The translations under genes and the position numbers were made by a program. From positions 372,001-436,000 of the forward strand of contig JAHHHT010000002.1 of NCBI GenBank assembly GCA_019359235.1: a stretch of DNA of 64,000 nt. The letters are read 5' to 3'. This DNA comes from Oscillatoria princeps RMCB-10 (lineage in GTDB: Bacteria; Cyanobacteriota; Cyanobacteriia; Cyanobacteriales; Oscillatoriaceae). The notes beneath the pieces are model-generated. The model saw only the letters and a list, made by a program, of their open reading frames with translations, did not search any database and was not told the DNA's origin. Below, piece by piece: positions 1-64,000 of this stretch (position 1 is its first letter; every line of letters starts with the position of its first letter).

Positions 1-639
1 TTTGCCGCTCTTATCATCCACTTCCTCCCTGGATATGACTGAGGAAGCTCCCAGCGATATCAGGTAGGAATTCTGGGATTGCTTTCCCGTTACGGCTACA
101 ACTGAATAACCTAATTTTGCTAGAAGAGAAACAGCGATACTGCCCACTCCACCCGTGGCACCCGTTACCAAAATATCTCCCTCTGCGGGAGTAATGCTGT
201 TTTGCTCTAGGGCTTCGGTACAGAGTCCTGCGGTAAAACCGGCAGTTCCTAAAATCATGCTTTCCCTGAGCGTTAGCCCCTGGGGAAGGGGCACCACCCA
301 CTCAGCAGGAACGCGAATGTATTCGGCAAATCCTCCCCAAGTGTTCATTCCCAAATCGAAGCCGGTGACAATCACCTCTTGATTTTCCTGAAACTGGGGT
401 GCCGCACTGGTGACAACGGTGCCGGCGGCATCGATTCCCGGCACATGGGGGAACTTTTTGGTAACTCCGGGGTTCCCCGTGGCTGAGAGCGCGTCTTTGT
501 AGTTCAAAGATGAGTAGTGAACCCGAATTAGAACGTCCCCAGCGGGGAGATCGTCCCAGGTTTTTTCGGCAATGCCGGTGTGAAACTGACCGCTCTCTGT
601 CTGGGTGACAAGGAAAGCTTTAAATGTCTCTTTTGTCAT
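1..639 (-). CDS. MDR-family NAD(P)H-dependent oxidoreductase (YhdH/AcuI-like), 3' end cut by window
   Basis: The reading frame runs without a stop from an ATG at 639 to the window edge, giving the first 213 residues of a medium-chain dehydrogenase/reductase. The GroES-like N-terminal half has the family segments HYSSLNYKDAL (about residues 41-51) and HVPGIDAAG (65-73). The dinucleotide-binding glycine motif GATGGVGSIA is at 160-169. YhdH/AcuI proteins reduce acrylyl-CoA-type or quinone-type substrates with NADPH and lack the structural zinc lobe of alcohol dehydrogenases; no zinc cysteine cluster is visible here. About 110-120 residues would be missing. Substrate is not deducible; the family call is firm, the reaction is inference. 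Confidence 0.85.
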   Translation of the reverse strand, partial: MTKETFKAFLVTQTESGQFHTGIAEKTWDDLPAGDVLIRVHYSSLNYKDALSATGNPGVTKKFPHVPGIDAAGTVVTSAAPQFQENQEVIVTGFDLGMNTWGGFAEYIRVPAEWVVPLPQGLTLRESMILGTAGFTAGLCTEALEQNSITPAEGDILVTGATGGVGSIAVSLLAKLGYSVVAVTGKQSQNSYLISLGASSVISREEVDDKSGK

Positions 640-862
640 AAAGGTATTCTAAAAAGACAGAATCCAATGGGGACAGGCGAGACGCCTGTCCTACGTCAAA
701 TGGAGGCTCTGACTTGAAAATGTTTGTAGTAGGGCTTTAGCCCTACCGGCACGTCCGCAGTGGAGCAAGTTTTCATTGGTGGCGGTGTGCGCAGTTCATC
801 GCGACTGCCTCCATTTTTTCGTTCGCAAAGACAATGGGGACAGGCGAGACGCCTGTCCTACG
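640..862. repeat. Intergenic mosaic of dispersed palindromic repeats
   Basis: No gene. Two copies of the palindrome GGACAGGCG-aga-CGCCTGTCC lie at 671-691 and 838-858, each followed by TACGTCA. A GTAGGGCTTTAGCCCTAC palindrome is near 729-746. Between them (about 763-817) is an inverted copy of a module that recurs near 7692-7739 and 58645-58710 and contains ACTGCGCACACCGCCACCAA when read on the other strand. Further GGACAGGCG palindromes occur at 28261-28281 and 36777-36797, with a variant at 38879-38898. These look like cyanobacterial intergenic repeat families. Confidence 0.8.
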
Positions 863-1945
863 TCATTTCCCCCTCCCCGCCTGCGGGGAGGGGGTTAGGG
901 GGTGGGGTTTGCCTCGTGCGTAACGCTCAGCCGCCTCTAGAAAAGCCGTGACATCTTCTTTCTTCGTATTGAAAGCAGTCACCATGCGCAGCAGAGTTGA
1001 GTCTTCTCCCTCCCAGCGGTAAAACCGGAACCCCTCGGCGAGAAGCCCTTCAATAACAGCTTCTGGCAGATGAATGAAGATTTCGTTGGCTTCAACCGGC
1101 TGGCAGAGTTTCGCTCCCGGAAGTTTGGCGAGTCCCGCTGCCATACCGGCTGCCATTTGATTGGCGTGACGGGCGTTCTTCAGCCACAGATCGTCCGCAA
1201 TGTAAGCTTCAAGCTGCGCCGACAGGAACCGCATTTTGGAAAATAAATGCCCGCTGCGCTTGCGCCGGTAGGGGAATGCCCCCACTAAGTCGCGGTTGAA
1301 AAATACAGCGGCTTCCGCCGCCATCGCGCCGTTTTTCGTCGCCCCAAAAGACAGCGCGTCAACACCGGCACGCCAAGTGATGTCTGCAGGAGCGCACCCC
1401 AAGCTGGCAACAGCATTGGCGAAGCGAGCACCGTCAACATGCAGCCTCAATCCGTGAGCGCGAGCAACTTCAGAAATTTGGCGGATTTCCTCAGCGCTGT
1501 AAACCGTGCCTGCTTCGGTAGCTTGAGTTAAACTCACAGCAGCCGGCTGAACGTGATGCACGACACCGGCTCCGGCTTTTTTCAGCGCCTGAGCCAAATC
1601 AGTTGCGTTAATTTTGCCGCGCTCCCCAGGAAGCGCCACCAACTTCGCCCCGCCGGTGTAAAATTCCGGCGCACCGCACTCATCGAGGTTGATATGCGAT
1701 TCGGCATGGCAGTATATCGCACCGAAAGGCGGTGTCATCACCGACAAACAGAGGGCGTTTGCTGCAGAGCCGGTTGCGACAGGAAAAACCGTCACCTCTG
1801 TCTCGAACAGTTCCGAGAATTTGGCTTCCAGTCGCTCGGTGCGCTGATCATTCCCGTAAGGCATGGCTGCGCCGGAATTCGCCGCAACCAGTGCTGCCAT
1901 GATTTCCGGCGCTGCGCCGGTGACATTATCGCTGCAAAAATTCAT
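863..1945 (-). CDS. Low-specificity L-threonine aldolase (beta-eliminating lyase family)
   Basis: PLP enzyme of fold type I that cleaves L-threonine or L-allo-threonine to glycine and acetaldehyde. Landmarks are the N-terminal SDNVTGAAPEIM, HVDGARFANA (aspartate under the PLP ring) and SFGATKNG, whose Lys204 should form the internal aldimine. I start at the ATG at 1945 (360 aa): the frame stays open to 2047, but the extra 34 residues are encoded by a GAAACCGGGTTTC repeat and overlap the next gene's end. The last dozen or so residues (PHPLTPSPQAGRGK) and the stop come from another dispersed repeat, the GC-rich element at 867-910, so the native C-terminus was probably replaced. It is followed on the same strand by the repeat-rich gap. 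Confidence 0.9.
   Translation of the reverse strand: MNFCSDNVTGAAPEIMAALVAANSGAAMPYGNDQRTERLEAKFSELFETEVTVFPVATGSAANALCLSVMTPPFGAIYCHAESHINLDECGAPEFYTGGAKLVALPGERGKINATDLAQALKKAGAGVVHHVQPAAVSLTQATEAGTVYSAEEIRQISEVARAHGLRLHVDGARFANAVASLGCAPADITWRAGVDALSFGATKNGAMAAEAAVFFNRDLVGAFPYRRKRSGHLFSKMRFLSAQLEAYIADDLWLKNARHANQMAAGMAAGLAKLPGAKLCQPVEANEIFIHLPEAVIEGLLAEGFRFYRWEGEDSTLLRMVTAFNTKKEDVTAFLEAAERYARGKPHPLTPSPQAGRGK
867..910. repeat. GC-rich dispersed repeat that forms the aldolase C-terminus
   Basis: A CCCTCCCCGCCTGCGGGGAG hairpin followed by a GGGTTAGGGGGTGGGG tail. Related copies are at 7845-7880, 12562-12642 and 58955-59000. Here it supplies the final codons and stop of the threonine aldolase. 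Confidence 0.8.
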
Positions 1946-1976
1946 TGCTAACTCTCGTTTAACTCTCGCTCCCCTT

Positions 1977-2012
1977 GAGAAACCGGGTTTCTTCAAGAAC
2001 CCCGGTTTCTTA
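1977..2012. repeat. GAAACCGGGTTTC-family palindromic repeat
   Basis: Two opposed GAAACCGGGTTTCT-type arms (the second degenerate, AACCCCGGTTTCT) form a hairpin between the aldolase and aminopeptidase genes. The same family occurs at 10211-10235, 12040-12073, 18143-18177, 18301-18334, 30353-30419, 35699-35770, 46234-46266 and 50713-50781. Confidence 0.85.
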
Positions 2013-2034
2013 AACCCCGTGCGTACCGGCATGC

Positions 2035-3921
2035 TTAAAAGCTGCAAGCTTCTTTCAACCAGTCCGCTTCTTCTGATTCTAGTGCGGGAGCCAGCTTTTC
2101 GACAATAGCAGCATTATAGCGCTCCAGCCACTGCCGGTGCCGGGATTCGAGCCGGTTTAAATCGATCAGCCGCTTGTCAAAGGGAATGTAGGTGAGGGAT
2201 TCAAACCCGTACCACGGCGTCGCACCGGCTGCCGGAGCAGCACCGTTTTCTGCGGATAAATCGATCACCACATAGAGGTTCTCAATGCGGATACCCCCCC
2301 ATCCGGGCTGGTAAAAACCCGGTTCAATGCTATTCACCATCCCCGGTTCCAGCGGCTCTTGCGCCCGCTTGTTAATCCCGTTTGGGCCTTCGTGGACATT
2401 CAAAAAAGCGCCCACGCCGTGCCCGGTTCCGTGACCGAAATCAAGTCCTTCCAGCCACATTCCCGCGCGAGTAATCCCATCTAAATGCACTCCCGAAGTG
2501 CCTTTGGGAAACCGCTGCATGGCGCAGTTGATATGAGCTTTCAACACCTCAGTATAGCGCAAAATTTGCTCGGCGGTTGGCTCTCCCACAACCATAGTTC
2601 TTGTGGCATCCGTCGTGCCTCCTAAATACTGCGCTCCGGAGTCCAGCAGCAGGAATTCCCCCGGTTTTAGCGCCTCATCCGGGCTGGGCGTGCCGTAGTG
2701 CACAATAGAACTGTTGGCACCGGCACCCGCAATCGTGTTAAAGCTCAACCCTTGAAATCCCGCTTCTTCTTGATAAAACCCCTCGACTGTTCTCGCCACG
2801 TCTAGCTCAGTCACGGTTTGCCCGCCCTTCAGCCGGTCGGTAACCCACTTCAAGGTGCGCACCTTAGCGCGACTTGCCTTCAGGTTTGCCCGCTGCATCT
2901 GCTCGACTTCCACCGCATTTTTCCGCGCCTTCATGCCCTCAATCGGATTCGCGGCTTCTACAATTTTAGCCTTCCCTTCCAGCAGCCGGTAAGTGCCGGT
3001 CGTCGAGTGTTTGGCATCGAGCAGCACCCGCAGCCCCTTCGACTGGGAAACCAGATAGCTCAGCGTTTCTTCGTACCGCTCGTAAGGCAGCAGGGTGACG
3101 TAGCTCTTTAGCTCTTCCTGAATGTCCCCGTCGATTCTTTCCAAATTGGTAAACAGGAAGACTTCCGTCTGCGTTATAATAGTGTAAGCGATAAAAACCG
3201 GATTGTAGGAGATATCCCACCCCCGCAGGTTAAACAGCCAAGCCACTTGGTCAAGTTTAGTGATGGGAAGGATATCGGTTTTAGCCTTTTGCATGGCTTC
3301 CCGAACCCGACCCACTTTCTGCTGTGCCGTTTCGCCGGTGAGCTCCGCCGGCACGCGGAAAACCTGCGAGTTCCCGCACGCCGGTACGGGATCGGACTCC
3401 GCCCGGTGACTTTGGCTGCGAACCCGATCCACTAAGTTTTCCGCCACCGGCACCAGTTCCACTCCCGCCGGTTCCAGCTGCTTTTTCAGCCGGCGGCACT
3501 CATCAACCGCAACCGTAAACGGATCGAATCCCAAGCGGAAAACGGTTTGGTTTTTCCCCGCCTCTTCTCCCAAAGTTTCCAAGGTTTCTGCCAATGTTTT
3601 TTCGCCTTCCCGCCCCACCTTGGACACCTGAATCAGCGACGGATCGACCTCCAGTTCCGCCTGCTCGTAGTAGCGGAAATCGACAAACAGCCAAGCCCCC
3701 TGAAGCCCCACCAGAAAATCTCCAGCCGAGCCGGTGAAGCCACTCGCCCAAGCTCGCCGCTGTTTGGCTTCCGGGAGATACTCATTCAAATGTTCGTCAG
3801 CAGAGGGAATCAAATAGCCATCCAGCTGCTGAGCCGCCATCAGAGAGCGCAACTCAGTCAACTTCCCCTGGATTAGCTCTCTATTGGTAGTCTGAGGCTT
3901 TACAAGGTCTAGCGATGCCAT
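2035..3921 (-). CDS. Xaa-Pro aminopeptidase (M24B, three-domain type)
   Basis: Releases an N-terminal residue preceding proline; a cytosolic di-metal peptidase. At 628 aa it matches the long three-domain APP1-like form: two creatinase-like N-terminal domains, then the pita-bread catalytic domain. All five metal ligands are visible: Asp427 and Asp438 (DSGAQYLGG...TTDATRT), His501 (GHGTGHGVGAFLNVHEGP), Glu533 (EPGFY) and Glu547 (RIENLYVV). I chose ATG 3921 (MASLDLVKPQ); the open frame reaches 3984 but the extra 21 residues do not look native. The gene ends about 90 bp before the aldolase start. Catalysis looks intact. Confidence 0.92.
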   Translation of the reverse strand: MASLDLVKPQTTNRELIQGKLTELRSLMAAQQLDGYLIPSADEHLNEYLPEAKQRRAWASGFTGSAGDFLVGLQGAWLFVDFRYYEQAELEVDPSLIQVSKVGREGEKTLAETLETLGEEAGKNQTVFRLGFDPFTVAVDECRRLKKQLEPAGVELVPVAENLVDRVRSQSHRAESDPVPACGNSQVFRVPAELTGETAQQKVGRVREAMQKAKTDILPITKLDQVAWLFNLRGWDISYNPVFIAYTIITQTEVFLFTNLERIDGDIQEELKSYVTLLPYERYEETLSYLVSQSKGLRVLLDAKHSTTGTYRLLEGKAKIVEAANPIEGMKARKNAVEVEQMQRANLKASRAKVRTLKWVTDRLKGGQTVTELDVARTVEGFYQEEAGFQGLSFNTIAGAGANSSIVHYGTPSPDEALKPGEFLLLDSGAQYLGGTTDATRTMVVGEPTAEQILRYTEVLKAHINCAMQRFPKGTSGVHLDGITRAGMWLEGLDFGHGTGHGVGAFLNVHEGPNGINKRAQEPLEPGMVNSIEPGFYQPGWGGIRIENLYVVIDLSAENGAAPAAGATPWYGFESLTYIPFDKRLIDLNRLESRHRQWLERYNAAIVEKLAPALESEEADWLKEACSF

Positions 3922-4265
3922 AAACGGGAACCGGTCGTGCGGATAGTGAGTAATTATGATTTGAGTTATAGCACTTTCGCTCAAAATTTACAACCCCCGC
4001 CCCCAACTCGTAGGACAGGCGTCTCGCGAGAAGCCGGGGCGGGGGTTCCGTGGGTCTTGTACCATTTGTCTTTAACGCCAAAACAGTAAGATCCCCCCCT
4101 ACCCCCCCCCTAAAAAAGGGGGGGGACTCTTAAGCCCCCCTTTTTAAGGGGGGTTGGGGGGATCTCATCTTCAAGAGAGCCGATAGTTTTTGCTCCTATC
4201 TGTTGGGCGTCTAAATTAAAATGGTATTAGGCGTCTATGGCGGTTTAAATCTACCCCCACTAACT
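3922..4265. other. Divergent intergenic region with a large poly-C/poly-G inverted repeat
   Basis: Separates the minus-strand aminopeptidase from plus-strand rarA, so it should hold both promoters, but I cannot pick convincing -35/-10 pairs. A variant of the GACAGGCG repeat is at about 4014-4031. Bases 4090-4164 form an imperfect inverted repeat whose outer ends are GATCCCCCC and GGGGGGATC and whose inner arms are C-tracts and G-tracts around TTAAAAA/TTTTTAA; a related element is at 43455-43490. It resembles a small non-autonomous mobile repeat. Confidence 0.7.
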
Positions 4266-6482
4266 ATGGATTTATTTGAGCACTACAACCTGAAACAAGC
4301 CGAAAAAGAAGCCCCGCTCGCAGCCCGCATGCGCCCCCGCACCCTCGATGAATTTGTCGGTCAAGACCACATCATGGGTGCGGGACGCTTGTTGCGCCGC
4401 GCCATTCAAGCCGACCAACTTTCCTCACTTATTTTCTCCGGTCCCCCGGGCACCGGCAAAACCACTCTCGCCCGCATCATCGCCAACACAACCCGCGCTC
4501 ACTTCATCGCCATTAATGCCGTCCTCTCCGGCGTGAAAGAGATTCGCGATGCCATCGAAACCGCCCAGGAGCGCCGCAAAAAACACAACCAGCGCACCAT
4601 TCTTTTTGTCGATGAAGTGCACCGCTTCAACAAATCCCAGCAAGACGCCCTGCTCCCCTGGGTGGAAAACGGTACAGTCACCCTGATCGGAGCCACAACA
4701 GAAAACCCTTACTTTGAAGTCAATAAAGCCCTCGTCAGCCGGTCGCGCATCTTCCAGCTCAAGCAACTGAATGAAGCGGATTTGTACCGGGTTGCGGAGC
4801 AAACTCTCGCTGACCCAGAACGGGGGTATGGCAAGCTGAAAGTGCGGGTTGATTCTGAGGCTCTCGCTCATCTGGTTAATGTTGCCGGTGGCGACGCTCG
4901 CTCCCTGCTCAACGCCCTAGAATTGGCAGTAGAAACAACCCCGCCCGACGCCACCGGCACCACTCACGTCACCCTAGCAGTCGCCGAAGAATCCATTCAG
5001 CAACGCGCTGTTTTGTACGACAAAGAAGGCGACGCCCACTTTGACACCATCAGCGCTTTCATCAAAAGTTTGCGAGGCTCCGATCCAGACGCCGCTTTGT
5101 ACTGGCTGGCAAAAATGGTCTATGCCGGTGAAGATCCGCGCTTTATCTTGCGCCGGATGTTAATTCTCGCCAGTGAGGATGTCGGGCTGGCTGATCCCAA
5201 TGCAGTGGCGGTGATTAATGCCTGCGCTCAGGCATTTGACCGTGTGGGCATGCCAGAAGGGCGCTATCATTTAGCGCAAGCCGCGCTTTATCTCGCAACC
5301 GCACCCAAATCCAACAGCGTCATGGGCTTTTTTGACGCTTTGGCGACTGTTGAGAAAGAGGGAGAAGCGGAAGTTCCCACTCACTTAAAAGATGCCAATC
5401 GCGATAAAAAAGGATTTGGGCACGGAGCCGGCTATCTCTACCCGCACGCTTACCGCGATCACTGGATCGCTCAGCAATATCTGCCGGCAAGCTTGCAAGG
5501 ACAGGTATTTTACCAGCCATCCACTCAAGGGTTTGAAGGCGAAATTGCCGCGCAAGTCGCTCGCCGGCGCGAAGCGCAACTCGCTGCTTTGGTAGAAGGT
5601 GCCGGTGTCGCACCGGCAGAGGTGCTGACTCACAGTCCCGCCGTCCCAACAATTGACCGCTGGTTGCAGCGCACCCTTTCACAAGTCGGCGAACAATTAG
5701 CAACTGTGCGCGAGCGCATATTCGCACTCGCTGAACCCCAGCGCCACCATCTCATATTAGACCTCAACGCCGCCAGCGGTTTGCTCACATGGGAAGCCGT
5801 TCGCCGCGCACCCGAAGGCGGAATTTATGCCGCAGCTCGCACATCAAATGATGCCAGCGCCTTGCTCGAACAAGCGGCGGCGCTTCCAGAATTAATCCGT
5901 CCTGCGGTGCTGAAAGCCAGCTTAACTGAGCTGCCTAATATATTAGCAGAACAGGCAACCGGCGTGCGATTTGACCGCATAATCGGGCGCAACGCAATGC
6001 TGCAAGAACCTGATAAAATAGAGAGTGTGCGTCAGGTTGCTAAATTCTTACAGCCAGATGGAATTATTGTCCTGGCGGAGGCGGTTACCCGTCACACGCA
6101 GCGCCTCTATCGCTTGCTCGATTCTCACTGGCTGGATGCCGGTTTGTACCAGCGCCTAGCTGTTGCGGAAGAAGCTATCTACGCCAGCGAGTCAGATCCG
6201 CTGGTGAACTGGGATGCGGGCGACTTGCGGACTGCTTTCGAGACTGCCGGTTTGGCTGTTGAAATTGAGGTTTCGCGCTCAACCGCACACACGCACATCA
6301 CCCCGGCTTTGCTGGAGCGCTGGTTTGCGAGTGCCGGCACGCGCCCGACTTACGCAGCGCATCTTTCTCGCAGCCTCTCAGAAGCTGAAATCGTCACTGT
6401 AAAAGACATCTTCAGCCGGCACTTGCGCAATCAAACTGTCATTTGGGAGAGTTCGATTGCCTTTGTGCGGGCGCATCGCTGA
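4266..6482 (+). CDS. rarA: RarA/MgsA-type AAA+ ATPase fused to a methyltransferase-like C-terminal domain
   Basis: Replication-associated recombination protein A acts at stalled forks and single-strand gaps. The N-terminal ~430 residues are a complete RarA: Walker [10 protein letters not shown] (59-67), Walker B with [20 protein letters not shown] (Asp116), sensor segment IGATTENP, arginine finger region SRSRIFQL, then the C-terminal oligomerisation domain. About 300 extra residues follow; they contain [19 protein letters not shown] (LDLNAASG at about 499-506), resembling motif I of Rossmann-fold SAM methyltransferases. Bacterial RarA is usually about 430-450 aa, so 738 aa is a fusion; similar fusions are known in cyanobacteria. 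I use ATG 4266 (MDLFEHYN), which matches RarA N-termini, rather than 4221. Whether the extra domain binds SAM is unknown. Confidence 0.9.
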
Positions 6483-6854
6483 CTGTTCGGTTGGGTTAGC
6501 TCTCGGGGTGGGTTGCGCCCGGCGCAACCCACCCTACTGTCTCCATCGTCCGAGCTCTGAGCTCCACCGTCCGAGCTCTGAGCTCCACCGTTCGAGCTCT
6601 GAGCTCCACCGTTCGAGCTCTGAGCTCCATCGTCCGAGCTCTGAGCTCCATCGTTCGAGCTCTGAGCTCCATCGTCCGAGCTCTGAGCTCCATCGTCCGA
6701 GCTCTGAGCTCCATCGTCCGAGCTCAGAGCTCCATCGTTCGAGCTCTGAGCTCCATTGTTCGAGCTCTGAGGTCCACCGTTCGAGCTTGCAGGGGGCGTT
6801 CCGCCCAACCGAACGCACCCCACGGAGTTTCCTTCAACAGAAAACCGCAAAACC
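6483..6854. repeat. 21-bp tandem repeat array built on paired GAGCTC palindromes
   Basis: Eleven full 21-bp units and one partial unit run from 6541 to 6788. Each unit contains GAGCTCTGAGCTC (two GAGCTC palindromes one base apart) plus an 8-bp variable part, CCACCGTC, CCATCGTC or a TTC-ending variant. Most differences are single C/T changes in that part; one unit has CAGAG and the last starts GTCC. Because 21 is a multiple of three and stops are absent, several frames on both strands stay open, but none looks like protein. The array sits between an inverted repeat (GGGTGGGTTGCGCC / GGCGCAACCCACCC, 6507-6534) and a related GGGGGCGTTCCGCCC...GAACGCACCCC element just before the TspO-like gene. 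Confidence 0.9.
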
Positions 6855-7646
6855 GTGAAACAGTCCTCTCAACTTCTCAACTCCGACACTCTCCGGTCAT
6901 TCGCCAATCTGATGGCGATTCTGGCTGCCTTTGGTGTGAATGTTTTAGCAAACATCGCGCCTATTAACGGGCTTTCGATTGGTGCGATTTCCAACCAATT
7001 TTTCAGCGAAGTCCTGATAATTCCAGCCAACTATACCTTTGCCATTTGGGGGCTGATTTATTTGGGGTTGATTGCCTTTGGGATATATCAGGTACTGCCG
7101 GCGCAGCGGCAAAATCCCCTGCTGCGGCGCACCGGCTACCTTTTAGTAGTGGCCAGCCTGTCGCAGATTGTCTGGGTGTTGCTCTTCCAGTACCGGCTGT
7201 TCCCACTCTCCGTAGTGGCGATGCTGGGGATTTTGCTCCCGCTGATCGCACTTTACCTGCGGCTGGGAATTGCCCCGCAGCGAGTCTCCCGCGCTGAGAA
7301 GTGGTTTGTGCGCGTTCCCTTGAGCATTTATTTAGCCTGGATTTGTGTGGCAACGATTGTGAATGTGGCGATAGCGCTCTACAGTTTGGGTTGGAACGGT
7401 TGGGGTGCCGGCGCTCCAATTTGGACGGTGCTGGTGATGGCCGTGGGGGCAGCCATTGCGGCGAACATTGCCCTTGGGCGAGCCGATATTGCCTACGCGC
7501 TAGTAACGGTATGGGCTTATGTTGGCATCGCTGTGCGGCAGGCATCTCAACCCTTAATTTTGGGTGCGGCTTTGAGTCTGGCGCTGGCGGTTCTTTTGGC
7601 GCTGTTCAGGGGCTTATCCGTTCGGAGACAGCTCTCTTCAAACTGA
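6855..7646 (+). CDS. TspO/MBR-related integral membrane protein
   Basis: A hydrophobic 263-residue protein with five core TspO-like transmembrane segments and probably additional C-terminal ones. Diagnostic parts are ANIAPINGLSIGAISNQF (the loop after TM1), IIPANYTFAIWGLIYLGLI (TM2 with the conserved PANYxFxIWGxIY pattern) and WNGWGAGAP later. TspO proteins bind porphyrins or other tetrapyrroles and affect stress responses; this longer form belongs to the broader tryptophan-rich sensory/TspO-MBR superfamily, so ligand assignment is inference. The start appears to be a GTG at 6855; an ATG at 6909 would remove the residues before TM1. No strong ribosome site is seen. The promoter must lie within or beyond the adjacent repeat array. 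Confidence 0.75.
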   Translation: MKQSSQLLNSDTLRSFANLMAILAAFGVNVLANIAPINGLSIGAISNQFFSEVLIIPANYTFAIWGLIYLGLIAFGIYQVLPAQRQNPLLRRTGYLLVVASLSQIVWVLLFQYRLFPLSVVAMLGILLPLIALYLRLGIAPQRVSRAEKWFVRVPLSIYLAWICVATIVNVAIALYSLGWNGWGAGAPIWTVLVMAVGAAIAANIALGRADIAYALVTVWAYVGIAVRQASQPLILGAALSLALAVLLALFRGLSVRRQLSSN

Positions 7647-7912
7647 TTGTAAGTTAGGCTGTTAGGCTAATAATGCTGCTTGTTCAAGAAACGAGGCAGT
7701 CGCTTCGGAACTGCGCACACCGTCACCGATGAAAATTATCCGCCCCTACGAGGCCCGCCGATTGGGCTAAAGCCCAACTACAAACATTTTCAAGGGGTAG
7801 GGTGCGTTCCCTCTTAGGGAACGCACCCTACTACTGCAGTCTTACTCCCCCTCCCCGCGTGCGGGGCTGGGGTTGGGGTGCCGGGTTCATCCGGCGCTTG
7901 GGTGCGACGCCG
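7647..7912. repeat. Repeat-rich intergenic region
   Basis: Contains several dispersed modules in a row: GCTGTTAGGCTAATAATGCTGC (from about 7660; shortened relative of a repeat at 30304, 38853, 58608 and 63290), GAGGCAGTCGC...AACTGCGCACACCG (7692-7739), TTGGGCTAAAGCCCAA (about 7766), an inverted repeat GTAGGGTGCGTTCCC/GGGAACGCACCCTAC (7797-7831), and a CCCCTCCCCGCGTGCGGGG element (7845-7880). The last hairpins lie just downstream of the nucleotidyltransferase stop and could end transcription from either side. Confidence 0.75.
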
Positions 7913-9085
7913 CTAATTCCCCTCAGTGCCGAGAAGTTCGGCGATCGCTTGCCGTTCCGCCGGCGGCTGGGACGGCATGGTTTTGCGCACGTCAGTAATC
8001 AGCCAGTCCAGCGCCGCCGCCTGCAGGTCAATATTTTCGCCCGTTTTGTCAATGCAGTAGCGACCGAAAACTAGCTTGTCTACCAGTCGCGCCCCCTGTC
8101 CCAAGCGGGAGTATTCAAAAATCACGCTGTTCTCGACAGTCGCCCCACTGCAGATGCAGCAGTTGGGGCCGATATAGGTCGGGCCTACAATCTTCGCCCC
8201 ATCTTCAATGCGGGTCATGCCACCGATATAAACCGGCCCAGAGATGTGCACTTTGTCCCAGTTCACGGCAACATTGATGCCGGTGTAGATGCCGGGAGCC
8301 ACTTCTTTGCCGGGAATCGCCACAGTTTTGATTTTCCCCAGCAGCACGTCTTGCACCGCCCGCCAGTAGTCGGGGACTTTGCCAATATCCACCCACTGGA
8401 AGTCCATCGCAATGCCGTAGAACGGAGCCCCGATTTCCACCAGATGGGGGAACAGCTGGCTGCCGATGTCGTAAACCTGGCCAGAGGGTACATAGTCCAG
8501 CACTTCTGGCTCAAAGATGTAAATGCCGGTGTTGATGTTGGTGCTGAGGGCTTCTGTAACTGAGGGCTTTTCTTGGAAGGCGACGATCTTGTCTGTTGCG
8601 TCTGTCACCACCACCCCGTAGCTGGAGACTTCCTCTCGCGGGACGGATTTCATCACCACCGTCGCAATCGAGCCTTTCTGTCTGTGCCACTTGACGGCTG
8701 CTGTTAAGTCCAGGTCTATCAGCGCGTCCCCGCACATCACCACAAACGTGTCGTCAAAGAACGGGTTGAAGTCCTGGATGCGCCGCATCCCGCCGGCAGA
8801 CCCTACCGCCTCCCCTACCAGTTCGCCCTCCACAATCCGACCTTCAAAGGAATAGGCAATCTGCACTCCAAACCGCTGACCGTCGCGGAAATAGTTTTCT
8901 ATTTCATTGGCTAGGTGACTGACATTGACCATAATTTGGTCAAACCCGTGCGAGCGCAACAACTCAACTAAAAATTCCATCACTGGCTTTTGCAGGATGG
9001 GAATCATTGGCTTGGGAATCGTGTGGGTAATCGGACGGACGCGGGTTCCCTTTCCAGCCGCCAGAATCATGGCTTTCATCGACAT
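7913..9085 (-). CDS. Sugar-phosphate nucleotidyltransferase with C-terminal left-handed beta-helix (mannose-1-phosphate guanylyltransferase-like)
   Basis: Transfers a nucleotide to a hexose-1-phosphate to make an NDP-sugar for polysaccharide or glycoprotein synthesis. The N-terminal Rossmann-like domain has the signature KAMILAAGKGTRVRP with KPMIPILQKP (residues 3-34), the metal-binding CGDALIDLDL, and EKPSV. From about residue 255 hexapeptide-like turns (VHISGPVYIGGMTRIEDGAK, IVGPTYIGPNCCICSGATVE) predict a left-handed beta-helix. The 390-residue length fits cyanobacterial NDP-sugar synthases annotated as mannose-1-phosphate guanylyltransferases; the sugar and the nucleotide cannot be fixed from sequence. 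A ribosome site (AAGGTG) lies 8 bases before ATG 9085; ATG 9079 is an alternative. Confidence 0.85.
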   Translation of the reverse strand: MSMKAMILAAGKGTRVRPITHTIPKPMIPILQKPVMEFLVELLRSHGFDQIMVNVSHLANEIENYFRDGQRFGVQIAYSFEGRIVEGELVGEAVGSAGGMRRIQDFNPFFDDTFVVMCGDALIDLDLTAAVKWHRQKGSIATVVMKSVPREEVSSYGVVVTDATDKIVAFQEKPSVTEALSTNINTGIYIFEPEVLDYVPSGQVYDIGSQLFPHLVEIGAPFYGIAMDFQWVDIGKVPDYWRAVQDVLLGKIKTVAIPGKEVAPGIYTGINVAVNWDKVHISGPVYIGGMTRIEDGAKIVGPTYIGPNCCICSGATVENSVIFEYSRLGQGARLVDKLVFGRYCIDKTGENIDLQAAALDWLITDVRKTMPSQPPAERQAIAELLGTEGN

Positions 9086-9256
9086 TTATTTTTCACCTTA
9101 GGCGAATCTATTCTAGTGAATCGAGCGTTAACAGTTATAGCGATTTTAACTCTCCGCCGGCTGCAACCTGTGTCTGGGAATGTGCTATCATATTAAGCGC
9201 TAGCAATTAGGTTCGTGGGATTGAAATATTTCCTCAATTGCCGCAAATCCAGCAGC

Positions 9257-10120
9257 TCACAGCGCCTGCGGCAGCGCCCGGATTTTCAAGTCTCGGTAGA
9301 ACTCCTCTTGGGTTAATTCCACCTTTGACTGAGCCGACAGCAGCAGCAGCGCCCAGAAAACCCCCACCCGGTGGTCGTTGCGCTCTCGATCGGCGGCGAT
9401 CTCGGAGGGCGGGTGCGGCTGACCGGCACTGTGCCGCGCATGAGGCGACCATCGCTCCAGCAGCTGCTCCAGCTCCAGCCAGTCCTGCTCTCCAGCGATT
9501 TGCAGCCAGTGTTCCTGGAGAAACCGCTCCAAGGCGGTGGCCAGTTCCGAGAGATTTTCCTGCTGAGCCAGTTCGGCGATGGCGCGAACCGCCTGCGCCT
9601 TCGACCCAGACGCCGGACGGCGGCGGCGGGTGCGGCTGGGAGTGTCTTGCATCGCTTCCGCCATCACCTGCAGCTGCTCGATCAGCTCTTGCAGCGTCAC
9701 CCGGCGTCTTTGCGGCGGCTGGGCGACAGCGCGGCGGCGCAGCTGGCGCTCCAGATGCAGCTGCTCCCGCCGCCCCGCAGAGTCTTCACCGTCGAGCAGC
9801 TCTTCTTCTGCGAGTTCTTGCTCCGACTCCGATTCCGAACGAACCAGACTGTCAGCTTTGAGCAGCACCAGCATTGACGCATACAAAAAAGCCTGCCCCG
9901 ATTGGGACAGCGCGACTTCCCGCTGAAGTTGGCTGGCATTGCCCACCGGCACCACCTGACTCAAGTAGCGATCAATGACATCAATGACCTGCACATCCCA
10001 GGGGTTAATATCCCCCCGCTTGGCCAGGTCAATGAGCAGGGCGATCCCTATTTCCGGCACCGACGCGCCAGAGCGCCGGTCAGCCGGGGCTAAGCCATCC
10101 AGGGACAAGCTTTCTTCCAT
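9257..10120 (-). CDS. scpA: Segregation and condensation protein A
   Basis: ScpA is the kleisin subunit that bridges SMC heads, together with ScpB, in chromosome condensation. The N-terminal signature IALLIDLAKRGDINPWDVQVIDVIDRYL (about residues 26-53) is the conserved SMC-neck-binding helix, and a winged-helix C-terminus closes with VELTQEEFYRDLKIRAL. Between them is a long acidic/basic, Gln- and Arg-rich linker (SESESEQELAEEELL, RRRRP) of low complexity. Length (287 aa) is slightly longer than the usual ~250. ATG 10120 has AAAGG 8 bases upstream. No scpB neighbour is seen. Confidence 0.9.
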   Translation of the reverse strand: MEESLSLDGLAPADRRSGASVPEIGIALLIDLAKRGDINPWDVQVIDVIDRYLSQVVPVGNASQLQREVALSQSGQAFLYASMLVLLKADSLVRSESESEQELAEEELLDGEDSAGRREQLHLERQLRRRAVAQPPQRRRVTLQELIEQLQVMAEAMQDTPSRTRRRRPASGSKAQAVRAIAELAQQENLSELATALERFLQEHWLQIAGEQDWLELEQLLERWSPHARHSAGQPHPPSEIAADRERNDHRVGVFWALLLLSAQSKVELTQEEFYRDLKIRALPQAL

Positions 10121-10338
10121 TCTCAGACCTTTATCTGTTGATTGCGGCTACCGCACAGGCACTATTAAGTAGGAGAAGACAATTAAACTCCTGAGTCGGA
10201 GGCGACCGAATCCCGGTTTCTTTGGGAAACCGGGAGATCGAAACCTGACAGTTTATTGATGCCGGCCCACAACGTCGCGCCCCGGCAGAGCCCCCTCCTG
10301 CAGGGGAGCGAGAGGTTGCAGCAGCTTGCTTTTGGCTC
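10121..10338. repeat. Intergenic region with a GGTTTC palindrome
   Basis: Contains the inverted repeat TCCCGGTTTC-tttgg-GAAACCGGGA at 10211-10235, another member of the GAAACCGGG family. It may also end transcription of the downstream-facing LapA-domain gene. Nothing else is recognised. Confidence 0.7.
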
Positions 10339-10731
10339 TCACCTGGCCTCCGCTTTAGTGGGGGACGCATCATTAGTCAGGGACGCCTCTGTGGTGAAGG
10401 GCTCGCTGGAGGTGAGCAGCCGCTGCTGCTCTTGCACTTCTACCTTGAAGCCTTGAATATCTTGCTCCAACTCCTGAATGCGGGCTTTTTGTTTGCGAAG
10501 TTGACGAAGGGTTGGCAGGGAGGCCAGAAACCGCTGCAACCTAGTCCACACACCAAACAGCCACGCCAAGAAGGCTCCTAGCCCCATCGCCAGAAACAGT
10601 TCTAGGGACAGGGGCGCTGGAAACTCTACGCCTTCCACGATGTTAATGGTGGCCACCTGTGTGTTTTCGATGCCGAATACCAGCATCACCAAGCAAAATA
10701 CGAAGATGAGCGCGAAGTTGATCAGTCGCAT
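10339..10731 (-). CDS. LapA-domain (DUF1049) membrane protein
   Basis: Small protein of 130 residues with two N-terminal transmembrane helices (INFALIFVFCLVMLVFGIEN and LELFLAMGLGAFLAWLFGVW) separated by a short β-rich loop, the layout of the LapA/DUF1049 domain, followed by a cytoplasmic coiled coil (TLRQLRKQKARIQELEQDIQ) and a disordered Ser/Thr tail. LapA-type proteins act in envelope assembly in Enterobacteria; the cyanobacterial function is not established. I start at ATG 10731, preceded by AGGAG at 8 bases. Membership is clear, role is inference. Confidence 0.85.
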   Translation of the reverse strand: MRLINFALIFVFCLVMLVFGIENTQVATINIVEGVEFPAPLSLELFLAMGLGAFLAWLFGVWTRLQRFLASLPTLRQLRKQKARIQELEQDIQGFKVEVQEQQRLLTSSEPFTTEASLTNDASPTKAEAR

Positions 10732-11055
10732 CAACGGACTCCTGCATCTTGGGGTTCAATTGCCCATTTTACGAGGGCACCGGCACCAATCAGCACTGCC
10801 AGAGGCAATACACACCGCTCGCCGGTCGGGTTCCCGCCCTTTGGATTTATCTTCCCGGGCGCGACCGCGCTCGCCTTTGCTGTACCGTCTCTCACTTCCG
10901 TTTGATAAATTTAGGTTTATCCTCTAGGAAGCCACGGGCAGACACTCGCCGCACCAACAGCTAGCGGACTGGGGTGCCGGTGATACAACTATTATCCACC
11001 GGCCAGCGCCACCCTGCAGGCCGGTGAGACAGTCAAAATCTTGCAAGAGGCCACC
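10732..11055. other. Divergent intergenic region, no gene seen
   Basis: About 320 bp between the LapA-domain gene and the cyclase-family gene, which point away from each other. It should contain both promoters. I found no convincing promoter pair, hairpin or conserved repeat. Confidence 0.5.
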
Positions 11056-11898
11056 ATGACAGCTGTAAAAACAATTGCCACCGCAGTGCTGTTCGCTGCA
11101 TTAGGGGCTTTGGGGGCGATCGCCACCGCCACCTATACCCGCCAGCCACCCACCCTGGGAGAAGCTTACCAAGTCATCAAGAGCAAGCAGTTTGTGGACT
11201 TGACCCACGCTTTTGAGCCGGGGATTCCCCACTGGAAGGGCTTTCCCAGCGAAACCCGCCAGAAGCTCTACTGGTACGATGCCGGTGTTGGCAAGCTGGG
11301 GTCTGGCTTCTGGGCGGATATGTTTTGCCATGTCGGGCAGTGGGGCACCCATGTTGACCCACCGGCACACTTCATCAAAGGCTTGCGCACCGCTGACCAG
11401 ATCGATGTCAAAGAGATGATCCTGCCCTTAGTGGTGATTGACGTTCACGACCAAGTTGCCAAGAATCCTGATTATACCATAACGGTGGAAGATGTCAAGG
11501 CTTGGGAAGCCAAACACGGCCCGATTCCAGAGGGGGCGTTTGTGGCCATGCGCACCGACTGGTCGAAGCGCTGGCCAAATGCGGCGGCGATGGCCAACAA
11601 AGACGCCAAAGGCGTGGATCATTACCCCGGCTGGAGTCTGCCGGTGCTCAAGTACCTCTACGAACAGCGCAAGATTACCGCTTCCGGACACGAAACCACC
11701 GACACCGATCCCGGAGTCGCTACCAGCAAGAATGACTACTCCCTGGAAGCGTATATCCTCAAGCAAAACCGCTACCAGATAGAGCTGCTGACGAACCTGG
11801 ACAAAGTTCCTCAAGCCGGTGCGCTCTCCGTCGTCACTTTTCCCAAACCAAAGAATGGCTCTGGATTCCCGGCGCGAGTGTTTGCGATTTTGCCGTGA
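11056..11898 (+). CDS. Cyclase-family (kynurenine formamidase-like) metal hydrolase, exported
   Basis: Belongs to the PF04199 cyclase family, which includes bacterial kynurenine formamidases and polyketide cyclases. The metal-binding motif HVGQWGTHVDPPAHF (HxGTHxDxPxH pattern) is at about residues 92-106, and VDLTHAFEPGIPHWKGFP is the usual N-terminal segment. A Gly/Ala-rich hydrophobic stretch (IATAVLFAALGALGAIATA) at the N-terminus is a probable signal peptide or anchor, so it should act outside the cytoplasm, unlike KynB. ATG 11056 has AAGAGG five bases upstream. Nothing nearby indicates tryptophan catabolism, so the substrate is unknown. Confidence 0.85.
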   Translation: MTAVKTIATAVLFAALGALGAIATATYTRQPPTLGEAYQVIKSKQFVDLTHAFEPGIPHWKGFPSETRQKLYWYDAGVGKLGSGFWADMFCHVGQWGTHVDPPAHFIKGLRTADQIDVKEMILPLVVIDVHDQVAKNPDYTITVEDVKAWEAKHGPIPEGAFVAMRTDWSKRWPNAAAMANKDAKGVDHYPGWSLPVLKYLYEQRKITASGHETTDTDPGVATSKNDYSLEAYILKQNRYQIELLTNLDKVPQAGALSVVTFPKPKNGSGFPARVFAILP

Positions 11899-12005
11899 AA
11901 TTCCTCGTTCCTTTGTGCCGCGAAGCGGGAAGCAGGTAGGCGCGGGAAGCCGCCCGGAAACCAACAGCGGCAGGCGGAGCCTCCCAAAGTTGAGAGCGGT
12001 TGAAT

Positions 12006-12104
12006 ATATAGCGGTTCTCAGTTGGATGAACTATGGCCCAGAAACCCGGTTTCTTAAAGAAACCGGGTTTCTCAGTACCTCACAAAGGATGAGAAACGCT
12101 ATAT
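12006..12104. mobile_element. MITE-like element with 15-bp terminal inverted repeats, copy 1
   Basis: The ends ATATAGCGGTTCTCA (12006-12020) and TGAGAAACGCTATAT (12090-12104) are inverted with 14 of 15 positions matching. The core is a GAAACCCGGTTTC/GAAACCGGGTTTC palindrome. A second copy with the same ends is at 18268-18363. There is no coding capacity, so this is either a non-autonomous element or a folded repeat family. Confidence 0.65.
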
Positions 12105-12330
12105 CAGACTGCGGGACATTTTCTTGAGTTGCGCAATTATTCTTAAAAAACAGGGAATTCAGGGGAGGTCGCCACCACACATACCTAATTTCACGGAGAA
12201 AGCCGGTTTCTGCCCAAATTATGTTTATCATAGAAAAGGTAAAAGCATAGCTTGCCCCCTAGCTCTGGGGGATTGGCCTAGAAGATGTCAGTTTCCTGCC
12301 AAGCAGGAAGGAAGCCCTAAAGAAACTCGG

Positions 12331-12360
12331 CTTTGATGTCAGGGAAGTCTGACATCAAAG
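12331..12360. other. Perfect 12-bp inverted repeat with 6-base loop
   Basis: CTTTGATGTCAG and its exact complement CTGACATCAAAG are separated by GGAAGT. No T-tract follows on either strand, so it is not a standard terminator. It lies about 360 bp before the kinase start and could be an operator or an RNA hairpin. Confidence 0.6.
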
Positions 12361-12679
12361 CAGGTCTAATGTAAAACACAGATTCTCCACCGGCAGTGCC
12401 AATGCCAGAGCCAACCAAGAGAATTGCAAGCTTTTCCGAAACCCCGCCCCTGTTTTTGTTAATTCAGGGACTCGCAGGCGGACTTGCGATTAAACAACCC
12501 GGCAAGTAAAACAGCACTCATTAAACCCAAAATGCCCTCACCCCCACGCCCCGCCCTCACTCCCCCCACTCCCCGCCGGCGGGGAGAGGAGTAACCCTCT
12601 CCCTCTCCGTTAACCGAGAGGGGGTTTGGCGGCTGGGGTTTCTTGTTCAGCCCGCCGGCACGCCGGCGCTGCGACTTAA

Positions 12680-12685
12680 TATAAT
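12680..12685 (+). promoter_or_regulatory. Candidate -10 element of the large kinase gene
   Basis: Perfect TATAAT, 31 bases upstream of the ATG. No recognisable -35 sequence at the right distance. Confidence 0.4.
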
Positions 12686-12716
12686 AAAGTGATAGCCCAG
12701 TCAGGAAAACCCAACC

Positions 12717-15700
12717 ATGCTCGCAATTCCCGGCTACCAGATTCTCGCTCAAATCTATGACAGTGCCAACACACTGGTCTATCGAGGGCGGCGAGAGCAG
12801 GACAATCAGCCCGTTGTCCTCAAGCTTCTCAAACAAGAGTACCCCACCCAGGCGGAACTCAGCAGATATGAGCAGGAATATGAAATCGTGCTCTCTCTGA
12901 AGGCAGAAAGCGCAGTAAAAGCCTACGGCTTGCAGAAATATAAGAACAGTTTGGTAATGATTTTAGAGGATTTTGGCGGGGAATCCTTGAGGATATTGAT
13001 GTCTTCCCAAAAATTTACAATTTTGGGATTTATCACCCTGGCGATAAAAATCGCTCGCAGCCTGGGAGAGATTCACGCCGCCAATATCATCCACAAAGAT
13101 ATTAACCCGTCCAATATCGCTTTTAACCCAGCCACAGGGCAGGTAAAAATCATCGACTTCAGCATTGCCAGCGCCCTCACCCGCGAAAATACCGCGATTA
13201 AAAATCCTGCCGCCTTGGAAGGCACTCTCGCCTACATGTCGCCGGAGCAAACCGGCAGGATGAACCGCTCGCTGGATTACCGCACTGACTTTTACTCCCT
13301 GGGCGCAACGTTTTACGAGCTGCTGACTCACCGGCTGCCTTTTGCCGCCACCGACGCAATGGAGCTGGTGCACTGCCATATGGCGAAGGTGCCGGTTCCG
13401 CCCCACAAAATCGATCCGGAAATTCCCAAAGCCGTTTCAGACATCGTGATGAAGTTGCTAGCAAAAACGGCTGAGAAGCGATACCAGAGCGCCTGGGGGC
13501 TTGTGGCCGATTTGGAGGAATGCCTGAGGCAGCTGCAGTCAACCGGCAAGATTGCCAACTTTACCGTCGGACTTCAGGATATATCTGACAAGTTTCAAAT
13601 CCCGCAAAAACTCTATGGCAGAGAGCGCGAGATTGAAAGCTTAATGGCCGCATTTGAACGGGTGTGCGCCGGCAGCACAGAGATGATGCTGGTGCTGGGC
13701 TATTCCGGAATTGGCAAGTCCGCCCTCGTGCAGGAAATTTACAAGCCAATTACCGGCAGGGGGGGATACTTTATCTCAGGGAAATTTGACCAGTTTCAGC
13801 GGACAATTCCCTACTCTGCTGTAGTCAGCGCCTTTTCCGAATTAGTGCGGCTGCTGCTCACCGAAACGGAAGAACAGCTGGCGGTGTGGCGAGAAAAGCT
13901 CCAGGCCGGCTTTGGGCCAAACGGGCAAATTATTATAGACGTGATTCCGGAAGTGGAACTGATTGTCGGGACTCAGCCGCCGGTACAAGAGTTAGGCCCC
14001 GCCGAGTCGCAAAATCGCTTCAATCTCGTCTTTCAAAACTTCATCCGGGTGTTTTGCGCGGTGGAGCATCCGCTCGTCATCTTTCTCGACGATCTCCAGT
14101 GGGCTGACTCCGCCACACTCAAGCTGATAGAGCTGATGGTGGCGGATGAGGCGACGGAATATCTGTTTGTGATTGGGGCGTACAGGGATAATGAAGTCAG
14201 CCCCACCCATCCGCTGATAATCACCCTTGACGAGCTGCGCCGAAATGGGGCTACAATCGGCCAGATTGCCTTAGCGCCCCTAAACCTCGAACAAATTGGC
14301 CAACTGATTGCCGAGACAGCGCACAGCAACACGAGCGCCGTCAAACCGCTGGCAGAACTGGTGCTGCGCAAAACCCAAGGCAACCCCTTCTTTGTCAGCG
14401 AATTTCTCAAAACCCTGTATCAAGAAAACCTCCTCACCTTTACCCCGCCCTCATCTGGCGATCGGGGGGGGTGGAAATGGGACATCGATCACATTCAGGC
14501 CCTCGACATCACCGACAATGTGGTGGAGCTGATGATTTGGAAAGTCAAGAAACTGCCAGAGGGCACCCAGATGGTTTTGCGCTTGGCGGCTTGTCTGGGC
14601 AGCCAATTCGATTTAAACACCCTCTCCCTGATTTATGAGCAAGAAGCGTCCGCAACATTCCAAGACCTTTTGCCGGCAATTCAGGAAGGACTGATCCTGC
14701 CGGTGTCAGACTCAGACACTGCCGAGCCGGCACTGATCAACCTGCCCCTGTTAATCCTCAACTATAAATTCTTGCACGACCGGGTGCAGCAAGCTGCTTA
14801 TGCCCTGATTGATCAGGGCTTGAAAAAAGCCGCTCACCTCAGGATAGGACGGCTGCTGCTGGCCAACACCCCCGCCCAGTATCGCGCAGAAAGAATCTTC
14901 GAGCTGGTGGATCACCTGAATGTGGGCGTGTCGCTGATTGAGGACGAGCGAGAGCGGCTGGAATTGGCCACCTTGAATTTAGAAGCGGGCAAAAAAGCCA
15001 AAGACGCAACAGCTTACGTCGCCGCAAGGCAGTATTTGAGCGCCGGCATGGAGGGGCTAACCGGCAAGATATGGGATGAGAGCTACGACTTGGCTTTTGC
15101 CTTGCACAAAGAGCGGGCAGAGGTGGAGTATTTAAATGGCAATTTCGAGAAGTCAGAAGAATTGATTAACCTGACTTTACAGCGGGCCAAATCCGTCACT
15201 GAAAAGGCTGAAATTTACAGCGTGCTGATTTTGCAGTCTACGATGTCCTCCAAATACAATGAAGCAGTCAGGTCTGGGAGAAAGGCTCTCAGCCTCCTGG
15301 GCGTAGACTTGCCCGAAGAGGATTTGCAAGCCGCTATTAATGCGGAACTCGCAGAAGCCAAAGCCAATTTGGGCGAAAAAGAAATTGCCTCCCTGATAGG
15401 CGAGCCAGAAACGCAGATAGCAGAGAAAAAAGTAGCGCTAAAATTGTTAAATAAATTGCTGCCACCGGCATACCTTAACAACCCACAGCTGTGGACGGTG
15501 AGTCTCCTAAAAGGAGTGAATCTTTCGCTGAAATATGGTTCAGCACCGGAATCAGCCAATTTTTACGCTAACTATGGCCTGATGCTGTCCGCTCTTTTTA
15601 GCGATTATCAATCAGCCTACGAGTTTGGCCAGCTCGCGGCAAAGCTGAGTGAGAAGTGGGGCAACGTGGAGCTGAAATGTAAAGCCCTTTCGGTACTGGG

Positions 15701-18122
15701 CAATGCTTTGACTTACTGGTTCAAGCATGTAAAAGAAATTGAAAATCTCAGCAAGGAAGCGTATCAGGCAGCTCTGGACTGCGGGGATTTGCTGTTTGCA
15801 GGATATGCCCTGAACTACCAAGCCATTAATTCATTTTTCGGGGGGCAAAATCTGGGCAAAATTATGGAAGACGTTACCCAGTATTTGCAGTTCAGCCATA
15901 AGACGAAAAACCAGCTGGTAACTGACACCCTGCAGGGATTTAAAATGGCGCTCTGGAATTTGAGCGCTCAAACGAGCGAAAAATTGGACTTTTCTGCCGG
16001 TGAAATCAGCGAAGCCGATTATCTGGCCAGCTGTCAGGAACATCAAAATCTTTACTCTTCCTGCATTTACCAGCTTCGGAAATTCCAGGTTCTCTACCTG
16101 TACGGGGAGCTAGATGAAGCGCTAAAATGCGCTCAAAAAGCAGAAGAAAAGCTGGGCTTTATTACGGGCACAATATTAGTGACGGAATACAATTTTTATT
16201 CCTCACTTCTGTTTCTGGCTGTCTGGCCACAAGCTGCGGAATCCGAGCGCAAGCAATACTGGGAGAAGGTAGAGGCCAATCAAAAGCAGATGAAAACCTG
16301 GGCGCAGAACTGTCCGGAGAATTTCGCCCACAAGTACCTTTTGGTTGAAGCGGAAATGACCCGCCTCTCCGGCAATGACTCAGAGGCAATAGACTTGTAC
16401 AATCAAGCCATTGAATCAGCCAGAGAGAATGAGTTCACCCACAATGAAGCCTTGGCCAATGAACTCGCAGCCAAGTTATGGTTGAGCAAAGGCAAGCCGA
16501 AGTATGCCGAGCTCCACATGCGCGAGGCTTACTACGGCTACCAGCGCTGGGGTGCGGCACGCAAGCTGGAGGATTTGGACGAAAAATATCCGCAGTTGCT
16601 GGTCAAAACTGCAGCCGGCACTCGCATTGCGGACACCCGAACAACGGCGATCCACACCACGACTGGCAGCGGTTCGGGGGCGCTAGATTTAGCCTCGGCG
16701 ATCAAAGCCTCCCAAGCCATTTCCGGTGAAATCGTTTTGGATAAGTTAATGGCCAAGTTGATGAAGATCCTGATTGAGAATGCCGGCGCTCAAAAAGGCT
16801 TGCTGATCTTGCCCGCAGACGGAAAGCTGCTGATTTCAGCTGAGGCGTCAGTCGCTCAAGAAGAAGTGCTTGTGCGCCAATCTCAGCGGGTTGAGGTACA
16901 GCGCCGAATCGCCTCTCAAGATTTGCCGGTGACGGTGATTAATTATGTGGAGCGAACTCGCCAGGATGTGGTTTTGAGCGATGCGGCTAGTGAGGGGCGA
17001 TTTACCGCCGATGCTTATATTGCCAACCGGCAGCTGAAGTCTGTCTTGTGCACCCCGATCGTCAATCAGGGGAAACTCATCGGCATCCTTTATTTGGAGA
17101 ACAATTTAGCTGCCGGTGCCTTCACTCCCGACCGGCTGGAAATCTTGCGACTCCTCTCTTCCCAGGCGGCTGTCTCTCTGGAAAACGCCCTGCTCTACGC
17201 TTCACTGGAACAAAAAGTCCAGCAGCGCACGCAGGAATTAAAGGAAAAAAATGAGCGCCTCTCTCAAACCCTGCAAGAACTTAAACGCACCCAAGCCCAG
17301 CTGATCCAGACGGAAAAAATGTCCAGCCTGGGGCAGATGGTGGCCGGTGTGGCCCACGAAATCAACAACCCGGTCAGTTTTATCTATGGCAATCTCACGC
17401 CTGCCGGTGAATATGTCCAAGAACTGCTCGACCTCATCGATCTCTACCAGCAGCACTATCCCCAGCCTGCGCCCGCGATTCAAGATAAAATAGAGGACAT
17501 TGACCTGGAATTCCTGGTAGAAGACTTGCAAAAACTCCTGGATTCGATGGAGGTGGGGGCTGAGCGCATCCGCAATATTGTCCTCTCCCTGCGCAACTTC
17601 TCCCGCCTGGACGAAGCGGATATGAAGCCGGTGGATATCCATGAGGGCATCGAATCAACTCTGCTCATTTTGCAGACTCGCCTGAGGAAACAGGGCAGTT
17701 TTTCTGAGATTGAGGTGATTAAAGAGTACGCTAAGCTGCCACGGGTTACCTGCTACGCCAGTCAGCTCAATCAGGTGTTTATGAATATCCTCAGCAATGC
17801 CATCGATGCCTTGGAAAAGGCGAGAAAGAATGTCACCGAGTCCGGCAAAAAGCCGGCGATTACCATTCGCACCTCGGTGACAGACTCCGACTTTGTGAGA
17901 GTCCGGATTGCTGACAATGGCCCGGGCATGACCGAGAGCGTGCTCAAGAAGATATTTGACCCCTTCTTTACTACAAAGCCGGTGGGTTCTGGCACCGGCT
18001 TGGGGCTGTCTATTAGCTACCAAATTGTGGTGGACTCTCACGGCGGGCAGCTCAGCTGCGTTTCCGCACCCGGTGAAGGCGCGGAATTCGCCATTGTGAT
18101 TCCAATCAAACGGAAAAATTAG
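12717..18122 (+). CDS. Trifunctional Ser/Thr kinase / AAA-type ATPase / GAF sensor histidine kinase
   Basis: A single 1801-residue signalling protein. Residues 1-270 are a Hanks-type kinase with VVLKLL (ATP lysine), HKDINPSN (126-133; catalytic Asp128) and DFS instead of DFG at 147. Next is a STAND/AAA-like ATPase with GYSGIGKSALVQE (Walker A from about 328) and LVIFLDDLQWAD (Walker B). A helical TPR-like region fills about 640-1290, then a GAF domain (about 1345-1500), a coiled coil and a histidine kinase with GVAHEINNP (His1547), NILSNAIDALE, DNGPGM and GTGLGLSISYQIV. This architecture is common in filamentous cyanobacteria. No response regulator is adjacent. Input signal is unknown; the DFG change is usual in such kinases, so activity cannot be judged. 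Confidence 0.93.
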   Translation: MLAIPGYQILAQIYDSANTLVYRGRREQDNQPVVLKLLKQEYPTQAELSRYEQEYEIVLSLKAESAVKAYGLQKYKNSLVMILEDFGGESLRILMSSQKFTILGFITLAIKIARSLGEIHAANIIHKDINPSNIAFNPATGQVKIIDFSIASALTRENTAIKNPAALEGTLAYMSPEQTGRMNRSLDYRTDFYSLGATFYELLTHRLPFAATDAMELVHCHMAKVPVPPHKIDPEIPKAVSDIVMKLLAKTAEKRYQSAWGLVADLEECLRQLQSTGKIANFTVGLQDISDKFQIPQKLYGREREIESLMAAFERVCAGSTEMMLVLGYSGIGKSALVQEIYKPITGRGGYFISGKFDQFQRTIPYSAVVSAFSELVRLLLTETEEQLAVWREKLQAGFGPNGQIIIDVIPEVELIVGTQPPVQELGPAESQNRFNLVFQNFIRVFCAVEHPLVIFLDDLQWADSATLKLIELMVADEATEYLFVIGAYRDNEVSPTHPLIITLDELRRNGATIGQIALAPLNLEQIGQLIAETAHSNTSAVKPLAELVLRKTQGNPFFVSEFLKTLYQENLLTFTPPSSGDRGGWKWDIDHIQALDITDNVVELMIWKVKKLPEGTQMVLRLAACLGSQFDLNTLSLIYEQEASATFQDLLPAIQEGLILPVSDSDTAEPALINLPLLILNYKFLHDRVQQAAYALIDQGLKKAAHLRIGRLLLANTPAQYRAERIFELVDHLNVGVSLIEDERERLELATLNLEAGKKAKDATAYVAARQYLSAGMEGLTGKIWDESYDLAFALHKERAEVEYLNGNFEKSEELINLTLQRAKSVTEKAEIYSVLILQSTMSSKYNEAVRSGRKALSLLGVDLPEEDLQAAINAELAEAKANLGEKEIASLIGEPETQIAEKKVALKLLNKLLPPAYLNNPQLWTVSLLKGVNLSLKYGSAPESANFYANYGLMLSALFSDYQSAYEFGQLAAKLSEKWGNVELKCKALSVLGNALTYWFKHVKEIENLSKEAYQAALDCGDLLFAGYALNYQAINSFFGGQNLGKIMEDVTQYLQFSHKTKNQLVTDTLQGFKMALWNLSAQTSEKLDFSAGEISEADYLASCQEHQNLYSSCIYQLRKFQVLYLYGELDEALKCAQKAEEKLGFITGTILVTEYNFYSSLLFLAVWPQAAESERKQYWEKVEANQKQMKTWAQNCPENFAHKYLLVEAEMTRLSGNDSEAIDLYNQAIESARENEFTHNEALANELAAKLWLSKGKPKYAELHMREAYYGYQRWGAARKLEDLDEKYPQLLVKTAAGTRIADTRTTAIHTTTGSGSGALDLASAIKASQAISGEIVLDKLMAKLMKILIENAGAQKGLLILPADGKLLISAEASVAQEEVLVRQSQRVEVQRRIASQDLPVTVINYVERTRQDVVLSDAASEGRFTADAYIANRQLKSVLCTPIVNQGKLIGILYLENNLAAGAFTPDRLEILRLLSSQAAVSLENALLYASLEQKVQQRTQELKEKNERLSQTLQELKRTQAQLIQTEKMSSLGQMVAGVAHEINNPVSFIYGNLTPAGEYVQELLDLIDLYQQHYPQPAPAIQDKIEDIDLEFLVEDLQKLLDSMEVGAERIRNIVLSLRNFSRLDEADMKPVDIHEGIESTLLILQTRLRKQGSFSEIEVIKEYAKLPRVTCYASQLNQVFMNILSNAIDALEKARKNVTESGKKPAITIRTSVTDSDFVRVRIADNGPGMTESVLKKIFDPFFTTKPVGSGTGLGLSISYQIVVDSHGGQLSCVSAPGEGAEFAIVIPIKRKN

Positions 18123-18443
18123 CACGCCCCTCGTCGGGTAACAAGAAACCAGGTTTCTTTGAAAAACCTGGTTTCTTTCCGCAGTAACAAGAAAAAAAAA
18201 TAGTGCGAAATATCCGCTCCATTCCGAAACGGTCGCCCCACCGGCATCTCATACCAACTTGAGATAGATATAGCGGCTCTCACTTGAATGAAGTGCGCAC
18301 AAGAAACCCGGTTTCTTTAAGAAACCGGGTTTCTCAGCCCCTCACTAATATGAGAAACGATACAGTATTTTTTCGCCCGACGAAATCCCCTTGGGGTCTG
18401 GATTTTTAATCCAAAATCCAAAATCTAAAATCCCAAATTGGGA
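18123..18443. repeat. Convergent intergenic region with GAAACC palindromes
   Basis: Just after the kinase stop, AAGAAACCAGGTTTCTT and AAAAACCTGGTTTCTT (18143-18177) form a hairpin ending in T residues, a possible terminator. The second copy of the MITE-like element follows at 18268-18363. Confidence 0.7.
18268..18363. mobile_element. MITE-like element with terminal inverted repeats, copy 2
   Basis: Ends are ATATAGCGGCTCTCA (18268-18282) and TGAGAAACGATAC (18351-18363). The core again is the GAAACCCGG/CCGGGTTTC palindrome, followed by CTCAGCCCCTCAC where copy 1 has CTCAGTACCTCAC. Confidence 0.65.
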
Positions 18444-19298
18444 TCAGGCGGTGGGCTTGGGCTCGACGGGTGATTTTTGCCGCTTTCCTGTGCCGAATGC
18501 CGGCAGCAACCGGTATTTCAAAAACGTGCCTGCGGCGACTAACAAAATAATCGCGACAGCGCCAATCCCGATCGGGCTGGGCACCCAGAAAATCGCCTCC
18601 AGATGGTTCACCTGACCCGGGTTGAGCGTCCAGACGAGCTGGCGTCCTTCTTGCCGGATTTCTGGGCTGAGCCCGCCGTCTGTCTCAACACTCCGGCCAC
18701 CCCAAGGCGTATTCAACCTGAAATGCAGGTCTAGCAGCGAACCGGCACTGACCAAGACATTCCCGTCAGACGAGAGAACGCCGAGAGAGCGCATATCCAA
18801 CTCATAGCTGAGCCGGTTGCGCAGCGCCAGCAAAAAGTTATTTTGGGTGACGCTCAGATGGGATTTGATATCCGGGAGCTGACTGTCTAGCGCCGCAGCT
18901 GACTGAGACTTTTTCTTGTCAGGCGGATTGAAGAATTCGTTAAACTTCTGTTCTAGCTCAGCGCCATTGTTAAAAGGAATGGTAACGGTCATTTCCTGTT
19001 GAGAAACCCGCTTAGTTCGTCCTCCCAGCAGCCGCGCTCGCCGGTCGATGCTGTCCAGCCACTCCCGCACCGTTGCCCCGCTAAAGCTGGTCAGCTGCTC
19101 TCCCAGCTGGATGTGCTGCACCAACTCCCCGTGAGTCTGGCTTTCAAAATTGACCCCGACATCATACTCCACACAACCAGACAGCAGAAGCGAGGCAAAC
19201 AGGATCGCCCCCAGCACTCGCCAGCGCTCCCACACAGCACGGATACCCCGCACCAACCAGCCCTCTGCCTTCCTTAGTTGTTCCCCTGTTCCTCTCAC
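18444..19298 (-). CDS. DUF3153 lipoprotein
   Basis: 284 residues, matching a family found in cyanobacteria and plastids with no known activity. After a basic, Trp-containing leader, the hydrophobic segment ends in LLLSGC (lipobox; Cys about 42), so the protein is probably lipid-anchored. VEYDVGVNFESQTHGELVQHIQLGEQL follows, and a second hydrophobic helix near the C-terminus (IGAVAIILLVAAGTFL) suggests a membrane anchor at that end too. The start is a GTG at 19298 with a strong GAGGAGGAG ribosome site 3-4 bases upstream. It ends convergently with the large kinase. Confidence 0.8.
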   Translation of the reverse strand: MRGTGEQLRKAEGWLVRGIRAVWERWRVLGAILFASLLLSGCVEYDVGVNFESQTHGELVQHIQLGEQLTSFSGATVREWLDSIDRRARLLGGRTKRVSQQEMTVTIPFNNGAELEQKFNEFFNPPDKKKSQSAAALDSQLPDIKSHLSVTQNNFLLALRNRLSYELDMRSLGVLSSDGNVLVSAGSLLDLHFRLNTPWGGRSVETDGGLSPEIRQEGRQLVWTLNPGQVNHLEAIFWVPSPIGIGAVAIILLVAAGTFLKYRLLPAFGTGKRQKSPVEPKPTA

Positions 19299-19480
19299 CA
19301 GCTCCTCCTCGCGATTCGTGCGCCTCTGCGGTTCAATAAATCTGGTAATGCCTCACCGCCCAGCTCAGCTCCTTATCGATCTTAGGCTGGAATAGGGTGC
19401 TGTTGGTAGCTGAATCCTTAGATAATGCAGCAGTAGGGTGTGCTGAACAGCACCCCACCTAGAGATAAGAGGCGTCTGTA
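19299..19480. other. Divergent intergenic region
   Basis: Lies between the DUF3153 gene and the debranching enzyme, which diverge. Contains an imperfect inverted repeat GTAGGGTGTGCTG/CAGCACCCCACC (about 19434-19459), related to the GTAGGGTGCG family. Confidence 0.5.
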
Positions 19481-21574
19481 ATGCAAGATTTGGATACGCG
19501 GGAATGGCTGCTCACCAACGGGCTAGGCAGTTTTGCCTGTGGGACGGTCTGCGATGCCGCCACGCGCACCTATCACGGCTGGCTGGTTGCGGCGCTCGAG
19601 CCGCCCATCCGGCGCACGCTGTTGCTGTCACACATAGAGGCAACCCTGGAAGTGGCGGAACAAGTATTTCCGCTGGGAGCGAATTTTTGGATTGATGGCA
19701 CGATTGCCCCTCGCGGCGACCAGATGCTGAGCTCTTTTGACACTGAACCGGCAGCCACCTGGGTTTGGGAGCAGCCCAACTGGCAGCTGACGCGCCAGCT
19801 GCTGATGCCGCACGGGTTTGGCCATCAGGAAAATGCCGGCCCGGAAACCTGTCACCGGCTTTTGATAAAATACCGCTACGTCGGTCGGGTGCCGGGGAAG
19901 CTGAGGCTGCGACCGCTGATTGCCGAGCGCGACTTTCACCAGCAGCAATTTGCTGAGCCAGATTTGCACTTTTCGCAGTTGCTCGGTGAGGGGCAACTCC
20001 GCCTGCAAGCGATTCGCGGAGAAGTTCCCGGCACCCCCTGGCACCTGCGCTGGAGTGCCGGTGATTATGAAATCAGCGGCTGCTGGTATTTTAATTATCA
20101 CTATCCGGAGGAAACCAAGCGGGGGTTGTGCGACCGGGAAGACCTCTACAGTCCGGGTGAGCTGACTGTGAGTCTGAAACCGGGCGGTTCGGTGATTTTG
20201 GAAGCGCGGGTCGAGTGGTCAAAGCCAGGGGAGGAGGGGAGAAATCTCAATCTGCCACTCACCACTTACCACCTGCCATTCCCCCACTCAGAAAGTGCTC
20301 AAGAGTCAAAATTAAAGTTCGACGCGGTTGTCAGCGCTGAGCGGGAAAGGCTCAGGCAGCTGTTTGGCCCGCTGACCGCTTCCCCATCCGCAACGCAGGG
20401 GGAGGTTGCGGAGAGCGAGCGGCAGGCGATTTGGCGGCAGTTGCTTCGCGCCGGCGATCAGTTTATTGCCTACCGCGCCTCGATAGACGGCCCGACTGTG
20501 ATTGCCGGCTATCCGTGGTTTAATGACTGGGGGCGGGATACGCTGATTGCTCTGCCCGGGCTGGCGCTGGCTACCAAACGCTTCGGGCTGGCTAAGGGGT
20601 TGCTGCAAACGTTTGGGCGTTACTGCCAGCAGGGTTTGATTCCCAATGCTTTTCCCGATGCCGGCGCTCAGCCTTTTTATAACAGCATTGATGCGGCGCT
20701 GTTGTGGGTGGAAACGCTGGGGCTTTATCTGGAAGCGACTCAGGACTGGGGTTTCTTGCAGGAAGCGTATCCGGTGGTGCGGCAGATTTATCAATCTTTC
20801 ACCGATGGCACTCGCTACAACATCCGGGTTGACCCATCGGATGGTTTGCTGATGTGGGATGCTGACGGGGTGGCGCTGACTTGGATGGATGCGGTGATTG
20901 ATGGCGTGCCGGTGACGCCCCGCCGGGGAAAGCCGGTGGAAATCAACGCTCTGTGGTACTCGGCACTGTGCTGGGCGGCGAAGTGGGCTGAACGTCTCGG
21001 CAAGCGATCTAAGCAGCGAGCTTATAAGAAACAGCAGGAAAGCTTAGCACGCCAGTCGCGTTTTGTCAAGGCATCTCTGCAAAAATTTTGGAATTCCGAG
21101 CGGGGTTATTTTTACGACAGGATTGAGCCGGATGGGCGACCAGACCCCCAGATTCGCCCGAATGCGGTTTTGGCGCTGTCGCTGCATCATTGCGGGTTCC
21201 CAGAGGAGCAGGGGCGTCAGGTTTTGCAGGTGGCGAGCTCGAAGCTGCTGACGCCTTTTGGCTTGCGCAGCCTCGCCCCAGATGACCCGGAGTATGTCGG
21301 CACTTATGCCGGCGACCGGCACCATCGCGATCGCGCCTACCACCAGGGTACGGTTTGGAGCTGGCTGATTGGCCCGTACATTCGGGCGTGGCAGCGGTTT
21401 TACCCCAGTGAGCCGGTGGGCTTTGACTGGCAGCCCCTGCAGGAGCACCTCTACCGGCAGGGTTGCGTGGGGTCGGTTTCGGAAATTTTTGATGGCGACG
21501 AGCCCCATTTACCCCAGGGGACGTTCGCTCAGGCTTGGTCAGTTGCGGAGATCATCCGTCACTGGCCCAGATAG
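19481..21574 (+). CDS. Glycogen debranching enzyme (amylo-alpha-1,6-glucosidase family, GH133-like)
   Basis: Removes alpha-1,6 branch residues from glycogen. The 697-residue protein has the N-terminal GDE domain beginning WLLTNGLGSFACGTV, with RTYHGWLVA, and an (alpha/alpha)6 barrel C-terminal domain with WFNDWGRDTLIALPGL, NAFPDAGAQPFYNSIDAALLW and GDRHHRDRAYHQGTVWSWLIGPY. These are family hallmarks; the acidic residues in them are plausible catalytic positions but I cannot assign them with certainty. ATG 19481 is preceded by a weak AGAGGCG. A GGGGCTGG/CCAGCCCC hairpin follows the stop. The gene is monocistronic. Confidence 0.9.
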   Translation: MQDLDTREWLLTNGLGSFACGTVCDAATRTYHGWLVAALEPPIRRTLLLSHIEATLEVAEQVFPLGANFWIDGTIAPRGDQMLSSFDTEPAATWVWEQPNWQLTRQLLMPHGFGHQENAGPETCHRLLIKYRYVGRVPGKLRLRPLIAERDFHQQQFAEPDLHFSQLLGEGQLRLQAIRGEVPGTPWHLRWSAGDYEISGCWYFNYHYPEETKRGLCDREDLYSPGELTVSLKPGGSVILEARVEWSKPGEEGRNLNLPLTTYHLPFPHSESAQESKLKFDAVVSAERERLRQLFGPLTASPSATQGEVAESERQAIWRQLLRAGDQFIAYRASIDGPTVIAGYPWFNDWGRDTLIALPGLALATKRFGLAKGLLQTFGRYCQQGLIPNAFPDAGAQPFYNSIDAALLWVETLGLYLEATQDWGFLQEAYPVVRQIYQSFTDGTRYNIRVDPSDGLLMWDADGVALTWMDAVIDGVPVTPRRGKPVEINALWYSALCWAAKWAERLGKRSKQRAYKKQQESLARQSRFVKASLQKFWNSERGYFYDRIEPDGRPDPQIRPNAVLALSLHHCGFPEEQGRQVLQVASSKLLTPFGLRSLAPDDPEYVGTYAGDRHHRDRAYHQGTVWSWLIGPYIRAWQRFYPSEPVGFDWQPLQEHLYRQGCVGSVSEIFDGDEPHLPQGTFAQAWSVAEIIRHWPR

Positions 21575-21581
21575 GGGCGTA

Positions 21582-21604
21582 GGGGCTGGCGATTTCCCAG
21601 CCCC
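21582..21604 (+). terminator. Hairpin just after the debranching-enzyme gene
   Basis: GGGGCTGG and CCAGCCCC are separated by 7 bases, 7 bases after the stop. No T-tract follows, so intrinsic termination is uncertain. Confidence 0.4.
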
Positions 21605-21852
21605 CAAAGATGCCATTCCTGGGGTGCCTGTCTTGCAAGTTTCAATCCCGCTGCCGGGATTCAGCTGGCAAAAAATATTCTTCTCCTGCCCCCTGCTGAA
21701 ATCATTATCCCATTCATTTGGGCTTCTTTGCATGCAGCGGGATGCTCCCGGAGAGTCCACTCACAGTCACAACCGGCAGTCCAACCCCGCAGTTAGACAG
21801 CGCCCGTTTTTGGCCATCTACTGAAAGCCTTGCGCTGTAAGGGTTTTGATAA

Positions 21853-21924
21853 TGGCTCAGGCTGGATTTGAACCAGCGACCGAGGGCTTATGAGTCCCTA
21901 GCTCTACCCCTGAGCTACTGAGCC
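21853..21924 (-). tRNA. tRNA-Met (CAU), probably elongator
   Basis: Read on the minus strand the 72 bases fold as a cloverleaf: acceptor GGCTCAG/CTGAGCC with discriminator A, D stem GCTC/GAGC, anticodon loop CTCATAA (anticodon CAU at 21890-21892), T arm GCTGG-TTCAAAT-CCAGC. CCA is not encoded. The closing pair of the anticodon stem would be A-G. CAU could also be the lysidine-modified isoleucine tRNA; the body looks more like elongator Met. A tRNA model scan would settle identity. Confidence 0.85.
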
Positions 21925-21982
21925 GCCTTTTTCTGACTTTGATTAATCTAACACATCAAACCGGCTTTGGCTACCCCCCGGG

Positions 21983-22024
21983 AAAAAAAAATACAAAAAA
22001 ATAAAGGGAGCCAAGTTGGCTCCC
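21983..22024 (-). terminator. Rho-independent terminator of the LysM/M23 gene
   Basis: On the minus strand an 8-bp GC-rich stem (GGGAGCCA/TGGCTCCC, 3-base loop, 22006-22024) is followed by a long T-rich run (21983-22005), about 40 bases after the stop codon. This is the clearest intrinsic terminator in the window. Confidence 0.85.
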
Positions 22025-22061
22025 CGGAAAAACCCAGCTCCCCAATCAGTGGGGTGGGAAA

Positions 22062-25055
22062 CTAGCGAGGCAGATAGGCAACGGGGTTGACTGCTCCCTG
22101 TCCGCGAGCGTGGACTTCAAAGTGCAAGTGCGGGCCGGTACTGAAGCCGGTGCTGCCCATTTCAGCGATTTGCTGGCCTTGCTCGACCTCTTCGCCTTCC
22201 CGCACCATAAGCCGGTCGTTATGGGCGTAGAGGGTCGTACTCCCATCTGCATGGGTAATTTCAACCAGATTGCCATAGCCCCCATCGTTCCACTGAGCGT
22301 AGCTGACAGTTCCGGGGGCTGCAGCTACGATGGGCGTGCCAACCGCTGCGGCAATGTCAATGCCCTTGTGCATGCGTCCCCAGCGCCAGCCATAGCCTGA
22401 GGTGAACTCTCCCTGAGCCGGCCAGATATAGCCATTAAAGACAGCACCGCCTTTGGGCAGGTAAGTCTCGGCGGGGGCTAAAGGAGGTAACTGCGGGGAA
22501 ACCATCCGGGGCTGAAGCGGCTGTTCGTAGGACTCCGGCCCGATGAGCGGTGCCGTTGCCACGACTTGCTGCCGCACCGGCGAGGAGTCGGTTTTCGCGA
22601 CCACAGGGACAGCCACAGGGGCGGGAGCCGCCGGAAGCGGTTGGACCGGCAGCTCCTGCTCTGGCTTGCCGATTTGTCTTTGCCAAGCTTGACTGTACCG
22701 GTCTGGAGTGAACTCTGGATTGACTGGCGTGACTGGCGCAGACGGCTCGCTAGCAGACGCGGCCACCGGCGGCTCGACCTGCGGAATTGCCGGCACGGCC
22801 ACTGGCAGCTCCACCGGCGGAATCACTGGCACTGCCACCGGCAGCTCCACCGGCGCAATTGCCGGCACTGCCACGGGCCGGCTGAAAGCCCGCACAGGCA
22901 CTGGCTGAGGGGGTTCAGCAATCGTGGCGCTGGCGGCGGCATTCTCTTCCTGCTGCCGGCGATTCTTCTCCCTGAGCTTTTCGATTTCAGCCCTCAAGCT
23001 GTCCAGAGAGGGGCTATCTTGCCCTTCCGCTCCCAAGGCTGGCGACTGGAGGGGCTCCGGGGCAGCGATGCCTGATGGCGTTGGGTTTAGCGGGTTTAGC
23101 CGCTCCTGAGCCACCAATTCGATTTCATCCCTCTTGGGCGCGATAACAGTGGCTCTTTCGGCGCTTGCTGGTGGCGATGCCCCAGGAACCAGCGGCAGGG
23201 AGGGAATGTCGGCTGCCTTTGCCCGATCCCTCAAAACAACATTCGGCACCGTCATTTCTGGAGGGCGCACAGGCGAGTAAGGCGAAGAAGCCGCGCTGGA
23301 ATTGGGAATCAAGGCCGTCGTCACCACCTCTGGTCTGCCCGGCTGGTACAGAGGAATTTGCAGCGTTTGACCGACCTGGATGATGTTGGGATCGCTCAAT
23401 TGATTGGCCTCGAGCAGGGCCGCCGGAGAAACTCCATAGGTCCGGGCGATCGACCCGAGCGTATCCCCCGGATTGACGCGGTAGCGCTTGACTTTGGTTG
23501 CGCCCGCTCCCTCAGCCGCCTGAGGAGCGATGACAACCGCTTCCGACAGATCCGGCACTGCCACCCATTTAGGGGTTCGCTCGGGCGTCAGCGGTTCCGG
23601 CGCTGCGGCGTCGGGCTGTTGGGGGGCCACCTCTGCTGCCTGTTCCGGCACACTCACCGAGGGGGGTGTGGCCGGCACCGGCAGAGTCTTGAGCGCTGGG
23701 GCTGGCGCTGCTGCCGCTTCCGGCTGGGGAACCGCTTCTGGTGCCGGAGGAGCGAGCGCCTCGGCGCTTGCCGCCGGCTCGGACGGCGATCTCGCCGGCT
23801 CTGCTGCTGCAGCTTCCGGCTGGGGAACCGCTTCTGGTGCCGGGGGCTCGATTGCCGGGGCTGGCGCTGCTGCCGCTTCCGGCGGTGCCAGAATTTCTGG
23901 TGCCTGTTTGAGCGCACTTACCGAGGGGGTTGTGGCCCGTTGCAGCGGCAGCATAGCCGGGCTGGGAGCCGCTTGCGGTACCGTTCCCGGTATCACGCTC
24001 GGCACAGCCGCAGATGGCGGGGAAGCCGGCTGCCAGGGCGAGAACGCGCTTGCGGGCGCTGCTGCCGCTTGCTGTCCCGGTACAGCCCCCGGAATTAGTG
24101 CCGGTACTGCCACTTCAGATGGGGGTGCTGCCGGTTGCAGCGGCACTATCACCGAGCTGGGCTTTGCCACCGCACCAGAAGCGGTGGCTAGCGCCTCGCT
24201 CTCCCGATCCGCAGCCGCCTTTGCTTGGGTGATCCCTTCTGTGGGAGAAGCCGCAGCGGATGGCTGCTCTGGCTCCGACAACTGTGAATTTGCAGACTCC
24301 TCAGACCGCAACTCCGCCACACTGTCTCTCAAGCGGTTCGATGCTTGATTTTCTCCGCTGATGGCCACTTTTTCAGTGGCCTTTAAAGCGTCTTCCTTGG
24401 CCTTTAACGGCTCTTGGACGCCCTCCGCCATTTGGGCCCCGTCTGTCACCCAGTGCGGCAGGGCAGCTGCGGGCTGTGCCGCAGTCGTTGCCGCTGTCCC
24501 CACACCTTGAGACTCTGCCCGCCCGGCTGCTGGCTCAACTGCTTGTCGAACTTGAACGCTGCTACTTTCTGCTGGGCTGTTCAGTTCTGGGAACTGTTGC
24601 CCCACCGGAGCGGCACCCACCTCTTGTGGCGGCAGCGCCGTGGAATCGACCTGTAAAGTGTCTGGCGGTGACGGCAGGGAATTATCCTCTTGCACCGGCT
24701 GCTGTTCCACCGAGGTTGGCGCAGCCTGTTGGCTTGCTGCCGGTGCCGGTGCGACCTCAGCGACAGGCAACATAGGTGCATTCTGCGAGGATGATAGAGC
24801 CGTCGTCGCCGTCGGATCGGCTGTCAGGGGTTCAACCGCCAGCGCTGCATCCCCTTGTTGGGGCAGAAACAGGCTTGACGCACCCATTGAAATGGCCAAT
24901 CCAATCATGGCTGCTGAGGTGCAAGCCCTGCGATTGCCTTCTGGAGATGTCTGTGTGAATAGTCCCACCTTGTACGCAGAATACTTTGCAAAGGTATCCT
25001 TGCCTGCTGTGTGGGAAGGAACAGACTTTACCTTCTGCGGAAATGCTCGTTTCAA
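22062..25055 (-). CDS. LysM and M23 (LytM) peptidoglycan endopeptidase with very long Pro/Ala-rich region
   Basis: Probably cuts or remodels peptidoglycan cross-bridges, or activates an amidase, at the envelope. Order: a 43-residue N-terminal tail; one membrane helix (AAMIGLAISMGASSLFL); a low-complexity Pro/Ala/Glu/Gln region of over 400 residues; a LysM domain (YRVNPGDTLGSIARTYGVSP, about 521-566); a second Pro/Ala/Val-rich repeat region; and a C-terminal M23 domain with HKGIDIA (about 894), YAHNDRL and HLHFE (about 977), giving the zinc ligands. The start is an unusual TTG at 25055, supported by a perfect AGGAGG seven bases upstream. At 997 aa it is longer than typical homologues because of the repeats. 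A strong terminator follows. Confidence 0.9.
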   Translation of the reverse strand: MKRAFPQKVKSVPSHTAGKDTFAKYSAYKVGLFTQTSPEGNRRACTSAAMIGLAISMGASSLFLPQQGDAALAVEPLTADPTATTALSSSQNAPMLPVAEVAPAPAASQQAAPTSVEQQPVQEDNSLPSPPDTLQVDSTALPPQEVGAAPVGQQFPELNSPAESSSVQVRQAVEPAAGRAESQGVGTAATTAAQPAAALPHWVTDGAQMAEGVQEPLKAKEDALKATEKVAISGENQASNRLRDSVAELRSEESANSQLSEPEQPSAAASPTEGITQAKAAADRESEALATASGAVAKPSSVIVPLQPAAPPSEVAVPALIPGAVPGQQAAAAPASAFSPWQPASPPSAAVPSVIPGTVPQAAPSPAMLPLQRATTPSVSALKQAPEILAPPEAAAAPAPAIEPPAPEAVPQPEAAAAEPARSPSEPAASAEALAPPAPEAVPQPEAAAAPAPALKTLPVPATPPSVSVPEQAAEVAPQQPDAAAPEPLTPERTPKWVAVPDLSEAVVIAPQAAEGAGATKVKRYRVNPGDTLGSIARTYGVSPAALLEANQLSDPNIIQVGQTLQIPLYQPGRPEVVTTALIPNSSAASSPYSPVRPPEMTVPNVVLRDRAKAADIPSLPLVPGASPPASAERATVIAPKRDEIELVAQERLNPLNPTPSGIAAPEPLQSPALGAEGQDSPSLDSLRAEIEKLREKNRRQQEENAAASATIAEPPQPVPVRAFSRPVAVPAIAPVELPVAVPVIPPVELPVAVPAIPQVEPPVAASASEPSAPVTPVNPEFTPDRYSQAWQRQIGKPEQELPVQPLPAAPAPVAVPVVAKTDSSPVRQQVVATAPLIGPESYEQPLQPRMVSPQLPPLAPAETYLPKGGAVFNGYIWPAQGEFTSGYGWRWGRMHKGIDIAAAVGTPIVAAAPGTVSYAQWNDGGYGNLVEITHADGSTTLYAHNDRLMVREGEEVEQGQQIAEMGSTGFSTGPHLHFEVHARGQGAVNPVAYLPR

Positions 25056-25062
25056 GAAACGA

Positions 25063-25068
25063 CCTCCT
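25063..25068 (-). promoter_or_regulatory. Perfect ribosome binding site that decides a TTG start
   Basis: AGGAGG on the minus strand, 7 bases before the TTG at 25055; no ATG or GTG start is positioned as well. Confidence 0.75.
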
Positions 25069-25177
25069 AACGACCAGCGCTTAACTGTCCTTGAGCGAAC
25101 CTAGCTGTGTAACCTGTCAATGATGTATATCACACCGTTAAGAGATCCTCATCACTGACGGTCAACTCACTTAGGCA

Positions 25178-25206
25178 AGATTACCCTGCTTTTTAAATTT
25201 TGACAA
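25178..25206 (-). promoter_or_regulatory. Sigma70-like promoter of the LysM/M23 gene
   Basis: On the minus strand TTGTCA (25201-25206) is followed after 17 bases by TAATCT (25178-25183), predicting a transcript start near 25170 and a leader of about 115 bases. Confidence 0.55.
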
Positions 25207-25873
25207 GCTTACATTTGCAAAAACCCCTAGACAGGAAGTTTCTCAGGCAAGACGACGAGCCACTGCTCAGGCGCTTGGAAATCACACACCCCTGCTTGTC
25301 TAGGGGTTTCTTGAGGTTTGCACCCCAGCCACGGCAAAGCACCTGATTCCAGCGACAGATGAGAATTTACGCTTGTTTTTCCCAGAAACACAACCGTACT
25401 ATCCCGTAAGTTTTCCCTGGCCCGCACGAGGGCCACTTCCCTCTCCTGAAGCGCTGAAAGTGCCAGCTTTTCTGACTTTCGCGCCGAGCAAGGGGGCTGC
25501 GGCAGTGGGGGTTGGCATGAATATAACCTATAGGTTCTCTCCCCGCCACCCGCCGGCTGTTCTATAGAAATTTCTTATACTTCCTCTTGGCAGGGCCGAT
25601 TTGGGATATCTCCATGATTGTCAGGCAATCTTAACAGTGAAGTCTGCTTGGGGGTGCTCTCAGTTGCCGGTGCGTCAAGCTATCCCAGCTTCGCTGCATA
25701 TATCTGTGCGGACAGGTTTTGATGGCCATTAAGGGGAGTCAGATTTGACGAATGCTGTTATCGGTGCCAGCCGGCGTGCGGTTTCCCACAGCTGCGGCTC
25801 GGCATTACTTTAAAGTGATGGAACTCGCACCGCCACGAAGATGCCTCCTTTGGGGCGCAGGCCAAAAGCGCTC
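25207..25873. other. Intergenic region with a widely spaced inverted repeat
   Basis: No gene recognised. AAACCCCTAGACAG (25221-25234) and CTTGTCTAGGGGTTT (25295-25309) are inverted and about 60 bases apart, with hairpin-forming sequence between them. They lie just upstream of the predicted M23 promoter, so they may be an operator, a terminator of an unseen RNA, or part of a structured transcript if a promoter further upstream is used. Confidence 0.5.
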
Positions 25874-26335
25874 CTATTCCAGATAGCCCAGCTGACGCCG
25901 CGCTTCAAACAGACCCACTGCCGCACTCACTGAGAGATTTAGGCTGCGGACACGAGGCTGCGTCATTGGTATATATACAGTTGCAGTACAATTTTCCAGG
26001 ACTTCCTCTGGCAAGCCGGCTGTTTCACTGCCAAACAGCAGCCAGTCGTCTGGCTGGTATTGATATTTAAGATAGCTGCAGCTTCCCCGAGTGCTGAAGC
26101 CGACCGAGCGCCCCCCGCGCTGCCGGTGGCAAGCTCGGAACGCTTCTAGAGAGGGGTGGCAGTGCAGCTTGACGTAGGGCCAGTAGTCCAGACCGGCTCG
26201 CTTGAGGTAGCGGTCGCTAATTTCAAAGCCCATCGGCCCGACTAAATGCAGCTCTGTGCCCGTAGCGGCGCACGTTCGGGCAATATTGCCTGTATTTGGC
26301 GGAATTTGGGGGTAAATCAACACAACCTGAGGCAT
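25874..26335 (-). CDS. trmL: tRNA (cytidine/uridine-34 2'-O)-methyltransferase
   Basis: SPOUT-class enzyme that methylates the 2'-OH of the wobble nucleotide of tRNA-Leu species using SAM. The 153-residue protein is the minimal TrmL size. Motifs: IYPQIPPNTGNIARTCAATG (motif 1, N-terminal; Asn and Arg conserved), LLFGSETAGLP (motif 2) and IPMTQPRVRSLNLSVSAAVG (motif 3, forming the trefoil knot). Methyl-donor pocket residues are all present. ATG 26335. The gene stands alone and is followed by a long gap. Confidence 0.93.
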   Translation of the reverse strand: MPQVVLIYPQIPPNTGNIARTCAATGTELHLVGPMGFEISDRYLKRAGLDYWPYVKLHCHPSLEAFRACHRQRGGRSVGFSTRGSCSYLKYQYQPDDWLLFGSETAGLPEEVLENCTATVYIPMTQPRVRSLNLSVSAAVGLFEARRQLGYLE

Positions 26336-26430
26336 GGAAGGCGAATTCTATCTCACTTTAGGCAGACATGTCATCAAAAGCTGCCCTCCGGGTGGCAAAA
26401 ATCTGCCCAAATCGAGAGGGAATATATTTA

Positions 26431-26472
26431 AATTTCTAATAGGTGGTGGCGGGAAACGACTGATTAGAAATT
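26431..26472. terminator. AT-rich inverted repeat downstream of gshA
   Basis: AATTTCTAAT and ATTAGAAATT form 10-bp perfect arms with a 22-base loop, starting 27 bases beyond the gshA stop. It could end gshA transcription, though no T-run follows directly. Confidence 0.4.
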
Positions 26473-26498
26473 CTAATGGTCGAGTCTGGCACAGGGCC

Positions 26499-27650
26499 TC
26501 AGGCCACCCACAGCTGGCACAGCTTGTCTTCTAGCTCTCTCTCCTGCTGAGCGAGGGCTTGCATGCCTTGGGTGATGACTCCCCGGCAATCGAGTCCTCC
26601 GGACTGCTGTTTTAACCACTGCTGGGCGGTGTTGCCTTCCCGGAGGATTTTCTTCAGGGGTGAGAGGAAGCAGCTGAAGCCTCGTTTCTTAGCAGACGGC
26701 CAGACTTGTAGGTAGAGTTCCTCAATCCAATCCCGCGCTAAAATCGTCCTGCCGTCTAGCCAGTGCCGCAACGGGGCGTCTAAGCTGTCTTTGGCGGCAG
26801 CTACCTCGTTGGCGTCGGTGAGGGCAATCAGGTCTTCGGCGCGTGCCGACGGGGGCAGCTGGCTGATTTCCAGGGGGTCTAAGCTGGGATCTTCTATCAG
26901 CTGGGACAGGCGAGCTTCCAGGAGGGCGGTGACCGCCAGCAGGGAAATTGGATCGGCGATCAGGTCGCAGATTCTCAGTTCCAGCCGGTTGAGGCTGTAG
27001 GGACGCCGGTCGCCGTTGGGGCGGACGGACGACCACAGGTGGCGGACATTTTGCATGGTGCCGGCGGCGAGCTGCTGTTCTGTCCACTGTATGAAGTGGG
27101 CGTGGCTTTCAAAAATGGGGACGTGGGCGGGGGTTTTGGGAAACATCTGCCAGCGGGTGGAGTGAGAGCCGGTGACTTGGCCGTCGAGGAAGGGGGAGGA
27201 GGCGCTCAGTGCCAGGTACAGGGGCGCTTCCACCCGGATCAGGCGAATGGCTCGCATCAGCAGTTCGGGGTTGCTGATGCCTATGTTGATGTGGACGCTG
27301 GCGGTGACGACACTGGTTCCGTAGGTTTGCTCGATGTAGGTGTGGTAGGGGTTGCCCGGATCGGAGCGGCAGAAGCGCTGGCTGTCCCCCAGGGACAGGG
27401 TGCTGCCAGGAATGAGGGTGTAATCGCCCAGTGTGTGGAGGTATTTGCGCAGCTGTAACCTGGGGCGCACTAACTCACACAAGAGCCGGTCGTAGGACGT
27501 TAAGGGGGGGGTGGTGTATTCGACGTTGCGACTGTCTGGTTCCCGCACGAATCTGTCTAGGGCGGCAACGATTTTGTCGGAGAGGCCAACAATGTCCCCT
27601 TGGGGGGTGCCGGTGTACATCTCGACTTCAAAGCCTTTCGATAGCAGCAC
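26499..27650 (-). CDS. gshA: Glutamate-cysteine ligase, cyanobacterial type
   Basis: Makes gamma-glutamylcysteine, the first step of glutathione synthesis. The protein begins LLSKGFEVEMYTGTPQGDIVGLSDKIV, characteristic of the cyanobacterial GshA family, and has REPDSRNVEYTTPP, GSTLSLGDSQRF, TASVHINIGISNPE and SLNRLELRICDL, which are substrate/metal segments of the GCS2-like fold. I place the start at GTG 27650 (383 aa), preceded by GGAGAAG, because the frame upstream (to 27815) carries 55 residues with no family counterpart. No gshB is adjacent. Confidence 0.92.
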   Translation of the reverse strand: MLLSKGFEVEMYTGTPQGDIVGLSDKIVAALDRFVREPDSRNVEYTTPPLTSYDRLLCELVRPRLQLRKYLHTLGDYTLIPGSTLSLGDSQRFCRSDPGNPYHTYIEQTYGTSVVTASVHINIGISNPELLMRAIRLIRVEAPLYLALSASSPFLDGQVTGSHSTRWQMFPKTPAHVPIFESHAHFIQWTEQQLAAGTMQNVRHLWSSVRPNGDRRPYSLNRLELRICDLIADPISLLAVTALLEARLSQLIEDPSLDPLEISQLPPSARAEDLIALTDANEVAAAKDSLDAPLRHWLDGRTILARDWIEELYLQVWPSAKKRGFSCFLSPLKKILREGNTAQQWLKQQSGGLDCRGVITQGMQALAQQERELEDKLCQLWVA

Positions 27651-27880
27651 GGTTTCTTCTCCGCTGTGTTGGTGGTTACTTACCCAGTATCTCGGAAAGT
27701 TAGACGCAGCATCTGCCGGCTGTGTGATGTTCCCTCTGAAGTCGGGGGGGCAAAGGCTCGCCCACTCCCAGCCGGCACTTGGGAAAAACATGCTGGAATA
27801 TATTGACAAATCCACTCATATGTGATATTGACTGAATTCGCCGGCGGCTCGCTCTTAGTAGGGTGCGTTACTGCGTAACG
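27651..27880. other. Upstream region of gshA, junction with the duplicated cassettes
   Basis: No gene. A GTAGGGTGCGTTA/TAACGCTAC inverted repeat at about 27857-27884 abuts the last codons of the Uma2 fragment and marks the left edge of the tandem duplication. Confidence 0.5.
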
Positions 27881-28128
27881 CTACAGCTGTTCTGGGTCAA
27901 TCCCCTTTTCTCGCAATCGCTCTATCAGCGCTTGATAGCGCTGTTGCTCCTGTTCCCGCAGAGCCCGTTCCTGTTCGAGTTGGGCGAGTGCTTGCTCAGC
28001 CCGCCGGCGCTCCTGCTCGCGCAGCTGATCGAGTTCCACCGGCGTCAGGAACCGCTGGTTGTCAGGGCGATAAATCTCCAGAGTGTCTTCTTTGAGCTCA
28101 AACCGTATCCCCAGGAGAGGACTGACCC
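27881..28128 (-). pseudogene. 3' fragment of a Uma2-family gene (second cassette copy)
   Basis: The minus-strand frame reads GIRFELKEDTLEIYRPDNQ, RFLTPVELDQLREQE and ends LIERLREKGIDPEQL-stop, nearly identical to the C-terminal third of the intact Uma2-type gene at 35818-36612. The upstream ~165 codons, including the nuclease core, are missing; in their place are four copies of a 26-bp repeat (28129-28232). It holds the same position after a PLD gene as its intact paralogue, so it is the decayed third gene of cassette B. Confidence 0.88.
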
Positions 28129-28232
28129 CAAAGTTTGTAGTAGGGCTTTAGCCCAAAAGTTTGTAGTAGGGCTTTAGCCCAAAAGTTTGTAGTAGGGCTT
28201 TAGCCCAAAAGTTTGTAGTAGGGCTTTAGCCC
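28129..28232. repeat. Four tandem copies of a 26-bp repeat
   Basis: Each unit is AAAAGTTTGTAGTAG followed by GGCTTTAGCCC, with a GGGCTTTAGCCC palindrome; the copies are identical apart from the first base or two. Diverged units occupy the equivalent place in the other cassette (36621-36739). The array truncates the Uma2 fragment. Confidence 0.92.
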
Positions 28233-28260
28233 TACCGATTGGCACCTGATTTGAAGATAG

Positions 28261-28281
28261 GGACAGGCGAGACGCCTGTCC
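28261..28281. repeat. GGACAGGCG palindrome
   Basis: GGACAGGCG-aga-CGCCTGTCC followed by TACGGGG, the same element as at 671-691, 838-858 and 36777-36797. It lies 18 bases beyond the PLD stop and can fold as a hairpin. Confidence 0.8.
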
Positions 28282-28298
28282 TACGGGGATAGCGCGGA

Positions 28299-30233
28299 TT
28301 ATTTCTTATTTTTGCCTTTAGGTTTTGAGGGAGTTTTACCGGCACCTTTGGAGTTGCTCACCGGCGGGTTTTGAGCGGGTGCGCAGGTGGAGATAAATTG
28401 CACCGGCTCTTCGGTAGCCGGCTGAGCGATGCCAAGGCGGACGAACTCTGCCCAAGCTTCATCACTCAACAGAGTTAAAGCCGTCTCGCGATTTTCACCG
28501 GCAATCGCGCCAACAACTTTCTGCCACCCTTCCCGCAATGAGTCAAGATTCGGGTCTTCTGCTGAAATCTGACTCAGCAAAGAAAGTGCTGTGCCGAAAC
28601 ACGCTGAATCGGGCGATATTTTTTTCGACCTCAGCCCCTGAAGCACAACTTTCAGCCACACCGGCATAAGTTCCAGCCAGTTGTCTTCCAGCAGCCGGTT
28701 GAGCGCCATTTCCTCCATCCCCAGCGCACCCCACATGCAGAGAGGAGATTCAGCGAGTGCCGGCTCGCAGTTTCGCACAGCTTCATGCCATAATTGCTGT
28801 GCGTGGGATTGGAACCGGCTGGCGAGAGAGTTGTAAGCTTCCTGAACTGTTTCGGGAATCGTGACTTTATATACAGTCTCGCCGCGTGGCAATCTGTCGC
28901 CGCGATAGGAGAGCCAGTTGTGGGAACCGCACAAGTGGATTTTCCCATCCACGACTACTTCCTTGGCGTGAGAATTTCCCAGCCAAAATACCTGGACAGC
29001 CGGCAGCCCCTCCGGCGTCTTAACTTCGCGCAGCTTCGCCTCAACTTCCGGTGGTATTGGTCGGTCTTCATCCTCCTGTCTGCGGGAAATTCCATGACCA
29101 ATCATAACCCACACTCCCCGGTTTCCCAGATTCTGGAGGATTTGAATAAATTCGCTATCTACCACTTCCTGAGTCACCCAAGGGGAATAAATCAGGATGT
29201 CGTGACAGCCAGACTTGAGAGTCTCTAAAAAAGTTGAGCGGATCTGACTGTCGCGCAGGAGGACAGCACTGCCGGTCGCTTGGTTTTCCTGGGGCGGAGC
29301 TATCTCCCCCAAAGCCCGCATTTCTCTGACGCTATCCAGCGCTTTTTGCCGAATCTTTTCCAGTCGGGCTTCCACCTCTTGATTTTTCCGCTCCGCAATT
29401 GAGTCGCGCTCACGTGTGAGGCTTTCTTGGGAAACCTCACACAAGTCTGCCAGCGAAAGTTTGTTTTGAGATTCAAGCTCTTTGAGCCTGTCGGACGCTT
29501 TTTCTAAAATTTGCTTGCCGCGCCTGACTTGCAGGGTAAAATTGTCTTCTAAAACATCCAAAATCAGGAAAATAGACAGAGTTTGCCAGATTTCTTCAGT
29601 TTCACCGGCAGCGCTAGCGCTGGTGACAATTTTGCCCTGTTCAGGAACGTGCAGCCCCAGACCTGAAGCCTGAACCCGCTGCTGCACTTCCTCAAGCGGT
29701 AATTCAGACACATCCCCAAACCGGCTCTCAAGTTTGATAAAGTCTTCCAAGTTTGGGAGGTCTACCTGTGCTGAATCTAGGGGAGAAAGCCGAAAGACCG
29801 TGGTTTCCTGCAAGGGGTCATCCAGAGCGTAAAGCTGGTGAAGTTTGGGGGACTGCGGGACAGACCCTTTCTGGTAGAATTCACGCCCTTGAGGGGTGAG
29901 TGCAATGGGCGCTCCGGGTGCGACTTCCAACGTCTGCAATACCTGAAGAGTTGCGGTAGTGTTGCGCACGAATAGAGGGTCTAGCCCCAGGACACTCGCC
30001 AATTCATTTTCTGTTGGGGGTGGGGAAAGTTCAAAGCTGGCGCGGAGTATGAACTCCTCAAGGACGTTGAACTTGCGAGGCTCTGTGACGGTCACGTCTA
30101 CCGGCGTTTGGAACACTTTATAGCGAAACTGGCGCGCCGCCAAGACTGACAAACCCGGGCTTTGCTTCTCAATTTGCTCCGCCCAGACACTGAGTTCCGA
30201 GGCAATGGGTTTATCCGAGGATGCTGGAAACAT
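28299..30233 (-). CDS. Phospholipase-D-family protein of helicase-PLD cassette B
   Basis: 644 residues. The N-terminal ~130 residues (RKFNVLEEFILRASFELSPP through ITLTPQGREF-like ALTPQGREFYQ) look like a winged-helix or similar small domain; a middle region with a coiled coil (DSIAERKNQEVEARLEKIRQ) leads to the PLD domain: DILIYSPWVTQEVV, then HAKEVVVDGK (His422, HxKxxxxD) and GSHNWLSYRG. Only one HKD motif is seen, so a nuclease would need to dimerise, as in Nuc/BfiI. A basic Lys-rich tail (SKPKGKNKK) could bind nucleic acid. ATG 30233 has GGAGAA six bases upstream. It follows the helicase by about 200 bp on the same strand and is probably its partner; nuclease activity is inference. Confidence 0.85.
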   Translation of the reverse strand: MFPASSDKPIASELSVWAEQIEKQSPGLSVLAARQFRYKVFQTPVDVTVTEPRKFNVLEEFILRASFELSPPPTENELASVLGLDPLFVRNTTATLQVLQTLEVAPGAPIALTPQGREFYQKGSVPQSPKLHQLYALDDPLQETTVFRLSPLDSAQVDLPNLEDFIKLESRFGDVSELPLEEVQQRVQASGLGLHVPEQGKIVTSASAAGETEEIWQTLSIFLILDVLEDNFTLQVRRGKQILEKASDRLKELESQNKLSLADLCEVSQESLTRERDSIAERKNQEVEARLEKIRQKALDSVREMRALGEIAPPQENQATGSAVLLRDSQIRSTFLETLKSGCHDILIYSPWVTQEVVDSEFIQILQNLGNRGVWVMIGHGISRRQEDEDRPIPPEVEAKLREVKTPEGLPAVQVFWLGNSHAKEVVVDGKIHLCGSHNWLSYRGDRLPRGETVYKVTIPETVQEAYNSLASRFQSHAQQLWHEAVRNCEPALAESPLCMWGALGMEEMALNRLLEDNWLELMPVWLKVVLQGLRSKKISPDSACFGTALSLLSQISAEDPNLDSLREGWQKVVGAIAGENRETALTLLSDEAWAEFVRLGIAQPATEEPVQFISTCAPAQNPPVSNSKGAGKTPSKPKGKNKK

Positions 30234-30430
30234 CAATTATTCTCCATTCTATCAAAAAAGTTGGCAGTCGCGCGCGAACGCCGGTGGGAGCGCGGGGAAA
30301 CTAAGCTGTTAGGCTTTTAATGTGCATGTGGTCGAAAGGAGGCAGACCCTCCAGAAACCCGGTTTCTTAAAGAAACCGGGTTTCTCAGTACCTCGGAAAC
30401 CGGGTTTCTCAGTACCTCGCTCCCCAACTA
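30234..30430. repeat. Repeat cluster between helicase B and PLD B
   Basis: Contains AAGCTGTTAGGCTTTTAAT (from about 30303), a GAAAGGAGGCAG module, and a GAAACCCGG/CCGGGTTTC palindrome whose second arm plus CTCAGTACCTCG is duplicated (30353-30395 and 30396-30419). Confidence 0.8.
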
Positions 30431-33400
30431 TCAGCTGAGAAGGCTGGAAACATCAACGAGTCCTCCCTGCCGGCGCACAACGTTTGAAACTTCGGAGTAC
30501 ATCCTGCCGGCTTGGCCAGGATGCTGGGTGAATAGGGAGTGGCACCCCACAATCACCAGCAGTTCTTGAGCGCGAGAGAAGGCGACATTCACCCGTTCGG
30601 GCTTTTTGGCAAATCCAACTTTTCCTTGGCGGTTGTTTCTAACCATGCTGACGATTACGACCTGACGTTCCATTCCTTGGAAGCGGTCAACTGTGCCGGT
30701 GCGAATGTGAAGGGAAGGGAAAAGCTGAGGGTCTAAGCGCTCGTCGATCAGTTCGAGCTGAGCGAGATAAAAGGTGATGATGCCTATTTCTTTCCGGGGT
30801 TCACCCAAGGCAATCTTGGGTGCCCACGCGGCTTCCATCTGCTGGCACAAGCGTTCAATAACATCAACTTCCCGAACGTTGAAAGGCGACGTTCCCTGCT
30901 TTTGCTCTTCAAACCCTTCGCTGAGAGGCATCTGAACCCAGATGAGATGCTGGTGTTCTTGGATAATTTCTCCTGCAAGATTGTGTGCGCGTTGCTGGTC
31001 GGGAGCCGGCAGGCCGCATTGCAGCCGGTGTTGGTAAAACTGATTGATGGCTGCCATAATGCTGGGGTGCATCCGGTACTGTACCGTCAGCATCCGCTTG
31101 ATGCTGTCTGCAGCCGCCTCAAATTGCAGCTTGAACAGTGATTCTTCTAGAAAACTCAGTTCGGATGCGGCAATTTCCATCTCTCGGGCAATATCTTCTA
31201 CCGTGCTTTCATTGAGCATGGGTGGCAGCTGCTGGTGGTCGCCGACCAGTACCAACTTTTTGCCTTTCAAAGCGGGGATGAGCAACTCGGGAGGAGTGCA
31301 TTTACTGACTTCATCAATAATCACGACATCGAAGTTTTTAAATTCTTCGGAAAACTCGCGGCGAGCGGCTTGCACGCAGGTGATGCCAATGACGTTGGCA
31401 CTGTCCAGGTAAATTTGCTTCAATTCGCTGCGATCTTGCGCTGAGGGGTTGCGCAGTTTTTCAATCCAGTCTTGAACGAGGTTCTGGTACCGGCTGAGGT
31501 AAGCTTCTTCCTGAGCGAGTTCGTTTTGCCAAGCGTCAAACTGAGCCTTGATTTGGCGCAAAAAGTCGGGGGCGAACAGCCCCGCAGAGGGAACCGCCGG
31601 CTTGACGCGCTCGGGGATTGCGTCCCACGCTTCTTGCCACCAAGTTCGCTCTGCCATTAAAGTTTCTGGCAGGTTCTGCTGTTGGAGTTGAACCTCAATC
31701 TTGCGGAGTTGGCTTTGAGACTCTGCGAGCGGTATTTGAGCGGTTTCTTTTTCTTGTTGCAGGCTATAAACGCGCTCGTTCAGACGGTTTTTGCATAACG
31801 ACAGTACAGCAAAAGGCTCTAAGGAGGAAATCAAGGTTTCTAGTTGACTGGTTTGACTTTGCCAGGAACGCACTTGCGCCGAGAAGTCAGGTGCGGTTGG
31901 CAAAATTTCTGAGGGAGTGCGAAGACCCCGCTCAGCAAGTATGCGCAACTTCTCAGGGACTTGGGGCAGCTGGTAAAGTTCTTGCAAGAGTTGGACAACG
32001 CGGTTAAATTTGCCCTCAGCGTTTTGACGCGCCATTTCCGCCTGAGTGTGAGCGGCTGATCCTTGCATATTGAGGTTGGCAGCCAATCTCTGAAGCTCAT
32101 TGAACTGCTGTCCGAGATGCTGGAGCGTTTTTTCTGTTTCAGCTTTGACTTGTAGCGCGTATGTGCGAGCCTCAATGATGGTGTTAATTACCTCTTGTGC
32201 GAGCCGGTTGAGAGTGGACTCGATATTTTTCGGTTCCCATGAGGCAGCGTACACCTGTTGCATTTCCCTCAAAAACTCGCGGGCGCTTTCAACCACAACT
32301 TGCCGCTGAGTTTTGGTGAGGCGCGGATAAATGCTAAATCTTTCGGCAATTTCGAGCGAATTAGCCCGGTGGTTTGCTGACAGCACCACTGGCGGCTGGG
32401 TGAGACTCCTGTGCAAAAACTCACTGAAGCGAAACTGCTTCCCTGGTGCGTCGCTAAAACCATTCTGCGCTTCATAAGAGAGCGCCTTTCCCAATCGCTC
32501 CCAATCTGGCATATCATCAATAGGGGTTGTTCCATAGCTGGGAACAAGTCGCAAGTTGGCTGACTGGGCGAGCGCCAGCAAGCTCTGCGGTAATTGCAGC
32601 AGAGAATCTGTGAGCGGCTGGCGCTCTTGCAAACATCTCTTCAAGAGATTGTACACTCTAGGCGGACTGGCATGCAGCCAGATATCAACTTCTTTTATAA
32701 GTGAATCTATAGCAGATTTTTTCTTTTCTCGCTCCCCGATTTGTTGCTCTAGGTTTTTCTGCTTTGCTAGCAGTTGCCGGTAGTCGCTTCGCAGCCGGTT
32801 GACGCCGGCAGAGTCGCGATCGTCAACCCGCACGGCTTCCTCAAATTCTCTCAGGGCTGCAGTCGCGTCATTTGCAGCAGCCAATGCCGTCCGAGATTCA
32901 GATATCGAAGAAGCTACAGTCTCGCGCAGCCATGCTGCTAGACCAAATGAGCCACAGCGAGGGTATTCAAAGCCGAGTTCCTTAGCCAGCTTGAGAGCGT
33001 CTTTAACTGTGTTGATAAAGCTTCGCACAGAACTGTCGCCACCGGCATGAGGCTGGAGACGCGACAAAAAATCGACGGTTGCGGGATCTTGCCAGTCCAC
33101 TTTCGCCGCAGACAGCAAGGCTTCCAACTCCGAGATCAGAGATTCGACCTCGCTCTGCTGCATTTCGGCTTGCGTGCGGGCTTTTTCTTGGGCTTCACAG
33201 TTTGCCTCTAAAGTTGCCTTGCGCTCTTGCAATTCTTTCTGAAGAGCTTGGAACGCTTCTTCCGCTTGGAGATAATTAGCAAATCGCTCCGCTGAGGCCA
33301 GCAATTGACGGTACAGGTCAACATTTTCGCGCCGCTTTGCCAGACCTTTTTCGCAGTCGCCGGCAGTATCTCCCAGCCATTTGCCTATTACTTGGTCTTC

Positions 33401-35428
33401 CAGGAAGGGCTGGCCCTCTTCTTGCACTTTATCTGCTTTTCCCTTTCTCAACGCGCGAATCGCCGGATTGTGAACTAACCGGCTCAAGGCGTTATCTACT
33501 GCTAAATTCGCTTGAGAGGCGATCAGGGTGCGTCCCCCCCGCAAGGCAACTTGATAGCAAATCTCAGCAATCACGGTGGTTTTGCCGGTTCCGGGTGGCC
33601 CTTGGATGAGAACCATATCCGGCGCTGAAAGGACTGCTTCTACTGCTGCAATTTGGTCAGGATTAGCAGAGGGAAGCAGCAAATTCTCCGGTCGGAGGTT
33701 GACTGTTTTTTTCGGCGGTCGAGCCTTAGAAGCCTCGAATAAAAACTGGCCCAAATAGGGATTTTGGGAGCGACCGTTTCGCAAGTCGGTTAAGGCTCTT
33801 TCTTTCTGCTTAATCTGGCTGATTTCACCAAAAGCCTCGAAAAACAAGAAACCACTTGCCGGCAGCTGGTAGTGCCCTTCGGCAATGCGTTCAACCATAT
33901 CGGAGTCAAGCATCACGCGAATCTTGCCCTGTTCGGAGTCTACCTCTGCGATTCTGCCCAACTTCTCTCCATCCCGTCCGCCTCTGCCTTCGGGAGAGGA
34001 CTTGAACAGCTTGACTTCTTCCTTTCGCGCCTGAAAAGCCCGCTTCCAAAACTCTTCTCCTGCTAAGGAATTTTCAGCTGAGCCATCAATAGTTGCCTCA
34101 GCCGCCTCAATTTCAAAGGCGATTCGCCGGGTAGACGCGCCATAGTTGTGGCTCAGGAAAGGCACGCAAAACTGACGCGCCTCTGCGATGCGCCGCTCAA
34201 TTGCCACAAAGGCTGTCCACGCTTGCAGCTGTTCTTGTGTGGGCACATGCTCGCCGCACACCGGCACCTTTGCCATGCGAGTCAGTGCTGAGCGCGGCAC
34301 ACCCATTCCAGACTTGTAACTTGGGCGCAGGCGAATGCGGGACAGCACAGCAAAACCATCTGCTTGTCCCCTGTCTGGCAAAACTAAACGAGCGGACAGC
34401 AACCGCAAATCGCCAGATCCATCTGAGGATACAACTGCGAATAAGCTCAAAGTTTTTTCTCGCTCCTCAAGCACTGCCGGCAATTTAACACCCTGCCGGT
34501 CTGTCGCAATTGTGAGTTCCCATCTCTCCTCTCCCGGCTCTTGCCCTTTCCCCTTGCGGCGCACATAGAAGAGTCTTGGCTCGTTTCCCAATATCTCCGA
34601 CAATATATCTTCGGCACGATTGCGCCGAGCTGTGAATTCGGCATAGCTTTCTAGGGCAGCTTTGCCTTCCATATCGCGGATTAAATTCTGGAAAGCCGCC
34701 GCTGTCACGAACTGGTAGCCCCACTCTTCGGAACTTAACCCGTCTTCTTTAGCCGTCAAGGGCGGAATATTACTTCCCTTCGCTTCTAGGGGAGGGGTTA
34801 GGAGAGAGGTCTTTTTAATTTTGGCGGCAACCGCAATCTCTCGCCTTCCCTCTGGTGTCTCCAGCAAGAGATCGCCGGCCAAATTTGTCCCCGCCGGCAC
34901 ATCTTCGGAATTCAGCACAACCTCTAAATTATGCACTCCAGGCGACAGGTGAGAAGTCTTCACCTGCAGCCAACTTAAATCGCATAAAACCTCGCATGGT
35001 GCGCCCACTTGCATCGGCCAAGAACGTTCCACCTGCCGGTTTGTCTCTATCTCCCCAAAATCCAGCACTGCCGGTATGTCCCAGCTCGCTCCTTCCCACT
35101 GGACATTCTCAGCTATTCCGCGCAATTTTACCTGATTCAAAATAGGAGAAGTGCCCGCACCGGCAGACAGCACCACAGCGCCGGTGTCCCCTCCCACAGT
35201 CCGCTCAATTGCCAAATTTTCCAGCCGCACTCCTGGCACTTCAATCACCAGTGCCGGCTCATCAACCGCCCAAATTACTGTATCTGTGCCGGTGCCGCGA
35301 ACCGTAATAGATTTGTCGATTGTGAGTGGCCCTTTGTACTCTCCTGGCGTCAAGCCAATCTCGTCCCCATCTCGGACAATTTGCAGCAAATCGGCCAAGT
35401 TAGAGGGATCGGCTGGGAAGGTTGGCAT
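30431..35428 (-). CDS. Giant UPF1-like SF1 helicase with N-terminal beta-helix and Ig-like region (cassette B)
   Basis: 1665 residues. Residues 1-110 (DLLQIVRDGDEIGLTPGEYK, LTIDKSITVRGTG, VRLENLAIER) have the periodic pattern of a right-handed parallel beta-helix; 115-205 (VLDFGEIETNRQVERSW...WLQV...VPAGTNLAGDLLLE) resemble an Ig/BACON-like domain. The helicase core has GPPGTGKTT (about 610-618), SQANLAVDNAL (Ia), IIDEVSKCTPPELL (II, about 1371), VGDHQQLPPML (III), TVQYRMHPSI (IV), GTVDRFQGMERQVVIVSMVR (V) and ERVNVAFSRAQ (VI), the COG1112/DNA2-UPF1 pattern. A very long coiled-coil insertion separates motifs Ia and II. GGGAG precedes ATG 35428. It probably works with the PLD protein downstream in phage defence; this is inference from domain pairing. 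Confidence 0.88.
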   Translation of the reverse strand: MPTFPADPSNLADLLQIVRDGDEIGLTPGEYKGPLTIDKSITVRGTGTDTVIWAVDEPALVIEVPGVRLENLAIERTVGGDTGAVVLSAGAGTSPILNQVKLRGIAENVQWEGASWDIPAVLDFGEIETNRQVERSWPMQVGAPCEVLCDLSWLQVKTSHLSPGVHNLEVVLNSEDVPAGTNLAGDLLLETPEGRREIAVAAKIKKTSLLTPPLEAKGSNIPPLTAKEDGLSSEEWGYQFVTAAAFQNLIRDMEGKAALESYAEFTARRNRAEDILSEILGNEPRLFYVRRKGKGQEPGEERWELTIATDRQGVKLPAVLEEREKTLSLFAVVSSDGSGDLRLLSARLVLPDRGQADGFAVLSRIRLRPSYKSGMGVPRSALTRMAKVPVCGEHVPTQEQLQAWTAFVAIERRIAEARQFCVPFLSHNYGASTRRIAFEIEAAEATIDGSAENSLAGEEFWKRAFQARKEEVKLFKSSPEGRGGRDGEKLGRIAEVDSEQGKIRVMLDSDMVERIAEGHYQLPASGFLFFEAFGEISQIKQKERALTDLRNGRSQNPYLGQFLFEASKARPPKKTVNLRPENLLLPSANPDQIAAVEAVLSAPDMVLIQGPPGTGKTTVIAEICYQVALRGGRTLIASQANLAVDNALSRLVHNPAIRALRKGKADKVQEEGQPFLEDQVIGKWLGDTAGDCEKGLAKRRENVDLYRQLLASAERFANYLQAEEAFQALQKELQERKATLEANCEAQEKARTQAEMQQSEVESLISELEALLSAAKVDWQDPATVDFLSRLQPHAGGDSSVRSFINTVKDALKLAKELGFEYPRCGSFGLAAWLRETVASSISESRTALAAANDATAALREFEEAVRVDDRDSAGVNRLRSDYRQLLAKQKNLEQQIGEREKKKSAIDSLIKEVDIWLHASPPRVYNLLKRCLQERQPLTDSLLQLPQSLLALAQSANLRLVPSYGTTPIDDMPDWERLGKALSYEAQNGFSDAPGKQFRFSEFLHRSLTQPPVVLSANHRANSLEIAERFSIYPRLTKTQRQVVVESAREFLREMQQVYAASWEPKNIESTLNRLAQEVINTIIEARTYALQVKAETEKTLQHLGQQFNELQRLAANLNMQGSAAHTQAEMARQNAEGKFNRVVQLLQELYQLPQVPEKLRILAERGLRTPSEILPTAPDFSAQVRSWQSQTSQLETLISSLEPFAVLSLCKNRLNERVYSLQQEKETAQIPLAESQSQLRKIEVQLQQQNLPETLMAERTWWQEAWDAIPERVKPAVPSAGLFAPDFLRQIKAQFDAWQNELAQEEAYLSRYQNLVQDWIEKLRNPSAQDRSELKQIYLDSANVIGITCVQAARREFSEEFKNFDVVIIDEVSKCTPPELLIPALKGKKLVLVGDHQQLPPMLNESTVEDIAREMEIAASELSFLEESLFKLQFEAAADSIKRMLTVQYRMHPSIMAAINQFYQHRLQCGLPAPDQQRAHNLAGEIIQEHQHLIWVQMPLSEGFEEQKQGTSPFNVREVDVIERLCQQMEAAWAPKIALGEPRKEIGIITFYLAQLELIDERLDPQLFPSLHIRTGTVDRFQGMERQVVIVSMVRNNRQGKVGFAKKPERVNVAFSRAQELLVIVGCHSLFTQHPGQAGRMYSEVSNVVRRQGGLVDVSSLLS

Positions 35429-35469
35429 GGGTACTCCCTGATAGGTGATGGTGTGATGTTGACCTTTTT

Positions 35470-35499
35470 ATAATAAAGCCGCACCATCGCTCTTGTCAA
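35470..35499 (-). promoter_or_regulatory. Sigma70-like promoter of helicase cassette B
   Basis: On the minus strand TTGACA (35494-35499), 18-base spacer, TATTAT (35470-35475), about 40 bases before the helicase ATG. The same boxes and spacing occur before the paralogous helicase (43227-43256), and the flanking sequence has diverged more than the boxes. Confidence 0.75.
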
Positions 35500-35817
35500 G
35501 ATAAATTTCAAATTTTTTCCGGCACTGCCGGCACACCTGCTTTGTCCTCTTCCCGGCAATTGTGCCGGGAATGTTCCCCTAAGAGGGTTTAGGGGCGAGT
35601 TCGACGACTTTCCCTATTAGCTACTCCCTTTAACCGGCAGCCGCTTTTACCACATATCGATCCCCGGTGCAAGATGTCAGGTAGGGTAAGAAACGGGGTA
35701 AGAAACCGGGTTTCTTTTACTGGGGAAGCCAATATGTAATGGCACACAGCTAAAAGAAACCCGGTTTCTAGATCCTTGACGTTTTCTTTAGAATTGATTT
35801 CCCAACCGGCACTCGTG
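35500..35817. other. Junction between the two duplicated cassettes
   Basis: 35606-35681 is a 76-bp block closely matching 43512-43587, the same distance class upstream of each helicase promoter; it marks the right end of the duplication. Between 35699 and 35770 two GAAACCGGGTTTC-family arms form a large inverted repeat. The block at 35606-35681 reads in one minus frame as SICGKSGCRLK, but no start or gene is apparent. Confidence 0.65.
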
Positions 35818-36612
35818 TTACACCTGTTCTGGGTCAATCCCCCTTTCTCGCAATCGCTCTATCAAAGCTTGATAGCGCTGTTGCTCCTGTTGCAGTTGGG
35901 CAAGTGCTTGCTCAGCCCGCTGGCTTTCTTGCTCAGCCCGCTGGCTTTCTTGCTCAGCCCGCTGGCGCTCTTGCTCAGCCCGCTGGCGCTCTTGCTCAGC
36001 CCGCTGGCGCTCTTGCTGGCGCAGCTGATCCAGTTCCACCGGCGTCAGGAACCGCTGGTTGTCAGGGAAATAAATCTCCAGGGTGTCTTCTTTGAGTACA
36101 AACCGTATCCCCAGACGAGGACTGACCCAACCGTCGATCAGCTCAATCTCTTCTAAGTTGTTCCCATTCCGCAGCAAGCCGGTCAGTTCCACTGTGTCTG
36201 GGTCATAGATGTAATATTCCTCAACGCCATAGCGCTCATAAAAAAGCAGTTTCTTGGTCATCGCTGTGACGGTGTTGCCAGGGGAGAGGATTTCAAACAC
36301 CACCTGTGGGGGAATGTTTGCTTCTTCCCACTGTTTGTAGGAACCTCTGTCGCCTTTTGGTCTGCCAAACACAACCATGACATCCGGCGCTTGCCGGTGG
36401 AGACTTCCCCGGAGGGGATACCAGAAAAGATCGCCGGCGATGAATACATCGGCGATGGCGGCAAACAGGATTTCCAGGTTTTCCTTGATAGTTACAATCC
36501 AGCGGAATTGCTTCGTGTTGTCTGCCATTGGCTGTCCGTCGCTGTCGGGGTAGGTGATTTCTGCTTGGGTTTCAGGTTGCAGTTGCTGTACCATGCCACT
36601 AATCTCACTCAT
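35818..36612 (-). CDS. Uma2-family (DUF820) PD-(D/E)XK nuclease-like protein of cassette A
   Basis: 264 residues. The core has HRQAPDVMVVFG (Asp), PPQVVFEILSPGNT (Glu) and TKKLLFYERYGVEEYYIYDP, the usual Uma2 restriction-endonuclease-fold pattern; Uma2 proteins are very numerous in cyanobacteria and mostly uncharacterised. After LTPVELDQLRQQE the C-terminus is a heptad repeat, QERQRAE or QESQRAE, encoded by five 21-bp units (35907-36011), then a coiled coil ending GIDPEQV. The start at ATG 36612 (MSEISGMVQ) is preferred; the frame extends to 36639 only through a GGGCTAAAGCCC repeat. ATG 36594 is an alternative. It follows the PLD gene by about 200 bp. A truncated copy lies at 27881-28128. Confidence 0.87.
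   Translation of the reverse strand: MSEISGMVQQLQPETQAEITYPDSDGQPMADNTKQFRWIVTIKENLEILFAAIADVFIAGDLFWYPLRGSLHRQAPDVMVVFGRPKGDRGSYKQWEEANIPPQVVFEILSPGNTVTAMTKKLLFYERYGVEEYYIYDPDTVELTGLLRNGNNLEEIELIDGWVSPRLGIRFVLKEDTLEIYFPDNQRFLTPVELDQLRQQERQRAEQERQRAEQERQRAEQESQRAEQESQRAEQALAQLQQEQQRYQALIERLRERGIDPEQV
35907..36011. repeat. Five 21-bp units encoding heptads in the Uma2 protein
   Basis: Units of CTTGCTCAGCCCGCTGG plus CTTT or CGCT; each adds seven residues to the C-terminal coiled coil. Copy-number change would alter coil length without a frameshift. The B copy of this region has only one such unit. Confidence 0.85.
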
Positions 36613-36620
36613 ACTTTTAT

Positions 36621-36739
36621 TGTAGGGCTTTAGCCCCAAGTTCGCAGTTGGGCTTTAGCCCAAAAGTTAGTAGTTGGGCTTCAGCCCAAATTTCGTAGTT
36701 GGGCTGAAGCCCAAAGTTCGTAGTAGGGCTTTAGCCCAA
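36621..36739. repeat. Diverged tandem GGGCTTTAGCCC repeats
   Basis: About five 24-26-bp units, each with a GGGCTTTAGCCC, GGGCTTCAGCCC or GGGCTGAAGCCC palindrome and a GTTCGTAGT- or GTTAGTAGT-like spacer. It is the counterpart of the array at 28129-28232, followed by the same ATTGGCACCTGATTTGAAG sequence. Confidence 0.85.
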
Positions 36740-36776
36740 TCGATTGGCACCTGATTTGAAGATAGGGACAGGCGAG

Positions 36777-36797
36777 GGACAGGCGAGACGCCTGTCC
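36777..36797. repeat. GGACAGGCG palindrome downstream of PLD A
   Basis: Same element as at 28261-28281 in the equivalent place of the other cassette, here preceded by a partial duplicate of its left arm (GGACAGGCGA). Confidence 0.8.
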
Positions 36798-36813
36798 TAC
36801 GGGAGAGAGCGGA

Positions 36814-38751
36814 TTATTTCTTCTTTTTGCCTTTATTTTTTGAAGAAGTTTTACTGTCACCTTTCGATTTGTTCACCGGCTGTTTTTGGGCGGGGGCATA
36901 GGTGGCGATAAATTTCACCGGCGAGTCGATAGCCGACGAGGCGATACCAAGGCGGACAAACTCTGCCCACACTTCCTCACTCAACAGCGTTAAAGCCGTC
37001 TCCCGATTGCTGCCGGCAATCGCGCCAACAACTTTCTGCCATCCCTCCCGCAATGAGTCAAGATTCGGGTCTTCTGCTGAAAACTGACTCAGCAAAGAAA
37101 GTGCTGTGCCGAAACAAGCTGAATCGGGGGATATCTTTTTCGACCTCAGCCCCTGACGCACCACTTTCAGCCACACCGGCATAAGTTCCAGCCAGCTGTT
37201 TTTCTGTATTTGGTTGAGTGCGATTTTCTCCATACCCAGGGCACCCCAAATACAGAGAGGCACTTCCGCGAGTGCGGCATCCCGATTTCGCACAGCATTT
37301 TTCCACGATTTTTGTGCGTAGGATTGGAACCGGCTGGCGAGAAATTTGTAAGCTTCCCCGACTTGTTCGGCACTCGTAACTTTATACGCAGTCTCGCCGC
37401 GTGGCAATCTGTCGCCGCGATAGGAGAGCCAGTTTTGGGAGCCGCACAAGTGGATTTTCCCATCCACAACTATTTCTTTGGCGTGGGAATTGCCCAGCCA
37501 AAATACCTGCACAGCCGGCAGCCCTTCCGGCGTCTTAACTTCGCGCAGCCGTGCCTCAACTTCCGGTGGGATTGGGCGGTCTTCATCCTCCTGTTTGCGG
37601 GCAATTCCATGCCCAATCAGAAACCACACTCCCCGCTTAGCCAGATTCTGGAGAAGTTCAATAAAATCCTTATCTACCACTTCCTGAGTCACCCAAGGGG
37701 AATAAATCAGGATGTCGTGACGCCCCGACTTGAGAGTTTCTAAAAAAGTTGGCCTAATCTGACTGTCGCGCAGCAGGAGCGCCGTGCCTTTTTCCTCACT
37801 TTCCTTGGGCGGAGTCTTGTCCCCTGCTGCCCTAAGTTCTTTTGCGGTGGCGATCGCCTGCAGCTGAATTTTATCCAGTCTCGCCTCAACGTATTGATTT
37901 CTCTTATTGAGCAGTGTTTCGCGCTCAGCGGCAATGGTTTCGTCGGTCAGGTACAGCAAACCCTGCAAGGATACTGTCCCTTCGGCTTGCAGGATGTCCA
38001 GCAAGTCCGAGGCATACTGCAAAATGGTATTTCCCCGTCTCACTTGCACTCTGACCGCATCTTCTAGGGCGTCGAAGCAGACGATAATTGATATCGGTTG
38101 CCAGATGATTTGAGTCTCATCAGTTACCTGAGCTGCAGTGAGTATTTTACCATCTTCCGGGACATGAAGCCCTAAACCTGAAGCTTGAACCAGCCGCTGG
38201 AGTTCCTCAAGCGGTAATGAGGGAACCTCGCCACATCGGTTTTCGATTGAAATAAAAGATTTTAAATCAGGCAGGTCTATCTGTGTTTCCTGCAAAGGGG
38301 AAGAGCGATAAACAAGATTTCCCCGCAAGGGATCGGCAACCGCATAAATTTTTTTAGTTTGTGGGGGTTGCGGGACAGAGCCTTGCTCGTAGAATTGCCG
38401 CCCTTGAGGGGTGAGTTCGATTTTGTCTGTGCCCGCCGGTGCCAAAGTTTGTAAAGCCCGCAGGTTTCTGGTGGTATTGCGCACAAATACAGGGTCAAAG
38501 CCTAATAAATCTGCCAAGTCATCCGCTGTTGTGGGCGGGTCAAATTCACTGCCGGCGCGGAGGATAAATTCCTCAAGAACGTTGAATTTGCGGGGGGCGC
38601 TGATCGTGACTTCCACCGGCGTTTGATACACGCTATAGCGAAACTGACGCGCCGCCAGCACTGACACACCAGTTGGACTCTGGTTTTCAATTTGCTCCAC
38701 CAATTCCCGCAACTGGGGGTCAATCGGTTTAGGAGACGGAGATAGAAGCAT
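36814..38751 (-). CDS. Phospholipase-D-family protein of helicase-PLD cassette A
   Basis: 645 residues, paralogue of the 28299-30233 protein along its whole length, with the same order: helix-turn-helix-like N-terminal part (RKFNVLEEFILRAGSEFDPP), coiled coil (NKRNQYVEARLDKIQLQA), PLD domain with DILIYSPWVTQEVVDKDF, HAKEIVVDGK (His423) and GSQNWLSYRG, and a Lys-rich tail ending NKGKKKK. One HKD motif only. Start at ATG 38751: GGAGG lies 8 bases upstream, whereas the in-frame ATG at 38775 would place that ribosome site inside the coding region. It lies about 190 bp after helicase A and is probably co-expressed. Confidence 0.85.
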   Translation of the reverse strand: MLLSPSPKPIDPQLRELVEQIENQSPTGVSVLAARQFRYSVYQTPVEVTISAPRKFNVLEEFILRAGSEFDPPTTADDLADLLGFDPVFVRNTTRNLRALQTLAPAGTDKIELTPQGRQFYEQGSVPQPPQTKKIYAVADPLRGNLVYRSSPLQETQIDLPDLKSFISIENRCGEVPSLPLEELQRLVQASGLGLHVPEDGKILTAAQVTDETQIIWQPISIIVCFDALEDAVRVQVRRGNTILQYASDLLDILQAEGTVSLQGLLYLTDETIAAERETLLNKRNQYVEARLDKIQLQAIATAKELRAAGDKTPPKESEEKGTALLLRDSQIRPTFLETLKSGRHDILIYSPWVTQEVVDKDFIELLQNLAKRGVWFLIGHGIARKQEDEDRPIPPEVEARLREVKTPEGLPAVQVFWLGNSHAKEIVVDGKIHLCGSQNWLSYRGDRLPRGETAYKVTSAEQVGEAYKFLASRFQSYAQKSWKNAVRNRDAALAEVPLCIWGALGMEKIALNQIQKNSWLELMPVWLKVVRQGLRSKKISPDSACFGTALSLLSQFSAEDPNLDSLREGWQKVVGAIAGSNRETALTLLSEEVWAEFVRLGIASSAIDSPVKFIATYAPAQKQPVNKSKGDSKTSSKNKGKKKK

Positions 38752-38942
38752 TAATGATTCCTCCACAAAATTCAATGAATTTACCCTCGTTCCCAGGCTC
38801 CGCCTGGGAACGTAATCTGGAGGCTCTGCCTCCTTTCAACGGAAAAGCAGGTTAAAAGCCTAACAGCTTATTTTAGGGCGCAGGCGAGACGCCTGCGCTA
38901 CAGAAAATTAATATGTTGCCGGCACGCCGGCTCACATCTATT
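38752..38942. repeat. Repeat cluster between helicase A and PLD A
   Basis: Contains CGTTCCCAGGC/GCCTGGGAACG, GGAGGCTCTGCCTCC, the module TAAAAGCCTAACAGCTTA (inverse of the one at 30303), and a GCGCAGGCG-aga-CGCCTGCGC variant palindrome (38879-38898). Confidence 0.75.
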
Positions 38943-41900
38943 TTAGCTCAAGATGCTAGAAACATCAATCAGTCCTTGATTGCGGCGAACAGCATCAGCA
39001 ACTTTGGAGTACCTCCTGCCGGTTTCGCCGGCGTGCTGGGTGAATAGGGAGTGACACCCCACAATCACGAGCAATTCCTGAGCGCGAGAGAAGGCGACAT
39101 TCACCCGTTCCGGCTTTTTGGCAAATCCGACGCTCTTGTTGCCGTTGTTCCGCACCATGCTGACAATAACAACGGGGCGCTCCATACCCTGAAATCGGTC
39201 AACGGTGCCGGTTCTAATCTGAAGGGAGGGGAAGCTTCTATTGCTGAGCATCTCCTCGATTCGCCTTAACTGTGCGCCGTAGAAGGTGATGATGCCAATT
39301 TCTTTCCTGCGTTTCCCCTCGGCAACCTTGGGACTCCAGGTATCTTCCATTTCCTGGCACATAGCGTCAATGACTTCAATTTCCCTGGGATTAAAGAAAG
39401 AGGTTCCCTCGCGCCGCTCCTCAAACCCCTGCTCAACCGGCATCTTCAGCCAGATGAGATGGTGATTTTCTTGGATAGTAGAACCGGCTAGGTTGTGTGC
39501 GCGTTGTTTGTCTGGTTCTGAGATGCCGCATTCCAGGCGCTCCTCGTAAAATTGATTGATGGCACCCATGATGTGGGGGTGCATGCGATACTGGATGGAG
39601 AGCTGGCACTTGAGGCTTTCATCCGCAGCTTTAAATTGGGTTTTGAACAGGGACTCTTCTAGGAAGGAAATGTCCTCTGGCGCACTCCCAATTTCTTCGG
39701 CAATCTCTTCTAGAGAGTGTTCGTGCAGCATGGGGGGTAGCTGCCGGTAGTCACCAATCAGCACTAACTTTTTGCCTTTCAGTGCGGGGATGAGCAATTC
39801 TGGAGGCGTGCATTTGCTCACCTCGTCAATGATGATAACATCAAAGTTATTGAAGTCTGTGGCGAAATCGCGACTGGCGGCTTGGCTGCAGGTAATGCCA
39901 ATGACGTTGGCGCTGTCGATATAAATCCGCCTCAAATCGCTCTTGTCTTGCGCGGATGGGTTGCGCAGTCTGGCAATCCAGTCTCGGATAAAGTTTTCAT
40001 ACTGGCTCAGGTAATCTTCTTCCTCATCGAGTTCCATTTGCCAATCGTCGAATTGAGCTTTAACGGTGCGCAAAAAGTCCAGATCGAACAAGCCGGTGAG
40101 GGGAACTGCCGGTTTGATGTGCGCCGGCATTGCATCAAACGCGGACTCCCACCATTTTCGCTCAGCGATTAAGGCTTCTGGCAGCTCCTGCTGTTGCAGT
40201 TGAGCCTCAATTTCGAGGAGTTTGGTTTGTGACTCTGCTAGCTGACTTTTTGCCGTCTCAGCTTCTTGTCGCAGGCGAGACATGAGATTATTTTTGCTTT
40301 CCCGCAACACAGCCAAAGAATCGAGCGATTCCATCAGCTTATTTAGCTGGCTGATGCGATCCAATAGGATTCCATACACGTCACGGTAAATCTGTAGCTG
40401 CCTTTGCGCGTCAGCAATTTGCTTCTTAAGGTTTGCGTCAGGCACCCCCCGGTCAAAACTTAGCTGATACCTTCTTTGCAATTGAGAAACAGTTTCCGAC
40501 TGTTTCTTGAGAGATGCTTGTATCTTCACCAAATCCTTACTCGCTTCAGATATCCGATTGGGCACATTATCCCGCAACCAAACAGCTAAACCAAACAGTT
40601 CTCGGTTGGGAGGCGCTATGCCAAGTTCACGAGCCAGCTTAACCGCCTTTTGAACATTTGCTTGGAAGTCTCGCACGGAGCTGTCTAAAAGCATCTGCGG
40701 TCTGAGACTGTCCAACAACTTGATGACTGCTGGGTCTTCCCAATTCACTGCCGGCGCAGATGCCAGCAGGGAATCCAGCCCAGATATAACAGATTCTATC
40801 TGGCGCAGCTTGGCTTCAGCTGCCGCCCGTTTGTTTTCTTGCGCTCTGTAGAGTTCCTGTAGGTTTGCTTTCTTCTTTTGCAATTCCTTCAGACTCCCTC
40901 GGAGCGCTTCCTCCGCTCTCACATACGCGGCAAATCGAGCCGCCGGCTCTAGCAATTGCAAGAGCAATTCAACCTTCTCCCACCGTTTAGCCAAACGCTT
41001 CTCACAATCCTCAGCCGTATTTTGCAGCCAAGTGCCAATCACTTTCTCTTCCAGAAATGGCAACCCCTCCTCCTCCACACTCTCGGCGCGTCCTTTTCGC
41101 AAGGCGCGAATAACCGGACTGTGAATCAACCGGCTCAAGGCGTTGTCCACTGCTAAATTCGCTTGCGAGGCGATAAGTGTGCGTCCCCCCCGCAAGGCAA
41201 CTTGATAGCAAATCTCGGCAATCACGGTGGTTTTGCCGGTTCCCGGCGGTCCTTGGATGAGAGCCAAATCCGGCGCTGACAGCACCGCTTCTACTGCTGC
41301 AATCTGGTCGGGATTAGCAGTGGGGAGTAACAAATCCCCTGGCTTCAGTTTAACACTTACCCGCGCCGGTCGCGCCTTAGAAGCATCAAAAAAGAACTCC
41401 CCCAGATAGGGATTCTGGGTGCTGCCCTTCTGCAAGTCTTCTAAAGCTCTTTTCTTGCGCTTAATCTGGGTAATGTCCCCCACTGCCTCGAAAGACAAGA
41501 AGCCATTTTTGGGGAGCTGGTAGTGCCCACCGGCCATTTTCTCAACCAGGTCAGATTCCAGCCTCACCTTAATGAAACCCTTTTCCCGGTCAACTTCTTC
41601 GATAGACCCCAATAAGACAGCCAACATCTCGTTTTCCGCGCTGCGCTTCACCGGCTTGTTGCCGGTGCCATTCTCCTTTTCCTCACCCCTGTCTTCGCTT
41701 GGGGGTTGGAAAAGCTTCACGTCTTCATTTCTCGCCTTGACGGCACGATTCCAGAAGTCCTCCAGTTTAAGAAATTCTTCAGTTGACTTATCAGCCCTCG
41801 CCAATCGGGGATTTACTTCAAAAGTAATCCGCCTTGTCGCCGAACCATAGTTGTGACCTAAGAACGGCACGAAAAACTGCCGTGTCTTGGCGATCCGCTC

Positions 41901-43184
41901 CTCAATATTCAAAAACGCCTTCCAAACTTGCAGCTGTTCTTCTGTGGGCACATGCTCGCCGCACACCGGCATTTTTTCCATGCGTGTCAGTGCTGAGCGC
42001 GGCACACCGATTCCATACTGGTGACTTGAGAGCAGGCGAATGCGGGACAGCACAGCAAAACCATCTGTTTGTCCCTTGTCTTGCGGGACTAAACGAGCGG
42101 ACAGCAACCGCAAACCGCCATATCCATTTGAGGACACAACTGCTAGGAGGCTCAAAGTTTTTCCTCGCTCCTCAAGCCGTGCCGGCAATTCCACATCATC
42201 CAGATCGGTTGCGATTGTGAGTTCCCATTTCTCTTCGCCCGTATCTTGCCCTTGTCCCTTGCGGCGCACATAGAAGAGTGCTGGCTCCTCTTCTAATATC
42301 TCAGACATTATCTCTTCTGCCCGATTCCGGCGATCTGAGTAGTCGGCATAGCGTTCAAGAGCAGCTTTGCCGTCGATCTCGCGGATAAGATTCTCTATCA
42401 CCTTGTCCCCGACGAACCGATAGCCCCAATCTTCACAACCTAACCCCCCCAACCCGTCTTCCCCAGTAGTGACGGCGGTAATATTACTCCCCTCCCCTCT
42501 TGTAGACACGCGATTTATCGCGTCTTGTATAGCGTCTTGTATCGCATCTGAAGTTTGGGGAGAGGTCTTTTTGATTTTTCCCGCAACCGCAATCTCTCGG
42601 ATTCCGTCAGTCGCCCCCAAAAAGATGGCACCGGCCAGATTTGTCCCCGCCGGCACATCTCTAGAATTCAGCACAACCTCCAGATTCTGCAACCCCGGAT
42701 ACAGCTGAGAATTCTTCACCTGCAACCAGGGCAAATCCCACAAAACCTCGCAGGGTGCGCCCACTTGCACCGGCCAAGAACGCTCCACCTGCCGGTTTGT
42801 CTCTATCTCCCCAAAATCCAGCACTGCCGGTATGTCCCAGATCGCTCCTTCCCACTGGACATTCTCAGCTACCCCGCGCAATTTTACCTGATTCAGGATA
42901 GGGGAAGTGCCCCCACCGGCAGCCACTACAATTGCGCCGGTGTCCCCTCCCACAGTCCGCTCAATTGCCAAATTTTCCAGCCGCACCCCAGGCACTTTCA
43001 CCACCAGTGCCGGCTCATCAACTGCCCAAATCAACGTATTTGGGCCGGTGCCGCGAATCGTAATAGATTTGTCGATTGTGAATGGCCCTTTGTAATCTCC
43101 CGGCGTCAAGGCAATCTCGTGCCCATCTCGGACAATTTCTAGCAAATCGGCAAAGTTAGAGGGGTCTGCTGGGAAGGTTGGCAT
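38943..43184 (-). CDS. Giant UPF1-like SF1 helicase with N-terminal beta-helix and Ig-like region (cassette A)
   Basis: 1413 residues; by eye 84 of the first 100 residues match helicase B. Same order: beta-helix-like 1-110, Ig-like 115-205, a variable linker, helicase motifs GPPGTGKTT (about 643-651), SQANLAVDNALSRL, IIDEVSKCTPPELL (about 1119), IGDYRQLPPML, IQYRMHPHIMGAINQFY, GTVDRFQGMERPVVIVSMVR and ERVNVAFSRAQELL. The coiled coil between motifs I and II is about 286 residues shorter than in B. A dispersed repeat inserted at 42501-42552 adds the linker residues SDAIQDAIQDAINRVSTR. Start ATG 43184 (MPTFPADPSN) has GGGAG before it; the frame runs on to 43268 but those residues are absent from B. 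Likely the first gene of a helicase-PLD-Uma2 operon. Confidence 0.88.
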   Translation of the reverse strand: MPTFPADPSNFADLLEIVRDGHEIALTPGDYKGPFTIDKSITIRGTGPNTLIWAVDEPALVVKVPGVRLENLAIERTVGGDTGAIVVAAGGGTSPILNQVKLRGVAENVQWEGAIWDIPAVLDFGEIETNRQVERSWPVQVGAPCEVLWDLPWLQVKNSQLYPGLQNLEVVLNSRDVPAGTNLAGAIFLGATDGIREIAVAGKIKKTSPQTSDAIQDAIQDAINRVSTRGEGSNITAVTTGEDGLGGLGCEDWGYRFVGDKVIENLIREIDGKAALERYADYSDRRNRAEEIMSEILEEEPALFYVRRKGQGQDTGEEKWELTIATDLDDVELPARLEERGKTLSLLAVVSSNGYGGLRLLSARLVPQDKGQTDGFAVLSRIRLLSSHQYGIGVPRSALTRMEKMPVCGEHVPTEEQLQVWKAFLNIEERIAKTRQFFVPFLGHNYGSATRRITFEVNPRLARADKSTEEFLKLEDFWNRAVKARNEDVKLFQPPSEDRGEEKENGTGNKPVKRSAENEMLAVLLGSIEEVDREKGFIKVRLESDLVEKMAGGHYQLPKNGFLSFEAVGDITQIKRKKRALEDLQKGSTQNPYLGEFFFDASKARPARVSVKLKPGDLLLPTANPDQIAAVEAVLSAPDLALIQGPPGTGKTTVIAEICYQVALRGGRTLIASQANLAVDNALSRLIHSPVIRALRKGRAESVEEEGLPFLEEKVIGTWLQNTAEDCEKRLAKRWEKVELLLQLLEPAARFAAYVRAEEALRGSLKELQKKKANLQELYRAQENKRAAAEAKLRQIESVISGLDSLLASAPAVNWEDPAVIKLLDSLRPQMLLDSSVRDFQANVQKAVKLARELGIAPPNRELFGLAVWLRDNVPNRISEASKDLVKIQASLKKQSETVSQLQRRYQLSFDRGVPDANLKKQIADAQRQLQIYRDVYGILLDRISQLNKLMESLDSLAVLRESKNNLMSRLRQEAETAKSQLAESQTKLLEIEAQLQQQELPEALIAERKWWESAFDAMPAHIKPAVPLTGLFDLDFLRTVKAQFDDWQMELDEEEDYLSQYENFIRDWIARLRNPSAQDKSDLRRIYIDSANVIGITCSQAASRDFATDFNNFDVIIIDEVSKCTPPELLIPALKGKKLVLIGDYRQLPPMLHEHSLEEIAEEIGSAPEDISFLEESLFKTQFKAADESLKCQLSIQYRMHPHIMGAINQFYEERLECGISEPDKQRAHNLAGSTIQENHHLIWLKMPVEQGFEERREGTSFFNPREIEVIDAMCQEMEDTWSPKVAEGKRRKEIGIITFYGAQLRRIEEMLSNRSFPSLQIRTGTVDRFQGMERPVVIVSMVRNNGNKSVGFAKKPERVNVAFSRAQELLVIVGCHSLFTQHAGETGRRYSKVADAVRRNQGLIDVSSILS
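42501..42552. repeat. Dispersed ACGCGAT repeat inserted in the helicase A coding sequence
   Basis: An imperfect palindrome AGACACGCGAT/ATCGCGTCT followed by two degenerate GCGTCTTGTAT units, in frame. A relative lies at 45563-45586. Helicase B lacks it. Confidence 0.7.
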
Positions 43185-43226
43185 GGGTACTCCCTGATAG
43201 GTGATGGGGTGAGGCAGATTTTTTTT

Positions 43227-43256
43227 AGAATAACACCGCCCAACTGAGCCTGTCAA
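43227..43256 (-). promoter_or_regulatory. Sigma70-like promoter of helicase cassette A
   Basis: TTGACA (43251-43256), 18 bases, TATTCT (43227-43232) on the minus strand, with the same spacing and position as in cassette B. Confidence 0.75.
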
Positions 43257-43745
43257 TAGAAATTGCAAATTTTAACCGGCACAGCCGGCACCCCTCACTC
43301 ACCGCTCCGTGGGCCAACGAGTGCCGGCGCACCAGCTTTGTCCTCTCACCGGCAGTTGTGCCAGTAATTATGCCGGCACACTTTCTTGTGGGGTGGGATC
43401 TCTCTTACACCATTCTCAATAAACCGCTGGCTCCCGCCACCCTTGAAAAGTCCGATTCCCCCCTTTTTAAGGGGGGTTAGGGGGGATCTGAGTTTAGGGG
43501 GGATTTTAGAGGACTTTCCCTATTCGCCACTTGCTTTAACCGGCAGCCGCATTTACCACATATCGCTCCCGGCTGCAAGATGTCAGGCAGCTTCGGATTG
43601 CCCCGCTCTTGAACTGCCGGCATCTTGGCCGGCATTATACCAAGTTGTGACAGATAGTATTTTTTACGCCCGACGAAAACCCCTTTATGTCCGGGGCTTA
43701 AATCCCAAATCCAAAATCTAAAATCCATGCATTGGCATTCCTCCC
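43257..43745. other. Upstream region of cassette A
   Basis: Rich in GCCGGCA hexamers. A poly-C/poly-G inverted repeat (about 43457-43490; CCCCCCTTTTTAAGGGGGG with a GGGGGGATC end) interrupts sequence shared with cassette B. 43512-43587 is the 76-bp block shared with 35606-35681. No gene seen. Confidence 0.6.
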
Positions 43746-44663
43746 TCAAAGCCGGCACTGCCGGCACACCTGACTCGCCGCCCGGTGCACCAGAGAATGC
43801 CGGTAAACCAGAGATTTCAAATCATCCGCATACCCCCCACCAATCACGCAAGCCACCGGATACCCCCTGGCAACACAGGCACTCAAAACCTGCATGTCCC
43901 GGCGAAAAATGCCGGTGTCTGTCATCGCCAACTTCCCCAACCGGTCGCCGGCATGCGTGTCAACCCCCGCATCATAAAACACCAAATCAGGCTTGACATC
44001 TGACAGCAAATCTGGTAAATACTTATCCAGAGTTTGCAAATACTCATCATCCTCCATCCCCACCGGCAGCGGCACATCTAAATCGCTCTTTTGCTTCGTT
44101 CCCGGAAAATTCACCTCGCAGTGCATCGAAAACGTAAACACCGTAAGGTCATCCTGAAAAATCACAGCCGTCCCGTCTCCCTGATGCACGTCTAAATCCA
44201 CAATCAAAACCTTGCGCACAAGCCCCAGCTGTTGCAGCACGCGGGCAGCAATCGCCATATCATTGAAAATGCAAAAACCAGACCCAAAATTGGGAAAAGC
44301 ATGGTGAGTGCCACCGGCAGTATTGCAAGCCAGCCCGTAAGTCAGTGCCAGCCGCGCCGTCAGAATCGTACCCCCCACCGCCACACAAGTGCGGTTCGCC
44401 AAAGCCGGACTCCAAGGCAACCCAATCCGCCGCTGCGCTTTCGCATCTAAAGTTCCCTCACAGTAAGCCTGAACATACTCGGGCGCGTGCACCAGCTCAA
44501 TCCAATCTTGCGGCGGGCGCACCGGCTTGTAAAATTGCAGCCGGTGCGCCACTCCATCCGCCAAAAGCATCTCGTACAGCCAGCTAAACTTCTCCATCGG
44601 AAACCGGTGCCCCTCTGGCAGGGGCGCAACGTAATCCGGATGATAAACTATCGGCAAATCCAT
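43746..44663 (-). CDS. Histone-deacetylase-superfamily (AcuC/class IV-like) amidohydrolase
   Basis: Zinc-dependent deacetylase fold acting on acetyl-lysine, acetylpolyamine or related amides. Signatures: GHRFPMEKFSWLYEML near the N-terminus, NTAGGTHHAFPNFGSGFCIF (the two active-site histidines), VLIVDLDVHQGDGTAVIF (Asp-x-His zinc ligands), and FYDAGVDTHAGDRLG (third ligand Asp). At 305 aa it matches the short bacterial forms. I use ATG 44663 (MDLPIVYHPDYVAPLP); ATG 44684 is also in frame. Substrate cannot be named. The gene is upstream of, and in the same direction as, helicase A, but 560 bp and a promoter separate them. Confidence 0.9.
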   Translation of the reverse strand: MDLPIVYHPDYVAPLPEGHRFPMEKFSWLYEMLLADGVAHRLQFYKPVRPPQDWIELVHAPEYVQAYCEGTLDAKAQRRIGLPWSPALANRTCVAVGGTILTARLALTYGLACNTAGGTHHAFPNFGSGFCIFNDMAIAARVLQQLGLVRKVLIVDLDVHQGDGTAVIFQDDLTVFTFSMHCEVNFPGTKQKSDLDVPLPVGMEDDEYLQTLDKYLPDLLSDVKPDLVFYDAGVDTHAGDRLGKLAMTDTGIFRRDMQVLSACVARGYPVACVIGGGYADDLKSLVYRHSLVHRAASQVCRQCRL

Positions 44664-44752
44664 TGGGGTTCTTTTAGCTATCATTCATCTAGCAGCAGGA
44701 AAACAAGCTAGGGCAAATCTCCCTATCCCCCTTCCTCTAGTATTTGTGCTAT

Positions 44753-44806
44753 TATAATAGCAGTTTAACAGCTAGGGCCAAACCTGGTGGCCATACCGCC
44801 CTAGCG
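44753..44806 (+). promoter_or_regulatory. -10 element and leader inverted repeat of a small hypothetical gene
   Basis: TATAAT at 44753-44758, then an inverted repeat GCTAGGGC/GCCCTAGC (about 44771-44805) in what would be the 5' leader of the gene at 44846. No good -35 is visible. Confidence 0.4.
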
Positions 44807-44845
44807 CGGTTCAAGCAAACTGGAAACCGCAATAGGATCTTAACT

Positions 44846-45361
44846 ATGCAACTCAACACAGTCTGGCAGTACGGCAGCAGCGATACCGAAAACGCTAATA
44901 ACTTCTATACGATCCGCCAGTGGTGGGCCGACCTCAACGGCAAGAAAATCACTTGGCGACAGCGCCTGATTCCGGCAACCAGCGATCCGAGTGAGATCGA
45001 CTGGGAACCCCAGCGGTTTGATGAAGAGTTTGCCATCTCCAACCCCGAAATTCGCGGCATCACCATCTACTGGCGCAAACCCGATTCCCCCGACGAACGC
45101 AGCACCACCCCTCACAAGCTGGAACTGGACACCCTCCGCCAGCAACTCTACATCCACCCCCAGTCTCAAAAAGAGCTTGTCATCCGGGTGGGGTTGGCTG
45201 AAATCGTCTATCAGAAGATTTCGGTGAAAAATCCAGAATGGGAGTGCCGCCGTGCCGGTGAAAACTACACCCTCACCCTGCGAGACACCGCGCAACAGCT
45301 GGAAGTGAAAGTCACCCTCAGTCCAGCAAATATCGACCAGCTAAAGCAACAGCTATTATAG
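44846..45361 (+). CDS. Conserved hypothetical protein, function unknown
   Basis: 171 residues beginning MQLNTVWQYGSSDTENANNF. I do not recognise a named family. It is soluble, without signal peptide or membrane helix, and looks like a mixed alpha/beta or beta-rich single domain (TITIYWRKPDSPDE-type strands, Arg/Glu-rich). ATG 44846 has AGGA 8 bases upstream, which rules against the longer open frame back to 44744. Codon usage resembles neighbours. A TATAAT and a hairpin precede it, and it converges with the MEKHLA gene across two strong palindromes. The absence of repeats or low complexity argues that it is a real gene. Confidence 0.75.
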   Translation: MQLNTVWQYGSSDTENANNFYTIRQWWADLNGKKITWRQRLIPATSDPSEIDWEPQRFDEEFAISNPEIRGITIYWRKPDSPDERSTTPHKLELDTLRQQLYIHPQSQKELVIRVGLAEIVYQKISVKNPEWECRRAGENYTLTLRDTAQQLEVKVTLSPANIDQLKQQLL

Positions 45362-45679
45362 CAATATACCATCTCCGAAATCTGCCTTAAAGTAGAGGCA
45401 AAAGCTGAAATACGAGTTATAATTTGCTCCTTTAGAGTTGGGGGATTGCAAATTTTTAATGAATCAATCGACTGTTTGTCGGAAGCATCCCATTGAAAGC
45501 CGACACACCCAGCGCCTCACTACAAACAAAGTCCTTTGTAAACCCTTGCCTTGCGGGTAAAGTAGAGACGCGACATGTCGCGTCTCCACAACCGCCAATT
45601 AACACCAGTAAATACTGATTAAGCTAACGGGATTTTTGTGGTCTCGCAGAGACGTTGCCCGCAACATCTCTGCCAACTG
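45362..45679. terminator. Convergent intergenic region with two palindromes
   Basis: 45565-45586 is a perfect palindrome with 11-base arms GAGACGCGACA, of the same repeat family as the insert in helicase A. 45645-45672 is GCAGAGACGTTGC/GCAACATCTCTGC with a 2-base loop and one mismatch, seven bases beyond the MEKHLA stop. Either could end transcription from one of the two facing genes. Confidence 0.5.
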
Positions 45680-46156
45680 TCAGGAAAGCAGTGTCCACTT
45701 GCTAAAAGTGGCAGCTTGCCCGCACATTTGATTCCGCTCATCTAAAACATTCCAGATGATGCCGTCTTCGACAAAGAAGCGCTTCCCCGTACTGGAGATT
45801 CGCACGCCCTGCCAGTTGCCAACGCCTTGGGTTTTCGTTTGAGTGAGGAGGCACTCACGCTCTGCCCGGTCTGCCGGCTCAGTTGTGTTACGAGAAGGCA
45901 GTTTGGTAAACTGCTCCCAATCTAGCTGCCACAGTTCAAGCGCCCGCCGGTTCCCGTAGTTGTAAATTGGGTTTTCTTCCATACTGTGGGAAGCCAGGAA
46001 AAAGGGAGCCTCAAACAAAGCCCGCGCTATTTCCACCGGCTCACCGTCAGCATCCAGCAGAACTTTGCCCGTCCAGTGCTGGAAGCTGCGCAACAGGCGC
46101 TGACTGTGGCGGATTACAGCTGAATCCTGCCAGGGAAATTGGGTGTCGTCACTCAT
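45680..46156 (-). CDS. MEKHLA-domain protein
   Basis: 158 residues, essentially one MEKHLA domain (PAS-related fold also found at the C-terminus of plant HD-ZIP III factors). Matching segments are ALFEAPFFLASHSMEENPIYNYGNRRALELW and the C-terminal RISSTGKRFFVEDGIIWNVLDE. In cyanobacteria these are usually stand-alone proteins of unknown function, presumed ligand-binding or sensory. ATG 46156 (MSDDTQFPWQ) is chosen; the frame extends 10 codons further but that N-terminus lacks family similarity. No partner gene is adjacent. Confidence 0.85.
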   Translation of the reverse strand: MSDDTQFPWQDSAVIRHSQRLLRSFQHWTGKVLLDADGEPVEIARALFEAPFFLASHSMEENPIYNYGNRRALELWQLDWEQFTKLPSRNTTEPADRAERECLLTQTKTQGVGNWQGVRISSTGKRFFVEDGIIWNVLDERNQMCGQAATFSKWTLLS

Positions 46157-47052
46157 AGGATTGAAAATTAGGGACTTCAAACGCATAAATTATCCCGCAA
46201 GCCGGTGAGCAAAATCACAGCAAGCGAGGTTCCAGAAACCGGCTTTCTTAAAGAAATTCGGTTTCTCAACACTGCAAGCTTATTTATGTCCACCTACTGA
46301 CTGTCCCAAGCACGTCACAGCTGGATTGGCTGGCGTCCCGTGGAGGTGGCTGACCCAACACTAGTCGCGCTGACACAGGGCGTCTGGTACAATCGAATCA
46401 ACCCCCACAACTACTTGCGATACTTTTGCCAAAGTCCACAATCTCCCCCCTGGACTGTTTAATGATGGTGGAAGCTGCCTCATTGCCATCCGCACCGGCA
46501 AGACTGCCAACTGGCAACAACAAAGGAGGGCCAAATCTCAGCATTCCCCCCTGTACGCGCCCAGTTGAAGCAGGCGGCACCCCTGACCTATTTCTTGAAG
46601 TTGTCCCCGGCGGTCAGCCTTTTGGCCCTCGCCCCACGCTACCGCTCTGGGGCAGCAACAGCTCGCCCGGAGGGGCTTTGTCAGAATTCCCTAACCTCCG
46701 CGCACGAGCCACTCTTCCACAGCCAACGCGCCAGTAGGGCAGTGCAAAAAATTTTTCCCTACCTGTCCGATCCATAGCTGCGATATCAAGGCACAATAGT
46801 ATAAGAAAAGCAAAACGGGAACAGCCCCCACGCCCACCAGTCCCCTCCGACTTCTCTCCCGCATACTTGACGCTGCACTCACTCGTTTTTCCTGAGAGTG
46901 CGGCGACCAGGGAATAACCGTTCAATAAGCAAGGGTGGTGAGTGAATGGTTTTCAATAAAATCAAACAAAAATCTATTTGTTTTTTTCCTATCAGGAGGG
47001 GGGTTAAGGCTATCCATTAAATCAGCGTTCCGCACAATTCTGCGATAAACTA
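46157..47052. other. Long intergenic region with one palindromic repeat
   Basis: About 900 bp upstream of both the MEKHLA gene and the sensor kinase. A degenerate GAAACCGGCTTTC/GAAATTCGGTTTC repeat is at 46234-46266. Open frames of about 100 codons exist (for example 46426-46737 on plus) but show no family features. AAACAAA/TTTGTTT (about 46966-46985) is a small AT-rich inverted repeat 70 bp before the kinase. Confidence 0.5.
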
Positions 47053-50000
47053 ATGAGCCATCTAAGTTTGCCCGGTCAAATTGTACTGCATTTGACTTGG
47101 CCGGGGGTATGCAGTATACTGCAAGTGCTACAAACGGCCCTAGCATCCAGTGGCCGGTTGCGGGCGTTAATGGCAGTCGGAGAGAATTTAGAGCTTTGTC
47201 AGAAGCTAGAGCAAATCTGGCATCAGACTTCCCAAAACACGCAGGACAGTCCGGGCAGCAGATGGCTTGTGGAACCGGCCACCGTTGGCTGTGCGGCGGA
47301 ACCGGCACGAACTCGCCAAGTAGAGAGCCGCGCGGCAGAGGTGCGATCGAGCGCCAGGGCGCTGCAGCTGATTCCCTTGGCTGGGGTGGAAGCGAGTTTG
47401 CTAATCTTAAGTCCTTGCCTGAATGTCTGGATTCAGATAGAGCCTGCCGTTGAAAGAAGCGATCTGGAAAGCAGAAGTATCAGTCAGCAAAATCCGCCTT
47501 CATCCTTGATGGCTGAAACTTCTGAGACAGCACCGGCGTGGCGAGTTGGCCTTATCTTCAATCCAGAAACAATTGCGCGGTTGCTAAGCGCCCCAGCAGT
47601 AGCTGCTGCTGCCCCCCATTGCTCCAACCTAGAGCCTGGGGAACTGGAGAGTCACGGGAACGTCCTGCGACGGTTGTGGGTGTTGCTGCTTCGGGTTGTG
47701 GGAGGGGATAGCCCTAAGGAGACAGGTAATGGGCAAGAGGTAACAGAAGAACCCAGCACCGGTATACCATCAGCGATTCGACCTTACCCCGTCAAACCAG
47801 CACCGGCAAAAAACTGGCTAGCACCGGGCCCTTCCAGCAAAAATCAGAAGTGGCCGGTGCCAGCTGACAGCAACTCCTCATCCGTGAATGGCAGCGCATC
47901 AGTTGCCAGCGGCACCCAGCACGCGCCAACCGGCAGCGAACTGTTTTGGGAAGCCCCGATTGGCATTGTCTGCGAGAGCTTGGATGGCGGTATCCTCAGC
48001 GCCAATCCAGCCTTTTGCCGCCTCACCGGCTACAGCGAAACCCAGCTGCGCCATTTAGATCGGCGTTCCATCACTCACCCAGAAGATTTCGCCGCTGAAA
48101 TGCGGCTGATTCAGCACATGCTCCAGGAGGGAGACAGACGCCAAACCAGGCGCAAGCGCTACCTGCGCGGCGACGGTTCGATTGTCTGGGCAGAAGCGGT
48201 GATCTCTTTGATTGGCGAAGAAGAAGAAGAAAGCTACCTGCTCACCTTTGTCACAGACCTGAGCGAACGCCAGCGAGCCGAGCTGGAAATCCAGCAGCGG
48301 CGCTCGCGGGAAGCCCTGCTCAGTGAAATTTCCGCTAAAATCCGCGACAGCTTCGTAAGCGAAGCGGGACGAGACAGCGACCATCTCGATGCCATTCTCC
48401 AAACAGCAGTCAAGCGACTCAGAGAAGCGCTGGATACAGACCGGGTTTTGGCTTACCAGCTGTTTGGCGATCGCAGTGGCGTCTGCGTCTCGGAAAACGT
48501 CAATCCCGTCTATCCGCCCATGCTCGGCCAGTCCTTCCCAGCAGAGTGCATTCCCCCGCCTTATCTGGAAGCCTATCGCTGCGGGCGTCTGTGGAGCGTG
48601 GACGACGTCCGCGCCGCCGGTCTGGCCGAGTGCCACGTGCAAATGCTAGACCAGGTGCGCGTGCGCAGCATGATGGCGGTGGCGATTCAGCGCACCGACG
48701 CCGCAGGGGAGCGCACGAGTGCCGGAACGTTCTCTCCCTCTCCTCTGTGGGGTTTGTTAGCCGTTCACCACTGCCACGCTCCCAGATGCTGGACGGCAGA
48801 CGAACAGCAACTCCTGCAAGCCGTGGCCAATCAGATAGCCATTGCCATTGAGCAAGCGAATCTCGTGCACCAGCTGCAAGCATACGCTCGCGAACTGGAA
48901 GACCGGGTTAGCCAGCGCACCCGCTCCCTGGAGCAATCCCTGCGATTTGAACAGCTGATCCGCCAGCTGACTGAAACCTTGCGCCAAGCGCTCGATGAAG
49001 ACCAAATGCTGGAAGCCGCTGTGGAAGGTCTGGGCAAGACCCTCGGCGTTGATGGCTGTTACGCCAGTCTGTTCGACGACCGGCTAGAAGTCCTAGAGGT
49101 GCGATACCAGCACCTGAGCAGCACCCTGGGGTTCGCCAAATCCCTTGTGGGAGAGCGCTTTTCTGTGCGAGATTGGCCCAGCCCAGTTCGGGAGCGGGTG
49201 TTTGCAGGTGCTACCTGCGTTCAGAGCGTCCCCATCGAGCTTTCCTTGAACCTGCGGCAGGCTCTAGAAACCTCTCACGTGCGCGGGCCCTCGCCCTCAC
49301 CTTCTTCTGGCGTCGTCTGGCAGGCTCACTGTCCTATCTCCGACGACAGAGGGCTGATTGGTGTCCTGGCGGTGTTTCACGCCTGCCCCCGCAGCTTCGA
49401 GCCGGCTGAGCTCGAACTCCTCAAACAGGTGGCTTCCCAGTGCGCGATCGCCATCCGTCAAGCCCGCCTCTACCGCGAAGAGCACCAGCAGCGCCTCAGC
49501 GCTGAATACTTCCGCCTATTCCTGGAACAGTCTGCCAACGTGTTTGTGGAATACGACCGGCAGTTGCGCTACCTTTCGATCAACCCAGCTGGGGCATCCC
49601 TGCTAGGCCGGCGGCAGGCTGAGATTATTGGCAAAACCAACCGCGAGTTAATCGGAGCCCAAGCCGATACCATTGAACCGTTAATCCGTCAAGTGTTCGA
49701 CACCGGCCAAAAAGTAGTTGCCAATCACGACGTTTCCACCGCCACCGGCACCCGAACCTTTGAAACTGTTTACGCACCGATCTCAGACGCCTCTGGCACC
49801 ATTTGTCGCGTGATCGGCATTGGCTCTGACGTCACCGAAGTCAGACAGCAGTGGCAGATGCTGCAAGAACAAAATCACAAGCTAGCCGCAATCAACCGTC
49901 TCAAAGAGGAATTCCTCGCCAACACCAGCCACGAACTGCGCACCCCCTTGACCGCCATTCTCGGCTTTTCCAGCGTCCTGCTCGAGGAATCCTTCGGCGA

Positions 50001-50691
50001 ACTCAACCCCAAACAAAAACTTTACGTTGACCGCATCTGCAGCAGCGGACAGCACTTGTTAGAACTGATCAACGACATTCTCGACCTGTCTCGCATCGAG
50101 GCCAATCGCCTGGAACTGGAATACCAGCTCGTGTTTATCCAAGATATCTGTGAGAGCGCCATCGGCTTGATCCACGAGCGGCTGACCAACCAAGGCTTAA
50201 CACTAGAGGTGGACGTAGATCCCGATTTGGACTACCTGATCTGCGATCCCCGCCGGCTCAAACAAATGCTGTTGAATTTGCTCTCCAACGCTATCAAGTT
50301 TACCCCACAGGGAACCGTTGGCTTGAAAATCTACCGCACCCGCACGCCTGCCGGCAGCCACGGGGCCTGTCACGTCCCCACGCCTGAGATGATTCACTTT
50401 CAGGTTTGGGACACCGGCATCGGCATTGATGAAGCCGACCAACTCCGCCTTTTCTCTCCCTTCTCCCAGATCGACTCGTCTCTGTCCCGCCAGTACCAGG
50501 GAACGGGGCTTGGCTTGGCGATCGTGAGAAAGTTGGCCGAAATCCTCGGCGGCTCAATTACTCTGGAGTCCAGTATCGGTAAGGGGTCGCGCTTTACGAT
50601 TTCCTTGCCCCTCTACCAATCGCCCGATATGTTACCTGCCGGAAACACTATTCCTCCCCACAGTTTCCACCTGCTGCCCGAACGAGGGTGA
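47053..50691 (+). CDS. PAS-GAF-GAF-PAS sensor histidine kinase with cyanobacteriochrome-like GAF
   Basis: 1212 residues, no response-receiver domain. Order: N-terminal region of unclear fold (1-290); PAS (about 297-420, SANPAFCRLTGYSETQL); GAF1 (about 445-615); GAF2 (about 655-815); PAS (818-930); HisKA with NTSHELRTPLTAILGFSSVL (His960); HATPase_c with NLLSNAIKF, DTGIGI and GTGLGLAIVRKL. GAF1 reads RVLAYQLFGDRSGVCVSE...GRLWSVDDVRAAGLAECHVQML, the pattern of bilin-binding cyanobacteriochromes: Cys527 with His528 at the canonical site, and Cys499 (AECI) at the place of the DXCF cysteine. GAF2 lacks these. ATG 47053. No cognate regulator is adjacent; the Crp-type gene downstream faces it. Confidence 0.9.
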   Translation: MSHLSLPGQIVLHLTWPGVCSILQVLQTALASSGRLRALMAVGENLELCQKLEQIWHQTSQNTQDSPGSRWLVEPATVGCAAEPARTRQVESRAAEVRSSARALQLIPLAGVEASLLILSPCLNVWIQIEPAVERSDLESRSISQQNPPSSLMAETSETAPAWRVGLIFNPETIARLLSAPAVAAAAPHCSNLEPGELESHGNVLRRLWVLLLRVVGGDSPKETGNGQEVTEEPSTGIPSAIRPYPVKPAPAKNWLAPGPSSKNQKWPVPADSNSSSVNGSASVASGTQHAPTGSELFWEAPIGIVCESLDGGILSANPAFCRLTGYSETQLRHLDRRSITHPEDFAAEMRLIQHMLQEGDRRQTRRKRYLRGDGSIVWAEAVISLIGEEEEESYLLTFVTDLSERQRAELEIQQRRSREALLSEISAKIRDSFVSEAGRDSDHLDAILQTAVKRLREALDTDRVLAYQLFGDRSGVCVSENVNPVYPPMLGQSFPAECIPPPYLEAYRCGRLWSVDDVRAAGLAECHVQMLDQVRVRSMMAVAIQRTDAAGERTSAGTFSPSPLWGLLAVHHCHAPRCWTADEQQLLQAVANQIAIAIEQANLVHQLQAYARELEDRVSQRTRSLEQSLRFEQLIRQLTETLRQALDEDQMLEAAVEGLGKTLGVDGCYASLFDDRLEVLEVRYQHLSSTLGFAKSLVGERFSVRDWPSPVRERVFAGATCVQSVPIELSLNLRQALETSHVRGPSPSPSSGVVWQAHCPISDDRGLIGVLAVFHACPRSFEPAELELLKQVASQCAIAIRQARLYREEHQQRLSAEYFRLFLEQSANVFVEYDRQLRYLSINPAGASLLGRRQAEIIGKTNRELIGAQADTIEPLIRQVFDTGQKVVANHDVSTATGTRTFETVYAPISDASGTICRVIGIGSDVTEVRQQWQMLQEQNHKLAAINRLKEEFLANTSHELRTPLTAILGFSSVLLEESFGELNPKQKLYVDRICSSGQHLLELINDILDLSRIEANRLELEYQLVFIQDICESAIGLIHERLTNQGLTLEVDVDPDLDYLICDPRRLKQMLLNLLSNAIKFTPQGTVGLKIYRTRTPAGSHGACHVPTPEMIHFQVWDTGIGIDEADQLRLFSPFSQIDSSLSRQYQGTGLGLAIVRKLAEILGGSITLESSIGKGSRFTISLPLYQSPDMLPAGNTIPPHSFHLLPERG

Positions 50692-50978
50692 AGGATAGCG
50701 CCTCAAATCTCATAAACCCGGTTTCTTTTGGCTTTCCCCCCGACAAATTGGTCAATACCTGCAGAGAAACCCGGTTTCTTAATCTCGATTTTAATACCAT
50801 ACCTGCACTCTCTAGCGGTTATAATTTAGACTATAAAAAAAACCGCCAAGACGCCATAGACGCGCAAGCGGCTTCCCGCAGGGTAGAACGCCAAGGGAAG
50901 AAAAGAGAGAGGTTCGCACAAATCATTTATAAATGCTATAGTAGGTTTGTTCAAACATAACGTCTCTCCCTTCTTTCT
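50692..50978. repeat. Convergent intergenic region with two GAAACCCGGTTTC copies
   Basis: AAACCCGGTTTCTT occurs directly repeated at about 50714-50727 and 50767-50780. Nothing else is recognised before the end of the Crp/Fnr gene. Confidence 0.6.
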
Positions 50979-51671
50979 TCAGACTTCCGACTTGCGAACA
51001 TCCCCAGGCAAACAGATAAGATGATCGCCGTAAATCTCAATCAGCCCTTTGGAACGCAATTTGCCCATCAAGCGGGTCACGGTAACGCGCGTCGAACCAA
51101 TGGCGCTGCCAATTTGCGCGTGGGTCAGCGACCAAGGCAGGCAGTAACCGCGTTCTGTGCGCTGACCGTATTCTTCTATCAGCAGGGTGAGAAACCCCAA
51201 GAGCCGGTCAATCGTGCGCCGCTGCCCCAGCGTGGCCAGCCACAGCAGTTTGCGCTGGTGCTGGTAGCGAAACGCATCCAATATCTCCCGCCGGAAGTGG
51301 GGCCAGTTGTCTAAGTCGTGCCAGTACATCCACAGCACCGTGCTTTCGTCAACATGAGCGTAAGCCTGGAGCGCCACCGGTGATTGGCCCACAATTTCAA
51401 ACGGCTGGCCGGCACCGACGAAGCCCAAAAAGGTTTCTTCCGATCCGATCTCGCTTGAGTCAGACTTCGACTGGCCGGCTGCGGCCACAATCTGGCCTGT
51501 CCCCACCAGCCGCACAGCACCCCGCTGCACCAAATACACCAGCTCGGGGCGGGCTGGAATCCGCTCGTCTTTGCTAAAAGTGCGACAGCGGTAGTGTTCC
51601 TGAGCCCAGTCTAGAATCCGTTGCCAAGTTAAAAAGGGCCTTGTGACTTCTGAATGTAAGGATGTGTGCAT
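50979..51671 (-). CDS. Crp/Fnr-family transcriptional regulator
   Basis: 230 residues: N-terminal cyclic-nucleotide-binding-like beta-roll (LVYLVQRGAVRLVG, FLGFVGAGQPFEIVG), dimerisation helix (RRTIDRLLGFLTLLIEEYGQ), and a winged helix-turn-helix with LTHAQIGSAIGSTRVTVTRLMGKL as the DNA-reading region. The phosphate-binding cassette of true cAMP receptors is not evident, so the effector is unknown; the N-terminus also lacks Fnr cysteines. ATG 51671 (MHTSLHSEVT) is chosen, because the open frame upstream to 51824 is only the translated GGGCATCGG repeat. It converges with the sensor kinase. Confidence 0.88.
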   Translation of the reverse strand: MHTSLHSEVTRPFLTWQRILDWAQEHYRCRTFSKDERIPARPELVYLVQRGAVRLVGTGQIVAAAGQSKSDSSEIGSEETFLGFVGAGQPFEIVGQSPVALQAYAHVDESTVLWMYWHDLDNWPHFRREILDAFRYQHQRKLLWLATLGQRRTIDRLLGFLTLLIEEYGQRTERGYCLPWSLTHAQIGSAIGSTRVTVTRLMGKLRSKGLIEIYGDHLICLPGDVRKSEV

Positions 51672-51695
51672 AGCAAAGGGCGGAACGCAGATAAG

Positions 51696-51785
51696 GGCAT
51701 TGGGGATTGGGCATTGGCCATCGGGCATTGGGCATCGGGCATCGGGCGTTCGGGCATCGGGCGTTCGGGTATTGGGCATTGGCAA
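51696..51785. repeat. GGGCATCGGG-type microsatellite
   Basis: Roughly ten slipped units of GGGCAT(C/T) interspersed with GGGCGTTC. Open in the minus frame as PMPDARTPDAR-type residues, a common false extension of cyanobacterial genes. Confidence 0.8.
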
Positions 51786-52219
51786 TTTCCCCCGCCTCCC
51801 TTGCTCCCCTACCTCACCCCTCACCCCTCACCCCTAACCATCGCCCGATACCGGCTTGTAATTGCGGCAGTTCAAGGAGATGATATGAAGTCTCGGTTCA
51901 GTGCCCTTGAAAATCCGACTCGCTCGGTTTTATCTCTGTTATATAGGTTTTATTTATATGTCCTGCTGCCACATTCAAGGTATCAAAGAATACTTCTACG
52001 TTCTGGAAATTTTTCAGGATTTTTAGCTTTAATCCGGTATTCCACCGGCGGCGCAAACCCTCAGCGTGCTGCCTTCAGCCATCTTTCCGCGCTGGATATC
52101 CGTTGTAACAATTTTTTTAAGCTCATACCCTGACCTGTTCACACACCCATTGACTGAGCTTTACAGAAGCTCGGCACTCAAGTAGTTTAAACTAATTAAA
52201 CGGATATTGCCAAAGGTGC

Positions 52220-52231
52220 GGAGGAGCGCAG
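52220..52231 (+). promoter_or_regulatory. Ribosome binding site that decides a GTG start
   Basis: GGAGGAG ends five bases before GTG 52232. Confidence 0.65.
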
Positions 52232-53113
52232 GTGAAGGTAGGTTTATCAGCCGCACAATCCCCAGCCATCAAGCTGCTACTGTTGGGTCAGCTACAAGAG
52301 GCTCTCAGTATATACGCCACAGCGCCTGGAACAGTTGAGTCTCTGAAGGCCATTCCCTTGCACCGGCCTAAAGATCCCGCTCGCATTCTCTACATTTCGG
52401 CGCTGCCGCTCTCTATGGCCCAAATCTGCCACCGGCCCGCCACCGACATCGCAGCAGAACTCGCGGCTCATTTGCAAGAAAAGAAACCCGCCAGTGTCAG
52501 TGACGCCGGTCAGCCGCCCCTGCATGCCGGTGATCTAGAAATTGCCGTCGCCGCTGTCCCTCCCGGCTGGCTTCATTTCCAGCTCACCGAGCCCGGTTTG
52601 GCCAACTGGTTGCAATTCCTAACTCAGCTCCCAGTTCTGGGGGAGTTGCCCCAGCCAGAGAGCCCGCCCCAACTTTCGTGTGACCCAGCTAGCCGGTTTC
52701 CCGCACAGTACGCCAGCGCTCGCTGCTGTTCCCTGTTGCGTTTAGCCCACCGGGAGGGCTTGCTGGCGCTGGCGCAGCCACACTGGCACGCTATCGCACC
52801 GGCTCCCTTTCCCTGGCTGGATACTGAGGCGCACCCCATCACCCTGCGGCTGGCGCATCCCGCCGAGCGCCGCCTGATTTCCCAACTCGTGGCGGCGCTC
52901 GACGCCTCCGAGACGCCGGCAGATTGCCTGAAGTTGGCCACTGCCGTCAGTCAAGCCTTTGAGAACTTCTACAGCGCCTGTCGCATTTGGGGAGAGGTCA
53001 AAACCGAATCGCCCAAACTCGCTCAGGCGAGACTGGGGCTGATTCTGGCCACTCTCTCCGCGCTGCGATTGCTGCTCTACCGGCTTGGCGTCCCAGCGCC
53101 GGATGAATTATAA
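52232..53113 (+). CDS. DALR anticodon-binding-domain protein (ArgS paralogue without catalytic core)
   Basis: 293 residues. The C-terminal half (RLAHPAERRLISQLVAALDA through LRLLLYRLGVPAPDEL) is a DALR domain, the all-helical anticodon-binding domain of class Ia arginyl-tRNA synthetases; QAFENFYSACRI is its typical segment. The N-terminal half (VAAVPPGWLHFQLTEPGLANWLQFL) recalls the ArgS N-terminal domain, but there is no HIGH or KMSKS motif, so it cannot aminoacylate. Such proteins are conserved in cyanobacteria with unknown role; tRNA binding is an inference. GTG 52232 is backed by GGAGGAG. Length lies far below ArgS (about 580 aa) by loss of the middle, not by truncation. Confidence 0.85.
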   Translation: MKVGLSAAQSPAIKLLLLGQLQEALSIYATAPGTVESLKAIPLHRPKDPARILYISALPLSMAQICHRPATDIAAELAAHLQEKKPASVSDAGQPPLHAGDLEIAVAAVPPGWLHFQLTEPGLANWLQFLTQLPVLGELPQPESPPQLSCDPASRFPAQYASARCCSLLRLAHREGLLALAQPHWHAIAPAPFPWLDTEAHPITLRLAHPAERRLISQLVAALDASETPADCLKLATAVSQAFENFYSACRIWGEVKTESPKLAQARLGLILATLSALRLLLYRLGVPAPDEL

Positions 53114-53435
53114 ATTATCAATGATTAATTCTTATTTAAAATTCCTTATTCATAATTCCTAATTAACTGTCGGCGTCCCTCCGCCGCCGCAACTTCTGTA
53201 TTCGATCCCCGACCTGTGGGGCTTCCAGCCTCTCCCGATCCCCCATTTGTTGAGGGCTGCCAAGGATTTAAGCCATTCCTCAGGCGAGCCAGCAAAAAAA
53301 AAGTTATGAAAATTTAACGAAAGGGGGTGACAAAATCGGATCGCCTCCTGTATAGTTTGACTTGTGTGAGGAGCGAACCAGTTAGGGCACCGAGACGAAA
53401 CACGGCCAGTCGTCGGTGCCCTTTCTGATGCGCAC
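53114..53435. other. Convergent intergenic region with a GGGCACCGA hairpin
   Basis: AT-rich start, then AGGGCACCGA (53384-53393) and TCGGTGCCCT (53413-53422), perfect 10-bp arms with a 19-base loop, followed by TTCT. It is downstream of both facing genes and is the likely terminator, possibly bidirectional. Nothing else is seen. Confidence 0.55.
53384..53426 (+). terminator. Probable terminator hairpin of the DALR gene
   Basis: Perfect 10-bp stem AGGGCACCGA/TCGGTGCCCT followed by a short T-rich end (CCCTTTCT). The stem is strong; the T-tract is weak. Confidence 0.5.
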
Positions 53436-54302
53436 TTACAGCAAAAATTCTTCGATCGCCGCCGCCGCCCCATCTTTGTCCACGCTGGGCGCTATCCAGC
53501 AGGCCACGGCTTGAACGCCGGCAGGGGCATTGCCCATCGCCACGCCGGTGCCGGCATAAGCGAGCATCTCCACATCGTTAAAATTGTCCCCAATGGCCAT
53601 CACATTGGCCGGCGACAGCCCCAGAAGCTCTTCCGCCAGGTAGCGCACCGCCGTACCTTTATTCACCGCTGGGTGGGCGGCTTCAAAAAAGGTGGCCACT
53701 GATGTGGTCATGTAAAGCTCTGCTGGGGTGTAGCGCCGGCGCAAGTTACCCAGCAGACTGTCAATCACAGCGACATCGTCGCAGAGGGCTAGAATTTTCG
53801 TCGGTTCGGCGGTGAGGAATTGGCGCAAGTCCCCCACCGGCACCGGCTCGACGCCGGTGCGCTCCCCGTAAGCTTTTGAGGCGGGAGTGATTTCGCGGAC
53901 GTAGAGCCGGTCGTTGAGATAAACGTGGACAGAAAGCACTGAACGCAGTTCAGGCTCCTCAAAGTGTTCCAGCAGCTGCTTCGCCAGGTGGTGGGAAACC
54001 GGCTTGTGCCGGTGAACGCGCCCGGTGGCGGGATCTTGGATCAGCGCTCCCTGGTAGCATGTCAGTGGCAGAGTTGAGCCAATCGCCTGATGGAAGCGCA
54101 GCGCCGAACGGTACATCCGACCGGTGGCGAGGGCGACCTGGATGCCTTTTGCCTGCGCCGCCTGAATCGCTCGCAGCACCGGCTCGCTGATTTGATTGGA
54201 CTCGCCGGCTATTGTTCCATCAATATCGAGGACTAAGAGTCGAATGTCTGGGGTGCCGGTGGTGCCGGTGGATTGGTTAGCCACAGCTGCTGTCTGCATC
54301 AT
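53436..54302 (-). CDS. Cof-type HAD-IIB phosphatase
   Basis: 288-residue haloacid-dehalogenase-superfamily hydrolase with a C2b cap, acting on small phosphorylated metabolites. Motif I is LLVLDIDGTIAGE (nucleophile Asp), motif II ALATGRMYRS, motif III in the K-containing AVNKGTAVRYL, and motif IV MAIGDNFNDVEMLAYAG. All catalytic motifs are intact. Two consecutive ATGs (54302 and 54299) follow AAGGAAAAG. The first ~18 residues are Thr/Gly-rich and probably disordered. Substrates of this family are promiscuous and cannot be inferred. The next gene region on the plus strand diverges from it. Confidence 0.9.
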   Translation of the reverse strand: MMQTAAVANQSTGTTGTPDIRLLVLDIDGTIAGESNQISEPVLRAIQAAQAKGIQVALATGRMYRSALRFHQAIGSTLPLTCYQGALIQDPATGRVHRHKPVSHHLAKQLLEHFEEPELRSVLSVHVYLNDRLYVREITPASKAYGERTGVEPVPVGDLRQFLTAEPTKILALCDDVAVIDSLLGNLRRRYTPAELYMTTSVATFFEAAHPAVNKGTAVRYLAEELLGLSPANVMAIGDNFNDVEMLAYAGTGVAMGNAPAGVQAVACWIAPSVDKDGAAAAIEEFLL

Positions 54303-54771
54303 CTTTTCCTTCGTTCAGCCTGCGAGTTCTTCCCCACTAATTTAACCGTGGCTGTGTCCCACCGGCTTGGATTGGCCCCCACGGGGGGTGGGGGACTCAC
54401 CCACGCGCATCACCTGAGCTGTTGCGCATTTAATTTTTGCTATCCATCTCTATCCACCGTTCCCGGGCACCCTGCGGGAAGCCTTCTGCTAGAGCCTTTA
54501 AATGCTTCTATGGATGCTATTTACCCTTTCTATAATAAGCATATTAAAAGCGCAACAGCTCACACATTTACCTGCAGGCTTCACCTGCAGGCTTCACCTA
54601 CAGGGATCGCCTGCAGGCATCCCCTGCGAATTCACCAACGAATTCACCAACGAATTCACCTGCTGGCATCCCCTGCTGGCATCCCCTGCTGGCACCACCT
54701 GGGAATTCACCAACGAATTCACCAACAGTTCACGCACAAAATTACCCACGCCCCACCCACAAAATTACGCT
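54303..54771. repeat. Region with CTGCAG and GAATTC direct repeats
   Basis: 54571-54737 is a patchwork of short direct repeats: CACCTGCAGGCTT, CATCCCCTGCTGG and GAATTCACCAAC (five GAATTC sites, three CTGCAG sites). It is in frame with the DUF4114 gene and might be read as its N-terminus, but the residues it would encode ([19 protein letters not shown]) look non-native. The HAD gene promoter should also be here. Confidence 0.7.
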
Positions 54772-56073
54772 TTCGATGAGGAAACGGAGGGCGAGCCGGT
54801 TGATCTGGGTTCTGATGCCGGCGATCCTGTGGCGATCGAGCCGGTGGCTGAGCTCGATTCTGATGCCGGCGATCCTGTGGCGATGGACATGGTTGATGAA
54901 ACTGCCGGCAGTGCAGTTCCCTCGGTCGTCAAACCCGAGCCGGTATTTGACTCTGGGGTTTTCACTGTCGGAGAAACCGGCGAGGTTGGCGTTGATTTCC
55001 TCTTTGATGGCGGCGGATATCAGGGAGAAGTAGCAATCTTCAGCTTCGAGGGGATGGATGAACTTCAGCCGGGGAGCTCACAATTTATAAAAGAAGCTTC
55101 CAGTCGGGGGCTGAGTCATTCGGAGCTGGGTTATCTGGTGATTTCTCATCGGGCGGAGGGAGCGCGATTTAGTTCTGTGCTGGGGGAACCGAGCCAGAAT
55201 GCCGGTGAGTATTTGGGTGTGAGGACTTTTGCAATGCGTCCGGGAGATAAGTTCGGCATTATGCTGGTGCCGAATGGGCGCGTGCAGCAGGTGTTTGACA
55301 ATCCTGGCGTTGGCGGTTCGCTCCGCCCGCTGTTCTCTTTGGGCACTGCGAACCCCAATGATACCTTCCATGTGGGGCAGATTGCGGATGTCACCGGCAG
55401 TGGCAGCACTTTCGCGATCGAGGACATGCGGGTTGATGGCTGGACTGACAGGGATTACAACGATATTATCTTCCAAGTGCGGGGTGCTACCGGCAAGGCG
55501 GCGCATCTCGATGGGGCGATCAACTCTGCTAAGGATTGGCGCGGTACGGATATGGGACAAGCGCTGATTGCTTATGCGGAACCGTATGTGACGCCAGAAC
55601 CGGCTGAGGATTTGCAAGTGGATCTGGTGGATTTGATTTCGGAACTCGAAGAGCTGGCGGAGAATCCACAACCGTCAGATGCTATTATTGAGCCAGTCAC
55701 AGAAGCCACACCGGCACTAGAGGCAGTGGTTGCTCAGACGGCGGAAAGTCTGCCGGCGGATATCGATTTTACGGACAATTCAGGGACTTCGGAAGCCTCA
55801 CCGGCACTAGAGGCAGTGGTTGCTCAGGCGGCGGAAAGTCTGCCGGTTGACGATTTAGAAGACGCACTAGCGGATTTGATTGCCGAACTGGAAGACTTTA
55901 CGGATAATTTAGATACCGAAGGCGATCAGCTGACCTCCGCCACAGACGCCTCACCGGCACCGGGGGGTGTGGCTGCCGAAAAGCTTATACGCACAGTGAA
56001 CAACCGGAAATTTTATAATTTTATAATGATGCGACTGACGAAACCTCTCAATCGCAGGCTTTATCAGAGGTGA
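54502..56073 (+). pseudogene. DUF4114-domain part of a broken secreted protein gene
   Basis: Open frame of 523 codons; real coding character starts around 54770. After Asp/Pro-rich repeats ([15 protein letters not shown] twice) a complete DUF4114-like domain is seen: [37 protein letters not shown] and the calcium-type end [18 protein letters not shown]. Then come repeats around PALEAVVAQ(T/A)AESLP. The frame fails at 56010-56025, a tandem duplication of the 8 bases ATTTTATA; removing one copy joins it exactly to the next segment ([14 protein letters not shown]). I therefore treat this and the next two segments as one decayed gene related to cyanobacterial DUF4114/S8-peptidase surface proteins. 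Confidence 0.75.
56010..56025 (+). repeat. 8-bp tandem duplication causing a frameshift
   Basis: ATTTTATA twice in a row. Deleting one copy restores one continuous frame from the DUF4114 segment to the repeat segment, so this looks like a recent replication-slippage mutation or a reversible phase switch. Confidence 0.8.
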
Positions 56074-56936
56074 GCGGTGCGGAAACAGCGGAATCTACGT
56101 TAGAAGAGTCATCGAAAATTCCAGGAGCCACAGCGCCTGTACCGGCACCTGAGGCTGTCGCTGTTGAAGACAGTATTAATAATGTGTCTGCTGACATCGA
56201 GGAAGTTGTAGAAACTCCAGCAGTTGAGGCGCAACTCGACACGGAAGCGCCACCGGCATCTGAAATTGCCGGTTCGGATGCAATTGTAAATCTGCAATCG
56301 GAAACGCCGGCAGCTGTTGAGGCTTCAGTTGAAGTCCCACCGGCAGCCTCAGTTGTCGCTGTCGAGACTATTGATAATGTGTCTGCTGACATCGAGGAAG
56401 TTGTAGAAACTCCAGTCGCCTCGGCGCAACTCGCCACGGAAGCGCCACCGGCATCTGAGACTCTCGGTTCGGATGCAATTGTCAATCTGCAATCGGAAAC
56501 ACCGGCAGCTGTCAAGGCTTCAGCTGAAGTCCCACCGGCAGCCTCAGCTGTCGCTGCAGAAGACACTATTAATAACGTGCCGGCTGACACCGCCGAAGTT
56601 GCAGATTCCGCACCAGTTGAGCCGGCTGACTCCACCCCAGAAGCGCCACCGGCACCTGAGGTTCTGGTTTCGGATGCAGTTGGCAATCTGCAATCGGAAA
56701 GCCCACAAGTCGCAGAGGCAACAGTAGAGCCGGCTGACTCCACCCCACAAGCGCCACCGGCACCAAAGGTTGTGGCGGGTGCTGCGGTTGAGACGCCGGC
56801 GCAAACGCAGGTGCACGAGACCTCGGCGTCACAGGCGACAAGCGAAGGCGCTGCCGGTGCTGCGCCTCAAACTCCAGCCACTCCCGCGAGCACTTTCAAT
56901 ACTGACAGTCGGGAGCCGGTGACGGCGAGTGCTTAA
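56026..56936 (+). pseudogene. Ala/Pro/Glu repeat segment of the broken DUF4114/S8 gene
   Basis: Continues the DUF4114 frame after the 8-bp duplication. It is composed of three degenerate 65-66-residue repeats (NNVSADIEEVVETP...EAPPASE...SDAIVNLQSETPAAV...EVPPAAS); the DNA periods are 195 bp (56181 to 56376) and 198 bp (to 56574). Composition is acidic and Pro-rich, as in extracellular stalks. It stops at TAA 56934-56936, yet the same frame then goes on with coding-like NGNFVKGDLVSRLENLTA, so this stop is probably a nonsense mutation. Confidence 0.7.
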
Positions 56937-58200
56937 ATAGCACAAAATGGCAATTTTGTCAAGGGCGATTTGGTGTCTCGTCTGGAAAACCTGACTGCAA
57001 GGCAAGCGGAATCAGCCGGCGGAAGCTGCCGGCGATCAGCCGGTGAGTGTGGCTTTGATTGAAAAGCTGGAAAGTGTTACTGAAAGTTTGAAGAGTCAGA
57101 GCGAGCCGGTTCAGGTGAGTCCTGCTACGGTTGAATTGGTTGAGCGCTTGGAAAATATTGCTGTGCGATCTGCAGCACCGGCAATTGAGCCGGTTGTGCC
57201 GGTGGGGTACGAGTTTGCTAAGGCGTCTCAGCCGTTGGTTGGCGTGATTGACACCGGCTTTGCTGGGAATAATCCCGATATTGACTATTCGCGGATTATT
57301 TTGGGACAAGAGCGCGTGGATGGGGATGCCAATCCGTTGCTGGAAGCCGGTGAAAGTGACGTGCCGGTTAGCCCCGCGTTAGAAATTATTGGAGCCACTC
57401 AGAACAATGGCACCGGCATTGATGGTATTAATGATGATGCGCCCCTGTTCGCAGCGCGTGCCGGTGGTTCTTCTGAGCAATGGGCGCAGTCGCTTATTGA
57501 ATTTGTGGATGCTGTAAGAAAATCGGGGCAACCGAATGGGATCGTTACTCTCAATCTAAATTTGACTCAACTCAACTCCGATGGCAGTGTCACCCCGCGC
57601 TATGAACTGACGGATGCGGAATGGGAGGCGCTGGCATACGCCCACAAGCACAATGTCTTGGTTGTGGTTCCGGCTGGAGATGACAGCGAAACAATGTCCG
57701 CCCTCGGTGAGGCTTCCCTGTCATTTGACAGCATTATGACAGTGGGAGCGGCCAAACGGGTCAGGAATTCGGTAGCGCTCTCTAATGCCTGCGATGAAGC
57801 GGACTATTCCGGCAGTGGCTACGCCCTGGATATGGTGGCTGACGGTAGCAGCGGCGAAACCTCGGGGACATCTGTGGCAGCTAGTAAGGTAGCCGGTGCC
57901 GCTTCCCAAGTATGGGCGGCGAATCCGAAGTTGAGCTATCGCCAAGTGATGGATATTCTCCAGCGCACAGCCACTGACCTAAATACGCCCAACTGGGACG
58001 AGGCGACTGGTGCTGGGTTGCTGAATATGGCGGCGGCGGTGCATTTAGCGAAAGTTACCCCCGCTGGTGGATGTCCCTGTCAGGTGGCTGGACTTTGCCA
58101 AGAAAAATCAGCCTCTCATTGGCATTATCGACACCTGCTTCAATGGCAAGAATGCAGATATCGACTACAGCCAGATTATTCTGGGACGTCACCTAGTTGA
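56937..58200 (+). pseudogene. Degenerate subtilisin-like (S8) segment lacking the catalytic histidine
   Basis: After a frameshift near 56995, the frame from 57043 (VSVALIEKLESV) reads an S8-like domain: PLVGVIDTGFAGNNPDIDY (Asp site), ATQNNGTGIDGINDDAPLF, VVVPAGDDSE (the oxyanion Asn is Asp) and SGETSGTSVAASKVAG (Ser site). Where the His motif EHGTH should be there is VPVSP; the surrounding GE...IIGATQ alignment has equal length, so the residues are replaced, not lost. After LLNMAAAVHLAKV the frame shifts near 58060 and ends in unrelated residues. It cannot be an active protease. Confidence 0.75.
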
Positions 58201-58306
58201 TGCCGATAACAACCCCTTGCTGGAAACGGGAGAGGGCAACGAACACGGCACCCATGTTTTAGGAATCATTGGCGCGACTCAAAGTAATGGGAGTAGTGTT
58301 GCATAG
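58067..58306 (+). pseudogene. Start of a second S8 domain, truncated
   Basis: In a third frame, FAKKNQPLIGIIDTCFNGKN, NPLLETGEGNEHGTHVLGI and IGATQSNG copy the first 75 residues of the S8 domain, here with the Asp and His motifs intact. It ends at a stop right after QSNGSSVA, where homology is lost, next to a hairpin at 58305-58352. It is a remnant of a duplicated peptidase domain or gene. Confidence 0.75.
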
Positions 58307-58352
58307 TAAGGACTCTCTTTGCAGAAGTGAGCAAAATTTCTGCATCCTTACT
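58305..58352 (+). terminator. Hairpin at the end of the S8 remnant
   Basis: AGTAAGGA/TCCTTACT outer arms and TGCAGAA/TTCTGCA inner arms with a small bulge and an 11-base loop. It either terminates transcription or marks the recombination point that truncated the second S8 domain. Confidence 0.5.
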
Positions 58353-59058
58353 TTGCCGCACTGCCGTTGCAGCACTACCGGAACCGTAAACTCAGTTTTT
58401 TTAGCTTAGCACAAGCACAGCTGAGAGCGAGGAAAAATTGCTTTTCGCGCCTGCCGGTGCGCTCGCGCCCGCCGGCATGCGATCGCCTAGAGCGGGGAGT
58501 CCGGCTGCAACTGCCGGCACCTTCACCCGCCGGCGACACAAAAATTTACAAAAAAATCCAGACTTAACCCTTGACAAATTAAACAAAATACCATTTAAAA
58601 ACTTAAGCTGTTAAGCATTTAATCTGCGCCTGTCCGCTGAAAGGAGGCAGTCGCGATGCTCCTGCGGAGCCGCTGCGCTACAACTGCGCACACCGCCACC
58701 AATGAAAACTTGTCCTGGGGGCGGGGCAACGGTTGGGCCGGTAGGGGCGGGTTTACCTAAAATGTCTCTACGAAGTTCAGATGTTGGTGAACCCGCCCCT
58801 ACAAACATTTTCAAGTCAGAGCCGACCTTGGGGCGTTCCTACGCTCCGCCTGGGAACGAGGGTAACGAGGGTAACCAGGGTAACGAGGGTATTTCAATCG
58901 CCAGGTAGCTGTATGGGCGGCCCCCCGTGGCCGCCCCTTGTGCCCCTCTCTTTTCTCCTCCTCCCCGTTAACGGGGAGGGGGATGGGGGGTGGGGTTTCC
59001 AGCAGCACAGAGCTGTAATCATCCTTCTAGTGTGCCGCCATCCCTGACCGGCAGCCAG
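58353..59058. repeat. Repeat-rich intergenic region
   Basis: No gene. In order: GCGATCGC (HIP1) near 58477; TAAGCTGTTAAGCATTTAAT module (about 58606); GAGGCAGTCGCGATG and ACTGCGCACACCGCCACCAA module (58645-58710); a spaced inverted repeat GTAGGGGCGGG...CCCGCCCCTAC (58741-58802); CTCCGCCTGGGAACG; four slipped 9-bp GAGGGTAAC units (58858-58890); and the GC-rich CTCCCCGTTAACGGGGAG hairpin (58955-59000). Confidence 0.75.
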
Positions 59059-59631
59059 CTACTTCAACTTTTGCTTGATCACCGTCACGATCTGAGCCAG
59101 CTGCTTCTTGAGCCCATCAATCTCAGCCTGCATTTTCTTCATCTCAGCCTGCATTTGGGCAATTTGCTCGTTCGATGCCCCACCGGCTGCCGGTGCAGCA
59201 GCCGCTGCCGGTTGCGCCTTGGCTTCCGCTGCCGGTGCCCCCACAGGTGCCGGTGCCGGGCCTGTGCGCATAGCCAACTTGATCGCGTCAATCAGCTGCT
59301 TCTTCTCAAACGGCTTTTCGATAAAAGCAAAATGCTTGAACGGTTCCGGAATCTTCTCAGTGACTTCTTCTTTCCGCCCGGACATCAGCACCAGGGGAAT
59401 TTTCCGGAGTTCAGCATTACCTTGAATCTGCTGGTACACCTCCCATCCGCTCACTTTCGGCAGCAAGAAATCCAGCATAATTAAATTAGGGCGCGCCTGG
59501 CGGATCAGCTTCAGACCTTCTTCACCGTCTGTTGCTTCCACGATCTCAAAGTTACCCGGCGGTAACATCTCCCGCACCCGCATCCGAATCACCTTGCTGT
59601 CATCGATAACCAAAATTTTGTGACTTGCCAC
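59059..59631 (-). CDS. Single-domain response regulator with C-terminal coiled coil
   Basis: 190 residues. The receiver domain (1-125) has the acidic pair Asp10/Asp11 in LVIDDSKV, the phospho-acceptor Asp54 in IMLDFLLPKVSGWEV, the conserved Ser in LVLMSGRKEE and Lys in FIEKPF, so it is complete. An Ala/Pro-rich linker (GPAPAPVGAPAAEAKAQPAA) leads to a C-terminal coiled coil (IAQMQAEMKKMQAEIDGLKK) that may mediate assembly. There is no DNA-binding output, suggesting a CheY-like or scaffold role. The start is a GTG at 59631 with AGGAG six bases upstream. No kinase is adjacent. Confidence 0.9.
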   Translation of the reverse strand: MASHKILVIDDSKVIRMRVREMLPPGNFEIVEATDGEEGLKLIRQARPNLIMLDFLLPKVSGWEVYQQIQGNAELRKIPLVLMSGRKEEVTEKIPEPFKHFAFIEKPFEKKQLIDAIKLAMRTGPAPAPVGAPAAEAKAQPAAAAAPAAGGASNEQIAQMQAEMKKMQAEIDGLKKQLAQIVTVIKQKLK

Positions 59632-59642
59632 GACTGACTCCT

Positions 59643-59828
59643 CTAGTGGTTGGGTGAAAAATCAAAATTAATGGTGACAGTTGGGCAACCTTGAGGCGGT
59701 TGAATCCCGATGGAACACAGAACCGCGATCAGAAAATCCAGTTCGGTATCGGGCCGGCAAATGTATCTGAACCCCACCTGTCCGGGAACACTATCAATCC
59801 TCACTAGCGCCACCTCTGCCAAACACAA
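59643..59828 (-). CDS. Possible small protein upstream of the response regulator
   Basis: 61 codons ending 11 bases before the response-regulator start on the same strand, so it could be co-translated. Translation includes VGFRYICRPDTELDFLIAVL and no recognisable family. The start would be TTG 59828, or GTG codons inside. No good ribosome site except an AGAGG before an internal GTG. Coding reality is uncertain. Confidence 0.25.
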   Translation of the reverse strand: MCLAEVALVRIDSVPGQVGFRYICRPDTELDFLIAVLCSIGIQPPQGCPTVTINFDFSPNH

Positions 59829-60092
59829 TCTCTCTCGCAGGAGTGCGATCCAAACCTGCTAGCAACTCTACAATTTATCATTTAGCATCTCCAGATCACT
59901 ATATATTTAACGCTCCGCCTGAAAGCTAGCCTGTCCCTTAATCCTAGCTTAAGGCGGTTCCGGCTCAAAAGGCACAAAAGCCGCCCCACCTTTTCGCTAC
60001 CGCCCCACCGGCCTGTTTGGAGAATGTTATAAGATTTGTATCATAGTCTTGCTTTTTGGGCGATTAGCCCGATAGTTTAAATTCTAACTTTT
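59829..60092. other. Divergent intergenic region before lipA
   Basis: Should hold the promoters of lipA and of the response regulator unit. No repeat or clear promoter pair; AT content rises in the last 70 bases before lipA. Confidence 0.45.
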
Positions 60093-61034
60093 ATGGCTGC
60101 CGAACCCAGTCCAACTCCCACAAGCCCATCCCCCGCGCAAGCGCGGCGGGCAGAAATTCAGGCCATGCCAGAGTGGCTGCGACGCCCCATCGGCAAAGCC
60201 AGCGAGCTCTCTACAGTACAGCAAATTATCAAGCAGCGCCAGATCCACACCATTTGTGAAGAAGGCCGCTGCCCCAACCGGGGAGAGTGCTACGCCCAGA
60301 AAACAGCCACATTCTTGCTCATGGGGCCAACATGTACCCGCTCCTGTGCCTTTTGTCAAGTGGATAAGGGTCACGCTCCGGTGCCCTTAGACCCAGAAGA
60401 ACCCCAAAAAGTGGCTGAAGCAGTGCAGCTGCTGGGCTTGCGCTATGTCGTTCTGACATCGGTGGCTAGAGATGACTTGCCAGACGCCGGTGCCGGCTGG
60501 TTTGTGGCCACAATGGAAGCCGTGCGCCGGCTAAACCCCGACACACATATAGAAGTGCTCACCGCCGATTTCTGGGGGGGTCACTCCTATGATATGACAC
60601 CGGCACAGCAGCAGCGCCAGCGGATTGAGACAGTAGTGAGGGCCCTCCCCGCCTGTTACAACCACAATATAGAGACAGTCAGACGCCTGCAAGGGCCGGT
60701 GCGGCGGGGAGCCAAGTACGAGCGCAGCCTGGACGTCCTCCGTTTCGTCAAAGAAATTGATTCCAGCATGCCCACAAAATCCGGATTGATGCTGGGACAC
60801 GGCGAAACCGAACCTGAGATCATTGAGACGATGGCAGATTTGCGGGCGGTTGGCTGCCACCGGCTCACCCTCGGGCAGTACATGCGCCCCGCACTGGAAC
60901 ACCTGCCGGTGCGAAAATACTGGACGCCCGAAGAATTTGACCGCCTCGGCGCAATCGCCAGAGACATGGGCTTTTCTCACGTCCGGTCTGGCCCTCTCGT
61001 GCGCAGCTCCTACCATGCCGGTGAAGAGTTTTGA
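60093..61034 (+). CDS. lipA: Lipoyl synthase
   Basis: Radical-SAM enzyme that inserts two sulfurs into octanoyl chains on lipoyl-dependent enzymes. Both iron-sulfur clusters are represented: the auxiliary-cluster cysteines Cys55, Cys60 and Cys66 ([12 protein letters not shown]) and the SAM-cluster triad Cys81, Cys85 and Cys88 (CTRSCAFC). The C-terminal serine ligand is present in RSSYHAGE. At 313 aa it is a full-length LipA with a short Pro/Ser/Thr-rich N-terminal extension. Start ATG 60093. No lipB or lipM is adjacent. Function is secure. Confidence 0.96.
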
Positions 61035-61744
61035 GTTGCCAAAAATGAGTTTTGAATTTAAAATTCACAATTCAAAACTCAAAATCCTCCCCAAACCGGC
61101 ATCAAACTGCCGTTTCCCCTGACTGACAATCTTTGAGGCAGCCATCCGAGGGAGCGACACGCGCCTTCAGGGGAAGTTGACCGCCCAGCCGGCACCGTGA
61201 ACGGCCTCCCCCATCGCCTTGCCGGCTCAAAAGTCGCGGCACAACTTTTTGCCCCACCCTTTTGCGGAACTGCTCGCATTAACTGTAACTTACCTGCCGA
61301 AATTGTCAGATTAAGTTATTTTATTGTAATGGCTTACCCCTATCATTTTGCTTATCTTTCCGCCAAAACAACCAGAACAGTGATAGTCTGATTTGTCTGG
61401 CTTTTTGTCTGATAGTTATTGTTCACCTTTGGATTGCAGGAGCGTTAAGGATTGCGAAAATCGATCGGTAGGAGAGCGCAGTAGGGTGCGTTACGCGCTC
61501 CCTTGTAACGCACCGAAACCGCCGATTTCCCAAAATGGGATGCTCCCTTGATACAGTTAAAACTATTGTGCCAAGCGCTTGCCATACAGGCGGACAAAAA
61601 GTCACGGAAAGATTTAACCGGCACCGGCGACCGGGCAAATTTCCCAGAGATCGGGACAGCCTTTCAGGCCGTTTGTACTACTATATAACTGAAAGGCGCA
61701 TCCACCCAAAGACAGAAGTACAAGTCATCCCTAAAGAAGAACAC
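61035..61744. other. Long upstream region of the ABC transporter binding-protein gene
   Basis: No gene. An inverted repeat GTAGGGTGCGTTAC/GTAACGCACC (61481-61514) and a stem GCCTTTCAG/CTGAAAGGC with a 21-base loop (61659-61697), about 48 bases before the start, are visible; the latter would be in the mRNA leader if the promoter is upstream. Promoter elements are not obvious. Confidence 0.5.
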
Positions 61745-63082
61745 ATGCCAGTACAAAAACACCCAAACAATAACGAACAGATGAACTTTAAACAGGAGTC
61801 CGGCGGACGCTCAAGAATGAGTCTCCCCTATGTGCGGTTAAGTAAATTAGTCTTATCAGTGTTGGCGGCCTCAGCGCTGGCCGGGTGTGGGGGCGGGCAG
61901 ACAGGTGCCGGTCCAAATAGTGGCGGAACCGGCTCAGCACCTTCTGGGAATACAGTCAAGATTGTTTCCAGCCTGCCCATGACAGGCAGCGCCCTGGGCC
62001 AGAGCCAATCGATTGTCAACGGTATCCAGCAAGCCCTCGACGAGACAAACTCAACCGTCTGCGATGGCAAGCTCAAGATCCAATATGAAAAATATGACGA
62101 CGCTACTGCCGCTGCCAATAAATGGGACCCGGCGCAAGTGACGCAAAACGCCAACAAAGCCGTGGCCGACAAATCAGTCGCTGCCGTGATTGGCCACTTC
62201 AACTCCGGCGCAGCCAAGCTATCCATTTACATCCTCAACCGAGCCAACTTGGTGATGGTCAGCCCCGCCAACACCTATCCAGGGCTGACCAAACCGGGCA
62301 AAGGTGAAAGCAAAGAGCCTGACGTTTACTACCCAAATGGCAAGCGCAACTTCTCCCGCGTCGTCCCTACAGATGACCTGCAAGGGGCAGCCGCCGCCAA
62401 ATGGGCCAACTCCCTGGGGGTGAAACGGGTCTATATCCTGGACGATCAAGAGCTTTACGGCAAAGGGATTGCCGATATTTTCGAGGCAACGGCCAAAAAG
62501 ATAGGGATAGAAGTTCTCGGACACGAAGGAATTGACGCCAAAGCCAGCGACTATAAAGCTTTGATGACCAAAATCAAAGCCCTCAACCCAGACTTGCTCT
62601 ACTTTGGCGGCACCACCCAGACCAATGCTGGGCAGCTGATCAAGGACATGCGAAATGTGGGGATGACGCCCGATAAAGTCAAGTTTATGGGGCCTGACGG
62701 GATTTACGAGCAAGCCCTGATTGATGCGGCGGGCAAAGATGCCGAAGGGGTTTACGCAACCTTCGGGGGAGTTCCGGGTAAAGAGCTCACCGGTGCCGGC
62801 AAAGCCTGGTATGAAAGCTACAAGGCCAAATATAACGCTGAACCGGAAGCCTACGCCGCTTATGGCTACGAAGCGGGCAAAGTGGTCGTTGATGCCATCG
62901 GCAAAGTCTGCAAAAATGACCGCGCCGCCATCCGCGACGCCGTATTGGCCACGAAAGAGTTTCCTGGAGTGCTCGGCACTTGGAGCTTTGACGCCAATGG
63001 CGACACCACCCTCACCACCATGTCCGGGAATCAGGTCAAGGATGGTAAATTTCAGTTTGTCAGTCTGCTCAAGGCAGATTGA
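61745..63082 (+). CDS. Branched-chain/neutral amino-acid ABC transporter substrate-binding lipoprotein (LivJ/NatB-like)
   Basis: Type I periplasmic binding protein of the Leu/Ile/Val-binding family. The signal peptide LVLSVLAASALAGC ends in a lipobox, giving a membrane-anchored lipoprotein. Mature features are VKIVSSLPMTGSALGQSQSI (ligand-site start), VAAVIGHFNSGAA, LVMVSPANTYPGLT, RVVPTDDLQGAAAAKWA and KIKALNPDLLYFGGTT. Between the signal and the body is a Gly/Ser-rich linker. I use ATG 61745; ATG 61817 (MSLPYVRLSK) would also give a good signal peptide. A LivH-like permease follows after 474 bp. Cyanobacteria use such systems (Nat-I) for neutral amino acids, so the exact ligand is open. Confidence 0.88.
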   Translation: MPVQKHPNNNEQMNFKQESGGRSRMSLPYVRLSKLVLSVLAASALAGCGGGQTGAGPNSGGTGSAPSGNTVKIVSSLPMTGSALGQSQSIVNGIQQALDETNSTVCDGKLKIQYEKYDDATAAANKWDPAQVTQNANKAVADKSVAAVIGHFNSGAAKLSIYILNRANLVMVSPANTYPGLTKPGKGESKEPDVYYPNGKRNFSRVVPTDDLQGAAAAKWANSLGVKRVYILDDQELYGKGIADIFEATAKKIGIEVLGHEGIDAKASDYKALMTKIKALNPDLLYFGGTTQTNAGQLIKDMRNVGMTPDKVKFMGPDGIYEQALIDAAGKDAEGVYATFGGVPGKELTGAGKAWYESYKAKYNAEPEAYAAYGYEAGKVVVDAIGKVCKNDRAAIRDAVLATKEFPGVLGTWSFDANGDTTLTTMSGNQVKDGKFQFVSLLKAD

Positions 63083-63556
63083 TGTAGGATTGACCCATTG
63101 CCAAATTCCAGGGGCGGGGTTCCTTTAGCCGAGACGGGCAGTGGGCAGTGGGCACTGGGTGCGGAATTTTCACGCTTTCGCTGTGTTCAATCGAGCACCG
63201 GCGCAGGGCTGGAAAATACAGTACCCAGATGCCGTCGCCATACATTCCCGGCTTCCAGTAGGGACTGCCCGGGGGCGGGGCAAGTCAATAAGCTGTTTAA
63301 CTTTTAATCTGCTTGTTGTAAGAACGGGGCAACGAGGCAGAGCCTCCTTGGAGGCTTTTCCATGCTCTGCCTGGGAACGAGTGCAGAGGGCATATAGTGC
63401 AAATTAAATGCGCAAATAAGTCTTCTGTCTGCCACAGATGATATCGAAAGAAATCCCGCCCCTGCAAACCCTTTTCACCGCCGGTGGCCAACAGACTGCC
63501 GGTGAGGACTGTCGGAAAACGAGAAAACGCACTCTGCTGTTTAGAGCCAAATCCCT
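63083..63556. repeat. Gap between transporter genes with dispersed repeats
   Basis: Includes a GGGCAGTGGGCAGTGGGCACTGGG short tandem stretch (63138-63161), AAGCTGTTTAACTTTTAAT (about 63289), GAGGCAGAGCCTCC/GGAGGCTTTTCC and CTCTGCCTGGGAACG (63332-63383). No gene. The length suggests that the permease has its own promoter. Confidence 0.65.
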
Positions 63557-64000
63557 ATGAAACAATGGCACAAGCCACTTGTGTACCTGGCTGTCATTTA
63601 CCTGGTGTTACTGTTAGGCCCGATTGCCGGGTTGGACTTGCCCCGAATTGCAGGGGATATTGTCCGCAACCCGGAAGTCCTGATTCAACAAATCTTAGTG
63701 GGTCTGGTCAACGGTGCGGTGATTGCTATTATTGCCCTAGGCTATACTTTGGTTTATGGTATTATTGAGCTGATCAATTTCGCTCACGGGGATTTGTACA
63801 TGTTGGGAGCCTTTGCTTCCCTGACAGCAATCGGTGCGTTTGGCGTCGGAGACGGTGCTCCCCTCAGCGCTAGCATTCCAGCTATGTTAGTTGCTTTGCT
63901 AATATCTGCCGGTCTTTGTGCTGCATTAAATATTGTGACCGAAAGATACGCCTACCGGCCTTTGCGCAACGCCCCCAGGCTGGCACCGCTGATCTCAGCA
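63557..64000 (+). CDS. Branched-chain/neutral amino-acid ABC transporter permease (LivH-like), cut by window edge
   Basis: The first 148 codons of an integral membrane permease. Hydrophobic helices are seen at about 7-26 (LVYLAVIYLVLLLGPIAG), 45-65 (QILVGLVNGAVIAIIALGYT), 78-95 and 109-128; the diagnostic LivH stretches are LVNGAVIAIIALGYTLVYGI and INFAHGDLYMLGAFASL. It should form the membrane channel with a LivM-like partner beyond the window and take substrate from the binding protein encoded upstream. ATG 63557; no strong ribosome site. The frame is open at 64000. Confidence 0.9.
   Translation, partial: MKQWHKPLVYLAVIYLVLLLGPIAGLDLPRIAGDIVRNPEVLIQQILVGLVNGAVIAIIALGYTLVYGIIELINFAHGDLYMLGAFASLTAIGAFGVGDGAPLSASIPAMLVALLISAGLCAALNIVTERYAYRPLRNAPRLAPLISA

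Follow-up and report, generated by a model that had tools for sequence, protein, structure and literature searches.

On the combined evidence of profile searches, structure models, phylogenies and gene neighbourhoods, we consider it rather likely that the 64,000-nucleotide stretch of Oscillatoria princeps RMCB-10 DNA analysed here (the window) carries two neighbouring copies, separated by ancient divergence, of a Mokosh-type two-protein system that would act against viruses. Two head-to-tail units of nearly equal length had been proposed in the initial annotation (27881-35681 and 35818-43587), and the direct repeats, which run from 27882/35819 to 35684/43590, agree with them. Each unit is a two-gene pair, MkoA plus MkoB, encoded on the minus strand. 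In unit 1, MkoA1 (30431..35428) is a 1665-aa SF1 (UPF1/COG1112-like) helicase with the Pfam domains AAA_11/AAA_12 (PADLOC MkoA, 2.7e-111), and MkoB1 (28299..30236) is a 645-aa winged-helix, coiled-coil and single-HKD PLD protein (PADLOC MkoB, 9.4e-33). In unit 2, MkoA2 (38943..43184) is a 1413-aa helicase if its start is taken as the ATG aligned to copy 1 (PADLOC MkoA, 7.7e-114, scanned from the TTG start of the listed ORF at 43268), and MkoB2 (36814..38775) is a winged-helix, coiled-coil and PLD protein of 653 aa (PADLOC MkoB, 2.7e-34). The strongest PADLOC profile matches of all four proteins are thus to Mokosh, and the affinity proposed earlier is strongly supported.

Domain analysis bears out this assignment. 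The AAA_11/AAA_12 helicase domains are found in MkoA, and the PDB relatives of MkoA1 include SMUBP-2 (1.7e-37) and UPF1 (8e-36); a long insertion separates the two helicase halves of MkoA1, and in the alignment the insertion of MkoA2 is much shorter. A single-HKD PLD protein had been claimed for each unit and is confirmed: the HKD motif is visible in the sequences of both MkoB copies, which have one PLD/HKD region, and in the AlphaFold2 model of MkoB1 (mean pLDDT 83.4) the PLD nuclease domain (aa 320-485; 28782..29279, minus strand), which is absent or replaced in many relatives, matches the PLD nucleases NucT, Nuc and Zucchini. The Pfam match to PLDc_2 is below threshold (about 23 bits, cut-off 27). 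Structural matches of MkoB to TrmBL2 were set aside (rmsd 16-22). The predicted model also agrees with the beta-helix/Ig-like helicase N-terminus described before, the Ig-like part being better backed than the beta-helix: residues 1-118 of MkoA1 (35075..35428, minus strand) are predicted to form a right-handed beta-helix, followed by a predicted PapD/ASH/MSP-like beta-sandwich at residues 114-207 (34808..35089, minus strand). No Pfam family scored above cut-off in the MkoA N-terminus or in the MkoB N-domain, whose folds are named by model searches alone. This MkoA N-terminus is confined to some lineages.

The pairing of the two genes is conserved. A same-strand MkoA helicase lies upstream in 99 of the 108 distinct MkoB N-domain loci within the stretch fetched; the distance is at most 1 kb in 79 cases and larger in 20 (overlaps between these neighbours were counted from first-start ORFs and may be exaggerated). 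Of the remainder, eight have no MkoA helicase despite at least 1.5 kb of sequence, and one is cut. Mokosh type I likewise consists of an SF1 COG1112-type helicase and a separate PLD protein in neighbouring genes. The published descriptions give type I an additional Ser/Thr kinase domain (PMC11672841) and list a NERD domain for it (PMC10952713), whereas neither a kinase family nor NERD (PF08378) was found for MkoA1 (best 25 of 26 Pfam matches) or MkoA2 (18 of 18), and MkoA1 has the predicted beta-helix and PapD-like region instead. The window system, having no kinase in MkoA, is therefore a variant of Mokosh and not canonical type I, from which it also differs by its chromosomal anchoring and by the absence or replacement of PLD in many relatives. 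In one Ktedonobacterium, kinase and beta-helix occur together. Type II is described as one gene in which helicase and PLD are fused (PMC10013915, PMC11672841); its MkoC model matches the window helicases (1.1e-30 and 1.8e-34) and PLD proteins (3.1e-10 and 3.9e-10), so that each module is related to a window protein, but the window units have two separate ORFs each. The likeness to DISARM DrmC, Nuc/NucT and Zucchini is limited to the HKD nuclease fold of the PLD domain, the sole shared part, and the DrmC profile matches are weak (7.4e-4 and 4.9e-4).

A different relationship, which we regard as quite unlikely, would be to a CoCoNuT CnuH-CnuE pair that has dispensed with the McrBC GTPase. As described in PMC11090510, CnuH is a UPF1-like helicase with a coiled-coil, helical insertion after Walker A, and the downstream CnuE is an elongated protein combining a wHTH, a coiled coil and a varied effector; this architecture and operon order resemble those of the window by description, and the PLD-bearing type III-C is reported to be primarily cyanobacterial. 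Yet in type III-C two PLD domains are described as joined to an elongated wHTH, whereas MkoB has one, no OB/SmpB-like N-terminus was identified in the window proteins, and the Mokosh profile matches are strong. Neither a CnuB/McrB GTPase nor a CnuC/McrC gene was found among the immediate neighbours, by Pfam for six flanking proteins or among the PADLOC matches listed for nine.

Under the favoured Mokosh-type reading, MkoA would act as a UPF1-like SF1 helicase that scans foreign RNA or single-stranded DNA. MkoB may use its winged-helix N-domain and long helix (270-309) to dock on MkoA, probably at the MkoA insertion, and would deliver a Nuc/Zucchini-like single-HKD PLD nuclease that needs dimerisation to cut. 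The beta-helix and PapD-like N-terminus, at the position of the canonical Ser/Thr kinase, could serve as sensor or regulator, and the pair would long have resided on the chromosome, with an HDAC gene on one side and gshA on the other. No phage assay for these cyanobacterial pairs was found in the literature searched.

The initial annotation had described each unit as a helicase/PLD/Uma2 cassette. The helicase/PLD pair stands in both units, but Uma2 does not hold as a third component: an intact Uma2-family gene (35818..36639, minus strand; PF05685, 1.8e-16) occurs only in unit 2, between MkoB2 and MkoA1. Repeats D8/D10/D11 and the sequences themselves indicate that unit 1 retains a 3' tail alone (27881..~28128, minus strand), about 500 bp with the start and the PF05685 core being missing and a 26-bp dispersed repeat array (28126..28255; repeat D1, counterpart 36633-36760) standing in their place. 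This repeat has 84 and 88 genome-wide matches at up to three mismatches (reversed control, 0). A three-gene system with Uma2 as second nuclease could draw on the presence of Uma2 beside the units in the window, in Oscillatoria sp. PCC 10802 and in Argonema, and on the Uma2-like ORFs that lie between MkoA and MkoB in some Nostoc. We nevertheless hold it to be extremely unlikely and reject Uma2 as a component: the gene is decayed in unit 1, the window genome has 64 Uma2 matches, and in the neighbourhood survey 18 of 121 related loci have a Uma2-like ORF within 1.5 kb and the other 103 show none (a count that takes in cut contigs and repeated entries for one genome, with HMM seeds drawn from positive loci), which is not the conserved helicase-PLD-Uma2 order expected. 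The window Uma2 as query had no match in the first 40 loci. The intact gene is judged to be a passenger.

The two units were also said to be duplicated and diverging. That description falls short: the cores are old and the unit ends much more alike. MkoA1/MkoA2 and MkoB1/MkoB2 are 65-67% identical over their aligned parts (67% for MkoB1 and MkoB2), and an inner block, which in unit 1 runs from MkoA1 aa 413 to MkoB1 aa 343 (29208..34192, minus strand; counterpart ~37723-41897), is the divergent part, with a history unlike that of the outer parts. Where both copies encode the same amino acid, 438 of 769 codons are identical inside this block and 436 of 527 outside (0/200 permutations). If a lineage-specific tandem duplication had simply produced the units, which would now be diverging toward new phage specificities, this would account for their head-to-tail arrangement and nearly equal length and for outer parts that share 70-85% identity and show low synonymous divergence. 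This very unlikely and already disfavoured scenario is opposed by the sharp synonymous breakpoints, by the core tree, in which copy 2 joins Microcoleaceae and Argonema (99/98 and 100/100) and copy 1 falls outside, and by Oscillatoria sp. PCC 10802, which already holds both copies with similar breakpoints. We therefore reject a recent tandem duplication and prefer a mosaic in which old cores are combined with more similar ends: the window array consists of two different helicase-adaptor cores that now have similar sensor and nuclease ends. The outer parts group as sisters with moderate or weak support (89/66 and 72/44); on this point the synonymous test carries more weight. The long-branch row L048 leaves deep nodes unsure, and the MkoA tree came from a fast LG+G4 run that raised a long-branch warning. 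Selection for different specificities of the two copies is possible.

The array occupies a site common to Nostocales and the window, bordered upstream by an HDAC-like deacetylase gene (43746..44684, minus strand; PF00850, 6.6e-59) and downstream by a gshA-like glutamate-cysteine ligase gene (GCS2; 26499..27815, minus strand; PF04107, 2.3e-56). The next conserved neighbour encodes a SpoU-family, TrmL-like RNA methyltransferase (25874..26335, minus strand; PF00588, 5.3e-33). Among 30 sampled genomes with HDAC and gshA close together, 14 have gaps above 5 kb, each with MkoAB inside, and 16 have gaps below 2 kb, all without the MkoB N-domain. Elsewhere among cyanobacteria, chiefly in Nostocales, MkoAB diverges in step with the flanking genes. 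MkoAB is vertically inherited at this site in Nostocales, and occupation of the same site suggests vertical inheritance in the window as well. It is unusual for defence genes to keep one position and to be passed on vertically. The sample does not support a generic hotspot with varied cargo, although in genome G042 a small toxin-antitoxin-like pair, recognised by eye, sits at the site. Canonical-type PLD matches (L074, L075) lie elsewhere both in genome G382, one of the 16 with an unoccupied site, and in the window genome. Site-occupancy parsimony on the MkoA tree (7 changes) was not used because many rows scored as elsewhere are cut contigs. The six flanking proteins gave Pfam matches to GCS2, SpoU methylase, HDAC, MEKHLA and GDE, with one lacking a family, and at a threshold of 0.001 PADLOC had no match for eight of the nine flanking window proteins scanned. 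The ninth (12717-18122), a kinase protein at a distance of about 10 kb, matches PD-T4-6 kinase models (at best 6.7e-56). MkoAB does not belong to any recognised mobile island, and among the proteins scanned its defence-island context looks weak.

At the same time, the pair is patchy. It was found in 41 of 386 genomes, and in the window's family the helicase occurs in 3/3 genomes of the genus and 1/5 others; the search scored few candidates per genome, so these absences hold at that sensitivity. Many pairs are found outside the HDAC-gshA site, broken copies exist in G385 and G068, and no MkoAB remnants were detected at the empty or rearranged sites L204-L212 at E 0.01. Homologues that are mostly scattered, not enriched in defence islands and part of the core genome in all relatives had been named as the pattern that would speak against a defence locus. 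Only half of that pattern is seen: the genes prove to be adjacent and often fixed in position, yet patchy.

MkoB lacks PLD in 20 of the first 40 loci, and many lineages can therefore do without the nuclease; three further loci (L049, L051 and L052) keep HxKx4D and have lost the GSxNW part. The domain was lost at least three times, absence being read as loss because outgroup rows carry PLD (state-change counts do not separate gain from loss). Tblastn with PLD and the C-terminus found nothing at E 0.01 in 22 short-form loci, and no replacement effector was recognised beside short MkoBs: GshA comes next wherever the HDAC-gshA site persists, and elsewhere unrelated-looking ORFs follow (by eye). 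One genome has DarT fused in place of PLD. In PLD-less MkoB the median dN/dS is 0.23-0.27 in three groups (28, 10 and 9 pairs) and the MkoA motifs are intact; helicase and adaptor stayed under purifying selection while PLD went. This selection, the joint inheritance of the pair and the flanking genes at one fixed place and the short-form loci without PLD sequence would suit a non-immune, housekeeping or domesticated nucleic-acid surveillance pair (a UPF1/SETX-like helicase with a winged-helix adaptor and PLD as optional accessory). We find such a role somewhat unlikely, given the patchy occurrence, the 16 unoccupied sites, the broken copies, the tandem arrangement, the DarT fusion and the Mokosh profile matches. 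A tentative extension of the Mokosh-type reading, to which we give a little less than an even chance, takes MkoA and the MkoB N-domain as the true functional unit, a helicase-adaptor chassis passed on vertically at one chromosomal site. The nuclease would be both optional and exchangeable (PLD, DarT, an unknown C-domain or none); pairs that lack it would act alone, and arrays would keep two insulated cores that share one sensor and one effector kind by gene conversion.

Defence genes have mostly been studied in fast-turnover islands, and MkoAB appears instead to hold a single core-genome position in both Nostocales and an Oscillatoria. The losses of PLD, the DarT swap, the presence or absence of the putative sensor, the Ktedonobacterium protein with both kinase and beta-helix, and the recombined cores are natural experiments on which parts are needed, and naturally occurring pairs with and without PLD make the mode of Mokosh action testable.

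Based on the sequence comparisons presented here, the MkoAB locus of O. princeps is real and is an unusual variant of the known Mokosh-type anti-phage system. The initial annotation had proposed a duplicated helicase/PLD/Uma2 cassette, and its helicase-PLD pair is indeed found twice: MkoA1 (30431-35428, minus strand) with MkoB1 (28299-30236, minus), and MkoA2 (38943-43184, minus) with MkoB2 (36814-38775, minus), where MkoA is an SF1 UPF1/COG1112-like helicase and MkoB a winged-helix/coiled-coil/PLD protein. The strongest new points on this pair are its shared chromosomal site, the mosaic structure of its two copies and the repeated loss of the nuclease from an otherwise conserved pair.

The proposal that Uma2 belongs to each cassette did not hold, given a decayed gene in unit 1, 64 Uma2 matches in the O. 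princeps genome, and just 18 loci out of 121 with a Uma2-like ORF no more than 1.5 kb from either MkoA or MkoB (by an HMM seeded from positive loci, in a set containing same-genome repeats and cut contigs). The gene is intact in unit 2 alone; unit 1 lacks about 500 bp of it, including the start and the PF05685 core, and carries an array of 26-bp repeats in their place. These tandem repeats, found downstream of each MkoB (28126-28255 and 36633-36760), belong to a dispersed element, a 30-base pattern of which has 172 genome matches (84 + 88) at up to three mismatches (reversed control, 0). Loci with a beta-helix MkoA had a Uma2-like neighbor in 5 of 20 cases, three of these five from a single genome, versus 13 of 101 others. 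Uma2 is treated as a frequent passenger. Uma2 fragments also lie directly upstream of gshA (L208, 3831-4260) in another member of the window's family, one with no MkoA match, and show 61.5% identity to the window Uma2 and 73% to that of Oscillatoria sp. PCC 10802. In several Nostoc (L105, L110, L113, L116, L158 and others), MkoA is separated from MkoB by genes including Uma2-like ones and a 292-aa gene that by eye resembles a membrane transporter.

The gene order in the window is HDAC-like (43746-44684), MkoA2-MkoB2, Uma2, MkoA1-MkoB1, gshA-like (26499-27815), a SpoU methylase (presumably TrmL-like) and a gene that we take to be LysM/M23-like. The pair lies between the same HDAC and gshA flanks in many Nostocales. 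In a 386-genome sample of the phylum, gshA was matched in 195 genomes (1e-60) and HDAC in 85 (1e-120), with both on one contig in 55. In 30 of these 55 they are no more than 17 kb apart and share a strand, HDAC upstream; 14 have gaps of 5.3-15.9 kb, all 14 containing MkoAB, and 16 have gaps of 60-1824 bp (60-481 bp in 14). No MkoB N-domain match was found in the genomes of the 16 short gaps; G382, one of them, carries a PLD gene of the canonical type at another location. In a further genome (G376) a distance of 20 kb separates HDAC and gshA, which lie on opposite strands, and MkoAB adjoins HDAC; in the other 24 the two genes are distant. By this measure, the full site is present in about a third (14) of the 41 MkoB-bearing genomes, the remainder having one border only, a cut contig or a pair located elsewhere.

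Across 37 site loci (mostly Nostocales and genomes of the same family code, the window not included), MkoA distances correlate with flank distances (rho 0.65; none of 999 permutations reached it), a fit close to that of GshA with HDAC (0.70); the values are 0.69 for the MkoB N-domain against the flanks and 0.85 for MkoA against the MkoB N-domain. L045 and L147 are outliers and carry a second MkoA lineage. Pairs away from the site occur in Microcoleaceae, genus code g10, Trichodesmium and Ktedonobacteria; therefore moves or transfers of MkoAB happened too. The gene family has a scattered distribution (41 of 386 genomes, in 20 of 143 genera), and among genomes of the window's taxonomic family the helicase occurs in all three of the genus and in one of the five others. 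Two genomes of family code f6 carry MkoA-like helicases of 1207 and 1198 aa, with a kinase-like start by eye, next to PLD genes (L200, 4388-9454; L201, 5753-10789).

PCC 10802 has the same tandem array as the window, with orthologous segments 82-100% identical and the two copies inside one genome 45-85%. Among codons for the same amino acid in the two window copies, 438 of 769 are identical from MkoA position 413 to MkoB position 343, versus 436 of 527 outside this block; in PCC 10802 (MkoA 413 to MkoB 326) the counts are 431 of 747 and 441 of 523. Neither contrast was reached in 200 permutations. No such block appears in the orthologue comparisons, where 62 and 147 of 200 permutations reached the observed value. 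In the inner-block tree, copy 2 groups with Microcoleaceae (99/98), including L145 from a genome labelled Richelia, and then with Argonema (100/100), and copy 1 falls outside; in trees of the outer parts the four window and PCC 10802 copies group together, with moderate support for MkoB (89/66) and weak support for MkoA (72/44). Thus two old helicase-adaptor cores today carry putative sensor ends and nuclease ends that are similar to each other. Either conversion of the ends or the swapping-in of a core may have produced this mosaic. Three Nostoc loci (L102, L149, L157) have two deeply diverged tandem MkoA genes with a single MkoB in the fetched stretch. A 38-bp palindromic repeat (30350-30387 and 46231-46268) has its first copy between MkoA1 and MkoB1, a junction where first-start ORFs overlap in 63 of 99 relatives.

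In canonical Mokosh, MkoA has a kinase at its N-terminal end (the PADLOC model matches a kinase at positions 21-294). The window, PCC 10802, Argonema, Trichodesmium, L048 and two Ktedonobacteria have a predicted beta-helix region; one of these Ktedonobacteria, Ktedonosporobacter, has a kinase domain (2.5e-56) followed by the beta-helix region in a 2014-aa MkoA. The region occurs in most Microcoleaceae-type rows, being absent from the 1434-aa MkoAs of code g9 and of Tychonema (L118), and in no Nostocaceae-labelled row but L145, which groups with Microcoleaceae. A third Mokosh-type locus of the O. princeps genome (L075, 7503-10028; contig C35:184000-203900; PADLOC MkoA 8.8e-141, MkoB 1.1e-38) encodes a kinase with a shortened helicase (634 aa, AAA_12 part alone matched) and then a 156-aa PLD ORF, and is apparently decayed. 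Within the window, a 1801-aa Ser/Thr-kinase protein (12717-18122) matches PADLOC PD-T4-6 kinase models (up to 6.7e-56).

Among the first 40 fetched loci, 14 have an MkoB with a PLD region (GSxNW part gone in L049, L051 and L052), 20 a short MkoB of 280-316 aa consisting of the N-domain only, two a broken pair and two canonical-type PLD genes; L069 retains the N- and C-parts without the PLD region between them. A search of 22 short-form loci gave no PLD sequence. Beside the MkoA helicase of L073 (9555-11090), the remaining locus of the 40, the MkoB N-domain is fused to a DarT-like DNA ADP-ribosyltransferase (PF14487, 2.3e-18), and beside that of L091 (5968-7386), from the window's family, it carries yet another C-terminal domain, one that Pfam did not clearly match. 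Scored on 90 rows of the MkoA tree (71 with PLD, 19 without), the PLD state changes four times; the outgroups argue for loss rather than gain, and three is the safe count of losses because one node is unresolved. Purifying selection acts on the short MkoBs (median dN/dS 0.23-0.27 in three groups, versus 0.15-0.22 for their MkoA partners). Walker A, DE and motif VI are kept in every complete MkoA beside a short MkoB, the fetched stretches of L050 and L069 having no complete MkoA.

Among the titles and abstracts listed for Mokosh, MkoA, MkoB, DarT and cyanobacterial defence, in a corpus mostly outside subscription journals, none dealt with this locus. PMC11090510 describes the CnuH-CnuE arrangement of CoCoNuTs, in which a UPF1-like helicase, bearing an insertion that is helical and in part coiled-coil, has as its neighbor an elongated wHTH protein whose effectors vary. 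For Mokosh, one passage states that it degrades viral transcripts (PMC11291487), and a passage in PMC12926258 lists its mechanism as unknown. We infer the function of MkoAB by analogy with these systems: MkoA would act as a translocase on foreign RNA or ssDNA, with MkoB supplying the effector.
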